From positions 1,674,001-1,738,000 of the forward strand of contig CM074704.1 in assembly GCA_037367355.1 (NCBI GenBank): a DNA stretch of 64,000 nucleotides, given 5' to 3'. Shown one piece after another: positions 1 to 64,000 of the stretch. The notes below the pieces were generated by a model. That model did not search any database, was not told where the DNA came from, and worked only from the letters and a program-made list of their open reading frames with translations. The stretch comes from Neoscytalidium dimidiatum (Eukaryota > Ascomycota > Dothideomycetes > Botryosphaeriales > Botryosphaeriaceae). A program made the translations under genes and the position numbers. Position 1 is the first letter of the stretch. Every line of letters begins with the position of its first letter.

Positions 1-427
1 TGCCCCCGCCCGCCCCGAACCGGCGGTGGCACCACAGCCAGAACAGCGCCAGCATCCGGCGCGTCGACGGCACCGCAGCAGCGCCGATGCCGGGAAGGAG
101 GAGGGCTTGCGGCCGGAAGAGCGCGGTGTTGACGAGGGCGAGGAAGCGGCGGCTGGTGGCGCGGAGCTGGAGGAGGGCGCGGGCGGGCAGGTGGTGGAGG
201 AGGTGGTGCGCGAGGACGGTGTCTGGGAGGGTGCGGAGGTAGGGGTGGGTGGGCTGGTGGTGCGGCGGTGCGTTGCGGTGGAAGCGTTGGAGGAGGGCGG
301 GGTTGAGGGCGCTGGTGCTGCTTGTTGCGGTCGCGGCGGTGGGAGGCTTTGCGGGTGCGGTGGGGAAGGACATGGTGGTGTGATGGTTGTGCGTGCTTGG
401 CGTCTGTGTGGTTTGGGCGGAGTTCAT
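1..427 (-). CDS. F-box-like protein, N-terminal part (runs off the left edge)
   Basis: On the minus strand an ATG at 427 opens a frame with no stop to base 1, giving about 142 residues. A second in-frame ATG at 373 is the alternative start. After a Thr/Ala/Pro-rich leader, roughly residues 62-95 read LPDTVLAHHLLHHLPA, RALLQLRATSRRF and LVNTALF. This is the order of an F-box: LP at the start, a hydrophobic helix, then R-x-T-S-R-R-F. F-box proteins link substrates to SCF ubiquitin ligases through Skp1. The substrate-binding part lies outside the window, so no target can be named. The coding strand is strongly G/C-ending at third positions, like the intact genes nearby. The family assignment rests on the F-box pattern alone. 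Confidence 0.6.
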   Translation of the reverse strand, partial: MNSAQTTQTPSTHNHHTTMSFPTAPAKPPTAATATSSTSALNPALLQRFHRNAPPHHQPTHPYLRTLPDTVLAHHLLHHLPARALLQLRATSRRFLALVNTALFRPQALLLPGIGAAAVPSTRRMLALFWLWCHRRFGAGGG

Positions 428-710
428 GGTGGCGGGTGAGGTGGATATGCTGAGTGAAGTGAAGGTGGCGAGTTAGGTGAAAGTGGCGAGGGAAGAGGTG
501 GAGAGACTGTGGAGTGGAAATCGGTGTTTGGTGCCGTGGTAACAAGTGCTATCCATAGTGTGCGAAATAACTAAAGCGAGAGAGCGAGCGCTCAGGGTCC
601 ACTTTCGTCATTCGTTGAGAAAGTGTCGGGAGTTTACACAATGGTACTCATGTGCTCAGGGTCTACAACGGGCCCACGACAACAAAGTGCCGCAACCCCT
701 ATGACCTCAC

Positions 711-2326
711 TTAATCAACCCTCTCGTACCTCATTCTCCATGCCCTCACCTCTACCCACTCCGCTCTCCCGGTTTCCTCATCAACCCCAAACACCACGTC
801 GTCAATCATCCGATCCGCAATCTGCGCCGGATTCGCCCGTGAACCACGTCCGACACGCACTGGCGCGAACGTCCGCGCGACGAGGTCGCCGACCGCGTAC
901 GCGCCGACACCCGCGCTCGGCCCGGCGCTCAGCACGACGAAGCCCCAGCCGCGGTCGGCACGTCGCCGTCGACGGCGCTGGCGTTGGCCGCGAGCGGGAT
1001 GCGCAGCGACGAGACCTCCCACGGCGCGCCGATCGCCATGTTGTCGTCGGACGTGCGCGCGTGCGGCTTGAGCCAGCGGCGCGTCAGGGCGGCGGGAGGG
1101 AGCGAGGAGCGGAGGATGGAGCGCCCGATGGTGGCGAGGTCCGCGACGGTCGAGTAGGCGCTGCCGGCGGGGTGTTCGTCGCCGAGGTCGATGCCCCATT
1201 GCGCGAGGAGCTTGGCGCCGCCGGGGATGATGGCGTGCGTGTCGTCGGGGCGTGCGTGGTGAGGTTGTGGAGGTGAGGTTGAGGGAGCGGACGAGGTTGT
1301 GCTCGAACGTCGACGTAAAGGACGAGCCGGCGATGTTCTCGACAACGCGGCCGAGGATGCGGAAGGCTGCGTTGGAGTAGGTTGGGGACTCGAAAGATGG
1401 AAAAGTATGGACCAAGGGTGTTGAGACCTTTGAAAAACTTTGTGGTTGGAGTGCTAGCTGGTTAGGTGTGTGGTATTGGATAGAGGAAGACAAAAGAGAC
1501 TTGCCTTCGCGCGAGCAGAGCGGAAGCGATGTGGCACCTTGTATCGGTAGAGCGCACGGGGAGATGTCATCGGGCGTGATGCCAGTCGTGTTAACGCCCA
1601 GAAGTGTCTTGAGCGCGGGCACTTCCGTGTAGTTTGTTACATAGTCCGGCCAGGCATCTGGGACAAGAGTCAGCCTTCTTTCATCACCCTTCTCTCCTGC
1701 TATCTCTGGGGGCAGAAGGGGCCCTCACAGTCACGGGGGATACCGCTTAGTTGAGCGGCTAGAGCGCCGATGGTGATGTCTTCCCAGCGGATCCGTCCCA
1801 GCTCCTCCTCCTTGCCGTCGGCGCGTGCATGATCCGACAGCTCAGGGATGGACTTGGTAACGGGCTGATTCCAGTCTACATCTCCGCTCTCGATCGGCAT
1901 TGTGTAGACTTTCAGTAGCTTCGTAATGCTTCCGATTCTGTAAATCGATCACTGGCTGTTGACTTCTGCGCCAGCAGTAGCATTCTCCTGCCCGGGAACA
2001 GCATAGTGATAGTCAAACACGGCCCCATCACCAGGGCTATTTCCATCGGCGGCTGAGAAGACACCGATGGAGAAGAAAGTGTCGTCCAATTTGACGTTCA
2101 ATGGTAAACTCGCCCCCGCCTGTAAGGCTGTGTCAAGCTGACGCTTGAGGCTCGTGTTTGCAGCAGCAAGGGCAGCACTAGAGCCGGGATTGCTGGAAGG
2201 AGGAAAGAGCTGACCGGCAAGGGGGCAGTTTTGCGTGGTGGCACCGGAAATGAAGGCGTCAGGAGGCGGGGGCCAAGCGGCAGCACTGGCAACGGTGCCA
2301 GAAGAGAGAAGCGTAAATAACCTCAT
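711..2326 (-). pseudogene. Broken serine beta-lactamase / penicillin-binding-like hydrolase
   Basis: The minus strand starts with a secretion-type leader (MRLFTLLSSGTVASAAAW) followed by pieces of the fungal class-C beta-lactamase-like family. The nucleophile motif RIGSITK (S-x-x-K) lies near 1925-1945, TIGALAAQLSGIPRD near 1725-1770, the Y-x-N stretch TYSNAAFRILGRV near 1340-1385, and a C-terminal block ending at 711. The frame is broken several times. A TGA at 1949-1951 lies in frame a few codons before S-x-x-K. The reading also changes frame near 1390, again near 1260, and back near 950. An intron may explain the change near 1620-1700, but the other breaks are too tight to be introns. If translated, only a 125-residue N-terminal stub would result. 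Assembly errors could mimic the frameshifts, but they would not readily produce the nonsense codon as well. Confidence 0.75.
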
Positions 2327-3260
2327 CGGAATTACAGAATGCGCTGTACGTGGAAGCGATTTGAAGGAATAGGCCTCTTGTCATACTGCAAAGCGGGGTT
2401 ACAACTTCTGACATTTATGAGTCCGCGATCCCTCGTTGTGGGAGGATTCTGTCGTAGCTTCCATGGCTTGGACGAGAGAGCGATGTGCGGCTGCCTATCG
2501 ATGCGTTAGGCCTGTTCAGACTACCCGGTTGCAAGGCGCCTGAAGGAAGGTCCGCTGTGGCACGATGACAGCCCGGCAGGCCGTGATGACAGAGGACTGA
2601 TCGGCAGCGTGTCTGCAACGAAGGCTTCCTTCGGTGGTGGCTATGGGAGCGGGGGTGCGTTGCTGAGTACATGAGCGTGACGGAGTGTTGGTGGCGCCAT
2701 GGGAGGAGTTTCTCGCTTGGCGCGGATCGCCCAGACTGTAGCGGCGTAGCTGCTCCTCGCTCTCGTATTTATACTCTGGTGCACACTGCCTCTTAAAGCT
2801 CTTCATTCTTTGAAGGCATGTACGTCCCGGGGCGTCAGGAGGATTTCTCATTGCGACGCCTTCTATGGCTCAGATATCTACGCTCCGCAGCAAGTCTGCA
2901 TCTTTTAGATAGTCAAATTATGGTAGCCTAAAGGAGGACTTACTCTTCGGGATACAGAAAGCAAGCCATTGCATTGTGTCTAGCCAGAAGGCCTTGCCAG
3001 GGATCAGGCCGCAACGAACGTAAACCATCCAGAATCACGAGTCGATCAACGCCAGCAGAGCCATGAAAAAGAACAGTGTAAAACAACATTTGAACGAAAG
3101 GACATGCTCGTGAAATAACAACGACAACGCTGCCGAAGAAACTCAGAAAGGCTGAGCTTGGCTGGTAAGATTGTCTCTGCTGCGTTGTGGAAAGACTAAG
3201 AAAGCAAATCAAACGTGGGGCTGCGAAAAAGCCTACTCCTAGCCAAACAGAGAGCGTCAA

Positions 3261-3291
3261 TTTTTTTTTTTTTTTAAAAAAAAACCCCCCC
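3261..3291. repeat. Homopolymer stack T15-A9-C7
   Basis: Fifteen T, nine A and seven C follow one another without interruption. The sequence is low complexity, and the exact lengths may be unreliable in an assembly. Confidence 0.9.
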
Positions 3292-4533
3292 GCGCCCTCC
3301 CTCCCAGGAGGAAAAGAAGTGTAGTCAAATCGATCGATCTGATCATCCGAAGTCCAGCTCACGCTTTCGGTGGGTTTGATATCACGTGGAGGGAAGGCCT
3401 CTCCTGTTCGAGCGTGAATTTAAATTTCGACGCTACGGAGCGGCCGTTTGCAGATGTAAGATGACGGGTCGTATGACCCTGGAAGCGGCAAAGCATATGC
3501 ATCTTGCAAGCTATTCTTAGAAGCCTGCCGTTCATTTTTGCAGTAAGGAGAAACAGCAATTAAACACGCACGTGACCTAAGCTTTAGCTAAGGTTGCGGC
3601 ATCGCGGAGCGTCCACGAGGGGTGAAACGCTGCCCCTCGTCCATCTCAACATTACCTCCCATCAGCATGCAGCGCAGAGTATGTATCCAGGAGCGCCTGA
3701 TATGCATGCAGGTACAGGTCTCAGAAACCTTGCGCTTGTCCTTACGCGGCCCAAAGCAAGAGTTTGTTGACAAACCAGCAGGGGAAAACACGAACTTCAA
3801 TCAAACCTTTCCTCTCGTCGTGAGCGTGTACAGAGCCGGCCCTTCTATCCGCGGCTCGGCGTCAGGACAGGGCACTCCTATGGGGATGACGGCTGTCTCT
3901 GGCGCGGTCGGAGCATGTGCAGCGAGGGCGTCAGCCCGTTGTCGGCCTTTTCCTGTGGAGTGGGATCGGAAAACGAGCGTTGAACCGTGCGGTTGAGATA
4001 CAGCATATCGGCCATTCCCGTCGCAGCAAGGTCGTCGCATCGACATGCCCGATTGTACTACTTTGTACCCGGTCCTTCATCTTCCAACTCGTCGGCACTT
4101 GGCTGACTCGACCACGCGGCATCTGTGCAACATCGCGGCTTAACCGGCCAAATCGCGTGGGATAGATAACGGCACCGCTGCCAGTACTGCTCCCCCCCGA
4201 CCTCCACATCCAGAAAATCCCGCCCTGTCCTGACCCAACCCCGCAGCGCCGCCCTCTTCTTCCCTGCGAAAACTCTATGGCGTGCAGCTATCATCGTGGT
4301 ACCTGCCGGGATCTGGCCCGGAGAAGTGCGGCTCCGAACACGCCGGCGACTCGTTATCGCGGCAAGAGTGGGCTCCAGGACGCTCTGCAGTCCTTCGTCC
4401 CGTGCCGTCTCTATTGATTCTCAATGCATTGACCAATGTGGAAAACGTAAAATGACTGACCGCTCTACCACATGTTCCCGCCGCTGTTCCTATCAGCGCG
4501 CCCTTGGCCGTCTCACAGGGGGTAGAAGGCGAG

Positions 4534-4539
4534 TATAAG
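4534..4539 (+). promoter_or_regulatory. TATA-like box of the amine oxidase gene
   Basis: TATAAG lies about 56 bp upstream of the ATG of the copper amine oxidase gene, with pyrimidine-rich sequence between. The position suits a short-leader core promoter. The call rests on motif and position only. Confidence 0.35.
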
Positions 4540-4589
4540 TGTCTGGGGAAATCCCCTTCGTCCCATGCACACTCCCCGCAGCCCGCACC

Positions 4590-7142
4590 ATGAAGGTTTT
4601 ACTGCCAAGCCTGGCCTCTGGCCTTGCAGTCCTGTCTCTTCTGGGCAATCATGTCGACCTCGCCTGTTCCCGGCCGATGCCGAAGTCCAATTCGGCATTT
4701 ATGAAGAAGACCCATTCCCATAGAGGAGGTGCTTACCAACGCATGAAGCGCCAGGCCACCGGTTCCTCTTGTGCATCGGCAACTGCTCAGTCGATTGCTG
4801 CCCCAAAGTCAAATATCTGGGCCGGTCTCACCGACGCTGAAGCTGCTTCCGTCACTTCTTGGCTTTTTGCTCAGCCTGCACTGAACTTAACAGTCACTGA
4901 CAAAGCTGGAGAGTGGGACAATACTCTTGTCAGTTCCAAAGCTGCCGCTGTCGTGGGGTGTTACGTTGACGTCCTAGCTAGGTCCTTGTGGAGCTCTTGA
5001 CTCCGAACAAAACTGACTCCTTGGCATACCTGGACGGCGGTGCTGCAGCTCCTGCGCGGTATGCGCACGTTGTCCTGGATAACCGAGCAACCGAAGAGCC
5101 TTACTTCGAGGACCTCCTCGTTGGCCCATTGCCTGTTAGGAATGGAACAACTCGCTACGAGCCACTTGATTTCCCCTTCACGAGGAAGTCCGCGGGCAGA
5201 ATCCGGAATCTGGATGCCGATTACGGTAGAGTCCATGAGCTGTGGGTGAATAACATTACTGCTTCCATTTCTGATATTACTCAAGAGCTTTGGGGAGGTA
5301 CTGTGACCGGAGGCGATCATGATATTGCAGATGTCTGGGAGCAGGATCCGCTGTGGCAGGATGATGGTATCATACACTGGTATCAATTCTGGGGATACCC
5401 GACGGACAACTTCGATGAAGAGACTCTTCTTCCCCTTGGCCTCTACTTCTCGGGAAATATCACCGGGAGAGACCCCAGCCTGTGGACGTTTGAGGGTTGG
5501 CTCTACAACAACGTGTTCTACGAGACTACCGAGGAATTCAGAGCAGCTTTCTTCTCTCCTGGATTCGAGAAGCTGAAGCCCAATGTTGGAGGCCCTTGGG
5601 CTGCGACCGATCAAAGAGGCGACGTTCCGGAACTCGATACTTTGTCCCCTCCCGTTTCCCTTGCTCCCATGGGCTCTCGGTACTTCGTTGACGAGACTGA
5701 GCGTTACGTGAAGTGGATGGATTTCGAATTTTACATTTCCTTTACGCGCGATACCGGTGCACGCATCTTCGACGTCAAATACAAGGGCGAGCGCATAATC
5801 TACGAGCTAGGGCTCCAGGAGGCTTTGGCACACTACGCTGGAAATGATCCGATCCAATCTGGCACCGCTTACTTGGACAGCTACTATGGCTTCGGTCCAT
5901 ACAGTTTCCAGCTGGTTCCGGGATACGACTGCCCTGCATATGCCACGTACCTGAACACTTCCTACTACACTGCGGAGACGACGCGTACGCATGTGGATAG
6001 TATATGCCTATTTGAGAGCACTGCCGACTACCCCATCCAGCGCCATAGCACCGGGTCGTACGTGAGCGCCACCAAGAATGTGTTCTTCACGATGCGTAAC
6101 ATCTGCACGATCGGCAACTACGACTACATGTTCAGCTACAGCTTCTACATGGATGGCAGCATCCACGTTGAGGTCCGGGCATCCGGCTATATCCAATCCG
6201 CCTACTGGGCACACAATGGCGACTACGGCTACCAGATTCACGACGCGCTGTCGGGGTCAATGCACGACCACGTCCTTAATTTCAAGCTCGACATGGATGT
6301 CCTGGGTACCGCCAACACGCTCACCACCACGACCCTCGTCCCCACGACCGAAGTGTACCCCTGGTCGAAGGGCAAGCCTCGTAACACGATGAAGCTGGCG
6401 CGCGACACCATCGCCAACGAGGACCAAGGGAAGCTGATGTGGCCGGCCAACGGAGCCACCGAGTACATGATCGTCAACCAGGACGCGCCCAACCCGTACG
6501 GCGTGCCGCGCGGCTGGCGCATCATGCCTTCGTCCGGCACCATCCACCTGACCGTCGAGAACAGCACGAACCTCGCCAACGCCGCCAACTGGGCCGCCCA
6601 CGACTTCTACGTCACCAAGCAGAAGGATACGGAGCCGCGGTCTGCGCATGCGTACAACTCTCAGGACGTGCATGACCCGCTAATCGACTTCGATAAATTC
6701 TTCGACGGCGAGGACCTGGTTCAGGAGGACTTGGTCATCTGGTTCAACTTGGGAATGCATCACGTCCCGCACACCGGTGAGTGTTGATACTAGCAAAGCG
6801 GATCTTCCGTATAGAAGAAGATGATGATGATGATGAATGGCTGATCGAACGAACGCAGGCGACCTTCCCAACACGGTCTTCACGACCGCGCATTCCGGAC
6901 TGCAGATCCTGCCGCTGAACTACCTCGCTGGCGATCCCAGCCGTGAGACAGTCAACCAGGTGCGCATCAATCACGATGGCGGCAACACCACGTACGTCGA
7001 GACCTTCGGCCAGACACAGCCAACGTGCTCGGTGCAGCTGGGGACCTTGGAGCCGAATTTGTACAAATACACGGGTGACGTCGTCATCAGGAAGTTTCCC
7101 TTTGACCCTAATGAGCCATATACCATGAGACAGACAGTATAG
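4590..7142 (+). CDS. Secreted copper amine oxidase (primary-amine oxidase)
   Basis: Exons 4590-4928, 4982-6776 and 6859-7142 give 805 residues. The joins WDNTL/VLVELL and HTG/DLPNT restore conserved family text. The enzyme oxidatively deaminates primary amines to aldehydes, releasing ammonia and hydrogen peroxide. The cofactor precursor Tyr493 lies in T-I-G-N-Y-D. The probable catalytic Asp is in YLDSYYGFG. Copper ligands are the H-D-H pair near 541-543 and a His in MHHVPHTG near 706. The N-terminus has a hydrophobic leader (MKVLLPSLASGLAVLSLL), so the protein is probably secreted or vacuolar. The length is usual for secreted fungal members. It stands alone between gene-poor spacers. The frame is intact and the three active-site elements are all present, so it should be functional. 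Confidence 0.93.
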
Positions 7143-7160
7143 TCTGAGGGAGAAGGGAGG

Positions 7161-7163
<3 letters not shown>

Positions 7164-7205
<42 letters not shown>
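7164..7205. repeat. (GA)21 microsatellite
   Basis: An uninterrupted GA dinucleotide run begins about 20 bp after the amine oxidase stop codon, probably within its 3' UTR. Confidence 0.95.
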
Positions 7206-7207
<2 letters not shown>

Positions 7208-8687
7208 ACGTGTAATCGAGGTGGGAGGCCGAGCGTGTGGAGGTGGGAAAGTAATCGTAATGGCCGACGAGACGCTTGTCCACAGTGCCTGGTTGATAAT
7301 GTTTTATCTTGAGAATTACACGTCTTATCTGCTACCTACTGTAGAAAGAAGACCTCGATTTTGACTGGTATTGATCGCTCAGACCAAACCTGCCTGACCC
7401 TGTTACCATATGACATCATTGAACCAGTCCACCGCTGACCGCATACCAACGCAGCTGACCAGCAAACAAAGACTGGCTCCAGCGTTTAACAAGTATTAAT
7501 AACGCCGGGCGGAGTACTGAAAAGACGGTTGATCTGTTCGAGATTCCCCGTAACTTCGAATATGCCAACGCGTTCGTAGCACGCCTTATACTTTTCAGAA
7601 GGTGTTAGAGCCAGACCCCTGTGGACTGGCCCTATCAAATCATAGGCAGAACTTCCGACCTCCAAAAGATAGACAGATTCGCTGTCCCTCTTACCATTGC
7701 CATAAGTCGAGGGAGGAAGGGACATCTATAGTAGGCCATAGATCCCGGATATTTTGTACTTCTCGTTTACCTGAAAAAAAAAAAACATCCAAGTCCACAA
7801 GTTACTCCTTTCGCTCTTCTCGGCATCCAACCTCGTCCACGTGGGCTCGGTAAACCACTCCAGCGGTTTAGCCATCGCCGAGAGGTCTTTCATGTATACC
7901 TGATGACTCTCATGTACCGTGTCTGGAGGAGTTTTTCAGTCGTACACGCAGTGAGATTTTCGGCCAGGCTGTGTGTCGCAGGAGCTGACAGGGCAAACTC
8001 GACTCTTAACTGGACGTGCTCGGGAAAATCGGCACAGCAACACAGCCTCAATTCTTACACGTCCACGCTGCGACCGCGCACACAAATACATGCTTGTGCC
8101 AAGTGATACAAGTCTGGAGATTTCTCAATGCAGCCTTGCACCAAACTTCAAACAGCGTAGTGCCCGCTGGAAAATCGACGGAAAAAATCGACCAATTGCC
8201 GTTTCGGTCGCAGCGAAGATCCCGGCGACTTGCCAGCTTCGGCAGACTCTAGCAAGCTTTCAGCAGCAGGAATGGCAGCGATGCGCAGAAAAAGAGAGCC
8301 GCCAAGCGTAGCCAAGAGCGGGTTGGTGCCGTGGATGTGACGGGACGCGTGCCAGACGACGGCGGGAATGCTCGAGTACCAACAGCAGGGGGGTTTTGTC
8401 CGAGCGCATGGGGCCGCAAGCGTGCCGGTTTCCCGTGGTCTGCCCAAAGACGTGCAATATTATTAGGAATCCGCACATCAGCCGTGACGCATTTCGCGAC
8501 GTCTGTCCAACCTTTAAAATACCGCGTCTTTACTAGCAGAGCTGGCCTCTGCCTCTCTATTACTCCCCACCAAAAAAAAAGGACTTGCCTTCGACGATCC
8601 CCGAATCCCCTCTCGATCCACTCCTCATCTCAACGCCATATATCTGTTCACAAACAAGGAGTAAGAACGCCGGACCCATCTTCGAAT
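7206..8687. other. Spacer without a supported gene
   Basis: No domain or coherent exon chain is visible on either strand. The last 150 bp form a pyrimidine-rich flank of the small secreted protein gene, including a TTTAAAATA stretch near 8512 that may act as its core promoter. Confidence 0.5.
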
Positions 8688-8951
8688 ATGCAGTCCATCC
8701 TTCTCGCTCTCTTCGCCTTCTTCTCCCTCAGCCTCGCCCAGGTCGAGACTGTCAACTTCGTCGGCGACGTCGAGTTCGAGGACAACGTTGACCGCGCCCT
8801 GCTCGCCACCGAGGTCGGCACCAACGCCCAAGGCCAGCGCGAATTCTTCCAGGATGGAGTGTTGCCACCGTCATGCGGCAGCAGTGGGGACGTGAGCGCC
8901 GCCGCGCTGGAACCTTGCGTAATTGTCGATTCGCCTTCGGACGCGTCATAA
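8688..8951 (+). CDS. Small secreted protein (hypothetical)
   Basis: A single exon encodes 87 residues. The first 17 or so (MQSILLALFAFFSLSLAQ) form a textbook signal peptide with a likely cut after A-Q or nearby. The mature part is acidic (VGDVEFEDNVD) and contains only two cysteines, in SCGSSG and EPCVI, which could form one disulfide. I recognise no family. Size, secretion signal and isolation in gene-poor DNA are features of fungal small secreted proteins, some of which act as effectors, but nothing in the sequence shows such a role. A short low-complexity gene like this could also be spurious. The signal peptide and the conventional ATG support it being real. Confidence 0.55.
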   Translation: MQSILLALFAFFSLSLAQVETVNFVGDVEFEDNVDRALLATEVGTNAQGQREFFQDGVLPPSCGSSGDVSAAALEPCVIVDSPSDAS

Positions 8952-10410
8952 ATGTTTGTTGGACGGGGGTGGTGGGAAAGGATGTGGAGGGAGGGATGTG
9001 GCGGAGGGGACAGGCGACTTGGACGGGAAAAGATGAGGGAGTGAATCCGGCGCCGTCACGACTCGGATGAATGCATGAATTTCAAGATACCCAACACTTT
9101 AAAGTCCTTGTGTATTTCCTACTGAGGTTGCCAGACGATCTTTTCGTTAAGCTGCGCCGCCAGTCTCCTTGGGAGATCGATGGGTTCAAAGGAATACTCT
9201 TGGCTAAATATTCTTCAGAGTGATGGAACTACCTCCAGGGAAAAACGAAATATACGATTCACTCGCAGACCTAAGCTCTCAACAGGAGGCCAGATGGGCG
9301 CAGAAGCCCGGTATCGTGGCTGAATATTCGTTGCCTTTCCTTCGAGTCCAACCCGGACCTGCTATCTACCATCATGGAGTGTGACAGGTGATATTTCTCA
9401 CTATTATCTACGACTACCGACATGAGGTCTCCATAGAGCCAGGCTGTGTTTAATGTGTCAGTGTGGCGGTCATGCTTTGCTGAAGTTATAAGGGCCCGTA
9501 GTTCCAGTCACTGGACCTTCCCGCCCACAACTCCCGGGCAGGCAGCTAAGAAAAATTGATCCCTGAAAAATTTATGTCCTCTGATTCGATCGAGCTCATG
9601 TCGATTCAGAAAGCATCGCTATTTGCGAAGAAAGGATGCACCATTTCTTTCTTCACAAGGTCGAACGAGGGCAGCCTCACCGCTTACTACCACGAGAGGG
9701 TGAACCAATGCCGGCTCGTGGACGATAAAAAAGAGTACGTCTCACCCGCCGCAAAGCTTTGGCCGATCATACCACTTGCCAATAACGGCGTTCTGATCTA
9801 GCCCAGAGACCACGCCGCCGTCCTACCATCCCTTGACATGACCCACCCCCGGCCGTGGCGTCAGCATCATGCACCTTCGCCCAACCCAACTCACCGGCGA
9901 CGGCTGTCACGGCGAGGGGGGGGGGTTCTTCCCGTCCACACACGACCTGCCCCTATCGTCAACGACGGCGCGCGGCGGAATGATGCAAAGCAACCCTTGG
10001 CCCCCCCCGCGCCTCGGTGCAGCGCGCCGCTTCGCCGCGGCGACGCCCTCGCCCACGCCGAGCGACGGACGAGCCTCAGCAAACAGTGGGCCCGAGAATC
10101 TACGACCACAACATGGATGTCTCGAAAACATGAGCATAAATAAAAACGCGAGCCTCAAAAAGTCAAAACGAGGGCCAAGCACTGATATGAGGCTGAAGGG
10201 TCCCTGGCAGCACTCATCATCAAAGGTCTGAATACCGGGACACACACACAAAAAAAAAAAAGACTTGGATGTACTTGCGTGCCCAGCGAGCGTTGTATCT
10301 ATCATTGACAGGCCTCCGGCGGGCAAATTATCTACCGTTTTCACATACCCGCAAACAAGAGGCTTAGAAGCACCTTCGACTTTCCGGTTCCCCGTCGAAC
10401 TCAAAGCGCA
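8952..10410. other. Spacer without a supported gene
   Basis: The open frames here are short, overlapping and without domain similarity. The segment ends in the 5' flank of the MFS transporter, which includes an A-rich tract near 10250-10262. Confidence 0.5.
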
Positions 10411-12097
10411 ATGGCTTCTTCCTCGCCATCCTCCAAGACCTCGCCCGAAGAGGCCTGCACACCGACCACCCAGCTCTCAAGCCCGCCCTCCTCGCCACCG
10501 TCGCCCGCAGAAGACGGTCCGACCACCGCAACCGCAACCGCAACCGCAACCGCGACCAGTCCCTCGGCCCTCGAGTCCGCCCTCCGCAAGCTCGAATCGA
10601 ACACCAACCACAACTACGGCTACCCGCTCTGGCGCAAGTCCCTCATCGTCTTCGCGACCAGCTGGGCGACGCTGGCGGCCACCTTCAGCAGCACCTCGCT
10701 CTTCTCGGCGGCCGACGAGATCGCGCGCGACCTGGGCAGCACGGCGGTCGACGTCAACGTGTCGAACGCCGGGGTGCTGCTGGCGATGGGGTTTGCGTCG
10801 TTCGTGTGGGGGCCGATCGGGATCGTGAGTTTTTCTTCTCTTTTTCTTTTACTTTTCCCCCTTGCCGCTACGGGGATGGATCAGAAGATGTTCGATGGGG
10901 GTGCTGACCAAGGAGACAAGTTGGCTGGAAGGAAGATCGCGTACAACATGTGCATCGTGGTCCTGCTCTGCTTCACGATCGGCACCGCGCTGGCGCCGGA
11001 CATGCGGACGTTCGTGGCCACGCGCGTGCTGTCCGGCCTGTCCGGGACGTACTTCCACGTCTCGGGGCAGGCCATCCTGGCGGAGTATTTCCCTCCGGTA
11101 AGTTGATCGGCCAATCTTTCCTCTCGAAACACTTTCGGACTGACGCTCAAAGGTCCAACGAGGCACGGCAACGGGCTTCTTCCTCGCCGGCACGGTCCTC
11201 GGACCGCCCCTCGGGCCGCTCGTCGCGGGGATAATGGTGACATACAAGTCGTGGCGCACGATCCTCTGGCTGCAAGCCGGCATGTGCGGCTCCGCCCTCG
11301 TCGTCTCCCTCCTCGCGATCCCGGCGTCCGCGACGCTCGACGCGCCGCAGGCGCCGCGCATGACAGCCCGCCAGATGCTCGCGACGTTCAACCCTGCCCA
11401 CGTCTTCCGCCTGTTCGTCTACCCCAACGTCCTCCTCACCGACCTCGCCTGCGGCCTGCTCAGCTGGTCGCAATACGCGCTGCTCTCCGCGCCGCGGCAC
11501 ATCATCACGACGCGCTTCCACCTGACGTCCCCGCTCGTCTCGGGCCTCTTCTACCTCTCTCCCGCGGCCGGATTCCTTACCGGCACCATCGTCGGCGGCC
11601 GCTTCTCCGACCACACGGTGCGCAAGCACATGGCGCTGCGGGGCGGCCTGCGCCTGCCGCAGGATCGGCTGAACAGCGGGATGCTCGCCTTCTTCTTCGT
11701 GGTCCCGGCAGCGTCGCTCATCTACGGCTGGTGCCTGCAGGCGCACGCGGGCGGCCTGCCGCTGCCGGTCGTAATGGCCTTCTTCACGGCGCTGGGCCTG
11801 CTGGCCGCCTTCGCCAGCCTGAACACGTACTGCGCGGAGGTGATGCCGCGGTGCCGCACGAGCGTGATCGCGAGTAAGTACTGCGTCCAGTATTGCTTTT
11901 CGGCGGCGGCGAGCGGGGCGAGCGTGCCGATGATTGATGCGATTGGGGTCGGGTGGACGAGTACAGTGGGGGCGGCCATGGTGGTTATTGGGGGCGTGTT
12001 GACGCTTGTGACAGCGAAGTGGGGGATTCAGATGCAGGAGTGGGTCGATGGGCGGTTGGATAGGCAGGGTAATGATGTGGAAGGGGAGAAGGAGTAA
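10411..12097 (+). CDS. MFS transporter, DHA1 (drug:H+ antiporter)-type
   Basis: Exons 10411-10824, 10921-11097 and 11153-12097 give 511 residues. Both introns are phase 0 with GT-AG ends and CTGAC branch sites. About 12 hydrophobic segments follow a Ser/Thr/Pro-rich cytosolic N-terminus of some 60 residues, in which a CAACCG repeat encodes alternating Thr-Ala. The motif-A region (GPIGILAGRKIAYN) and the blocks RVLSGLSGTYFHVSGQAI and GFFLAGTVLGPPLGP are typical of fungal DHA1-like permeases. These use proton antiport to export drugs or small metabolites, and the substrate cannot be read from sequence. The gene is convergent with a Zn2Cys6 regulator whose stop lies only 84 bp away. Such pairs are often co-functional, but that is inference. 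Confidence 0.88.
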
Positions 12098-12180
12098 GGG
12101 AAATGAACACGGAGATATGAAACGTCAATGATTTCTTTTGTTCCTTTGAAAGGAACAGGGTGCCGATTATCACCCAAGCC

Positions 12181-14522
12181 TCAAGCAACGCCCGAAGGGC
12201 CATTCATCCAATCTTCACCTCGCAAATCAGGCCAATACAGGCTCTGCAATCCGCCGTCGTAGATTGAAGTATCGATGAAGCGCAGATCCAGATCCGGCTG
12301 CGACAAGAACTCCTGTAACGATGGCTCCGCCAGTGCCATCCCTGCGGTCACCATGGACCCCGGTGTATACTGCATTTCCTCACTGTGGACGGCACCTGGA
12401 ACGGTGGACGACAGGCCGGCAGACTGGTCGACAGTATATGAGCCGGGTCCACCTGCCTCTCGCATTAGATGCTTAATGGCGTCGATATGTCGGCAGAATT
12501 CCTTGGCTGCAAAATTGCCATTCTGCTCCAGCTGGCTCAGAAACTGCGCTGCCGTTTCGAAATGATCTCCGTCGCTTTGTGAGTCCTTGCCGTTCATTAA
12601 GCTGGAGATAGCTAGGATGGTGGCAGCAGAGAAGAGATACTGAGTGTCGAAGTAGCCGAACGTGGCGAAGGCACCATCGATCCAGGATTCGGTGAGAAGG
12701 CGGTAGGAGTGGCGTGCGCAGCGGATACAAGCTTCAGCGAGGGCGAGGGCGGTTTCTGGTATTGGAGGTGTGGGTGAGCTTGCCGGATTTCGGAGGGATT
12801 CTCGGTATGTGCGGAAGACATGCAGTAGAATCGGCCGCGTTGCGAGGACAACAAACTGGTAGATGGGGTTAGAAGTTAAAGTCTACGCACGGAACGCAGT
12901 ACGAAGGCTTACTTGGTTGAATGAAAGGTGTATATAGATGATGGGTTTTGGTTTCGTTTGCAGCGATTCGTCTGTTTCCAGTTGCAGATGAGATGGGAGC
13001 TCTTCGACCCAGCTTCTCAGATCCCGCAACGCTTGTTGGACTCTCTGAGAAAAGGCACCATGCTGACCCTTGCGTTTGTAGATCGAGGCAATGATGTGGG
13101 TGGCCAGCCTTGCCAACTTGATGCTTGCAATAATATACTCTGGATCCCCGAAATCCCGAGCCTGCGGTCCCGTCAATCCCTCGTTGGACGGCAAGTCGAC
13201 ATCAATATCATCATCTTGAATAGATGCTGGCTGGCCTAATTTCGACGCCCACATCCGATCACAGGTGTAAGCAGTCCACCAAATCCGATGGCGGTGTTCT
13301 CTGGCTCCCCTGTCGCTGAGCTGATATTCCGGTACGTTCAAGTGAAGGCCCATTACGATACCCAGACGCACTGCTGAGCTTGCCAAGTAATATGCAGCAT
13401 GGCGTCGGTTGATCGTCAATGAATAAAATGACTGAAGGATAGTCAGCTGTGGGTTCATGCAGAAGTGACGACACGAGTCTTACAAGAAGAAGCAATATTT
13501 CAATGGAATCCATCCGTGGGCGCTCACCAAGCACGCGGAGCATCCTACTTGCACGGGCAAAATACGCTATGCCTGGAAAGAAGCCTTCTGAAGAGACGGT
13601 TCTGGTAGAAAACACTTCACCCAGGGCGAAAAGAGCCCACAGCTTGCATTTGAAAAGCTCATCACAGCCTGACGGGTTCCGGATGGCTATCTCAAGGCCG
13701 TCGCAAATAGCACTCCGGCGAATGACGTGATAACGCTGACAAATAGTATTCAGGGAGACCTTCACGAGGAAACGAGCGCGCGGGCCAGTCGGCCACGGGC
13801 AGTCAGCGTCGGCCAGCGTCATGAGTTCCTCATCGGTCACATAGTGTGTGCGGGGGATGTGTCTATGCTGTGTATCTGAGATGGCTTGGCGGAAGCGTGT
13901 TGCAAAGGCAGCGTCGGCAGCCTCGGCTATGTGGATGGGCATCTCTGAAGTGTTTATCGGGAGGAACCAAGCGCGATCCTCAACCAAAGGATTGCGAACA
14001 GCCTCGTCATTTTCCGAAGCTTCACCTGTGGGCTCGGCGTCGTGAATTGTTGTTGTGTTGGGAGTCGGCAGAGCAGTAGCAGAGCTGCTGTTGCGGGTAG
14101 ACTCCCGCAGACGCTCGTTTTCCTCAAGGAGCTCCTCGATATAACTGCGTAGAGTAAGTCATGGCTCGGTCCCGCACGGGATGCTTGCTATCTGCTGCAG
14201 CTCACTTCTGGCTCACTCGCACTTGACGATCTCGAGCGGGGTAGATGCAATCGTCGGGGCATTCCAGCTGCCTACAGTTTGTGCATGGATGGCCACCGGA
14301 GCATTTGACTTTGCGCGTATGACATCTTCGACAACTGTTTCAGAGTCTCTCAGTACCAAAGACGCAGAAGCGTATTTGTGGAACCGCCATGACGCAGCCG
14401 ATTGGGGTAAAAACTCACGCGACAGGCTTGGTCCTCGGCTTATTAGTCAGAATGCCGGCTCTGTACCTGTGCGAGGCAGAGCCAGCGCGCAGAGCTTGTC
14501 TTCTGTCTCCTGAGTCGCTCAT
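12181..14522 (-). CDS. Zn2Cys6 fungal transcription factor with fungal_trans domain
   Basis: Minus-strand exons 14419-14522, 14206-14334, 13484-14144, 12913-13431 and 12181-12855 give 695 residues. The start is MSDSGDRRQ. The binuclear cluster occupies about residues 36-63, as C-R-R-C-HTRKVK-C-SGGHP-C-TN-C-RQLECPDD-C. Exon 1 ends just before the first Cys. A basic linker and a short coiled coil (YIEELLEENERLRE) follow and would mediate dimerisation. The middle region (HAAYYLASSAVRLGIVMGLHLN, HRHRIWWTAYTCDR) is the fungal-specific regulatory domain. It should be a nuclear DNA-binding regulator. Its target is unknown; the adjacent convergent MFS transporter is a candidate. Introns of 52-84 nt all preserve frame. 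I see no break. Confidence 0.9.
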
Positions 14523-15723
<1,201 letters not shown>

Positions 15724-16193
15724 ATGACAATCACAGCAGTTGCAGATGGCACCGCAGACACCGAACTCATCTACGAAAAGCTCCACCTAATCATCTCCGG
15801 CGTCTTAGTCCACCTCTCCACCGTCCAGCGCACCATCCCCAACGACATCAACCCCTTCTCGCCCCAATGCTCTTCCTCCACGGCTTCGGCTCCACAAAAG
15901 AAGGCTAAACCGACCTCCACCAGCACCCTTCCTTCGCTAACCGCCCCTTCCTCGCCCACGACGCACCCGGCTGCGGCAGCTCGCACTGCGCCGACCTCTC
16001 CGCCATCAACATCCCCTTTCTCGTCCGCACCGCCCACGCCGTCCTCGCGCACTACTCCATCACCACCTCCCACCTCGCCGGCCATTCGATGAGCGGCCTC
16101 ACCGCGCTCTTCCTCGCGCACGCCCTTCCCGCCCGCGTCCTCTCCTTCGCCAACATCGAGGGCAACATCCGGTGTGGTGGAAGTGGACTGTAA
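15724..16193 (+). pseudogene. Truncated alpha/beta-hydrolase relic
   Basis: The frame PMLFLHGFGSTKEG, stop, TDLHQHPSFANRPFLAHDAPGCGSSH, then TTSHLAGHSMSGLTALFLAH and SFANIEGN is the N-terminal half of an alpha/beta-hydrolase. It contains the HGFG oxyanion motif and the nucleophile elbow G-H-S-M-S. A TAA at 15906-15908 interrupts it where the family usually has an aromatic residue. The conventional ATG at 15724 is in a different frame from the rest. Similarity stops abruptly after NIEGN near 16170, so the cap and the catalytic Asp and His are missing. The gene is dead. A copy of the 64-bp hairpin repeat begins about 130 bp downstream, which may mark the breakpoint that removed the 3' half. Confidence 0.7.
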
Positions 16194-16325
16194 AAGAGAA
16201 TTCAAGATATGCAGTGCCTTTCATGGAGCGGCAACGCGGGATGAAAAGGTTAGACTTTGCATTCGGGAGTTTGTAGAATTAGTCACGTTTATCTCTATTC
16301 ACAGCGCGTTTCCCCCCTATTATGC

Positions 16326-16389
16326 TGTAGGACTATATAAGGCCACTAGCCAGCACTGCAAAACAGTGCGGCGTCGTACTTTTTCAGTC
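16326..16389 (+). repeat. Hairpin repeat, copy A
   Basis: This 64-bp sequence matches the reverse complement of 19364-19428 at about 60 of 65 aligned positions, with one indel and four substitutions. It begins TGTAGGACTATAT and ends CTTTTTCAGTC. It contains a stem-loop, GCACTG-CAAAA-CAGTGC. Similarity stops sharply on both sides. It could be a small MITE-like element or one arm of a longer inverted repeat. I see no target-site duplication. Confidence 0.85.
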
Positions 16390-16464
16390 TCTCATATGCT
16401 TTTTCTCCAACTGAGAGGCATCTCGCAAACCTAGGAATGGGACAACTCCAACCACTTGCCTCAC

Positions 16465-17587
16465 CTACTCAACGTTGATGCAGACCTTACCAATGTGTTG
16501 TCCGCTCGCGAGGTACTCATATGCCGCAACCACCTCCTCCCTCGTAAATCCAAATGTCTTTTCCACAGGTACATCCAAGCCCTTCGCCCCCACAAATCTG
16601 ACCACATCCTCCAACAACTGTGTACTTCCAACCGTAATCCCCCTAACAACCGCCCCTTTGCTCAACGCGAGCGCCGCCACATCCGGCATCTCTGACTGCG
16701 GAATGCTGGCCAGGAAACCGATGACGGAGATGATGCCACCCATGGCGATGGCCTCAATGCTCTGCGCAATAGTCCCGGCACCACCGTTCTCCAGGATGAA
16801 GTCGACGCCGCGGTCGCCGTTGAGACGGCGCGCTTCGGCCGCCCAGTTGGGAGCCGCCTTGTAGTTGATGGTGTGGTCGGCGCCGTACTTGGCCTTGACG
16901 TGCGCAAGCTTGGCGTCCGAGGAGGAGGTGATGATGGTGGTGGCGCCAGCGGCTTTGGCTAGGATGAGGCCGGTTATGGAGACGCCTCCGGTGCCTGGGC
17001 AACATCAGTCGGACCACCACCGAACGGGCATTTTTTTTTTTTTTATCTTAGGATCAGAGAAGATACCGACCTTGAAACAGGACGGTCTGGCCCGGCTTCA
17101 GGGGCAAGTTGCCGCAGAGCGCGTTCCACGCCGTGACGCCGGTGCACACGAGGCTGGCCCACTGCGCGTGGCTGAGGGGTGATTCGGAGGGCACCTTGAC
17201 CACGGCTTCGGCGGGCAGCACGATGTACTGCCTCAGCACGCCGTCGACGGGACCGCCTTGACCGTTGTTCCAGTTTTGCTGCGGGCCGTACAGGTTCGTG
17301 GGGTCGAACGTGCCGATGACGGTGTCGCCTCTGGCCAGCTCTTTGACGACTGCGCTGCCGACCTCGACGATCTCGCCGGCAGCGTCGGAGCAGGGGACCA
17401 CATTGTCCTTGACTGGGAAGGGATATTTGGAGGTGGAGATGGCGATGTCGCGGTAGTTGAGCGAGACGGCGCGAACGCGGATGAGGACTTCGCGGTTGCT
17501 GATGGTGGGGATGTCTTCTTGGAAGGCCTGCAGTTCTTGGAAGGACTTACGGTCGCCGGCCAACCGGAATACTTGTTGTGAAGGCAT
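16465..17587 (-). CDS. MDR-family NAD(P)-dependent alcohol dehydrogenase / quinone oxidoreductase-like
   Basis: Minus-strand exons 17071-17587 and 16465-16994 (intron 76 nt, phase 1) give 348 residues. The GroES-like catalytic part holds SLNYRDIAI and VVPCSDAAGEIVEVG. The join restores the nucleotide-binding loop Q-G-T-G-G-V-S, followed by a Rossmann domain (GLILAKAAGATTIITSSSDAK). The usual structural-zinc cysteine cluster is not obvious, which favours the zinc-poor members of the medium-chain dehydrogenase/reductase superfamily. These reduce or oxidise carbonyls, alcohols or quinones with NAD(P). The exact substrate is unknown. The gene lies between two inverted copies of a short hairpin repeat and next to two pseudogenes, yet its own frame is intact. 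The C-terminus (KTFGFTREEVVAAYEYLASG) is full length for the family. Confidence 0.88.
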
Positions 17588-18979
17588 GGATTTGTGAATG
17601 GGTCCTAGATGATCTTCTTTGCTGATTGGTTATTTGCTTCACCAACGGCGGGCCTTGGTGGCTTTTATTCCAAGAAATGCAGGAAATTTGGCCTGAGAGG
17701 TTTCGAAATCTATTACATGATCCGACCTCGTGGCGAAGATTGCTAAGCTACGATTACAAACGCCAGTGTTGATAATCGAAGGAGCACGACAGAGATGAAG
17801 TTGGGGGACAGATGCAGATGGCGGACTACGTTCTTCCAATGCAAACGTGGTCTAGGAACATATTGCCTAATGATGCGAATAGGGAATGCGCTGCCGAAAC
17901 TTATCCGCATCGATCGTTGGTGTTACGTGCCTGTGTTGAGTGTCTCCAATGTTCGACCAATCATATGTACTTCTCCAACTGCCCTCTCCGCACGTCTGAC
18001 AAATCAGCAACAGGCTTTCTCCAACTACAACGAATAACCTCCAATTCATTACTACTTCTTGACTACCTGCTCAGCCACATAAGCTTCTCTGACAAATATA
18101 AAAAGTACTCCAATTCAGAACATGGTAACCAGACTTCCCAGCTCTTGCACACGCTTGCAGCAATGGGGATAAAGTGGGTGCAAACGAGAGGCTTGGAGAC
18201 ATTTTTGAAAAGAACCTGCTCGGTGAAATAAGGCTGTATAAGTTAGCACAGTCGTCAAGTTATAGGGCTATCCAGTCTTATCGCCACTTTCCTCGGATGC
18301 TGTACTAGCTACTCAATCTACATCTTCAAATTCCTGGCGGCCTTGGCCTCAGCGCCTGTGACCTCTTAACAGGTTGAATGGTGATGATGAGGACGGAATC
18401 GTGGTGCTTAAGCTGACTATTTTATCACATTATGATCGTCATACGACAAAGATTCGGTTTTCCCCACTACCCTCCACCCTCTCCCCTCTCTTCATATTTT
18501 TCATTTGGACATGAGAAGCGCAAAACCATAATGATACCGTCGGCGAACAGCTCATTACTCTCTGTTGAATATTTATTCCCACTTAGCTGCAACAACACCG
18601 GTACTACTTGTAACATCGAAGCCCTGAACTAAGGCTCACTTACGGGATTTTGCTTGGCCTGACAAAGGTGCCTTACAGTGTTGGAAGCATCAGCTCATGC
18701 GCGTGTCAGCACAAGGCTTTGCTGACCGAGGCAGACTGATTGGCGGGGCTTTATGCAGCAGGCTTGAATGAGAGTCACCGAGGCAGCTGGTATCCGCCAA
18801 ATGCACAGCACAGCCCCACCGCCAGCTGTGCAGCCTCGTGGAAAATCAGAAGGTGAACATCCCCTTCTTTGTCTCGCTGCCTGGCTGGTCTCCCTCTACA
18901 CTCTTCTCCTTACCTTCAAGAGAGCTGATCTTACCTCATCTTCACTGTGTACGGCTGAAACTCGAGCGCCTTCACAATT
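17588..18979. other. AT-richer spacer
   Basis: No gene is supported. Base composition is visibly more AT-rich than in the flanking active genes. Several short frames end at random stops. The right end leads into the first recognisable codons of the STAND relic. Confidence 0.5.
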
Positions 18980-21900
18980 GCAGATCCTCTTTTTATCGCT
19001 GGCAGCATAGCAGGCCTTTGTTCCTTGGCAGACTTAGTGTTCAGCCGCGTCTATCGATGTGGCAAAGCTATACACAATTCCAAAAATTATATAACCTCTC
19101 TCGCCAAAGAAACCCGCACCCTAGTAGGAACACTGCACAGCCTGTCCCTCCTCATCTCTAAATTTGATCAGGGGATAACCGAGTCCGAATTCCGCCTTCA
19201 CCACATCCATTTCTGCCGAAAGGTCCTCCATAGATTCAGCGAAAGCTTGAAAGGAAAGACGAGACATTGAATGGGAACAAAGCTGCATCATCCATCAAGC
19301 TGAAGCTCCAATGGCCCTTTTCCGCCTGACACGAAACACATGATTGATGATATCATCCTGTCGGACTGAAAAAGTACGACGCTGCACTATTTTTCAGTGC
19401 TGGCTAGTGGCCTGAATATAGTCCTACACATCCAAAACCAGAGACATCTGGGTGCAGCATTGTCAACGGAAAGTTTTACAAAGCTGCTGAAATCATTGTC
19501 CGTCCAGGGAGAAATTCGTGACGGCGTCGAGGATATTCAATTGTAACTCCAGCGCAAGTAAATCCTAGAGACACGCATTGCCATGAAAAAGAAACGACAT
19601 GAAGTTTTCGAATTTTTCGGTCGTGTGGATCCCAGCTCCAACCATAACACCAGCCTAAAGCTCCGACACCCTCTTACAGGTTCATGGCTCACTGACCACG
19701 ATAAATTCAAGTCATTGCTAAGAACACCTGCCTCCAAACTTTGGTTATCCGGAATACCAGGTGCAGGAAAAACAGTGTTGGCGTCCGCCGTGATTGAAGA
19801 GTCTTTTGAAGCGGAGCAGCCCGGAGCATGCGATTGCGTATTTCTACTGTGACTAAAAAGACGAGGAGCGCCAAAAGGCTGTCAACGTCTTCGGTACTTT
19901 TGCTATCCAATTGACCCGGCAGGACCAAAGCGAGCGGGCGTACAAGATGCTCGAAAGCCTCTATGACGAATATCACGAACAAACCATATCTTCCCCAGAA
20001 ATAACAAAGCTCACCTCACTTGTAAAAGAGATGAGCATGTTATTTTTCGTAGGTATCGATACTGTCGATGCTTTGGATAAGTGCGGCAAAAACACAGTTG
20101 ATATCGTGGAATCGATCTTCGATCTTAACTCCGAGCTACAAAGCAATGTCAGGACTCTTTTCCTCAGCCGTGAACGAGCATGAAATTAGACAAGTCCTCC
20201 GAGATGACTTTTACCATATCCCTATTGCAGCGTATAACGATGACGTGAGTCTGTACGTGGCAGCGGAAATCGAGGAGAGGATTCGGAAAAGGAGACTACA
20301 GGTCAGGAACCCCAATCTAAAAAAAGATATCATAGAAAAATTTATCGAGGGTGCACAAGGAATGTAAGTTCGCTCTTGTCGGAATCATCCTCTGAACGAT
20401 GCTCACCGTTCGATTTAGGTTTCGTTGGGTAGCATGTCAGGTTAATTATATATGCGAAGTACGAGCCGACATGGCTCGCCATGAGGCTTTGAATAGACCC
20501 CCTCCTGACCTCCTTTGGACATATGAGAGGATACTGGATAGAATAAATAGTCGTCCTTCCGAGGTGCAAGTTTTGGTACGCAACACGTTGCGTTGGTTGA
20601 TCTATCATGGAGATCGCCTCACGACTCCTGAACTTTGCAAAGCATTTACATTAGAGGTCAATTACCAGACTTCCCAGGCAGAGAAGCTGCCAGAGGAAGA
20701 AGACTTGCTCATTTATTGCAGTAGCCTTATCCGGAAGTCCAACGACGGGGAGAGCCTTGAAATCTCACACTTTACCGTACAGGAATTCCTCGAGGCGATC
20801 GTACCGGATTCAAAGCCGCACTTAGCCAAATTTCAAATCTATGATGCCGATGACAACTTGTTTCTAACGGAGATCTCCATCGACTATCTGAGTTTTGAGG
20901 AACTTAGCATCACTCTACCCAAGACCTTTGGAGAATGGAAGCTCAGAAAAGTCAAATATCCTTTCAGATCGACTGCATGTCGCTTTCTACTTGATTCAGA
21001 AGATGAGTGGGCCAATGATGGCCTATTCGAGAAAGCGACGAGATTTTACAAGCCAACCAAGAGTGTCAATCTTCTAGATTGGGCTATTGACGTTTCCGTT
21101 TCGAATACGCTAATGTTGAGAGAGACTGATCTGTCGGAAGGCGTTTAGTCTGAGCTCTTTAAACATGTCACGGCTGGAAGTGTCAGCCCTTTGCACTTGT
21201 TCGGAACGTGAGAGTCACACAACGGCTTCTACAAAATGGTTGCGATCCTAATGCAATAGGGCCGTATGGCACACCGCTTCATTACGCTCGGTGCGGCGTG
21301 GATATTCTATATTTGAGCAATGATCGTATTTATGATCGTGTTCCACTGGACTCCGCGTAAGGAGATCAACGTGAGGTCCTCAATATCCTCCTTGGAGCGG
21401 GATCCGACCCTAAGATTGACTCGCTCTCAAATGATGGAAAGAGAGAAAGAGACCGTACAATGTTCTTATCTTTGATCTGGGCCGAAAGTCGCCCAGATCG
21501 ATCGAATAATCTGTGCGTGGCTAAATCAGAGGTTGCATCGTTGGTGGGGAAACATAGCGGGTGTGTTGACCAGACATGCATCGAATACTTAAGAGAAATC
21601 CACGCCTATGGGACAGAGATCTCGCAGGGTTTATAGAGAACCCTTCATACGATTAAGGCCGAACGGGTTGAAGTTGCACTCCACGATCAATTCTTGGAAG
21701 TCGCGTCTAGAATTGACCCTGAATTTCGGTCTAGGTGGACTAGAGAAAGAGAGGCTGAGGATGTCCACGCAGTGTTGAGGAAAGAGGTTGCTGATGCAAA
21801 CAAAGCCATCCATGCGTGACCCATGTTTGATCTCCAAGAAGAACCGACTTCTTTGTTGCGCGACTCAAATACCTATGTGGATGCTGCGGACCCACAAAAT

Positions 21901-23840
21901 CTTAGAACGGCTTTACACGAGGCTGTGATGAACGGGTCGTGGGGTGCAGCTAACATCCTACTCGAGCATGAAGCAGACGTCAACAAGATTGATGCAATGG
22001 GGCAATCCCTATTGCAAAATGCGCCGTTTGCAGAGATACACGGTTCCCCATACTGCCTCTCGAACATGGAGCGAATTCGATTCTGGAAGATAAGGAAGGA
22101 CGATTGCTTTGGCACCTTGCCGCTAGTAAAGATAATTTGGAAGTCCTCGAAACTTTATTTTCGACGGAAAAGCAACCAGAGAAATATCTTGCAAGAAAAT
22201 CGAAGGACGGCTCCACGCCCGCCTTAGCTACCGCACACTCGGGAGCGGAAAAGTGCTCTTAGCGCTTGTTGGAGCAAAAACTCGTATGCATCTGTATTCG
22301 TTGTCTGGTCTTCGTTTGGAAGAGAGCGAAGGAGCTAAACTACCCAGCGGCGCTAGCGCCGCGCTAAGAGTACCTGCCATAACAGCGCTTCTGCCGCATG
22401 TAAGCAACGTCGTCAACGATGCAGCTGGTGATAATACTACATTGGCTCATTTTGTCTCATCAATGACGGTCAATGCACTCCAAGGTCTTCTGAAGAAGGG
22501 GATAGAAGTGCCTACGATAGATCGTAAGGGATAGATATAACCCCCCCTTCATAGACTGGTTTCGAATCCGCACGATGCGCATCTCAAGGACAAGGCAGAG
22601 CTGCTGATTCAACATGGCACTGGCACTGGAGCCATAGCCTCTTCTGGCAAAACGGTGCTCCATGTTCTCCTGGATCATGATAACATTTATTTTGAAGAAG
22701 AGTACTGCTCAACTGTTGAGATGTTCGTGACAGTTGACAGTGTCAATCTATCAGACGCGCGGGGCAGCTAGGGCTGTGTTGCATTACTTTTGCGAGCATG
22801 CATATTTAGCACAGAAGGCTGACCAAGGCCTAAAAATGATCTTACAGATGCGGCCTAGCTTCGAGATAACGGACGAGGCTGGGAAAACTTGCTTGGATCT
22901 CCTTGTGAGATCCGTGGAGGTTAACCTTGAAAACGATGGAGCGACATTAAAGATCGCCAAAGTTTTTGAAACCTTTCTGGATCATCCAATTAAACTGAGC
23001 GCTTCTGCTTCAAATTGGATAGGAGTGCGGATGATGAAATGGGCCATAAAGTCCGCACAGACGCCTTTGGTGCGGAAACTTGTGGACCACAGGATCCAAA
23101 CACATGGCCCTTTCGCAGATCACAACCACGAATCGCCCTTAGAGTTCGCATGCTCCATCAACTATGAGCAAGAAATCTTCAGAGTTTTGGTGGAAAGCAC
23201 GAATGAAAAGGTACTCGCGAAGACAAACAGTCATTCATACCTTGGTTTATTACACCGCCTTTGCGGTTCGGATTCGACAGCCAGCCCAAGCAGCCTCAAG
23301 TTGCTATTAGAGACCGGTATCGATGTTGACATGCATGGCGCAAGCTCTCTACATGAGACACCATCCATGCATGCTGCTCGATCTGGAAAGGAGCAACACA
23401 TGAAGCTCCTATCCCAGGATGGGGCCGACATTCGCAAATCGGATGTAAGCAGAAACTCAGTTGCAGAAATCGCAGCAGGTAATGGACGGCTTGCCGTCTT
23501 AGATATCCTAAGCAGCCGCGAATCTATCCAGAGCCAGCAAAATGGAAAACGTTATTGAATCTTCTCAATAAATTCTCTCGGACAGGTGACTACTGTACAC
23601 TTCTACACTACACAGCTCCTTTTCCGGACGTATTGGAGTACTTGATAGAACATACCAGCATCGCCATGCTCGATAGCACGACTCGCCGGTGCGAGACGCC
23701 TTTACATTTAGCTGCACACCTCGGGCAAGCGGAAAGTGTTCGCTTTCTTCTATCCAAGGGAGAAGACCCAAACGCATGCACGGAACCAGTACTTCTGAAA
23801 CCATCAACATCCTCGTAGCCCACGGTACAGAAATGGGCAA
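18980..23840 (+). pseudogene. Decayed STAND gene: helo-like/PigL-type N-domain, NACHT, ankyrin repeats
   Basis: Fragments lie in the order of a fungal NLR-like receptor. At 18980-19270 is an N-terminal signalling domain (GSIAGLCSLADLVFSRV, TLVGTLHSLSLLISK). At 19583-19852 is a linker and the NACHT Walker A G-I-P-G-A-G-K-T. At 19911-20363 are further NACHT blocks (VRTLFLSRE). At 20419-21148 is a winged-helix part (WTYERILDRINSRP, HFTVQEFL). Ankyrin repeats run from about 21170 to 23820 (LRTALHEAV, TPLHLAAHLGQAESVRFLLSKG). A GT-AG intron at 20364-20418 is still spliceable. The gene is broken many times: in-frame TAA at 19544 and 19559, a shift and stop near 19853, a shift near 20170, and stops near 21146, 21357 and 21634, among others. 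A 65-bp hairpin repeat lies in the N-terminal part. Intact relatives act in self/non-self recognition and programmed cell death. Confidence 0.85.
19364..19428 (-). repeat. Hairpin repeat, copy B (inverted relative to copy A)
   Basis: This is the reverse complement of the sequence at 16326-16389. Its own stem-loop is GCACT/AGTGC. It lies between the N-terminal domain and the NACHT part of the STAND relic. The 12-bp palindrome GATGATATCATC lies just to its left at about 19345-19356. Confidence 0.85.
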
Positions 23841-24631
23841 AGCAGATTAGAAGAGACGCCGGCCGAGGGTTCGAGCGTTTGTGGCAGTGAGGTCCCGAAT
23901 GGGGCAAGGCTCCCCTCCTACTCACTTCCATTTATCCATCCTTTGCTCTCCTGCTCTACTTTCACTCCGGAGAAGTTCAAGGGTGAAAGCATTGAAGAAA
24001 GGGTCGAGATTGTTTCCTGTAAGGCATTAAGGCCGAAAACTACAAAGCAAGTTCAATCTTATGGATTCTGGACCTGAAACCGCTAATTTTTGTGTTCTTC
24101 AAGCCAACTATTCGCATCCGATGCCCTGGTGTTGCCTGGCCGGGAGTGTAGCGTGAGAGCCGTTGTTCGGATATCGCAGGGGATGGGGGTCCGGGGTAAC
24201 GGACAAAAGTAGTAAGGGTCTATCTCCGAGGCAGATCCAGCGGTGTCTCAAAGAACCAGGGCCGGGGAGAAGTCCATGTCACGTGCAAAGCACGTGGCGA
24301 TCCGTGCGCGCGCCGTCGACCTGCCATTTAACTGCCGAAGGCCGCATCCCTCTCCTTTCCCCGATCCGACTTCCAGGTAGGGCTGAAGTTGCGCTCTTTG
24401 AATCTCGATCGGTGCTGCATATTTTCCTAGCTGCAGAGCCGAGTCCCGCCTTCCCGCATCCAGATCTTCCCTTTCTTCGACCCCGGATCTTCAGGGTCCT
24501 TCCCGCAAAGCCCTAACCGCCCGCATCCGGAACCCCGACTTCCACCAACAACCAACCTCTGTCGCCGCACCCGCGACGCGCTGAGAGAGGGGGGAAAAAT
24601 AAAACATTCGACCTCTCCTCCCACGACCATC
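23841..24631. other. Spacer and 5' flank of the F-box gene
   Basis: No gene is visible. The right half holds paired CACGTG motifs, and a C-rich leader precedes the F-box gene. Confidence 0.5.
24279..24296. promoter_or_regulatory. Paired CACGTG E-boxes
   Basis: Two perfect CACGTG palindromes, the first extended as GTCACGTG, are separated by five bases about 340 bp upstream of the F-box gene ATG. CACGTG is bound by bHLH factors such as Cbf1. No function is shown here. Confidence 0.35.
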
Positions 24632-25954
24632 ATGGAGTCGACCACGACAACCACCACCCTGGCCGCCCTCCCCACCGAACTAATCCAGCAAATAACCCAC
24701 CACCTCCCCCCAACCGCGCACCTCTCCCTCCGCCTCACCAACCGCGCCCTCCACGCCAAAACCCACCACCCCTTCCTCACGACCCACCTCGCCACGCGCC
24801 GCCACCTCCTGACGCCGCCCTCCCTGCACTGCCTCCTCGCCCTCTCCCACCACGCGCACCTCGGCCCGTCGATCCGGCGCCTCGAGCTCGCCCACCTCCC
24901 CTTCGAGGCCCGCGACCGCAACGCCATCCACGACCCCGCGAGCCCCTTCCACATCGCCTGCCCGCGCGCCGCCGCGGCGCTGACCGCCTTCCTCGACGCC
25001 CAGCGCGCCCAGCGCCGCGCCGGCCTCGACCGCGCCCTGCTCACGCGCGCCCTGCGCGCCCTGCCGCGCCTGCGCAGCGTGCGCGTCACCAACGCCCCCG
25101 ACGCGTGCTGGGGGTGGCGCGCGCTCGGCGACGCGCTGGGGTGGCCGGCGTTCGTGCGGAGTCCCGCCGGCGGCGGGCTGCCGGCCGCGCACGGGTTCGG
25201 GACGGTGCTGAGCGCGGTCGCGGGCAGCGGCGCGCCCGTCGAGGAGGTGGACGTCGCCGGGCTGCTGCCGTTGCGCGCGCTGGCCGGCGTGGAGGAGGCG
25301 TGGAAGGGCGTGCTGGGGCGGTTGCGCGTTTTGGCCGTGTGGGTGGCGTTGCCGTTGCGGGCGGCGGGGGAGGGGGATGGCGATGGGGATGGCGACGGCG
25401 ACGGGGAGGATGGGGAGGGGCTGGCGGCGTATGTCGGCACCGGCGCGTTTTTCGGGGCGTTGGACGGGCTGGAGGTGCTGCGGTTGGGGGTCGGGAGGGG
25501 GAGGGCCGCGAATCTGGACTATCTGCTGTCCGAGGCGTTTTGCCGGGCGGCGTGGCCGCGGTTGAAGGGGCTGCATTTGCTGGGCATGGATGCGCAGCGG
25601 GTGGACGTGCTCGGTCGCGTTCTGAGGGGATGCCAGGCGCTCGAGTATCTCGTGCTGGAGGATGGGAGGATGGGAGAGCGTTGTTGGAGGGAGTTGATGA
25701 CGGTCGCGGCGGGCGAGTGCGAGAAGCTGATGGGGGTGCTGTGTAAGGGATTCGAGGTTGTGCCGGATGCGGAGGTCGACGTGGCAGATTGGGAGAGGAG
25801 CCCTTTTCTCGAGTATAACGGGGACGCCGATGCGCCGGCGCGCCATCTGGTCGTTGATAAAGAGGGGCAGTGGCCGAGGCAACAGTTGCCGTGGAAGTTT
25901 TTCACCAAGCCGGAGTTTTGGGGGAAGGAGAAGGTCTTTTTCCAGATGAAATGA
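24632..25954 (+). CDS. F-box protein
   Basis: A single exon of 440 residues follows a conventional ATG in a C-rich leader. The F-box sits at about residues 12-45: LAALPTELIQQITHHLPPTAHLSL in two parts, then RLTNRALHAKTHHPF. The rest is leucine-rich with loosely repeated segments (RRLELAHLPF, RSVRVTNAP, KGLHLLGMD, EYLVLEDGRM). These look like degenerate LRR-type units that could bind a substrate. F-box proteins recruit targets to SCF ubiquitin ligases in nucleus or cytoplasm. The gene is very GC-rich, which opens a long frame on the opposite strand that is not a gene. A GATGGCGACGG repeat encodes a Gly-Asp run near the middle. The target is unknown. The gene borders the nicotinate cluster but has no evident link to it. 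Confidence 0.85.
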   Translation: MESTTTTTTLAALPTELIQQITHHLPPTAHLSLRLTNRALHAKTHHPFLTTHLATRRHLLTPPSLHCLLALSHHAHLGPSIRRLELAHLPFEARDRNAIHDPASPFHIACPRAAAALTAFLDAQRAQRRAGLDRALLTRALRALPRLRSVRVTNAPDACWGWRALGDALGWPAFVRSPAGGGLPAAHGFGTVLSAVAGSGAPVEEVDVAGLLPLRALAGVEEAWKGVLGRLRVLAVWVALPLRAAGEGDGDGDGDGDGEDGEGLAAYVGTGAFFGALDGLEVLRLGVGRGRAANLDYLLSEAFCRAAWPRLKGLHLLGMDAQRVDVLGRVLRGCQALEYLVLEDGRMGERCWRELMTVAAGECEKLMGVLCKGFEVVPDAEVDVADWERSPFLEYNGDADAPARHLVVDKEGQWPRQQLPWKFFTKPEFWGKEKVFFQMK

Positions 25955-26249
25955 GAAGATGTTGGACGAGACGGCGCAAGATACCCCGGCGGGAGCTTCG
26001 TTGATAGACTGGGACTATGGCAAAGAGTAGACGAAGACTTTCCTATCGTAACGTTTTGATTCATTGCTGATGATAGAGGCTTAGAGGCTTAGACATAGAT
26101 ACATGCATACATGAGAAGACCAATAGACTTTATTTTTTTGCACAGCATCTTTCAGCATCTACTTAGCACACACAACCGAAGACGGATCATCATCCAGATC
26201 AGAACTCATTAGGCGAGTAGTCAACCCCCGAACATGTCCTACACTTCTC

Positions 26250-28132
26250 TCAGACCGCAGCATGGCCGTGCGTCTCAAACGGCAACCCAAAGCACGACAC
26301 GCCTACGCACACCCACAGCGCCGCGCTCACATAGATAGGCACGGTCGAGAAGCCGACATTCGCGCTGATCAAGCTGGCGCACAAGCCGCCGAAGCGCAAC
26401 AGCGTCGCCGCCGTACCCGTTCCCGTGCCTCTCATCGGGCCCGGGAAAGACTCGGGGGTAAAGGCGTACATTACCGCGTACTCTGGCAAGACAAGGCACC
26501 ATCAGCACTACAAGAGATCCAAGGAAAAGGCGATAATGAGAAGCAGTTACTCACCGAAGTTCCCCAGTATCCCGGTCACGCATTCGAACGCCAGGTTCTG
26601 CGTCTCGGTGCGCGCGCTGGTGTAGGCGAACAGGAAGACGCCGGTCAAGATGGCCGAGATGCCCATCATCCACCGGCGGCCGAACCGCGTCTCGACGAGG
26701 AAGCCCGCGGCGATGGGGCCGATGACGCCGACCGAGGAGACGATGCAGTAGTTGCGGTACGTCTTGTCGAGCGAGGTGGTAGTCGTGAATTTGGTTTCGA
26801 GGTAGGAAGGGAGAAAGCCGAAGAAGAGAGGGTAGGCGATGCCTGTTCGAAGGTGAGCGAGGAGGGATGGTGGAGGGAAATGGTGCTTCTGGGCTGAGAC
26901 ACGTACCGATGGTCAACCAGATTAACCAGGTCAGGCTGGTGTGCATGGCGAACTTGCGCGTTGCGAATAGGCTCTTGTACGCGACGCCCTTGTAATCCTT
27001 GAGGTTCTCGCGGATGATCTCTCGGTACGAGAGCCCCTTTGGTGCCGCGTCGGCATCCGTTGTGGCAAGGCCGAGAGTGGAGTCGATCTCCTGGAGCATG
27101 GTCAAGGTCAGGGTCTCGGGCTTGCCGTTGAAGCGCGCGATGTAGTTGACCGCATCGACGGCCTCGGCGTCGCGGCCCTTGGACAGCAGGTACCGTGGGC
27201 TCTCAGGCATTTTGAAGACGAAGATCCGGATGACACCAAAGGCGATGGCGATGGCACCCAGCGTGATCATAGTGTAGCGCCTTTTGTTTTCGTTAGCTAC
27301 CAAGTCACATATGTCAAAGCCGGAGGAGGAGCGAACTCACCACCCCATATTATCACTCCGGGAGCACGTCGTATAGTCGGAGCCCGTTGGGCAGGAGTAA
27401 TTGGCCAAGAATACCCAGCCAATCAGCGAAACGATGACCTGGCCAAAGTTCCACCACGCCGACAGCGCCGTCAGGAGCCACTGGTGGCTGCCCGGTACGA
27501 ACTCGAGGAAAATCATTGAGTCGACGGGCACGTTGCCGCCCGCCGCCGTGCCGATGACCGCCCACATGGCGCTGAAGGCGATGAAGTTCTGCGCGCCCGC
27601 CACCGCGCACCCAAAGATGCCGCCGATCAGGATGGTGGCGTTGAAGGCGGGCTTACGTCCGATGAAGTCGGCTGAGATACCCCAAAAGGAGGCACCTAAG
27701 ATGAGTCCGACGTAGTAGGCGACGGAACTGTAGCTGCGCTTGGTGACGTCGGAGAACTCGAGTGCCATGGGCGGCTGTACCGTGCTGATGCCCTGAGACC
27801 AAAAGTTGTCGGTAATCCAGCCGAAGCCTGTGACGATGAAGAGGAGCCATTGATATCTATGGAAGATGAGTTTGTGAGCTTGGAGACTCAGCGGATGATG
27901 GAATAGCTCTCGAATTGCTCGATACTCACTTTCCCATTCCAATTTCCGCAAGGTGCTTGCTGACAAGCTCTGACTTGAGCCGATAAGAGTCGCTCAAGCT
28001 GTTGCCATAGAAATCGCGGATGGTTGGGTCGTCGATGGCTTGGACGACGCCTTCGCCGTATGAAGCGCTCTTGGAAAGAGCATTTGAGATGGGGCCGTGG
28101 CCTTTCTCGTCTTTGATGTCTTCGGCCGACAT
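26250..28132 (-). CDS. hxnZ: MFS transporter, SP/SV2-like; hxnZ-type nicotinate-cluster permease
   Basis: Minus-strand exons 27930-28132, 27341-27856, 26907-27280, 26555-26842 and 26250-26482 give 537 residues. All four introns (60-73 nt) restore family text, for example DNMG-W-RYTM and LGNF-EYAV. About 12 membrane segments follow a 65-residue cytosolic N-terminus. Motifs include GWITDNFWSQG, SADFIGRKPAF (motif A) and FKMPESPRYLLSKGR (PESPR after TM6), which fit the sugar-porter/SV2-like branch of the MFS. It probably imports a pyridine carboxylate or related metabolite by proton symport. It is divergent from the 2-oxoglutarate oxygenase gene, as expected if it is the hxnZ partner of hxnY. 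The symbol rests on context and family. HxnP is the other transporter of the A. nidulans system and cannot be excluded. Confidence 0.72.
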
Positions 28133-28943
28133 GGCTGAGCCGCTGCTGACGTGTGGGTGGGAGGCGAGGGAGAGTAAGAAAATGAGAAAGCTCTCTCTCC
28201 TTCAGGCACGGGAGTGATGAGGTTGGTGGGATATGTATAACGCTACACTAAGCCCGGCTCCCCATGCTCGAACTGCCAAGTCTTAGTGTAAACAGCCAGG
28301 AGACGTTCTGGGATGTGCCAGTGACTGTTACCCAAAGCGGTTAGCATGAGTACGTCTCTGGAGACGGAGCGAATGCCATCACTGCTATTCTGCACTTCCG
28401 AATCATCCGCAACGGCTGGCCAGCCCCAGAGAGGAATGATTGCCAACAGTCACTCTTTTACGGGGCATGTACTCAGTATTCTGATACGCATTGCCACAAC
28501 GATGTTGATGATACAGTCAGGTATCGCAGATGCTTATCGGGACGACCGATAAACGATGCCCGGACCCCGGCAGAGTCCCCGCCCGGCACGCTTTATCAAA
28601 GATGGGGGGATGTCCTCCCACTCTTCGTTAGCGCCAAGGGTGCGGGGAAAGGAGCGGAGGCGTCGCGCGGGAACATGCTTGACTAAGCGACGAATCCTGG
28701 GATAGTGGAGAAAGAGTGGTGCCGCGTTCCCATGTTGGGGAACTTCGAGCCTGCTGACACTAAAGCTTGCTCAAAGTGGAATACAGAGCCAGGAAGTTCG
28801 ATATATCATACTGACTCCAGGACTCTTGTCCGCTGACTGAACATCTTCACCCGCCGTCTCAAAAGGGAAATTCGCGAATCATTCCGGCGGACCAATCATT
28901 TCCAGCCGTCATTTTGGCACAGTTTATTCCGGATAACTCCATC
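28133..28943. promoter_or_regulatory. Divergent promoter region between hxnZ-like and hxnY-like genes
   Basis: These 811 bp separate two divergent start codons. No coding feature is visible. A shared regulatory region would allow joint control of transporter and oxygenase, but no binding site is known to me well enough to mark. Confidence 0.45.
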
Positions 28944-30446
28944 ATGTCGAGTGAGCCGAACACCTCGCGCAGCCCACCTCTCCTCGACTTCTCCGCGTTT
29001 TACGACTCCGATCCAGCGAAAAAGCAGAAACTTGTTCGTGAAGTGCGGGATTGCTGTTTGCACAATGGTTTCTTCCAAATCACAAACCACACAGTGCCGC
29101 TAGAGCTCCAGGAGCGCGTGATGGCATGGAACAAGAAATTTTTTGACCTACCACTGGAGCACAAGAAGAAAGTCGGCAAAGGTAGGATCTGATTGAAAAC
29201 TTGACCCCGCTCTCCCCTGCTCGACGAGCTATGTAGAAAAGAGGGACCGCGGGAGAACGGCCTGGGCGGTACCGGGGATAGAGAGGTGTTGTGATCAAGA
29301 TAACTCGCTGACATTGCTGTTTCAGAGCTCAACACCTGGAACCGAGGCTACGAGTTGCTCCGCTCCCAGATCCTGGAAGAGGGAACGCTGCCCGAACTGA
29401 AAGAAGGTTTCTACGTCGGCGACGAGATCCCTGTCACGCATCCGTAAGGCGACGCAAACCCATACACACGATGAAACCAGCACATCACCCAGAACTGACC
29501 ATGTTGATAGCTACTTCGTCAACAAGAAGCTCAACTCGGGGCCGAACACCTGGCCGTCTCCCGACGTGCTGCCAGATGTAGAGGACTTCAAGCGCACGTG
29601 CCTCGACTATTATTACGCGGTGGTGGCCCTTGCGAAAGACATCCTAAAGGTGATTGCGCTATGCCTCGACCTTCCAGAAGATCACTTTCGCGAATTTGCC
29701 GATGACGCGGTGGCCACGATGCGGTTGCTGCACTACCCGCCTACCGAGAGGGGAGACGGCGAGGAGAAGTTGATGAGGGGCATCGGTGCGCACACGGATT
29801 TCGGAGCCGTGACGCTGTTGCTGCAGGACGAGGTAGATGGATTGCAGGTGTGGGACAAAGAAGTGAAGCAGTGGTTTGATGTGCGTGCCATGCGCCATTC
29901 CCCTCCCTCCGGCCCGAGAGTTTCCTCGCCTTTCCTCGTCTTTCCTGGCGGCGTGCACTCTCGACCGCTCCTCGCCGGACATGGCGGAATTTAGAACATA
30001 CTGACTCTGTTACTACCGCAGGTGATGCCGGTCAAGGGTGCGTTCGTAGTGAACCTCGGTACGTTTCTCGAGCCCATCTCTAGCCTTGGTTGCCTTGCTG
30101 ACATGACATGTATACAGGCAACCTGATGATGCGCTGGACCAACGACAAGTTCATCTCCAATACGCACCGTGTAATCAACAAGTCCGGGCGGGAGCGGTAT
30201 AGCATCCCGGTCTTCTTCAGCGGCAAGCCAGACTACGTCATCGAGTGCCTTCCGAACTGCCGGGCTTCCGAAGATGAAGCTCCCAAGTATCCGCCCATCA
30301 CCGTGGAAGAGGCGGTAAGCGGGAGCTACCGGGAGAGCTACGGCAGGGCGGAGAAGTGGAAGCGGGAGATGAAGAGGAAGGAAGAGGAGGAGCGGGCGAA
30401 GGCGGCTGGAGGTTTGACTGGCGCGCCTGCCGTGGCGGTTGCTTGA
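28944..30446 (+). CDS. hxnY: 2-oxoglutarate/Fe(II)-dependent oxygenase, isopenicillin N synthase-like (hxnY-like)
   Basis: Exons 28944-29181, 29326-29443, 29511-29880, 30022-30058 and 30118-30446 give 363 residues. The fourth exon is only 37 nt. The N-terminal DIOX_N part reads [12 protein letters not shown] and [16 protein letters not shown]. The jelly-roll core has the iron ligands H-T-D in [15 protein letters not shown] and the distal His in [11 protein letters not shown]. The 2-oxoglutarate-binding R-x-S lies in RERYSIP. Such enzymes hydroxylate small molecules with decarboxylation of 2-oxoglutarate to succinate. A cytosolic HxnY of this family belongs to the A. nidulans nicotinate set; its step is less settled than that of the others. 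A Lys/Glu-rich, then Ala/Gly-rich tail follows the catalytic domain. All motifs are intact. Confidence 0.82.
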
Positions 30447-32855
30447 TTTCTTTTCCCTTCTAGTATGACTATGGTTCTAGGGTGGCTAGGTAAGATATGG
30501 GATCTCTGCGTCTTGGAGGCCTGATACCTTGGGTGTGGGTTTAGTGAGAAAATTGAAAGCGGTTTGACTCGCACGTGGTGGATGTACGGATACGGTTGCC
30601 TCTGTAGTGTTGTCACTAGAATGGATCTCGATATCGAGCGTGCCAGACGCTCCCGTTGATCGGGGAAAAAAAATAAAAATAAAGCGAAGCCCTGTGCAAT
30701 GCCTGCGAGTACAGCCTGGTTGAGGCCCGTCTACTGTGCCCGAGAATTGGTGTTCCCGGTGTCTGCGAAGTGGTGTTCAGTGGGCCGGCGGGTGTGTGGA
30801 GCTGCAACAACCGCGGCTCGCACGTCCCGCACCACGCAAACCTTCTCACCACCGAGCTTTCCGGACGGCATTCCAACTCAAGGAAGATTAAGAGAGTCGT
30901 CCAGCAGGAAGCAGGCAAGATAATAAGGTTAAAAGGCAGCGGCTGCAACTTCGAACGTCGCAATGCTCATAACAAAGGGCATATTATACCATTAAGACGG
31001 CGCTCGGCCATGGCCATGGCTGCATGCTTTGCAGTCCGCAAAGCCTCATGCTCACGAGCCTCCGGCCATCAAAGCACGGAAGAACTATGGCCGCCAGCAG
31101 CCATGTCGCGGGCGCCTCAATGACGTCTTGCCCGCCCCGTTCATTTACTTAGATTGGCCTTCATTCGGCGCGTAATTAAGATGGCACGCATATATTTCCG
31201 CTTACGGCTGGCAGCCGCAGCACTCGCAGCCTCTGGGCTCGTGTCGCGCGACCTCGCCCCCGTCTGCTTCCCCGGCCTGGGCTCTTCTCGCCAATGCGCC
31301 GGGGTTGCCGCCGTCCGATCTAACTCATTTTCTTCCGATGAACATGCGGCGCACCTCCCCTCGGCCCCTTCGCCATTTGCTCTCTTCTCGGCTGGTCGGT
31401 AGGTGAGACGATTGCGGCTCACCGCTCGCTTCCGCTCGCTCCCCACTCCCACCTCCATATCCCAACACCAAACACCGCCTCGATCACAGCACACCTCGGC
31501 CCTCGCCCGTCCAAGCGCTGCACTGCGCTGTGCTGCTCGCAATCAAAAATCCCACCCCTACGCCAGCCGCAACCGTGGCCATGCCTGTCAACGTCGAACG
31601 TAGCAATATAAATTCCTTCGGCCCTACCTACCATAGCAGAGACATGCGCAGTCTCGAATAAGTATCCAAATGCGCCAATCTGCCAGAGCGCGACGGTCCA
31701 TATCAGCCACATGCTATACCCCCCGGCCCCCATACAATATTGTATACGCAAAGGCAAGGATGATGTCGCAAAAGGTGCCCGGCCATAGCTGCACCTGGTA
31801 ATGACGACGCCGGCCTGCAAGATGCTATAGCCTGGACCTTGGCCGAAATTCTAGAACGCGCGGAACCCGACGGCTTCGACCGGAATTCCCATCCACGTGG
31901 TTGCTACTCCGGCAATCGATCTCTTCTCATCTAATTATAGTTCCTGCAGCTAACTCAACTGCGCAAATTCCTCTTAGCATACTTCACCGCTAGCCTCCAT
32001 CTTGCCTGCTCTTCTGTTGATCCAAATACAACCTATACATCTTTGACACCTCTCCCTCAGCCTGTATCTCAATTCCAAATCACTCCCAGATACAGACCTC
32101 GTCGATCCCTCCCCGAACAACGAAGAGAAAAAACCCCAAGAGATAGCGAAGAGGAAGCCGTCAACAAGGCCAGCACCCCGGACTGCCAATACCCCAGCAA
32201 TAACAAAGGACCCCTTCCAATAATCACCATCACCACCACGAATCTTCACCGCCCCTGCCCCCATCCATCTCCCCAGCTGACTTCCATCCACCTCAGCCAG
32301 CCACCCTTCCAGTCGGCCGAGTGTCACGCGTCGCTGCTGACCAGGGAAACTACCTTGGCAATAGCTGAAGAACCTAGCCACAACGTTTCCAATTGCTTAT
32401 CCCGCACCGCAGCCACCGGCCAAGACACGTACCATGGCAATAGCCCGAGAAACTGGCTTCACTAGCTCGATTTCCTTATCCTGCACTGCTGCCAACAACT
32501 AGCTGACAGACCTACCAAGGGTCCCCCATCATGGCCACGACAGCCTCCAGAACCCAGGCTCTAGACCCCTCTCCTTCCAAGCTAATACCAGAAGGCCGCC
32601 AAAAAAAAAAAAAATGAGGAAGAATCCAAGGGACACGCCCTAGTCAAAAACCAGAAATCCCTGTCTCAACCCAAAAAAGCCAATAGACAAGAGACAGCAA
32701 GCCATCTTTCTGCCTCTCCGTGTACATCACCGCGACCCCAGCCCGAACAATCAAAGGGAAAAAAAAAAATATGCACGCCCACGAATGCACAAAACACACA
32801 ACACCCCAATGACATGACAACGCAGACACCCCACACCCCGCACCCCATCCCCCTT
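30447..32855. other. Spacer of 2.4 kb
   Basis: No domain-bearing frame or coherent exon chain was found. The left end is the 3' flank of the oxygenase gene and the right end the 3' flank of the hxnR-like gene. A-runs occur near 30665, 32600 and 32760. An unrecognised non-coding RNA cannot be excluded. Confidence 0.5.
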
Positions 32856-35800
32856 CTAAACTCCCAGCGCCCCCTCCGCGCCCCCGATCATCCGCCACGG
32901 CACGAGCCCGCGCAGCACCATCATGCCGTCGTGCACGACCGCCCACCGCACCTTGCCCAGCTGGCGCGCGACGGTCGCGGCCAGCCCGCTCGTGCGGCGG
33001 CGCATGGCGGGCGGGCGGGTGCAGCGGGCGAGGTGCTCGAGACGGCGCTCCAGGCGCCAGGGGTCCGCGTCCGCTTGGGGGGAAGCAGCAGCAGCAGCAC
33101 CACCACCACCACCACCACTACTATCCGGCAGCGACGATGGTGGCGACGGTGCCGCCGTCATGCACGCGACCAGCTCCTCCAGCTCGCGGCGGGCGTCCCA
33201 GACCATTTCGTCTTCGGCTTCCCGGTCGTCGGGGTCGACGTCAACGTCGTCGCTGTCGTCCGGATCGCGACTTTGCTGATGGTGGTGGTTCGCCGACGAG
33301 ACGGCGTCGCCCACCGGCCGCGCCTGCCACCAGCACCACACGACGACGGTCGCGAGGTACAGGCACCACGGATAGTGGAACAGCCCGCCGGCGTCGAACC
33401 CGTCGAGCGCCTCGGCGCCCTCGCGGATCAGCTGTGCCGCCCAGCGCGCCGCGCGCGCCGCCCGCAGGCGCCCGCCCTCGTCCGGCGCGTTGGCCCAGCG
33501 CTTGACGACGCGGGCGGAGCGCGCGTGGTCGGCGCGCGCGACGGGGCGGCCGAGGATGTGGCGGGCGCCCGCGAAGATCTGCAGGTCGAGGAAGTCGGCG
33601 TGCAGGAGGGCGTGCGCGGCGTGGTGGATGGCCGCGGTCGCGGTGCGCCAGGTCGTGAAGTCGGCTCTGAGGTCTCTCGTGGAGGAGGACGAGGGTGAGG
33701 CGGGGTTGCTGTGACTATTCTTGTTGTTGTTGTTATCGGTGCAGCAAAAGAGCGAGAGGTAGCCGTTGCAGTACGCGTCGAAGTCCGCTTTCCAGGCGTC
33801 GTAGCTGGCGGCCATGCGGGTCTTCCAGTCGCCGATCGGAGAGGAGGAGTGCTTGTTGCTGCTGCTGCTGCTGCTGCCGCCGCCACCGCCACCGCCGACT
33901 AGGCCGAGCGACGTCTGGTCGCGTCGCTTCATGTCCCAGGAGATGGACATGAGGCCGTGAAGGATGAGAACGCGAGAGAGGGCGTTGAGGTTGCGCGGGG
34001 CTGGGGATGGACCGCCGCCAGGGGTTAGGTAGGCTTTGACGAGGGAGAGGAAGAGCGGCGATGAGGCGTGCTTGCTGTTGGACTTGCGCAGGCGCTGCCA
34101 AAGCTCGGCGGAGTGCGCTTCCCACAGCTGCTGGTCGCAGGGCAGGTTGGAGCGCAACTCGAATGCTGACATGCAGAGCGATTGGCAGAAGAGAACCGCG
34201 TGCTGCACGTCCCACATGAAACAGAAGAAGGCGAGGCTGTGGAAGAAAGCAATTGGTAAGTACGTGGAGCATTTCACTTGGCGCTGTATGGTGGCTTACC
34301 GCTTCTTCTGTTCCGCTTCCGCCCACGTCCTCCAGTCGTTGTCGAGATCTCCGCTTGAGCAGTCCTCTGCAACTGACGTGCGAATGGCTTGGCAGTCGCT
34401 CCTCCGGATGAGGTTGATGAGCAAACCGTGGAAGAGATGCGCCATGTCGTGCTGTTTCTGGCCGGCTCGGCTCTTGCCGAAGCATTCAACCAGGAGGATG
34501 GTCTGCAGCACCCATAGATCCGGCTTGGCGTTGAACCCTGCATGAGCGAAAATCTGGGGTCGCAGAACGTCGTGGATGCAGACCTGGTCACGTGAGTGCT
34601 ATGCAAACGATCAAATCTTCACGTTTGCGACTTACAGCCATCTGATGGGCGTCTTTTTCACAGTAAGTTGCTCCGAGCAGAAGAACAGACACAAGAAGAA
34701 GCGTCTCAACGTGCGAAGCGTCAAAAGTGGGCTGGTGGATTAGAGGGTAGGCGGTATTGAAGCGAGTGAAATACAAGTCACAGTAAGTTTGCAGTGATGA
34801 CAGTGACAAGAGGGGGTGGTTCCTTGAAATGTAGAGTCCGTCCGGTGTGACTGGTCTGGCAGCTTCAATCACGTCCAGGACTTGGGCACGAGCTACCTCA
34901 TCAATAACGGGAAGACTCGCGGAGCGGTTCATTGAGGACATTGGGCGTTCGAAATCGATCCCTAGCTGCGCTTGGCGAGCAGCGAGCGAATCGCGCGCGG
35001 CTTTGCTGTTCTCTCCGGTCGACGTGCTGAGCAGATCTGGGGCGTTCGGGGTCCGCGAGCGTCCAGGGGTAGCGCCGGTGACCGATTGCTGCCCGTCGGC
35101 GAGTGCGACATGCTGCGGCTCGAGGCTCGAGAGAGAAAGCGTGGCAGAGTCCGCCACGCTCATGTCGGGAATCACTGATGGGTGGGTGTGGGGTTGGGAA
35201 AGGGTAGCAGATGGTGCACCAGTCGCAGCGATCGAACTTCCATCTGCGGAGAGGGTAGCAAGCTCACTGACAGCTGGCGTATGCTCCGCGGGTACGCCTG
35301 TAGCGAAAGTATGAGTGGTTGGCCGACTATCAGGAGCAGCTTGGTCTACGTGCGTTGCTGAAAACGTACCAGACAGGATGTCTGGAGTCGAGGCGGTAAA
35401 CTGTTGCGCTGCTGCTGCCCCGAGATCGACGTCAAATAGCCAGTTGTAGTTGCTCATTGTCGTGAAGGGCATGTTGAACGAGCTGGCTTGGAGGCGGTCA
35501 GCCAATGGGAGACGCTGGTGCATAGCACGAACACTGAAAATGGTTGAAGCAGTTCCGTTTGATTATTCAATTAAAACGCTGACTTTTTCTCCATATTCTA
35601 CAGGCTCCCAATAGAAGTGGAACGGAGACATACCAGTGTCAGGATTGAATATATCGTCGTACGGCACATCCTCAGACAGATTCCTCAAACTTGACGTCTG
35701 CAAGCCGCCCGCGTTCGACCAAAACCGATCCGTCTCTTGCGTCAATGGCTCGGGCTCGGGGTATGTATGCTGCTCAGGTGCCGGGCTGAGATCGAGCGGA

Positions 35801-36678
35801 GGGAACACCCAGGTCTCGATGCTGGGCTCTGCCGCGTTCTCGCAGGCGTCGGACGATCTCCTCCCGTAGCCGTCCGACTGAGACGAGTGAGTGCTTGATA
35901 TGGGGGGCGAGATGGGCGCGTCACCCCTCAGGGTGTGGATCGCGTCTTCGAGGGAGCCCGTGGTGGAGGTGGAGAGCGACCTTCCGTGCTGGTCACTGGA
36001 CGGTGAGGAGCGACGGTTGGACGACTTGCCCAGGTTGGGGCGCTTGGTGACGATGTTGCCGTCGTGGTCCTTCCACATGCGCTTCCTGGTGTTGAGGACA
36101 CCGGCGCCCTCGGCGCCGGCTTCTTCGTCTTTCTGTCTGTGGCGCTGCATGTGCCTCTCTGCAGAACGCTGTCAGCCGGGTGCTCAATGGGTGGGGTTAG
36201 GTGGTGGTAGTAGGGCGATGGTAGGTGGGATGGGTCTTGGAGAGTGCCTCCACCCGTGGATCTGGAAACGTGGGAGTCCAAAAATAGCGGTATACCCCAT
36301 TCTTCAAAAGGAGCTTGAGCCGTCTGGAGAAGCCTGCGGGCGTGGAGTAGCTAGCGCGGGTATTTCACGAAAGGCCCGCGCCGGCACTCCCGTCCTGCAG
36401 ACCATCCACTGACGCCGAGTCAATTGGCACTTACCCAGCAGGTCCTTGCGCTTGAAGTGAGCTCGGCAGCGCTCGCAGGTGCTCTCTCCGGCAGTGTGGT
36501 TCAGCAGGTGTCTCTGCAGATGCTCGGAGCGAGTGAAGGCGCGGCCGCAGCCCTCAAAGGCACAGGCGAATTTCTTGACGGGCGTGTCGCCAGAAGCTGA
36601 CACAGTGCTGCTCTTTCTGCGAGCATGGGCGCGCTGGCCCGCAGCCGGGACGGCGGTGGTGGGCGAGGAATTGCGCAT
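32856..36678 (-). CDS. hxnR: C2H2 zinc-finger transcription activator with fungal_trans domain (hxnR-like)
   Basis: Minus-strand exons 36435-36678, 35634-36158, 35370-35486, 34636-35297, 34300-34583 and 32856-34236 give 1070 residues. Two classical fingers lie at about residues 36-88: FACAFEGCGRAFTRSEHLQRH, then C-E-R-C with KRKDLLERHMQRHRQ. The first intron (276 nt) splits finger 2 between its Cys and His pairs. A Ser/Pro-rich region follows, then SFNMPFTTMSNYNWLF and a fungal regulatory domain (FTRFNTAYPLIHQPTF, MWDVQHAVLFCQSLCMSAFELRS). The acceptor at 35487 was chosen because the nearer one gives a stop. In A. nidulans, HxnR of this architecture is the pathway-specific activator of the nicotinate genes. 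The protein carries Gly, Ser, Asn and acidic runs in its last third. The position among seven catabolic genes supports the symbol. Confidence 0.82.
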
Positions 36679-39111
36679 TGCGGGAGCGGAGGGAGAGAGA
36701 TCGGGGCGCGGGTATAGCTATGGCGGGGTCTCGGGGAGCTCGCGGGGCGCGCTCAGTCGGGTGGTTGTTTGTGTAGCCGCAGCAGCAGCTCTGGACTGGG
36801 GGAAGATGGGGAGCTCTGGAGATGTGCGCGCGGCGGGAGTACGAGGCTTGGGAGAGGCCATTTGGGTTCATTTGACGCTGCGGTCTTATCGTAATGCGAC
36901 GTCGGCATCTCAATGCAACGGCGTGTGCGCTGCGGCTAAGGCCAGGGTCTAGTGCTCCGCAGTGAGAGAGGCCGTCCGCGCAGGGAACCCTGCCGTGGTG
37001 TTCGCTGGAGCCCGCGGCCGAGTTCGGATCGCCGCGCGCTGAGCCGACGCTGGCGATGACTAACGCGGCGCAGAGGTGGCCCGCCTGCCAGCCAGGGTGG
37101 GGGGGTTGGTTGGGAGTGTCATTCTTTTACCGTATCAACTTCCTTTTCCTCGCACATATCAGCCAGCGCCCGCTGCCGTGCCCATGCCGCTCTCGACTCC
37201 GTCCTGCTACACTCTCCCTCCGCCGCGTATCAGCGTCGCCATTGACTAACGCCCAGGCTATCTGAATCACGAGCCACCGCCTCGTCGATGGCGCCGCCAG
37301 CCAATCGCACACCGTGGCACATCGGGCTGTCCGACATGCGGCGGGCATTCCCGGCATGCTCTCCTCTGCAACAGGCGGGCGCTGCGGGCGCTGCGGGCGC
37401 TGCGGGCGCTGCGGGCGCTGTCATGGCGAGCGGCAGGTCGATGCGCCTGCTGCGTAGCTCCATGCGGTAGAGCGCGGCGCGATAGGCCAAGCGGATAAGG
37501 CTTGCAGGCACGCCATACAGGGCAATTGCGCAGCACAACTGCCGCCAGCGCCAGAACAGGAGCAGAAGCCAGCCCGCACCCGCACCCACACCCTCATCCA
37601 CCAGCCCGTCTGCTAGTCGCGCTCCGGCAATTCCCACGCTTCGCCGACCGCTTTATCCGCAGCCCACATCCGCTGTCGCTACCGCAGTGCCGCCATCCGC
37701 TGATTGACATGTCGACCCAAGCCGTGACACATCTCCGCATCCGCATTGGCCATGATGCCTTCGACATGCGGGATTGCGAAGCGGGGTCAGTGGCACAGTG
37801 CTTCCCACGACTCGCGCAGCCATCGCGCAGCCCTCACCTGTCTGCCCGGGCTTTCCCCAACCGGCAGCCCTTTCCACCGCGCTCCCAGCCAATCACCGCG
37901 CCCCGTACTCGCACTCTATCAACCAAGCTGTGTCGTCCGCCGAGGAGACGCGTCCTCGATCATTTCCATCCGCCATGGCCCCCGGAAACAGCCAATGTTG
38001 TTTTGTTGCGATTGACGTTGCAGCTCACATTTGCCGACCGGCATTTCTTTTTAAGCTCCGCCCAAACCTACCGGGTTCCCGGGTACCTTTTCTGGGTCCC
38101 ATTCGCAAGTAGCCTGGCTCCTGGGCTGCAGCATGTAGCAAACAGCGTCAAGTAACTTCCTCTGGCGCGTGCTCTGTTTAAGCACCCGCGCATCACAAGG
38201 CTGACCGGGCGAGGCTGCGAATCACTTGTTACCCAGACACGATCCTGTCTAGCTCCGTTGCCTCACGCTCGTTCGACTGTCTGAGCTTATATACGAGAAA
38301 GAAGCTCTATTCCAGACCCTGCAGCCGCTCACCGAGGCCCTGTTGATCCGCGCTTGTTGATGAGCGCTGCGGGAGAACGACTAAGCGGCACTATCTCAAG
38401 CGTCTCGCCCAGTCTTCGCATATCACTGTGTCTAGAACCGGAATCTCCGAGAGCCAGAAGTACTTCAAGTGCTCTGAGCTTAAGGTTGGATCTGCTGCCG
38501 GTTGCCCTGATTTACGACCTCAATCAAATATCCTCCGTACCAGTCGTTGCCAAGCCTGTCTATGGTCTGAGAACGACTTGCTTCTCACCCAACTCTACCC
38601 GCATACTCCGAGACTTCACACAGAAACGACTTCGTAGAGTTTAGCATCCCATCGGAGACGGAGGTGAAGGTTTGGAGCCGTGAACCCGCGCATGATGTTG
38701 ATCCCGGTAGCGCACGTACCAACCTCACAGACTCCCATCACCATCCAAGTCTTGTTCTCCACCGCACTCAAACCGAGACATATCGCCGTTGCAAGAATCT
38801 CGTAACGCAAAAGCAAGATAATTTCATTCGATGCTACGAAACGCCATTCCAAGATCTTCAAGCGTCATGGCGACATCGGCGGGTTGCGAATCCCACGGAA
38901 CACGCAATCCGGGCCTCTGATGTCGTTCGAATAAAAATGCCGTAATCCATTGATATCCAACGCCTATGGACCGCGCTTTGCGCAACGACAAATGAAATCT
39001 TCGCCTTTTATGCCAGAGATAAAACTCGAGCCAATTCCTTCGTCCCAAGCCACTCGAAAAATTTCTTTCTCCGAAGCCACAGGCTCCAAATCCGACGTTG
39101 CGACACCATCA
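36679..39111. other. Spacer of 2.4 kb upstream of hxnR-like gene
   Basis: No supported gene. The left part is the GC-rich 5' flank of the regulator. A 9-bp tandem repeat lies at 37375-37419, and a TTATATA motif near 38287 is not followed by a recognisable gene. The right end is the 3' flank of the molybdenum hydroxylase. Confidence 0.5.
37375..37419. repeat. Five tandem copies of GCGGGCGCT
   Basis: The 9-bp unit repeats five times without change. The sequence around it does not look coding. Confidence 0.95.
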
Positions 39112-42100
39112 TCATGCCACCGTAACGAAAAAGTTCGTCTCCCCCTCCTCTGGCAACACCTTCGTCCTCTGCACAATTTCATCACCCACCGCCAAGCGAA
39201 GTTTCTCCGCCGTGGCCGGACTATCCAACACCAACCTCTCCCCACCCACCACCCCCTTCCCGTCCACCCTCGCCGCCTTGACCGCCTCCCTCAACGCAAA
39301 GAACACCGCCGCGCCCAGGAACAGCGGCGGCTCGCCAATCCCCTTGCTGCTCTGCACGCTCCGGAGGTGCTTCCACGTCAGCTGCTTCCCGTCGCCGTCG
39401 ACCCGCAGCATCGCGGCGTTGAACACCTGCGGGATGTCGGCGAAGCCGGGGATCTTGTAGGTGCCGGGCCCGCGCGTGGCGAGCTGGCCGTCGCGCGTCC
39501 AGAGCGACTCCTCGATGGTGAAAAGGCCCATGCCCTGCACGAAGGCGCCCTCGATCTGCCCGTAGTCGATGGCCGGGTTGATGGACTGCCCGACGTCCAT
39601 CAGGATGTCGGTGCGCAGCACCGTGTGGTCGCCTGTCAGCAGGTCAAGCTCGACCTCGGACGCGGCGACGCCTTGGGCTGAGTTTGGCTGTTAGTAAGAA
39701 AGCCATGAAAAGAAAAGAAAGGCCAAAAAAAAAAGCAAACGGGAAGATCCGGGGGGCTGTAGGTGGTGAAGAGGGGGAGAGAAAAAAAAAACAAAACGAG
39801 CAGCCGACTCACTGAAATAGTAGTACATGTCCTTCACCTTCGCCTCGTCGAACTCGCCCCACTGATACCCGATCCTCGGCATCTTCCAGAATCCGTTCGC
39901 GGCGAGGTTCACCCTGTCCAGGTAGGCGGCGTGGGCGATCGCCTTGAACGGCGCGTCGCGGCCGAGCTTCTCCCAGTACGGCTTCAGCCGCTCGTTCAGC
40001 TGGTCGCACGCGTGCTTGACGGCCATGCCGTTGAGGTCGCTGCCGCTGCTGGCCGCCGTCGGCGACGCGTTGGCGACCTGGTAGCTCTGGCTGTCCTGCG
40101 TGAAGATGGCGTCGAGCGGGACGCCCAGCTCCTGCGCGCACACCTGGCACATCTTGGTGTACAGGCCCTGGCCCATCTCCGTGCCGCCGTGATGCAGCAG
40201 CACGCTGCCGTCGGCGTAGACCTTGACGTACGCGCCGGCCTGGTTCAGGTGCAGCGCCGTCGCGAAGCTGAGGCCGAACTTCGACGGCAGCAGCGCGATG
40301 CCGCGCTTCTTCCACCGGTGCGCCGCGTTGAAGGCGGCGACGGCCTGCTTGCGGGCGGCGTAGTCGGACGTCCGCTTGAGCTGCGCCAGCATCGTCGGCA
40401 CGTGCCAGTCCTCGTCGATGCGCTGCAGGAACGGCGTGCGGTCGCCGACCTTGTACAGGTTCCGCGCGCGCAGGTCGTCGACGTCCACGCCCGTCTCGTC
40501 CGCGATCGCGCACATGATCTGCTCGGCGATGTACATGGCCTGGGGCCCGCCGAACCCGCGGAAGGCCGTGTTGCTGTGGATGTTGGTGCGGCAGACGTGC
40601 CCGCGGATGTGCGCGTGCGGGATCTCGTAGCAGTTGTCGAGATGCGTGCAGCAGCGGTCCATGACGGCGCCCGACATGTCCTGCGAGAAGCCGGCGTTGT
40701 CGTAGACGTCGGCGTCCAGCGCCATCAGCCTCCCCTCCGCGCTGACGCCCACCTTCCACCGGCACTGGATCGGGTGCCGCTGGCCCGTCGTCATCATGTC
40801 CTCGTCGCGGTTGAGCATGATGCGGACCGGGCGCCCTTCCTTGCGCGCGGCGATGGCGCAGAGGCACGCGATGGGCACGCTGCGCGACTCCTTGCCGCCG
40901 AAGGCGCCGCCCATGCGGCGCACGCGCGCGTTGATGCGGTTGCTGGGCACGCCCAGCACCTGCGACACGAACTCTTGCGTCTCGGTCGTGTTCTGCGTCG
41001 ACGACCACACCTCCATGGACCCGTCCTCGCGGTGCGGGATCGCCAGCGCCGCGTTCGTCTCAAGGTAGAAGTGCTCCTGGCCGCCGATGCGAGTCACCCC
41101 GGAGAACACTTTGGCGCACGTCGCGAAGACGGGGGCCAGGGTGCCGCTGGCGATGGCGGCCCCTTTCCTGAGTTCCTTGCCGTGCGGGAAGAAGCTGTCC
41201 GCGGCGATGGCCTCGTCGATGGTCAGGATGGCGGGCAGTTCCTCGTAGACGATATGGACGGCCTTGGCGGCCGCCTGCGCCTGCAGCGCGCTCTCCGCGT
41301 ACACCATGCCGATCGTGTGGCCGTGCGACAGCACGACGCCGTCCGCGAAGAACGTCTCATCCTTCCGGACGGAGCCCCAGACGTTGGCGTCCGCGGGGAT
41401 GCTGTGCTTGTCGACGTACCCCACCACGCCGGGCATCGCGAGCGCCGGCGCCCAGTCGACGGAGACGAGCTTCGCGTGCGCCCGGGCCGCCAGGACCAGC
41501 GCGCCGAACAGCTCGCGGTCCTGCGGCTCCATGTCGTCGACGTACTGCGCCTCGCCCGTGCACTGCTTGAGCGCCGACAGGTGCGGCACCTGCTTGCCGA
41601 CGACGCGCCGCTCGTGCGGGTTGGCGTCGTCGCGCGCCCCGGACGACAGCTCGCGGTGGATCTCGCCGATCAGGTCGGCGGGGACGCTGCCGACGCCCAG
41701 CTCGGCCACGGCCTCGTGCCAGAAGCGGAAGAAGAGCGAGAGCGCCAGCGCCCGCCGGTAGTGCGCCATCCCGCCCGGCACGCCGAACGAGAGCGCGAAG
41801 TCGGCCGCCAGCGCGTCCAGCGCGGCTTCCAGCGTCGAGGCCTCGAACCACGGCTTGCCCAGGAGGGCCTCCTGCGCGTGCCTGGCCGGGACGGTGGTCG
41901 GCGCCATGCCGCCGTAGGCGAGGCTGATGGAGGTGACGGTATTGGCGGCGTCCAGACGTACCCGGAAGGCCGCCGTCACGATGGCGATGTCATCGTCCTT
42001 GCGCTTGGCTTGCTTGTACGCTTTTGTGACTTCTCGAGCGTCTGCGGGCGGCAGGGGGATGCGTAGGTGCGTTATGACCGCGTCAGGAGGCAGGGCCGTC

Positions 42101-43713
42101 GTCCGGTAGCCAAGGAAGAACTTGGACATCGGTATGGCGGCCGAGCCCTCCTTCTCGCTGCGGACGACAACATCGGCGCCGGCGGCCAGGAGGACCGGAT
42201 TCGCGTCTGAGATGGGCGAAGCCGTCGCGACGTTGCCGGCCAGCGATGCCACGTTCCGGATCTGACGGCCGGCGAAGTATCGCAGCTGCTTGCGGAGCGC
42301 TTCCAGGGCCAGCGCGCGCTGACCGAGCTTGCTGTACACGGCCTTGCAGACGTGTTCGAGCTCGGTCAGCGGCGTGTTGGCGCCCAGGTCGATCTTGGTG
42401 GCCGCGTCCCATTCGGCGTCGGATTGGGGCAGTCTCGTCTCCTGCAGCTCCTCGATGTCCGACACGTAGACGGATACCGCGAAGTCGGAATTCTTGAACC
42501 GCACCTCGACCTGGACTTCGCTGGCGCCGCCGACCAGCTTGGCCGAGGGGTATGCGTGCTTGAGCTCGATAAGCTGGGACAGCGTCGTCGGCCGGAACCA
42601 GATCTTCTTGTCGTTGCCGAAGCAGAGCGGCTGCTTTTCGTGCTTCCAGAGTCCCGGCGGGAAGATGAGTTCGGTGTCGGGCTGGTAGGGTTTGAAGTGG
42701 TATTTGGGGACGCCCCTTTCTGAGCCGGCCAAAGGCGCGGCAAGCGATGTCTCGACTTTCGTGCCTTCGGGGTCGGATTCTCGGGATTTGATGGGCTTTG
42801 CGTAGGCGGTACCGCTGACTACCGAGTCTTGCCTGGGTTGGTCGGTGATCTTGGCCTTTGGGGGAGATGCCTCCGGCTCTGTAAGTGCTGAAGAGGACGA
42901 CGATGACTTCTCGCTGTCGGACTCGGTGCTGCTATTTGATGGAGGGCTCTTGTCTCTGCAGCATCCACCAGGTCTGCCGCACGAGCCCAGTGCGGTTGAT
43001 CCGCAGCCTGCCGAGGGCGATACAGCTGTGAGATCGATCTCGACTTCTTCCTTCTTTGAAGATGGCTTTTGTGGTGCTAATTTGCCTTTCAAGTCTTCGG
43101 TAACGAATGTCTTTGCTGCTTGCAAGATGGGCTTGTAGCCGGTGCAACGACACAAGTTGCCGTCAAGATGGCCTTCCCTTTCGATATCATCTTCTGAGAG
43201 ATGAAACTCTCGTGTCTCCGGGTTGTAGGCATTCCGTACTAACGCGTACAAAGACATAACGATTCCGGGCGTGCAAAACCCGCATTGTGAGCCATGCAAT
43301 TTCGCGATGCGCTCTTGGAGAGGGTGGGGGTTGTCGACGGTGCCAAGGCCCTCGACTGTAATCAAGTGCTTTCCATCAACACCAACAAGGGGGAATAGAC
43401 ATGCATTGACTGCGAGGTACTCGACTTTCTTGGTCCTGGGAGAAACCTTGGGGGAGCTGAGAACGACGGTGCAGGCTCCACAGCCGCCCTCGCCGCAACC
43501 GAGCTTGGTGCCCTTGAGACCATGCTGGGCACGGATGAAGTCTAGCAAGGTCCAGTACGGATTGGGGTTGCTGAGCTCGACTTTGGTGCCGTTGAGATAG
43601 AATTTGATGGTAGGAGAGGTGTAGGTTGACTGGATCAGCGGGGTCAGTGCCTCGGCGGCCGACAGCTCGACGGCCGCCTGTCGGGCCGCCTTGGGAGGCG
43701 TTGGAAGAGCCAT
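39112..43713 (-). CDS. hxnS: Molybdenum hydroxylase, xanthine dehydrogenase family: nicotinate hydroxylase (purine hydroxylase II, hxnS-like)
   Basis: Minus-strand exons 39813-43713 and 39112-39677 (intron 135 nt, joining YYYF-TQGVAASE) give 1488 residues from MALPTPPKAA. The N-terminal 2Fe-2S domain has cysteines near 73, 78 and 81 (GCGEGGCGAC); the second 2Fe-2S domain has CGFCTPG and NLCRCTGYKP. A Ser-rich linker of about 130 residues with a Cys-Gly patch (CGRPGGCC) precedes the FAD domain (KLVGGASEVQVEV, IRNVASLAGNV). The molybdopterin part has GGQEHFYLET, RDEDMMTTGQRHP, NTAFRGFGGPQ, GGTEMGQGLYTK and GIGEPPLFLGAA. The enzyme hydroxylates nicotinate to 6-hydroxynicotinate, passing electrons to NAD+. 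Purine hydroxylase I (HxA, xanthine dehydrogenase) has the same layout, so the assignment as HxnS leans on its place beside hxnT, hxnM, hxnX and hxnR-like genes. Confidence 0.8.
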
Positions 43714-44373
43714 TGCGCGCCGTCTTCTCTCCGTCTTCTTCAACTCCAGCGGTGGGGTGGACGAAGCTGCTCCGCTCCCTTATCAGCACTCAGCACCCAA
43801 TGTAGGGATTTGGAACCGGCAATGTACTCACACTGACAGCCGTCGGTGTTCTGACTGACTTGGCAACGACTTACCGCGGGTTTCCCAGTGAATGCGCGAA
43901 GCTATGCCACCTCTTCCGCGACGAAGCGGATATATGAAGTTGGGAGGAGCTGCACGTGTGGCTATCTCCTCCTCTTACCGACGGTAACCTTACTTCCTTG
44001 CCCTTGTGCGACGCAGCCGACGGGAGCGGATCAGCCGCCGGTCGCTCATTGCGACCATTCATCGATCAGCATTATCAGCCACCCGCTCACTGGGCCGCTA
44101 AATCCAACCCCCTCCCACTCTTAGCTCTCCCACTCTCTATCCCGTTCCCACTCCTCCACACGCCGCCTTTCGGGCTTCAGCGCCGACCGCACTGCTCATG
44201 CCTGAATAGCCTTCGTGGGACGCAAGACTTCCAGGTGCACGTACAAGAACCGGGCAACATGGCGCAATTACCTCTGTCTGCTCTCTATTTTTCTTTTACT
44301 CTCACTCTTGCGCTCAACCCTCCTCCCATACCACAGTCCGTTTCCCTCTCTTCAATTCTCGAAAAAATCAAAA
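43714..44373. promoter_or_regulatory. Divergent promoter region between hxnS-like and hxnT-like genes
   Basis: These 660 bp lie between two divergent start codons. The hxnT side carries a long CT-rich leader (about 44100-44360) typical of fungal 5' UTRs. No open frame here is supported as a gene. Confidence 0.5.
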
Positions 44374-45786
44374 ATGCCAGCTCCAATCGCAACTCCCAGC
44401 TTCCCGCCGCTGAAGGACACGGCGCTCTTCAAGCCCCTCCAGCTGGGCAAGCTCTCCCTCAGCCACCGCATCGTCATGGCTCCCCTGACGCGCATGCGCG
44501 CTAAGAAAGAGAGCGACGGCGTCTACGTCCCGCACGATTTGAACGTCGAGTACTACGCGCAACGGGCCAGCAAGGGCGGCCTGCAGCTGACCGAGGCTAC
44601 GGACATCTGCCACTATGTATGTTACATTCCACTCCCTCCCTTCTTCGAAAAGCTCAAACCCTCCAATATTCCAAAACCGCAAACACATAAGCCTCCCATC
44701 CTTCACTCATCTCTTAAAAATGAAAAGAAAAGGAAGAAAAAAAAATTAACGCACCATCCCTCCTTCCAGGCCTCCGGCTACCCCGGTGTCCCCGGTGTCT
44801 TCACGGCCTCGCAGCTCGCGGGCTGGAAGCGCGTCACGGACGCCGTGCACGCCAAGGGCGGCAGCATCTTCTGCCAGCTCTGGCACACGGGGCGGGCGTC
44901 GCCGCCGTCGTTCCGCGGCGGCGCGCAGCCCGTGTCCAGCGGCACGCGCCCCATCTCCGGCGACGCGCTCGACGGCACCGCGTACGCCGCGAACCCGCCG
45001 CGGGCGCTGACCGTCCCGGAGATCAAGGGCCTCGCGGCCGAGTGGGCGGCCGCGGCGCGGCGCGCGGTCGACGAGGCCGGGTTCGACGGCGTCGAGGTGC
45101 ACGGCGCGAACGGGTACCTGCTGGACCAGTTCCTGCACGACAACGTGAACGACGGGAGGGACGACGAGTACGGCGGCGGGGTCGAGGGCCGGTGCCGCTT
45201 CGTGCTCGAGGTGGTCGAGGCGGTGGCGGCGGCCGTCGGCGGCGCGCGGACGGGCGTGCGGCTGAGCCCGTACAACTACTTCCAGGACACGAAGGACAGC
45301 GATCCGAACGCGCACTGGGCGTACCTGTGCGCGCGGATCGCGGCGCTGGACGAGGCGAGGCGGCCCGCGTACGTGCACATGGTGGAGCCGCGGTTCGACG
45401 AGCAGCTGGACGAGGGCGCGAAGCTGGACGCGTTGGCGGCGTACACGGGGCACGTGGAGGACGGCGGGGTCGAGGCGGAGGCGACGGCCGGTGTGAAGGG
45501 GAAGGGGAGGAACAGCCTCGTGCCGTTCAGGCGCATCTTGGCCAAGGGCGGCGTCAAGTTCCTGGCGGCGGGCGGTTACCAGAGGGAGAATGCGGCTCCA
45601 GTTGTCGAGGCCGGCGATGCGGACTGTGTGATTTTTGGGAGGTGGTTCATTGCCAATCCGGATTTGCCGGAGAGGTTGAAGGAGGGCTGGCCGCTGAATG
45701 AGTATGACAGGACGACGTTTTATGGCGCGGACCCGCCGGAGAAGGGCTATGTGGATTATCCGGTCTTTGAGGGTGCGGTGGCATAG
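44374..45786 (+). CDS. hxnT: Old Yellow Enzyme family flavin oxidoreductase (hxnT-like)
   Basis: Exons 44374-44616 and 44770-45786 give 419 residues. The intron (153 nt, phase 0) joins ATDICHY to ASGYPGVPG. The FMN-binding TIM barrel starts with [13 protein letters not shown] and continues through [12 protein letters not shown]. The substrate-anchoring pair is His192 and Asn195 in [14 protein letters not shown], matching His191/Asn194 of yeast OYE1, followed by RDDEYGG. A downstream FMN-phosphate loop reads [12 protein letters not shown]. Old Yellow Enzymes reduce activated C=C bonds with NAD(P)H. In the A. nidulans nicotinate route HxnT is such an alkene reductase, acting on a pyridine intermediate. 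The ATG used lies in a CT-rich leader; an upstream in-frame extension from 44215 is less likely because it lacks family similarity. The frame is intact. Confidence 0.85.
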
Positions 45787-46852
45787 ACGGTTGTGGCGTA
45801 AAGAAGACCAAGGACAGAGGTCTGCATGGCGTGCAAATTAGAAAGATGATTAGAGCAGAGGTTCAGCAGAATCCATTCGTTTTTATTTCGCAGCGCTGCA
45901 AGCTCAGACGGGCGTAGCATTGTATTCTGGAGTTTACTTAAGAAAGTATGTGTTTTGACGTTGCTGCTGACGCTCTGATCCAGTTGAATCGGATCAACAT
46001 TCCGCTTGAATGTCTCCTTACGGCCATTCGCAGAGGATCTAACGTGAAGTGGCAATGCCCACGTGCTCTGGCTCTTGTTATTTCTTGAGTAGTTCAAGCT
46101 GAGGTCGGGTGGCGGCCAGAAACAATTCCCTGAGATGAAACACCAGCGTGCCCGAAAAAAGACGCAGTTTCCACGATATCGCACGGCACGCACAGCCTAT
46201 CTATCGCATCTTCTCATATCACCAATTTTCGTGCCAAGCAAAGGGTGGAGACGGCCTGAGAGATACCGAAATAAGACGCAAGCGATGCGGGGCAAGGGTC
46301 CGAGCTGCGACGGGTGGGCGGAAAACCACGCGATGCACGTCACAGGGCGCTAGGGGGACCTGTATGTGACATCTGGGAGCTATGGCCACCCTGCCACACT
46401 TTTGATAAAGCTGCCCGCCTTTGTCCTTATCAACAGTGGGGGTGGTCTCTCCATGGCAGAGCTTCGTGTGCCCGAGGGGAGAGGGGCAGCGGACCCCGCG
46501 GCTCAGCAAGGATGCGAGAAGGAAGAGGGGAGCGGCGTGGAGGTTGGCGTGCGTTACCCAAGAGCGCTCGTTTTGTAGCCAGGACGCAGGCGCCGTCGGC
46601 GAGCTGCATGAGCTGGGAAAATGTACCCCGCCAGACCTCCCCAGCCTTGCTCTTCCCTCCTCCCGCTGCCCGGGAATTTTTGATCGCGACGCGACCGCCG
46701 ATCAGTCGACTGCCTCCCCTGCTCTTTCCCACAACTCGTCCTCTCACTGCGGCCTTTTGTATCTGCTGAACCATTGGAGCTTTTTGCCTTGCCATTGAAC
46801 CCTCGTTCCACCCCGCCTGCCTCCACCTGAGACCTAACCGCCCACCGCGACT
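45787..46852. other. Spacer and 5' flank of hxnM-like gene
   Basis: About 1.07 kb without a recognisable gene. Short frames overlap and show no domain. The right end is a C-rich leader before the hxnM-like ATG. Confidence 0.5.
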
Positions 46853-47968
46853 ATGGGCAAGAAGCGCGTGCTCGTCAGCTACGGCGTCGACATCGACGCC
46901 GTCGCCGGCTGGCTTGGATCGTACGGCGGCGAAGACTCGACGAGCGACATCAGCCGCGGTACGCCTCACCTCCGGCGGTCCAGCCGAGACCAAGCACTGA
47001 CAAACACCAGGCATGTTCGCCGGCACGATCGGCATCACGCGGCTGCTCAAGCTCTTCGCCAAGTACAACATCAAGGCGACGTGGTTCATCCCGGGACACT
47101 CGCTCGAGACGTTCCCGGACGAGTGCGCGGCGGTGCGCGACGCGGGCCACGAGATCGGCCTGCACGGCTACTCGCACGAGAACCCCAAGGACATGACGTT
47201 CGAGCAGCAGCGCGACGTGCTCGACAAGACCTGGCGCATGCTGACCGACTTCTGCGGCGGCAAGCCGCCCCGCGGCAGCGTCGCGCCGTGGTGGGAGGTC
47301 AGCCGCGAGGGGACGGAGCTGCTGCTGAGCTACGGCGTCGAGTACGACCACTCGATGAGCCATAGCGATTACCAGTGCTATTGGCTGCGGACGGAGGACC
47401 AGTGGACCAAGATCGATTATTCGAAGAAGGCCGAGGAGTGGATGAAGCCGCTGGTCAAGGGGAAGGAGACGGGTCTGGTGGAGATTCCCGGGAGCTGGTA
47501 TATCGACGACCTACCGCCGATGATGTTCATCAAGGGTGCGCCGAACAGTCACGGGTGGGTGAGCCCGAAGGTGGTGGAGGAGCTGTGGATGGTGAGCACT
47601 GCGGAATTTACATGGCTGCGCAGCTGGATTGGGGCTGACGCCGGGCAGGACCATTTCGACTACTTTTACCGCGAGTACGACGAGTTCGTCTTCCCGATGA
47701 CGATTCACCCGGATGTAAGTGGGCGTCCGCACGTCCTGCTTATGCATGAGAGGTAAGACGTTATGAATTATTGTAGCCTTTGAGCAATGCTGACGACTTC
47801 GGCAGGATCATTGAGCACATCAACAAGCACGAGGGCGTGGAGTGGGTTACGATGGAGCAGATGTGTGATGATTTCAAGAGCAGAAACACGCCGGCACCTG
47901 GTGCTATGATGCCAACACCGATTGAGGAGGTTTTGAAGAAGTACGAAGCAAAGAAGGCTGCTGCATAA
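46853..47968 (+). CDS. hxnM: Polysaccharide-deacetylase-fold hydrolase: cyclic imide hydrolase (hxnM-like)
   Basis: Exons 46853-46958, 47011-47591, 47649-47752 and 47806-47968 give 317 residues. The second intron (57 nt) is a multiple of three and has no stop, so it reads through in a naive translation. Removing it restores [18 protein letters not shown]. The NodB-like fold shows the metal-binding Asp in [11 protein letters not shown] and the H-x3-H pair in [13 protein letters not shown], with [11 protein letters not shown] and [15 protein letters not shown] later. This subgroup, close to PuuE-type allantoinases and often labelled peptidoglycan deacetylase, includes cyclic imide hydrolases. 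In the nicotinate pathway HxnM would open a cyclic imide made from the pyridine ring. The protein has no signal peptide, which argues against a cell-wall role and for a cytosolic one. Confidence 0.82.
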
Positions 47969-48612
47969 ATAATTGAAAGACCGAGGGGACAATGGGAGAA
48001 ATTGGGCATGATCGCTTGACGGCTGCAATGACATCATCGTATCTCCCGGCAAAATTCCAATGCAGTGCTGTTATTCCAAAGGTCTGTAGCAATATCAACA
48101 CGTTACTAGCGATTTGGACAAGTGCCGGTATACATGCGCTTTCCTGTACTGTTAAGAGGCTAAGCTGAAGGAGGACAAGTTTTCGCTTCCTACCGACGCC
48201 TTCGGACAAGCCGGTCGACGCGACGCCGCCCTCTTCCACCTTTTACCCCACTCCTGCACTCTTGCTAGTTGCCTCTCTGCACGACTATTGACCCGAACAG
48301 TGAAGCTCGCTGCACCACTCCACGCCACTGGTCGATACGTACAGCTTCCCTTACCAATCGGGAACTTGTGCATGCTTGAGCGGCGTCATGCAGCTTATTC
48401 CCGCGTCGGCCCCACCACCACTGTTGCTCCCGCATCCACCTTAGCCGCCTACCGTCAAGAAGTAAACTGTACCTCACATGCATCTATTTCCTTCACATAC
48501 ATACGTAGAAAGAGCCTCTAGTCGGAATTGAAAGAACGTCCCCTCTTCTATCTTCAGCAGAACCAGACCTTGCTTCTCGTCTCTCGCTGCCAGCTTCTGG
48601 TCAACCACCGAG
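47969..48612. other. Spacer and 5' flank of hxnX-like gene
   Basis: About 640 bp without a supported gene. It contains the 3' flank of the hxnM-like gene and the pyrimidine-rich leader of the next gene. Confidence 0.5.
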
Positions 48613-50175
48613 ATGGCACCCAGCCCACCCACCGTCCAGCAAAAAATGGAGCGCGACACCTCCACCAAATTCAATGCATGTCTTCCCCCTCCCCCTCTTT
48701 CCCTCTCTTTTCCCCCCCTCTCCTCCAGTTTCCGCCCCTCGACTAACCAACCCCTCCCCGACAGATCACAATCATCGGCGCCGGCCTCGGCGGCCTGGGC
48801 GCCGCCATCTCGCTCCTCCTCGCCGGCCACGCCGTCACGGTCCTCGAGTCCGCGGCCCAGATCTCCGAGGTGGGCGCGGGCATCCAGTGCCTGCCGAACA
48901 GCACGCGCATCCTGCTCGCGTGGGGCCTGCGGCGCCTGCTCGCGCCGCACCACACGCAGCCGCGCCGCTGCAACATGCTCGGCTGGAAGGGCAACGCGCT
49001 GGGCTACATGGACTTCCACGAGTACGCGGACGCGTGCGGGACCCCGTTCTGGGACTTCCACCGCGCGAACCTGCACGCCGGCTTGCTGGAGCGCGCGCGC
49101 GAGCTCGGCGCCGCGGTGAGGGTGAGCGCGCGGGTCGTGGACGTGGTGTGCGAGGAGGAGGAGGCGGCGGCGGATGGGGTGAGGAGCACGGCGACGTGCG
49201 TGCTGCAGACGGGCGAGCGGGTGGTCGCGGATCTGGTCGTCGGCGCGGATGGGATCAATTCGCGGTGCAGGGAGATTTTGCTGGGGAGGGAGGATCCGCC
49301 TGTGTTGACCGGCGATCTAGCATACCGGTTGTTGTTAAGGACGGAGGATATGATGAAGGATGAGGAATTGAGGGGGTTCGTCGAGGACCCGCAGGTTAAT
49401 TATTGGATGGGGCCGGATGCGCATGCCGGTGAGTTGTCTTTGGGATTGTGTGGAGAGGGTTAGTGCTGACGGTTGTACAGTGAATTACGTCTTGAGGGGC
49501 GGCGAGCTGTTTAACATGGTGCTGCTTGTGCCGGATGATATGCCCGCCGGCGCGACGACGCTAGAGGGCAACGTCGAGGAGATGCGCGCACTGTACAAAG
49601 ACTGGGACCCGCGGATCCCGAAGCTGCTGGCGCTGTGCGAGAGCGTGTACAAGTGGCGCTTGTGCATCAGGCCGACGCTGGAGCCTAGTTGGTCAGATCC
49701 ATCAGGTGCTTTTGTTCTGTTGGGCGATGCCGTCCATGCAACGCTGCCATATCTGGCAAGTGGAGCTGGCATGAGTTTGGAAGATGCGAGTGTGCTTGGA
49801 TTGTGCCTTGCGAAGATCAAGAATAAGAGCAAGGAGGAGAAGGCGAAAGCGCTGAAGGTGTACGAGAAGTGCAGGAAGGAGCGGACTGAGCGGGTCGTGC
49901 AACGGGGAAACCTGCAACAGCACTTGTACCATATCCACGATGGCGAGGAGCAACAGGAAAGAGACAGACTGTTCGCGGCGTGGACCGAGTTTGAAGAGAT
50001 GAAGAGGAGAGGTGAGAATCCAGACCCCGCGAAGATGGGGTTGGTACAAGGGAGTGATCCATTTCCGTGGAGGTTTAGTGGCGTAGGAGATTGGCTGTTA
50101 CCTTATGATTGCGTGAAAGACGTGGAAGCAAACTGGGGAAGAGAGGAAGATGTGATGGAGAGGGCAAACTTATAG
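48613..50175 (+). CDS. hxnX: FAD-dependent hydroxylase, salicylate-hydroxylase-like: 6-hydroxynicotinate monooxygenase (hxnX-like)
   Basis: Exons 48613-48675, 48765-49428 and 49481-50175 give 473 residues. The first intron starts with GC (AAT|GCATGT) and ends CCGACAG; only this choice joins TKFN to ITIIGAGLGGLGAA in frame. The Rossmann FAD loop G-A-G-L-G-G-L lies at about residue 26-32. VVGADGINSRCRE is the DG motif, and LLGDAVHATLPYLASGAG is the GD motif that binds FAD ribityl. These are class A flavoprotein monooxygenase hallmarks. In the nicotinate pathway HxnX converts 6-hydroxynicotinate to 2,5-dihydroxypyridine with NAD(P)H and O2, in the manner of bacterial NicC. A Lys/Glu-rich helix (EEKAKALKVYEKCRKER) follows the catalytic core. 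Other salicylate-hydroxylase-like activities are possible on sequence alone. Confidence 0.83.
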
Positions 50176-50365
50176 ATAGGTATGTCGAATTCAACATGAG
50201 CTCGTACTATACGGAACTCTTGGCTAATCAAAAAAAAAAAAGGAAAATCGGGCCACAAGAGAACCTAAAGTCCATCATCCACTGCTTGGGGTAGTTATCG
50301 ATATTTGTCCTCAACAGTCCCATGACCAAGTTCAACTGGTACAGGAACGAGCAATTCAATTCAGT

Positions 50366-51732
50366 ATGCCAAATAAGGAAACATCCACGGACGCGACTTC
50401 TTTAGATGAATCACTCTCTCTGAGTGAGTCACACGAATTCTCCTATGCTGAGACATCTTCCCTAGGTATTTTATTCTCAAACAACAATCATCAACACCAA
50501 CCTTCATCAACAAACTGCGCAAGTATAACCATGACTTCTCACGATAATCACAGTACACAAACTCGAACGAACCCTTCGCTCAGTGAGGTGGAGGCATCGG
50601 TATTCAAGAAGTGGGAAAATATTTCTGACAGCCTCAGCAGCGTGGAGTGGTATGCTCTCCAAGCATTGATACAACAGCGAACAGGAGATCATTCCCGTCC
50701 CCCTCTGGAGACGTTGAAGGCGGCGAAACGCCAAGTATATAGGTCGCCATTTGGGATCTTCGACACACCGGCATGGCTGGAATGGCGCGCAACTCACCCG
50801 CTAAGAGAGCCTGCACGCCTCAAACAGGAATCTTCTACGAAAGCTACCACTTCCAATCCAGCGACTTCTGGATCTGGAATAGCTGATCAGGTAATCTCAT
50901 GCCGCTCTGAACGATATTCAACTCCTGCTGATGCTTCGATCAGTCTCATACGGGAACCAATCAATCCCGGAATACCGTTGACAAGCAGAATTCGCCCAAC
51001 ATCAAGATGGAAGATGGCGAGCAAGCTTCACCGAAGCGGAAGGCGGACGGCGATTCTTCTGATACAGCACCAAATAAAGTGAGCCGAATATCCACAACAA
51101 CAGCTGCATCGTCTCTTGATGATTATCCTTTGGCCGGCCCTCGATTAGGTGCTCCGAGTCGAGATACGGGGTCAAATTCTGGCGCAGCATGTCCGCGCCG
51201 TAGTTCGCGTCTCAATAAACGCCCGGATACTAAGGCCCAAGGCAATGCTGCTCATTCAACCCCCATCTTCCCTCAAGAACGTGTTTCGACACTCAACAAT
51301 CCCTTCAGGATTTGGCAGCTTACATATCAGCCTGTGTCATACCACGATGTGCAGACAGTAATACGGAACACGATTGGCGATGCCCCGACCGTGAAAGTGC
51401 TTATTAAGTGCCGAGATCGTAGTTCCTGGACCCTTGACCCGCTGGACTCCAAGCCTTGGGTGATTTGGAGATATGGCCGGTATCTTCGTAACCATATGGA
51501 CGGCTTTCGAGGCAAGACACTACTTGGAACCGTCGAGTGGGACATGAAAAGAGTCATTTCGGCACTTCTCGATACCAATGACTCTTACGTACTGCAGTTC
51601 TTCACCGCAGTCTTCGGTCTGGTGCCAGAAGAAGAAAAGCGAAGGCTCAGGCAAATCTTAGGTGAAAGAGGTACTGATGGATCGGGTTTCGATCAATTCC
51701 TTGGGAAATTTGAATCGGTTGGTAATGATTGA
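50366..51732 (+). CDS. Orphan protein, disordered N-terminus and conserved-looking C-terminus
   Basis: Exons 50366-50890 and 50944-51732 (intron 53 nt, GTAATC...CTGATGC...CAG) give 437 residues. The join GIADQ-SHTGTNQ keeps the frame and avoids a stop. I do not recognise the family. The first half is rich in Ser, Thr, Asn and Gln and predicted disordered, with a small hydrophobic segment around WYALQALIQQR. A basic patch (SPKRKADGD, RRSSRLNKRPD) resembles a nuclear localisation signal. The last 150 residues look folded (FRIWQLTYQPVSYHDVQTVI, KPWVIWRYGRYLRNHMDGF, YVLQFFTAVFGLVPEEEKRRL). Base composition is less GC-rich than the hxn-like genes around it. It sits inside the cluster, between hxnX- and hxnV-like genes, but has no counterpart in the known pathway. 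Confidence 0.65.
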
Positions 51733-52186
51733 GAATGCTGAGCTTAATCTTAATACTCACAAAATGCATGCTTGCTAGTCCCGGCTGGTTATATCTCCCC
51801 AACTTCAGCTTCTTTTTAATACTAGATTCTCCAGCCTGAAGAGTTTGCTTAATCGAGGATCAGTATACAGGAGGGAGATCGTTAAAATCAAGGCTTCCGG
51901 CCAGAGTGATATGTGTCATTTTTTGGTACCATAGGGAAAAATAAATTCAAGACTTTCTGTCTTCTGATTCTCTGCAGAACGTTTCACTTATCAAATCATC
52001 TAATAACTATAATTCTTCGTTGCATCTAGTACGATGCGGCCCCCACGATCCCCATCAAGTTAGGACGTTTGGCTAAAAATACCTCCTGCGGCGCGGCGCG
52101 GGATCACCCTTTAAAACAGCCCTCATTTCCCACGTCCCACCGTGCAAATCCTCCGCATTCACAACCACAAGCCCCGAATTTGCACC
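51733..52186. other. AT-rich spacer
   Basis: About 450 bp of AT-rich sequence with no supported frame. It leads into the 5' flank of the membrane protein gene. Confidence 0.5.
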
Positions 52187-53288
52187 ATGATAATTCCTCG
52201 CGGCCTAGGCCGCCCCGGCTTGGAGCCGATCAAAAGATACGGCTCCTGGCGGAACTATATCGCTCTCCTGATCATCAGCCTGCTTCCCTTCCTCATCTTC
52301 TTCGTCGGCTCAGTAATCTCCCTTATCCAGCTGATGCACCATCGCACGTGGTTCCTCTGGGGCACCGTGATCGCCGGGCAACTGATCTCGTACGGCGTCC
52401 TGTACGGACAGGCGCTGCAGCCACACCTCAAGCCTCTCGTCCGCACCCGCGACGAGTGGGCATTCGTCTCCATCATCGAGTAAGTAGCACCACATTTCAC
52501 GCATCACTTCGCACGGCTTCTGACATGTCTGCTCCATGCTCGCAGCGTCGGCGCGGCTTTCCTCGCGCACGCAGCCTTCGCGACGCTCTGCCGCCTCGCC
52601 TGGTCCGCCGTCCCGGCGTCACCGGTATCCGCTTCTTCAGCGTCCTTTCCAGCAACCGACGAATCCCGGAAGGTGCTGCGCGATCGCCGCGTCGGCTACC
52701 TGCTGCTCGTTCCGCATGCACTGACGCCGCTCGCGGCGCTGTGGTGGCCCGTGGTCTCGTCCTGGACGCCGTTCTTGCAGCTGCCGTTTTGCGCGTACTT
52801 TGCTACCATTGCGTTCGAGTACCGGCGGCTGGCGCTGGAGTGGGGGCTCAAGGAAGGGGACGAGGAGGATGAGGACGTGGGGAGCGGGAGGCCAGTCGGG
52901 ACGCTGTTTGATGCGTTGGTTGCAGTTGCGGGGGTGATGACGGTGAGTTCCCGCCCTTTTCATTTCCTTTCTCATTCTGCTGCCCGTGAGTTGCTGACGA
53001 AGGCTAGCTGCGCTCAATCCTGGGTATTTTGGCCGTAGCACTTGGCGTGTCTCAAAGCCCGTACAAGTACGTGTCTTTGGCGTACGCCGTCATTGTTGAT
53101 GACGTCCTCCTCTTTGGTAAGTTCCTCCTTCCGGATTTCGGCAGTTGCAGCCCGGACTTACTATGGTTACAGCGTGCTTCAAAACTTTCTGGAGGCATCA
53201 TCCTGGGAAGTATCTGCCTCCGCAGCTGCTCTCCTTCCGTTTCAACCATCAAGCGAGAAAATCATATGCTCGAATTGCCTTGGGCTAG
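52187..53288 (+). CDS. Multi-pass membrane protein of unknown function
   Basis: Exons 52187-52479, 52546-52942, 53008-53116 and 53173-53288 give 304 residues. All introns are 56-66 nt with GT-AG ends and keep phase (joins IIE-D-VGAAF, VMT-LRSIL, LLF-A-CFKT). Six or seven hydrophobic segments are visible: IALLIISLLPFLIFFVGSV, FLWGTVIAGQLISYGVLYG, AFLAHAAFATLCRLAW, VGYLLLVPHALTPLAALWW, FLQLPFCAYFATIAF, ALVAVAGVM-LRSILGILAVAL and a final one near YVSLAYAVIVDDVLLF. An acidic loop (EGDEEDEDVG) and a basic C-terminal tail (FRFNHQARKSYAR) flank the last segments. I recognise no transporter or enzyme signature. It lies within the nicotinate cluster, but no known hxn gene resembles it. The clean splice pattern argues that it is expressed. 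Confidence 0.7.
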
Positions 53289-54518
53289 AAATTTCGAGAG
53301 ACGGTTTGTACCCTCTGGCGTAACGCTTCGGTGCTATCTACGGACCATGCTCATGGGTTGAGTGATTGGGATGATGGAGATAGTCGGTTTTGCACGGTTC
53401 CTGTATCGAAGGTCCTCGATCATCCGTTCCAAACCAGGGAACATTCAGATCTAGGATTTGCTTGAACTCGGGCTTCTACAGCTGGCACCACCACTGTGCG
53501 TTATCGAAGAAATGACGCGTTACCGTCCGCTTGGCACCACGGAGGTAAACGCGCCGTTGGGTTACAGACGACCCTCTGAAGCCGGGGCCATTCGAAGGCT
53601 CCAAAGCTCCGGTTGCGAGCACGGCGAGATAAACTTGCATCAGCTCGCCTACGGCCAATATCCCGACCGTTGAGTCGGCAGGGCCCACTATGGCATGCCG
53701 CATCGTCGGAAATATATTGACCAATAGCGAGATTGATCACGGGCCGGAGACGCTCCAGGACAAGGGTTTATACTATCACGAAAGCTTGCTATAATGGCAT
53801 ACACAAAAGAGCCTTCGGGCATTGGTGGCCAGAACATCTATTTGTAATGCGTGCCTCACTTGCCACAGAGACCTCGTCGATAAGTTTCGATGCAATCTGC
53901 CTGCGGACATCCGCTTTGTGGGGTTTCACCACGGGCCTGTCACTCCGGACTTTATTCATCTACCTTGCACCTACTGACGCACAGACAGTTTCGAGGAGCA
54001 TGCACCCATGTCCATATATCTCCTCCGCACACTCCTACCATCAGCGAGTCTCGAAAGAGGAAAGTTGAAACGCGTTACTTGGTAAACCACCACGATGTTA
54101 AGCTTAAAGAAGGGGAGGGTCCCTGCAGGATAGTAGTGACCGGCCGAATGCTTTAACATGCTCGAGCACATGACCACGTCCTAATCAACAAAGCCCGAAA
54201 GCAAATCCCAGACAATCAACTCCGTCTCCGTCTTGTCGAGTACGCGCGTTACTCTACCCAACCTTGTACGCAAGCAGCCCAGCAACGAGAAAAAGGAAAA
54301 GCCAAAAGAAACCCCAGCTTACCGAAGGGGGGAAACAAAATTACAAACGCCGTATCTATGTACCAGCCGAAGAATGCCCTTTCCTCTCAGTCTCTCTTCT
54401 CAGTCCAAATAACCGCGTGTGAACTAGTCGGTGCCCCTGCCCTCTCTAGCATATAAAACCGTGATCTTGTGCAAAAAGAGCCGTAACCCCTCCTCCCACG
54501 GCACGCGTCCCGGCGCCC
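53289..54518. other. Spacer of 1.2 kb
   Basis: No supported gene. The flanking genes are convergent (membrane protein and hxnV-like), so both ends are 3' flanks. Confidence 0.5.
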
Positions 54519-56867
54519 CTAATAATTCGGCGCGCCGACCTCATCGGTCAAGAACCCCTCGAAATACTCGTCCAGCCACCTCATCGCCTCCTGGCCCTCG
54601 TCCCTGCCGCCGCGCTCCCACACGCGCACCATGCCCACGTAGCCGTCCGGGCGCATGACGGCGATGGCGGTCTCGGCGCCGTGCAGGCCGCCGAGCCACT
54701 TCTCGATGCAGCCCATCTTGCGCGTGTCCTCGGCGGCGACGTCGTCGAGGTAGACGGTCCAGGCCGAGTCGCGCAGCGCCTGGGGCAGGTCGGCGATCTC
54801 GAAGCCGCTCTTGGGCATGGCGGTGACGAGGGCGTAGGTGAAGAGGCACGAGACGGTGGTGTAGCGCTCCGGGCACACGAACTCGTCGTGCGGCGCGGCC
54901 AGCGGCGGCTGCAGCGTGTAGCTGGCGTTGGCGGCGGCGCTGATGCGGCCCATGAACGACTGCTGGCTGTTGGCCACGCCGCACACGGCGTCGACGAACG
55001 GCCGGCTGGCCAGCGCGTCGTTGCAGAAGAAGTAGACGCGGAACTGGCCCAGCATCGGGATGTCCAGCTGGATGTCGACCGGGTTGGCGTCCATGTAGCG
55101 CGTCACCTTGGCCGGCGTCGGCAGGCACCCCGGCCGCAGGTCGCCCTTGAGCACGCCCTTGGACGCCATGTTGAGCGCGTTGGGCCCGTACTCGGCGCCG
55201 ATGCCCGAGATGAAGCGCACGTTGGTCATGAAGTTCTGTGCTAGCGCGCTCGAGTCGCCCGCCGCGAAGGCGTTGGCGTGCTCGTAGTCGAAGTTGATCA
55301 GGTCCTGCGCGATCTTGCGTCGCTCGTCCTCGTACGTTGCGAGGAGCTCGGGCTTCGCGAGCTTGCGCACCGCAAGGTTCAGCTTCCAGGCCAGGTTCCA
55401 GGCATCATGCATCGATGTGTTCCTGGGGTGGGAGGAAACAGGTTAGTCTCGTTTCAATTTCCCTTTTCTTTTTAGATCTGCGATTGGAGCGAGTTTTTTG
55501 CTTCTGTTTTTTTTTTTCCTTTTCTTTTGGGAGGATCAAACACTCACATGCCCTGTGCGGCCTTCGGCGAATGGGTGTGGCTGGCCTGTGCGAAAAAAAA
55601 AAAAAGATGGTCAGCACGAATGATCTACGGCGAGTCGGGCGGGGGAACGCTCACGTCTCCGCAGATGTACACTCTCCCCCTTTCATCAGTGAATTTGGTA
55701 GCGACCCTCTGGCCAACCTGGTATCTTCCGAACCATTCTTCGAAGTGTTAGCTTGGCAAAGTTTCCGTAAATAAGGGGCATTCGCGAATACGAGGTGTGA
55801 CGTACCGACCGTCTTCCACTTCAGGTGGAACGGATCCATGATCTCTTGCGCTCTGTGCATGACGAATTCCTGGGTGAGCTCGTCTCTGGACGCGCTCCCT
55901 CTCGATTCCGACTTCAATTCGATGTACAGTCTTGTCAGATTGCGCTCGCGCGGGATGATCAGGACGGAGCCGGCCTCCTCGGAGTAGATCACTGCCTTGG
56001 ACCAGAGATCCGGAAAGTTTGTTTCGATCTGGCCGTCCAAGACGCCCCAGACGGCGTCTGACGAAGCTCCCACCGGCTGGGCTCCGGGAATAGACTTTCG
56101 CACCTGCGAGTGGGCGCCATCGCATCCGACAACGTAGCTGGTGGTCAGAGTTCGCCTCTGGTGCTGGACGTCGGTCATGCAGGTGACCTCAATGGGAGCG
56201 GTCTTGCCGGTGTAGGCGAAGTCCATGAATGCGGTGTTCCTGCGGACATCGATTCCACGCTCTTTCAGGTCGTTGATGAAAAGCTGCTCGATCATGCCCT
56301 GGTGGACGAGTAGGATGTACGGGTCCAGCAAATCCACGGTCTCGTGCGGATAGTGCACCTCTCTTCCGGCCCTGTGCATCTTCTCGTTCAAAGCAGACCT
56401 CTGCGGTCCAAATCAGCGCTTTTGACGACGGAGCGGGGAGGGGCGGGGGGGAAATGGGAAGAAGAAAAAAAAAAGGACCGTACCCAGAAGCAGATGTCGA
56501 AGACTTTCACGCCCTTGCGGAGCAGAGGGTCAACGAGCCTCATCTGGCGCAGCGTCTCAATGGACTTGGGCTGCAGGCCATCGGCCCTGCCGGTCAAGGT
56601 GCGGTCCGGTCTGTTGTCGATGATCTGGACCTTGATTCCGAAGCGAGCAAGATTGTCCCTGGGCAGGATTTCTCAGCAATCGGAGTTCGGCAGCGGGAGG
56701 TCGACTTACGCGAGCATGAGGCCGGCGGGGCCAGCTCCAACGACCAAGACATCGCTGGTGGATGGGCCCTGGAAACCGTAGTTGCCGTTGAGATGGGGGA
56801 CGTCGGCCGTCAACACATCGACGCTGCCTTCTCTGAGTTCTTCGTCCGGAATCTTGCTGGGGGACAT
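54519..56867 (-). CDS. hxnV: FAD monooxygenase, phenol 2-monooxygenase-type (hxnV-like)
   Basis: Minus-strand exons 56710-56867, 56484-56658, 55806-56400, 55655-55737, 55548-55585 and 54519-55422 give 650 residues, the usual length of phenol 2-monooxygenases. The start [12 protein letters not shown] is preferred; an in-frame ATG at 56924 would add 19 residues. The exon of 38 nt (55548-55585) carries the middle of the GD motif ([24 protein letters not shown] in two parts). The FAD loop is [12 protein letters not shown], the DG motif is [14 protein letters not shown], and a C-terminal thioredoxin-like domain starts near [12 protein letters not shown]. In the A. nidulans nicotinate route HxnV hydroxylates the dihydroxypyridine to a trihydroxypyridine. 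The phenol-hydroxylase family is broad, so the substrate is inferred from the neighbours. Confidence 0.83.
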
Positions 56868-57518
56868 TTTGTGGAACCTTGAATGTGCGCTGCGCCTGAT
56901 CAGACCCCATAGTTGCGGAGGCATCGCCAATAAAGGGAGGTCTCGGCTGGGCTCGAAGAGTGGGAAAAGTGGTGGTGGTGGAAGACGGATCCATCTTGAA
57001 GCTCACGCGAGGGCGCGCAGCCGCGACGGGCTTGGATGGTCAGGCGCAGGGGCACTCACCCAGCATCCAGGATGCCACTGCCACCGGCGGCCGTTATTGG
57101 TGGCCTGACAAGCTCCAGAATACTTTTGCCCCGTGGCAGCGGCAGCGTGCAGCGTGCGGCCAGAGTAAGGCAGAGAGTAGCAGAACGCAGTGGATTTGCG
57201 CGGCGACGCTCGGACGGCCGGCCGGCCAGCCAGCCAGGGGTGGATCGCTCGGGAATGACAGACGCACGCGCACGCACACACACACGCACGCTGTGGACAG
57301 AGGCACTAGTGGCTCCTCCGTCTCCTCCGTCTCCTCCTCCTCCCCCACTTTCCAGCCGCGGGCCCTCGGCTTGGCCGCTCCCCCGTACAATACCTTACGT
57401 CGTGCCTCGTCGTCGTCGCCGCCGCCACGGAGGCCCTGCTCGCCAGCCGACCTGCCCATCCTTGGGGCCTCGGGCTCGCGACAAGCCTCCCGTGGTCGAC
57501 GGCGCTGCGGCTGCGGCC

Positions 57519-57550
<32 letters not shown>

Positions 57551-57695
57551 CGGGGCGCGGGCTGCACGTGGCCCGCGTGCAAGTGTGTACAAATGTTGCG
57601 TGTATGGCGACGGCGGCGGCGGCGACGGTCGTGCTGTGCTGCGCTGCATCCTCCCCTCGCTCGCCCTCCGCCGCCGTAGTAGTGGTAATAACGCA
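56868..57695. promoter_or_regulatory. Divergent upstream region of hxnV-like and hxnN-like genes
   Basis: About 830 bp between divergent genes. Base composition is very GC-rich on the right, with a GCTGCG-type hexamer repeat at about 57504-57550. Long frames here come from the GC bias and show no domain. Confidence 0.45.
57504..57550. repeat. Imperfect GCTGCG hexamer repeat
   Basis: About eight copies of GCTGCG or close variants (GCCACG, GCTACG) lie in tandem about 150-190 bp upstream of the amidase ATG. Confidence 0.85.
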
Positions 57696-60471
57696 ATGGG
57701 CAGCACCGAGAAGCCTTCGTGGCTCGCCAAAGCGCAGCAGAAGCGCGCTTTGCAGGCCGCGGCAATCGACGCTTTCCTCTCCGAGCATCCGCCCGTTCGG
57801 GTATGTCATACCAATCGGTGCCTCTGGGCATTTTCTTTTTCCCTCGCAACCCCGTGTTTTAGCTATCGCGCACGCAGTGTTGCTTCTTTCCGCGCCTGCC
57901 CGCCGCCAACCACACCGCCTCCCTGTCTTGTCTCTCGATTCATTTCAGGCGCCTTTCTGATGCGCGTGCCCAGGACGCCCGAGGACATGCCGCCCACTCC
58001 GTCACGGACATCGACGACGTCGAGCAGCTGCTGGCCGCCATCTCCACACGCGCGGTGACTGCCGTCGAGGTGGCTGTCGCGTACATTCGCAGGTGAGGGG
58101 CCGAGCTCTGCATCGCGTGCGGGCACAGAGACCTGATTCAGATCCGTCTGCCGGCCGCGATGATCTCGTCCTTGTCCAATTTTTATGGAGAACCTTCTAA
58201 CGACGGCGTCAATCGAGCAAAACCACAGAGCCGTGGCAGCACATGGCAAGGTAAGACAGAAAGGAGTGGCACGTACCGCAAATTTCCCGCTTTGGCCTGC
58301 AGCGCCGCGACGCGACGCCCGAACGGCCAACCGCCTCTCATTCTTCTTTTCCCTTCCTTTTCCTCCTCCTCCCCCCCCCCTCCCCTCACGACTCACGACT
58401 CGTTGCGCCCTCCCGACGGCTTCCGGCTAACAGGGCTCATCCCAGACCAATTGGCACGTAATCCCGCTCTCGGGCCGCCCAGCGTGCTAACCGTTTCGTT
58501 TCAGCCTTACGGAAGTCCTTTTCGACGACGCTGTCCGCCGAGCCAAGGAGCTTGACGAGCACCTTGCGGCGACCGGCAAGCCGATCGGCCCCCTCCACGG
58601 CCTGCCCGTGACCTTGAAGGACCAGTTCGACGTCAAGGGGTACGACAGCACCATCGGATACGTCGCGAAGGCCTTCCGCCCGGCCGCCGCCGATGCCGTC
58701 GTCGTCGCGCTCCTCCGCCAGATGGGCGCCGTCATAATCGCCAAAACCAATCTTCCCCAGTCCATCATGGTAAGTCGGTACGTCTCGTATCGTTCTAACG
58801 GCCGTCGGCCGTCGGCCGGTCGCCCCGGCGCGCGCCCGGTTCGTGCCTTAAAAAAAAATAAAAAAAATAAAAAACTAGCGGCCCGCTGGTCGGAGTTATC
58901 TGCGAGAGAGCGATGGCGTCCGTATTGGTAATAAAAGCGAAACGTGCCCTTAAGCTGCATCCAGTATTGGCCTAGGCGCTATACTTCAACTTCATCCCCT
59001 TTCCTATTTTAGACCGGCATGTTCCTTCTCATCGTCGACGGTTGTGCTTTTTTTTTTTTTTTTTTCCCTTTTTCTCCAATAGCTCGGGTCGGCTTCAGTG
59101 CGTGCTCTTTGCTGCACTGGTCGCCTTCGCTGCGCCTCAGGGGGGGGAAATGCGGTCGCTTTCATTGGCCTTGGTCCTTAGATGCGGTATGCTATAGGGT
59201 GTGTCCTGACTTGTGTGCGCGATATGGCATTATTATAGTGGTGCGAAACCGAGAATCCGCTTTGGGGCCTCACGACCAATCCTCGCAATCCCGCATTTAC
59301 GCCGGGCGGCTCGACCGGTGGGGAAAGCGCGCTGCTCGCGGAGCACGGTTCAGTGGTGGGATGGGGTACCGACATTGGCGGCTCCATTCGCATCCCGAGC
59401 CACATGCTCGGCTTGTACGGCCTGAAACCCAGCGTGCGTGGCCCCCACCCATTCCCCTCCACCCTCCCCCCTCGCTGTTTACGTATACCCAGTACCGTGT
59501 ACCGGGGGAAGCTTATCCGATGTAGAGTGGTCGCCTGCCTTACCAGAACGTCACCGTTTCTACCGACGGCCAGGAGCATGTCCCCTCCGTCATCGGCCCG
59601 CTCGCTCGCTCGCTGTCTTCGCTGCGCTTCGTGACCAAGGCCGTCGTCGACGCTGCTCCGTGGGAGCATGACCCGAAGGTTGTGCCTCTGCCTTGGAGGG
59701 CAGACGTCGAGGCCGAGATCCAGTCTCGTCCGCTGGTGATAGGCCTGATCGTGGACGACGGTGTTGTACGAGTCCATCCTCCCGTCGAACGGATAGTCAA
59801 GGAAGCAGCTCGCAAGCTGGAAGCCGCTGGTCACGAAGTAATCCCATGGGACAATAGCGGTCATCGCGAATGCATCGACATCATGGTACGATGATCCCGT
59901 TCTTCTTGGCGGAGGCGCTGTCTAACGAAAATCCAAGGACCAGTTCTACATCGCCGACGGCGGCGAGGACGTCCGTCGTGAAGTCCTCGCGGGTGGAGAG
60001 CCGTTCATCCCGCACGTCGAGGCTCTGGTGAACAGAGGCAAGCCGATCTCGGTGTACGAGTACTGGCAGCTCAACAAGCTCAAGCACGAGCAACAGAAGC
60101 GCTACCTCGACAAGTGGAGCGCTGCGCGATCGCCGTCGGGTCGCAAGGTTGATGTCCTCCTCACTCCCGTGATGCCGCACTCGGCGGTGCCCCACAGAGG
60201 CTGTCGGTGGGTCGGCTACACCAAGGTCTGGAACTTCCTGGACTACAGCGCTGTGGTGCTGCCCGGCGGCGCTGTGGATAAGAGCGTCGATGCGAAGGCC
60301 GATCCCAGCTACAAGCCGAGGAATGCGCTGGATGAATGGAACTGGAATCTGTATGATCCGGAGGCGATGGATGGAATGCCTGTTGGAGTGCAGATTGTGG
60401 GTCGCAAGTTAGAGGAAGAGAAGGTTCTGGGAGCGGCGAAGGTGGTGGAAGCTATTCTGAAAGGGCAGTGA
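57696..60471 (+). CDS. hxnN: Amidase-signature hydrolase (hxnN-like)
   Basis: Eight exons give 535 residues: 57696-57800, 57974-58092, 58229-58250, 58446-58453, 58505-58769, 59239-59433, 59526-59885 and 59938-60471. The 22-nt and 8-nt exons restore RAVAAHGK-TNCLTEVLF, text expected of fungal amidases. The 8-nt exon (ACCAATTG) is followed by a GC donor. The catalytic triad is complete: Lys123 in TLKDQFDVKG, Ser198 in GGSTGGESALLA and nucleophile Ser222 in GWGTDIGGSIRIPS. Amidases of this family hydrolyse a carboxamide to acid and ammonia. In the nicotinate pathway HxnN would deamidate the opened-ring product, freeing nitrogen. The intron at 58770-59238 is 469 nt, long for this genome. The microexon choice was made by hand from phase and conservation. 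Confidence 0.82.
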
Positions 60472-60963
60472 TGGATGAACAGTTGTATGACTGCCTGCAA
60501 CTGAAAAAGTCTTGAAGATAGTGGAAACACAACGAATCTCCTCTACGAAGGAATTGGATGGTAGATAAGGATGGCATTCATCTTAAAGAAAACATTGCTT
60601 TGCTCAGCAAGCGAGTGTTCACGGAGTTGAAGCAGTTTCCTGGCCACAAATACCAGCAATCACAGTTGGGACCCAGCAGGAAGTCACATGCTAAAGGCCC
60701 TGAGGTGCCCGTACGGTGGTTGCAGCTACCCGCAGCACGCCTTCTTTTCTGCCCGCTTCGACGCGACTACAAAAACAACAACACTCCGCCGGCCCTAAAT
60801 CTTCCACCTTCACAAGCACCCGGCTCTTGCAGCGAGACGTCGGTTCTGAGGCATATATTTTGCTCTCTCGACTACATCGGGGAATTCGCCTCGCCTTCTA
60901 CCCACTGAAGTCACTTCAAATACTGCGCGAAACTGCAGCCGCATCGCTCCAGCGGACATCGCC
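60472..60963. other. Spacer and 5' flank of the p23-like gene
   Basis: About 490 bp with no supported gene. It includes the 3' flank of the amidase gene and the leader of the next gene. Confidence 0.5.
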
Positions 60964-63282
60964 ATGGCAGCCCAACTTACACCCGAAGTGCTCTGGGCAC
61001 AGAGGTCTTGCCACGACCCCGAACGCAACTACGTCTTCCTGACCATCGCCATTCACGATGTTCCCGAGAAAAATCTGAACCTCGATATGCAGGAGAAGAA
61101 AGTCGTCCTCACCGCCCGATCCGACCGCCAGGATGTTGAGTACCACCTTGAGCTAAATCTCCACGATCACATCTACCACAAGGAAACTGTGAGGAACCAC
61201 ACTGACCGCCATTTGGAGCTTAAGCTCTACAAGGAGGAGCCCAACTACTGGTGGCCGCACTTACTCTCCAGCCTAGACACTCCTCCCTACGTCAAGCAGG
61301 ACTTTGGCCGCTGGGTCAACGAAGACGAACAAGACGGAGAGCCTGATCCTGAAGAGGAGCGAATCAACAACATGGTCCGCGAGGAAATCCAGCTCTTGGC
61401 AAATGCCGCGCTGTCTCACCTTGAAGCGTCTCAGGATCTCGCCACCCCTGCAGATGAAAAACCGACAGCTGACACCGGCGATGCAAGCCATGATACGCAA
61501 GTCACAGAGGAAGACTCCGGATCTGAGGAAGATGAAGATGAGGACGCTCGTGAGAACGATGGTCTCACTTTCAGCGACGATGATAACTCTGACGATGAGG
61601 ACTCCCCTTCTCCACCTGGAGGCAATGGCTCTGGCAGCAACGACCTTGAGAAGCATGATGACACTGACCATGATCATTACGGAGGAAGTGAACCGTCACG
61701 GGAGGAAAAGTCCTCTTCTATGAGTAGTATGACGATAGACGATGACGCTCCTAAGGATTCGCACGAGAAGCTCTGCAATGTCGCCTCGGAGGAAGCTTTG
61801 ACTGATTTCCACGAGAAATCCGAAGAGAGTGACATCTCGACTTTTACTACTGCCGCCAAAAACTCCGCTGCAGATGCTGTACAGTTCTCCAGCGAGAACT
61901 CTGCCGGATGCTGTGAAGTTTCTAGCCAGAAACGAACCAACGACGGTGCCAAAAAAGGACAACCGCATGCCTCTCTCTTCGGAGGCAATGAAATCGGATT
62001 CGCTACAGGTTTCGCTTCTGGTCATGACTTAGAGAACTCTGATCAAGGTGAAGAGGGTTTGAATCGCGGTAAAGAGGGTCAAAACCATGGCAGAAGGGAG
62101 ACCAGCTGCGGGACCAAGCCCGATGGATTATCACGTAAGGATTGGGCCGATAACCTAGATGGCGTGCGCAGAATAATCACCTCCGCTGGTCGTACGCTCC
62201 CCTGGCACCTTCGACCGCTTACTTTCGAGACTTGGAAGAAGAGGGTTGATAGAACGATCGAGCTTCGTGTGAGTTTGGATCTCCAATCCTTGCAGGATCA
62301 ACTTACATACGAGTAGAACAGTAGGGAGTCTCGGCTTATGCAGCTACCGCGCGAGATCCGCCTTCGAATCTTCGAATATGCACTGGTGTGTGAGAACTCG
62401 GTCCATTTCTGCCCCAGGCTACGCCCTGACTTTCGCCGCTCGTACAACGAAATGCTCAGAGCCGGAGTGTACGAGAAGAACCAAAGCAGGGATTTCAAAT
62501 TGCAGAAAGAGATCAAAAATGCAAAAAAGAAAAACTTCTCGCACTACTTTCTTGGCGACGACTTCGTATGGTGCAAGTCTCCAGGCCTCCTCCACGTGTC
62601 GAGGGCTGTCAGCGAGGAGGCCGGCATCATCCTATACAGAAAGAATACGTTTTCATTCCGCGACGTCTATGGCTTCGTCGCCCTCGAATGCTTCCTGAAC
62701 ACTGTCAGTCAATTCAACCTCAACCAGATCCGCAAGCTCGAAGTCCATGTTCCTATTTGGTTCCACGGTCCGACTCTAGACAAGCTTCGCTCTACATGGG
62801 TCCTCAAGTCAGCCACGTCTTTCGGTCTCGTTCCTACCATGCCACACAAGGATAGGCTCAGGGGCTCCTTCGAGACGTGCATCCGCAAGTTGGCCAGGTC
62901 CGGTAGACTGAAGGAGCTGAATCTCATCGTCAAACCGTCGTACGTCGAGCACTGGCACATGGAGTACCACGAAGCTACATCTAGTATGCCTAAGAATAAG
63001 CAGATGGTCTACGCGAAGCGCCTCAGTGTCGAGGAGTTCTGCTTTCGTCATATTCTTGCCAGCATCCCCAAGCTGAAGATCACAGTCATTGCCGAGGAGG
63101 GCTTCGGTGCACCTTGGATTCACGGAGAAGAGTTTCCGGGCGAGCTGGAGCAGTACAAGCAGTACTACGCTGCGGTCGAGGCTAAGTGCAAGCACTACGG
63201 GTTCCACTACGTGCAGAGGCACCCGGCTGAAGTACGTGACTTCATCACGATCATGTTCGAGGAGTATACTTGTTCTATATAA
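60964..63282 (+). CDS. p23/Sba1-like CS-domain protein fused to an LPREIR (F-box-like/DUF7730-like) domain
   Basis: The frame from 60964 encodes a CS domain at residues 1-125 (LTPEVLWAQRS, NYVFLTIAIHDVP, NYWWPHLLSS, VKQDFGRWVNEDEQ), as in the Hsp90 co-chaperone p23/Sba1. A long acidic, Ser-rich region follows. A TAG at 62314-62316 ends this frame at 450 residues. Beyond it the same frame continues with NSRESRLMQLPREIRLRIFEYAL in two parts and an F-box-like/DUF7730-type domain (SPGLLHVSRAVSEEA, IRKLEVHVP) to 63282. A 48-nt intron at 62269-62316 (CGT|GTGAGT...CTTACATACGAGTAG|AAC) removes the stop and joins both parts into 756 residues. The upstream NSRES residues belong to the usual motif of the second family, which favours splicing. 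Alternatively there are two genes, 60964-62316 and 62338-63282. Neither domain has a clear link to the nicotinate genes. Confidence 0.6.
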
Positions 63283-64000
63283 TGGTTCTACTTCGAAGGT
63301 GCTGCAGGCTGTTGATCAGGGCATTGATCTGCGGATCATCCGCCGCGAGGCTCAAAGGCAGATGCCGTCGCCTTCAATTGGCGGTCCGCATAACATGGAA
63401 ACCATCGCTTTTACGCCGGGCTATAATTCTCCGTTCACGTAGTTGAGCTTGGCTTACCGCGAAACATGGTTATTCTGTTTCCCGCTTTCTCAGAATTGAA
63501 TTGCGGGGCTCAGATCTGGAAAGGTTAGGTTTCTTGTTAGGTTGAGGAGAGGTGAGAAGCTTCATAGAACGAAAGCGTCATAGCTTCAAGATATCAGGTT
63601 TTTTGTCATCTCCCATTAGGGGATGAACAACCGCAAAAGACTTGGTCTCTGGCTTTCACCTTTTCATACGGTGTCTACAACAGAACAATGTACTTTGCAA
63701 CAATTCTTGGTTCCACCGTGGCAGAGGGTCTGCGGCCTGGCGACTCTTTATTCGTATTTCCATCTTGAAGGACATACTGCGCGTCTTGTGCAAGGTCGAT
63801 TTCCAACATCTTGCACTCGAATTTGAGCTTGTTTAAGGGAATCGAAGCCGTGATATATATTGAAAAAAAAAAAAAAAAAAGCTCGGCTTATCTATGCCCC
63901 GTGCGTACTCGGGGTTTAAAAAGCAAGAGACATGCAACGAGATCCTCTGCTCCGTTGGGAATGGGGCTGATAGAATTGATGATGTACCGATTGGAATTTA
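63283..64000. other. 3' flank to the window end
   Basis: No supported gene. A frame ending at 63442 (KVLQAVDQGIDLRII) could be an alternative tail of the preceding gene, but I found no splice pair with matching phase. A-run at 63863-63880. Confidence 0.45.

Follow-up and report, generated by a model that had tools for sequence, protein, structure and literature searches.

Do the nine neighbouring catabolic genes on contig CM074704.1 of Neoscytalidium dimidiatum form a nicotinate-utilisation (hxn) cluster, and if so, how complete is it? The genes, of the types hxnZ, Y, R, S, T, M, X, V and N, lie contiguously at positions 26250-60471 of a 64,000-nucleotide stretch of DNA, here called the window. 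Judged from its sequence, the locus is very probably the inducible hxn cluster of this Botryosphaeriaceae fungus.

All nine families that the initial annotation had placed side by side are present according to gene models, Pfam and the PDB (Table 1). Pfam assigned eight of the nine genes, and the Mo-hydroxylase was assigned through PF02738 together with PDB matches. Correspondence to the A. nidulans hxn genes was judged by domains and, for S, X, V and T, which could be compared with published diagnostic residues, by these residues as well. Open frames and ordinary GT-AG introns were found in all nine gene models.

Table 1. Features of the hxn-type locus of N. dimidiatum (window positions)
Feature	Position	Strand	Details
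hxnZ-type MFS transporter	26250..28132	-	5 exons, 537 aa; PF07690, PF00083
Divergent hxnZ/hxnY intergenic region, common to both genes	28133..28943	.	
hxnY, 2OG-Fe(II) dioxygenase	28944..30446	+	363 aa; PF14226, PF03171; HxD at 213, RxS at 281
hxnR, two-finger C2H2 + fungal_trans regulator	32856..36678	-	1062 aa; PF04082
hxnS, predicted nicotinate hydroxylase, xanthine dehydrogenase family	39112..43713	-	1488 aa; PF02738, PDB
Divergent hxnS/hxnT promoter region	43714..44373	.	
hxnT, old yellow enzyme	44374..45786	+	419 aa; PF00724
hxnM, predicted cyclic-imide hydrolase	46853..47968	+	336 aa automatic model; PDB 3qbu E=1.6e-123
hxnX, 6-hydroxynicotinate 3-monooxygenase type (salicylate-hydroxylase-like)	48674..50175	+	~454 aa, first exon uncertain
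Membrane-protein gene between hxnX and hxnV	52187..53454	+	289 aa, 4 exons, last exon uncertain
hxnV, phenol 2-monooxygenase-like	54519..56867	-	650 aa; PF01494, PF07976; PDB 2dkh, 1pn0
Divergent hxnV/hxnN promoter region	56868..57695	.	
hxnN, amidase	57696..60471	+	PF01425

The most specific evidence comes from residues that separate the pathway enzymes from their wider families. Five features distinguish HxnS from the xanthine dehydrogenase HxA (PMC5746545), and all five are found in the N. dimidiatum protein: an inserted Ala (FATAL), His in place of Phe1013, Ser-Gly, Pro1008 and, where the bovine enzyme has Phe417, an aliphatic residue. The HxA of the same genome has none of them, with FTAL, Phe, Ala-Ser, His and Tyr at these positions; the comparison was pairwise and by diagnostic residues, with the Phe417 position assigned by eye. 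HxnX carries all eight published active-site residues of its A. nidulans counterpart (Gln59, Val223, His232, Val234, Tyr236 and Val247-Leu248-Leu249). By eye, HxnV matches at six of six (D79, I140, K246, L258, I260 and Y270 for the published Asp65, Ile126, Lys231, Leu243, Ile245 and Tyr255). HxnT has H192 and N195 (HxxN at 192-195, located by script) and Y399 (by eye), corresponding to the published His183, Asn186 and Tyr372.

A chance neighbourhood of common catabolic families would draw on the abundance of each family in fungi (57 exon-level HxnX matches exist in this genome alone), but it is not a serious alternative because nine of the 11 pathway members are contiguous and, beyond the family fold, residues specific to the pathway are found in S, X and V. 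The divergent couples are conserved too, and the same linkage in other fungi (hxnR and hxnN on contigs of equal size, among the matches listed) practically refutes such an accident, to which we assign a vanishingly small probability. The initial annotation had likewise called a chance combination very unlikely.

The regulator and the hydrolase point the same way. HxnR has two C2H2 motifs (residues 39 and 68) in addition to PF04082, and the predicted nuclear localisation signal after the fingers reads VLNTRKRMWKD, against the published VLETRKRMRRA. Within the genome it lacks a close paralogue: the next best match is at 38%. Database matches at E <= 0.001 numbered 204; the one named homologue among the best 120 of these is called by its source 'Nicotinate catabolism cluster-specific transcription factor'. 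The HxnR phylogeny that had been proposed as a check groups the protein with Macrophomina and other Botryosphaeriaceae; membership of the HxnR clade rests mainly on similarity because the tree was built from 31 homologues out of the 120 listed plus a distant paralogue, whose branch is very long, with A. nidulans HxnR left out. Splicing of an in-frame 57-nt intron at 47592-47648 would shorten HxnM to 317 aa. Its closest PDB entry is 3qbu (HpPgdA), in agreement with published A. nidulans HxnM, and it is distinct from the unclustered homologues on C9 (44%) and C7 (43%); transfer of hxnM into Dothideomycetes has been reported (PMC8478523, in part). Together, the HxnS, HxnX and HxnV residues and the lack of a close HxnR paralogue support the identification as an hxn-type cluster that the initial annotation had made.

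A cluster assembled from the same enzyme families could also degrade another aromatic or N-heterocyclic acid, for example through a hydroxybenzoate route. The nearest PDB protein to HxnX by sequence is a 4-hydroxybenzoate 1-hydroxylase (8gsm), with NicC behind it, and its nearest PDB relatives are decarboxylative 4-hydroxybenzoate and vanillate 1-hydroxylases, which counts against the nicotinate assignment; moreover, salicylate induces the hxn cluster of A. terreus (PMC7842363, in part). However, 8gsm differs from HxnX at two of the eight diagnostic residues (by eye), the HxnS-specific residues, the cyclic imidase HxnM and the amidase HxnN fit only a nitrogen ring, and the sole named HxnR homologue is nicotinate-cluster-specific. 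We regard a different acid as very improbable and retain nicotinate as the probable substrate.

How does the locus compare with known hxn clusters? The A. nidulans genes are split over three clusters, 1/VI, 2/VI and 3/I (PMC5746545; PMC8478523, in part; PMC9304392), and, as first noticed from the sequence, the N. dimidiatum layout joins members of all three (Z, Y, R, T, S; X, V; M, N). The implied surprise of this arrangement does not hold, as contiguous hxn clusters have already been described by Bokor et al. 2021, with hxnM and hxnN inside the cluster in Pezizomycotina other than Aspergillus (PMC8478523, in part), and by Martins et al. 2021 (PMC7842363, in part). Among the listed matches, hxnR and hxnN lie on contigs of equal size in 21 of the 31 fungi common to both sets; the remaining 10 did not show equal contig sizes, which counts against the main reading. 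N. dimidiatum shares with A. nidulans the nine orthologous families, the divergent S/T couple, a two-finger HxnR and the diagnostic residues of HxnS, HxnX and HxnV. The S/T couple is mostly conserved and the V/N couple is conserved outside Aspergillus (PMC8478523, in part); both are kept here. The M/W and P/Y couples are absent, W and P not having been found, and hxnY is instead divergent from the hxnZ-type gene, unlike in A. nidulans, where its partner is hxnP. The single clusters of Cyphellophora europaea and Hymenoscyphus repandus, as presented in part of PMC8478523, likewise have hxnM and hxnN inside and the S/T couple, and the former also has the V/N couple; both comprise 11 genes, whereas N. 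dimidiatum has nine plus an unrelated insertion, and no hxnM/hxnW couple.

The stretch thus holds nine of the 11 hxn genes, hxnW and hxnP being the two that A. nidulans has in addition. Only one MFS gene lies inside the stretch according to the gene models of the window; its product, compared with the 533 aa of A. nidulans HxnZ, and with OCT/SV2/aromatic-acid symporter types as the nearest NCBIfam models (all under cut-off), was assigned by size and type to HxnZ and not to HxnP. For hxnW, three SDR family scans of the genome, in which the best candidates were scored, gave no match in the window, tblastn with five SDR queries detected no relic there below E 0.01, and the usual divergent position beside hxnM is empty; these results and the missing hxnP count against the main reading. 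In the three scans, 18 of 297 PF13561, 16 of 260 TIGR03971 and 19 of 326 PF00106 candidates were scored, and none of those followed up by gene model and motif spacing convincingly matched the published HxnW spacing. The nearest by Ser-Tyr distance (15), at C6:581620-582315 (L011), was rejected because the remaining motif distances do not fit and the PDB proteins most like it are mannitol or gluconate dehydrogenases.

The A. nidulans pathway depends on HxnW once the ring has been reduced. The locus might be a decaying or shortened cluster that has lost hxnW and hxnP and has a damaged hxnN, supporting no growth on nicotinate and perhaps growth on only some derivatives. Besides the missing SDR gene or relic in the window, hxnN itself fits this account: it has several long introns, and about 8-10 residues between the second and third exons with orthologue support lack an assigned exon, a further point against the main reading. 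The supported exons, mapped by tblastn, are 57696-~57797, 57974-58092, ~58503-58769, 59239-59433, 59526-59885 and 59938-60471. Yet the HxnN orthologues of Lasiodiplodia and Neofusicoccum are 80-85% identical across the whole query, most exon segments are 80-98% identical to their counterparts there, and damage confined to this genome is an unlikely cause of the gap, because the Neofusicoccum and Lasiodiplodia models lack the segment as well (as does that of Saccharata; all of these are automatic models). Nine genes with open frames and ordinary introns also speak against decay, and with hundreds of SDR candidates in the genome (297 in the PF13561 scan), hxnW may lie elsewhere. Many accepted hxn clusters lack some members (PMC8478523, in part). 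Decay thus appears unlikely, and an inducible hxn cluster remains the preferred reading.

Two further differences from A. nidulans, the membrane-protein gene inside the cluster and the C-terminus of HxnX, had, like the absence of hxnW and hxnP from the window, escaped the initial annotation. HxnX ends in ANL, as opposed to the published SRL (PTS1) of the A. nidulans enzyme, which counts against the main reading; ANL falls outside the canonical PTS1 formula and within the relaxed one (formulas quoted in PMC12316961, in part). The membrane protein has no Pfam match. Three database relatives were found, both species-labelled ones being from Botryosphaeriaceae, and one lies on a contig equal in size to the hxnR contig of that species; no second copy of the gene was found in the genome. 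Hydropathy predicts 4 to 6 membrane segments across the four membrane-protein relatives. An AlphaFold model of the B. dothidea relative (3 sequences) had a mean pLDDT of 43.7, too poor for a structure search. Genes foreign to the A. nidulans regulon occur inside the clusters of other lineages (nfsA, pfdB and others), and the N. dimidiatum insertion differs from those listed in section 2.5 of PMC8478523 (in part) in being a membrane protein without a Pfam match. It is conceivable, if rather doubtful, that the gene is a lineage-specific twelfth hxn member in Botryosphaeriaceae, serving for instance uptake or export of pyridine intermediates after the loss of hxnP, and that a different dehydrogenase has replaced HxnW.

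Regulation was approached through promoter motifs, with nine intergenic regions searched for three motifs (AreA HGATAR; HxnR GHGGGG and GNGGDG) against 200 shuffles each. Predicted HxnR sites show no clear enrichment, which counts against the main reading: two of the 27 tests stand out, both upstream of hxnM (GHGGGG, 8 versus 2.3 expected; GNGGDG, 19 versus 8.5), values rare in shuffles. HGATAR was not found in the hxnV/hxnN region.

The sequence itself shows which genes are present, their order and orientation, their domains and their diagnostic residues. By analogy with A. nidulans, the source of all the reactions as well as of the inducer and the regulation proposed here, a nicotinate-derived metabolite would activate HxnR and switch the cluster on when preferred nitrogen is short. 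HxnZ, and possibly also the inserted membrane protein, would mediate transport. HxnS would convert nicotinate to 6-hydroxynicotinate, HxnX would convert this to 2,5-dihydroxypyridine, and HxnV would yield 2,3,6-trihydroxypyridine. HxnT would then saturate the ring, and the cyclic imide would be made by HxnW or a substitute dehydrogenase whose gene lies elsewhere; HxnM would open this imide before HxnN frees the amide nitrogen of the second product.

The locus is an ordinary further example of an hxn cluster, new only in its two absent genes and in the extra, lineage-specific membrane-protein gene. As a representative of the Botryosphaeriales, it extends the set of examples of this known nitrogen-salvage cluster of ascomycetes and confirms that A. 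nidulans, with its genes at three loci, is the exceptional case.

The stretch, which lies at C10:1674001-1738000 of a 43.76-Mb genome in 40 contigs, carries a real, well-formed hxn cluster with nine of the 11 genes. A purpose-written gene finder recovered nine genes within 26250-60471, exactly where the initial annotation had placed them, in the order Z(-) Y(+) R(-) S(-) T(+) M(+) X(+) [membrane protein(+)] V(-) N(+). Profile and structure matches show that the domains of the nine predicted proteins fit HxnZ, Y, R, S, T, M, X, V and N, with the reference families taken from the Aspergillus nidulans tabulation in PMC8478523. The reading of the locus as an hxn-type cluster is supported by sequence, with nine Hxn families side by side and agreement of diagnostic residues in HxnS, HxnX, HxnV and HxnT. 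The gene structures are predicted, with uncertainty over the opening exon of hxnX, the final exon of the membrane-protein gene and a short hxnN segment; this hxnN segment is likewise skipped in related gene models. hxnM probably contains one intron beyond the automatic model, yielding 317 aa once 57 nt are removed.

Features in and around the cluster (window positions)
Feature	Position	Strand	Remarks
Copper amine oxidase gene	4590-7060	+	secreted-looking; PF01179, E=1.3e-127
Lower G+C (46-49%)	18000-24000
Lower G+C (46-49%)	50000-52000
No gene by gene finder	18000-24500
No gene by gene finder	50170-52000
F-box-like gene	24632-25954		cluster flank; below Pfam cut-off
HxnS linker	41700-43150	-	residues about 205-340; long, Ser-/Cys-rich, joins Fe-S and FAD parts
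Predicted HxnX C-terminus	50170-50175	+	ANL
Orphan membrane-protein gene	52187-53454	+	between hxnX and hxnV; 4 exons, 289 aa, several hydrophobic segments
hxnN intron	58093-58502	+	about 400 nt, unusually long
hxnN intron	58770-59238	+	469 nt, unusually long; one of the two holds a T run
DUF7730 gene	60964-63442		cluster flank

Features distinguishing HxnS from the xanthine dehydrogenase HxA are listed in section 2.2 of PMC5746545. All five that were checked are present in the window protein (FATAL with the Ala insertion, His for Phe1013, Ser-Gly, Pro1008 and an aliphatic residue at bovine Phe417); the sole other PF02738 gene of the genome, on contig C4, has none (FTAL, Phe, Ala-Ser, His, Tyr). 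The two proteins share 57.8% identity across 1339 aligned positions. HxnS has 1488 aa here, compared with 1396 in A. nidulans. Reference residues are likewise complete in HxnV (6/6) and HxnT (3/3), and HxnX retains all eight active-site residues given for its A. nidulans counterpart, its best PDB matches by sequence search being 4-hydroxybenzoate (8gsm) and vanillate (8x38) 1-hydroxylases, with NicC (5eow) ranking behind. HxnX ends in ANL rather than the SRL reported for A. nidulans; of the two PTS1 formulas quoted in PMC12316961, this ending satisfies the relaxed one and departs from the canonical one, so that peroxisomal import is uncertain. HxnM matches 3qbu (1.6e-123), named as the closest structure to HxnM in PMC9304392. 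Two more HxnM-like loci, at C9:1386186-1387197 (44%) and C7:2032900-2033940 (43%; identities from best pieces), are unclustered, and such genes are reported in dikarya by PMC8478523.

Of 7990 candidates scored against HxnR, 204 are homologues at E <= 0.001; one among the best 120, from Colletotrichum sidae, carries the name 'Nicotinate catabolism cluster-specific transcription factor'. The closest relative within the genome shares 38% identity with HxnR across the regulatory domain. In the phylogeny that the initial annotation had called for (33 rows: 31 of the best 120 homologues, the window protein and this paralogue), the window protein falls within Botryosphaeriaceae as sister to Macrophomina phaseolina (support 100/100); the root is unreliable because the outgroup branch is very long.

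The one-stretch layout is not surprising, given that contiguous hxn clustering is already published in PMC8478523 and PMC7842363. The former places hxnM and hxnN within the cluster in non-Aspergillus Pezizomycotina, and the latter finds the five additional genes repeatedly grouped together in ascomycetes. Among the 31 organisms present in both the hxnR matches (best 120 of 204) and the hxnN matches (best 120 of 3047), the longest contigs listed for the two proteins are equal in size in 21, which we take to indicate the same contig, and unequal in 10, some of which come from distinct strains or assemblies. The locus tags are consistent with linkage in Diplodia seriata (SLS55_008235 and 008230), Coniothyrium (ACN47E_010260 and 010265) and Plenodomus (NX059_004195 and 004191). 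Searches of a collection of open-access papers yielded no publication on hxnR in Botryosphaeria or on a nicotinic acid gene cluster in Botryosphaeriaceae, so this case may be unreported in that collection.

Neither hxnW (short-chain dehydrogenase, SDR) nor hxnP (second MFS gene) was found in 26250-60471, and in the spaces between the genes the gene finder detected nothing else convincing; an antisense 73-aa frame beneath the membrane-protein gene scored 10.1. Three whole-genome SDR family scans (18/297, 16/260 and 19/326 candidates scored) list no window site, and tblastn of five SDR proteins of the genome against the window gave nothing below E 0.01, the best match (E 0.018) falling near 8.3 kb and thus not within the cluster. 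In Cyphellophora europaea, according to PMC8478523, hxnW is divergent from hxnM, whereas in N. dimidiatum the space upstream of hxnM is gene-free. Because hxnW is required in A. nidulans (PMC9304392) and was not found in this cluster, either an unlinked hxnW is present or another dehydrogenase substitutes.

For nine intergenic regions, the numbers of predicted AreA and HxnR sites (consensus sequences of PMC8478523) were compared with those in 200 shuffles. Only upstream of hxnM do both HxnR patterns stand out, with eight GHGGGG (2.3 expected; reached in 2/200 shuffles) and 19 GNGGDG (8.5 expected; 0/200), a weak excess because 27 tests were made. HGATAR is absent from the V/N intergenic region.

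The inserted membrane protein matches no Pfam family and is encoded only once in the genome, and a structure prediction fell below useful confidence. Among 5.77 billion proteins, three relatives were detected at E <= 0.001, from Botryosphaeria dothidea (67%) and Diplodia corticola (48%), both Botryosphaeriaceae, and a third (60%). The D. corticola relative is probably encoded near hxnR as well, since both are listed with a 66197-base contig. A transport role following hxnP loss is a guess.

Extending the scheme of PMC9304392 to N. dimidiatum by orthology for all reactions, nicotinate would be hydroxylated by HxnS, and HxnX and HxnV would convert the product to a trihydroxypyridine, which HxnT would reduce. 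HxnW, or its substitute, would oxidise the HxnT product, after which HxnM would open the ring and HxnN deamidate, with the pathway genes under HxnR control. The stretch thereby adds a member to an already known kind of gene cluster.
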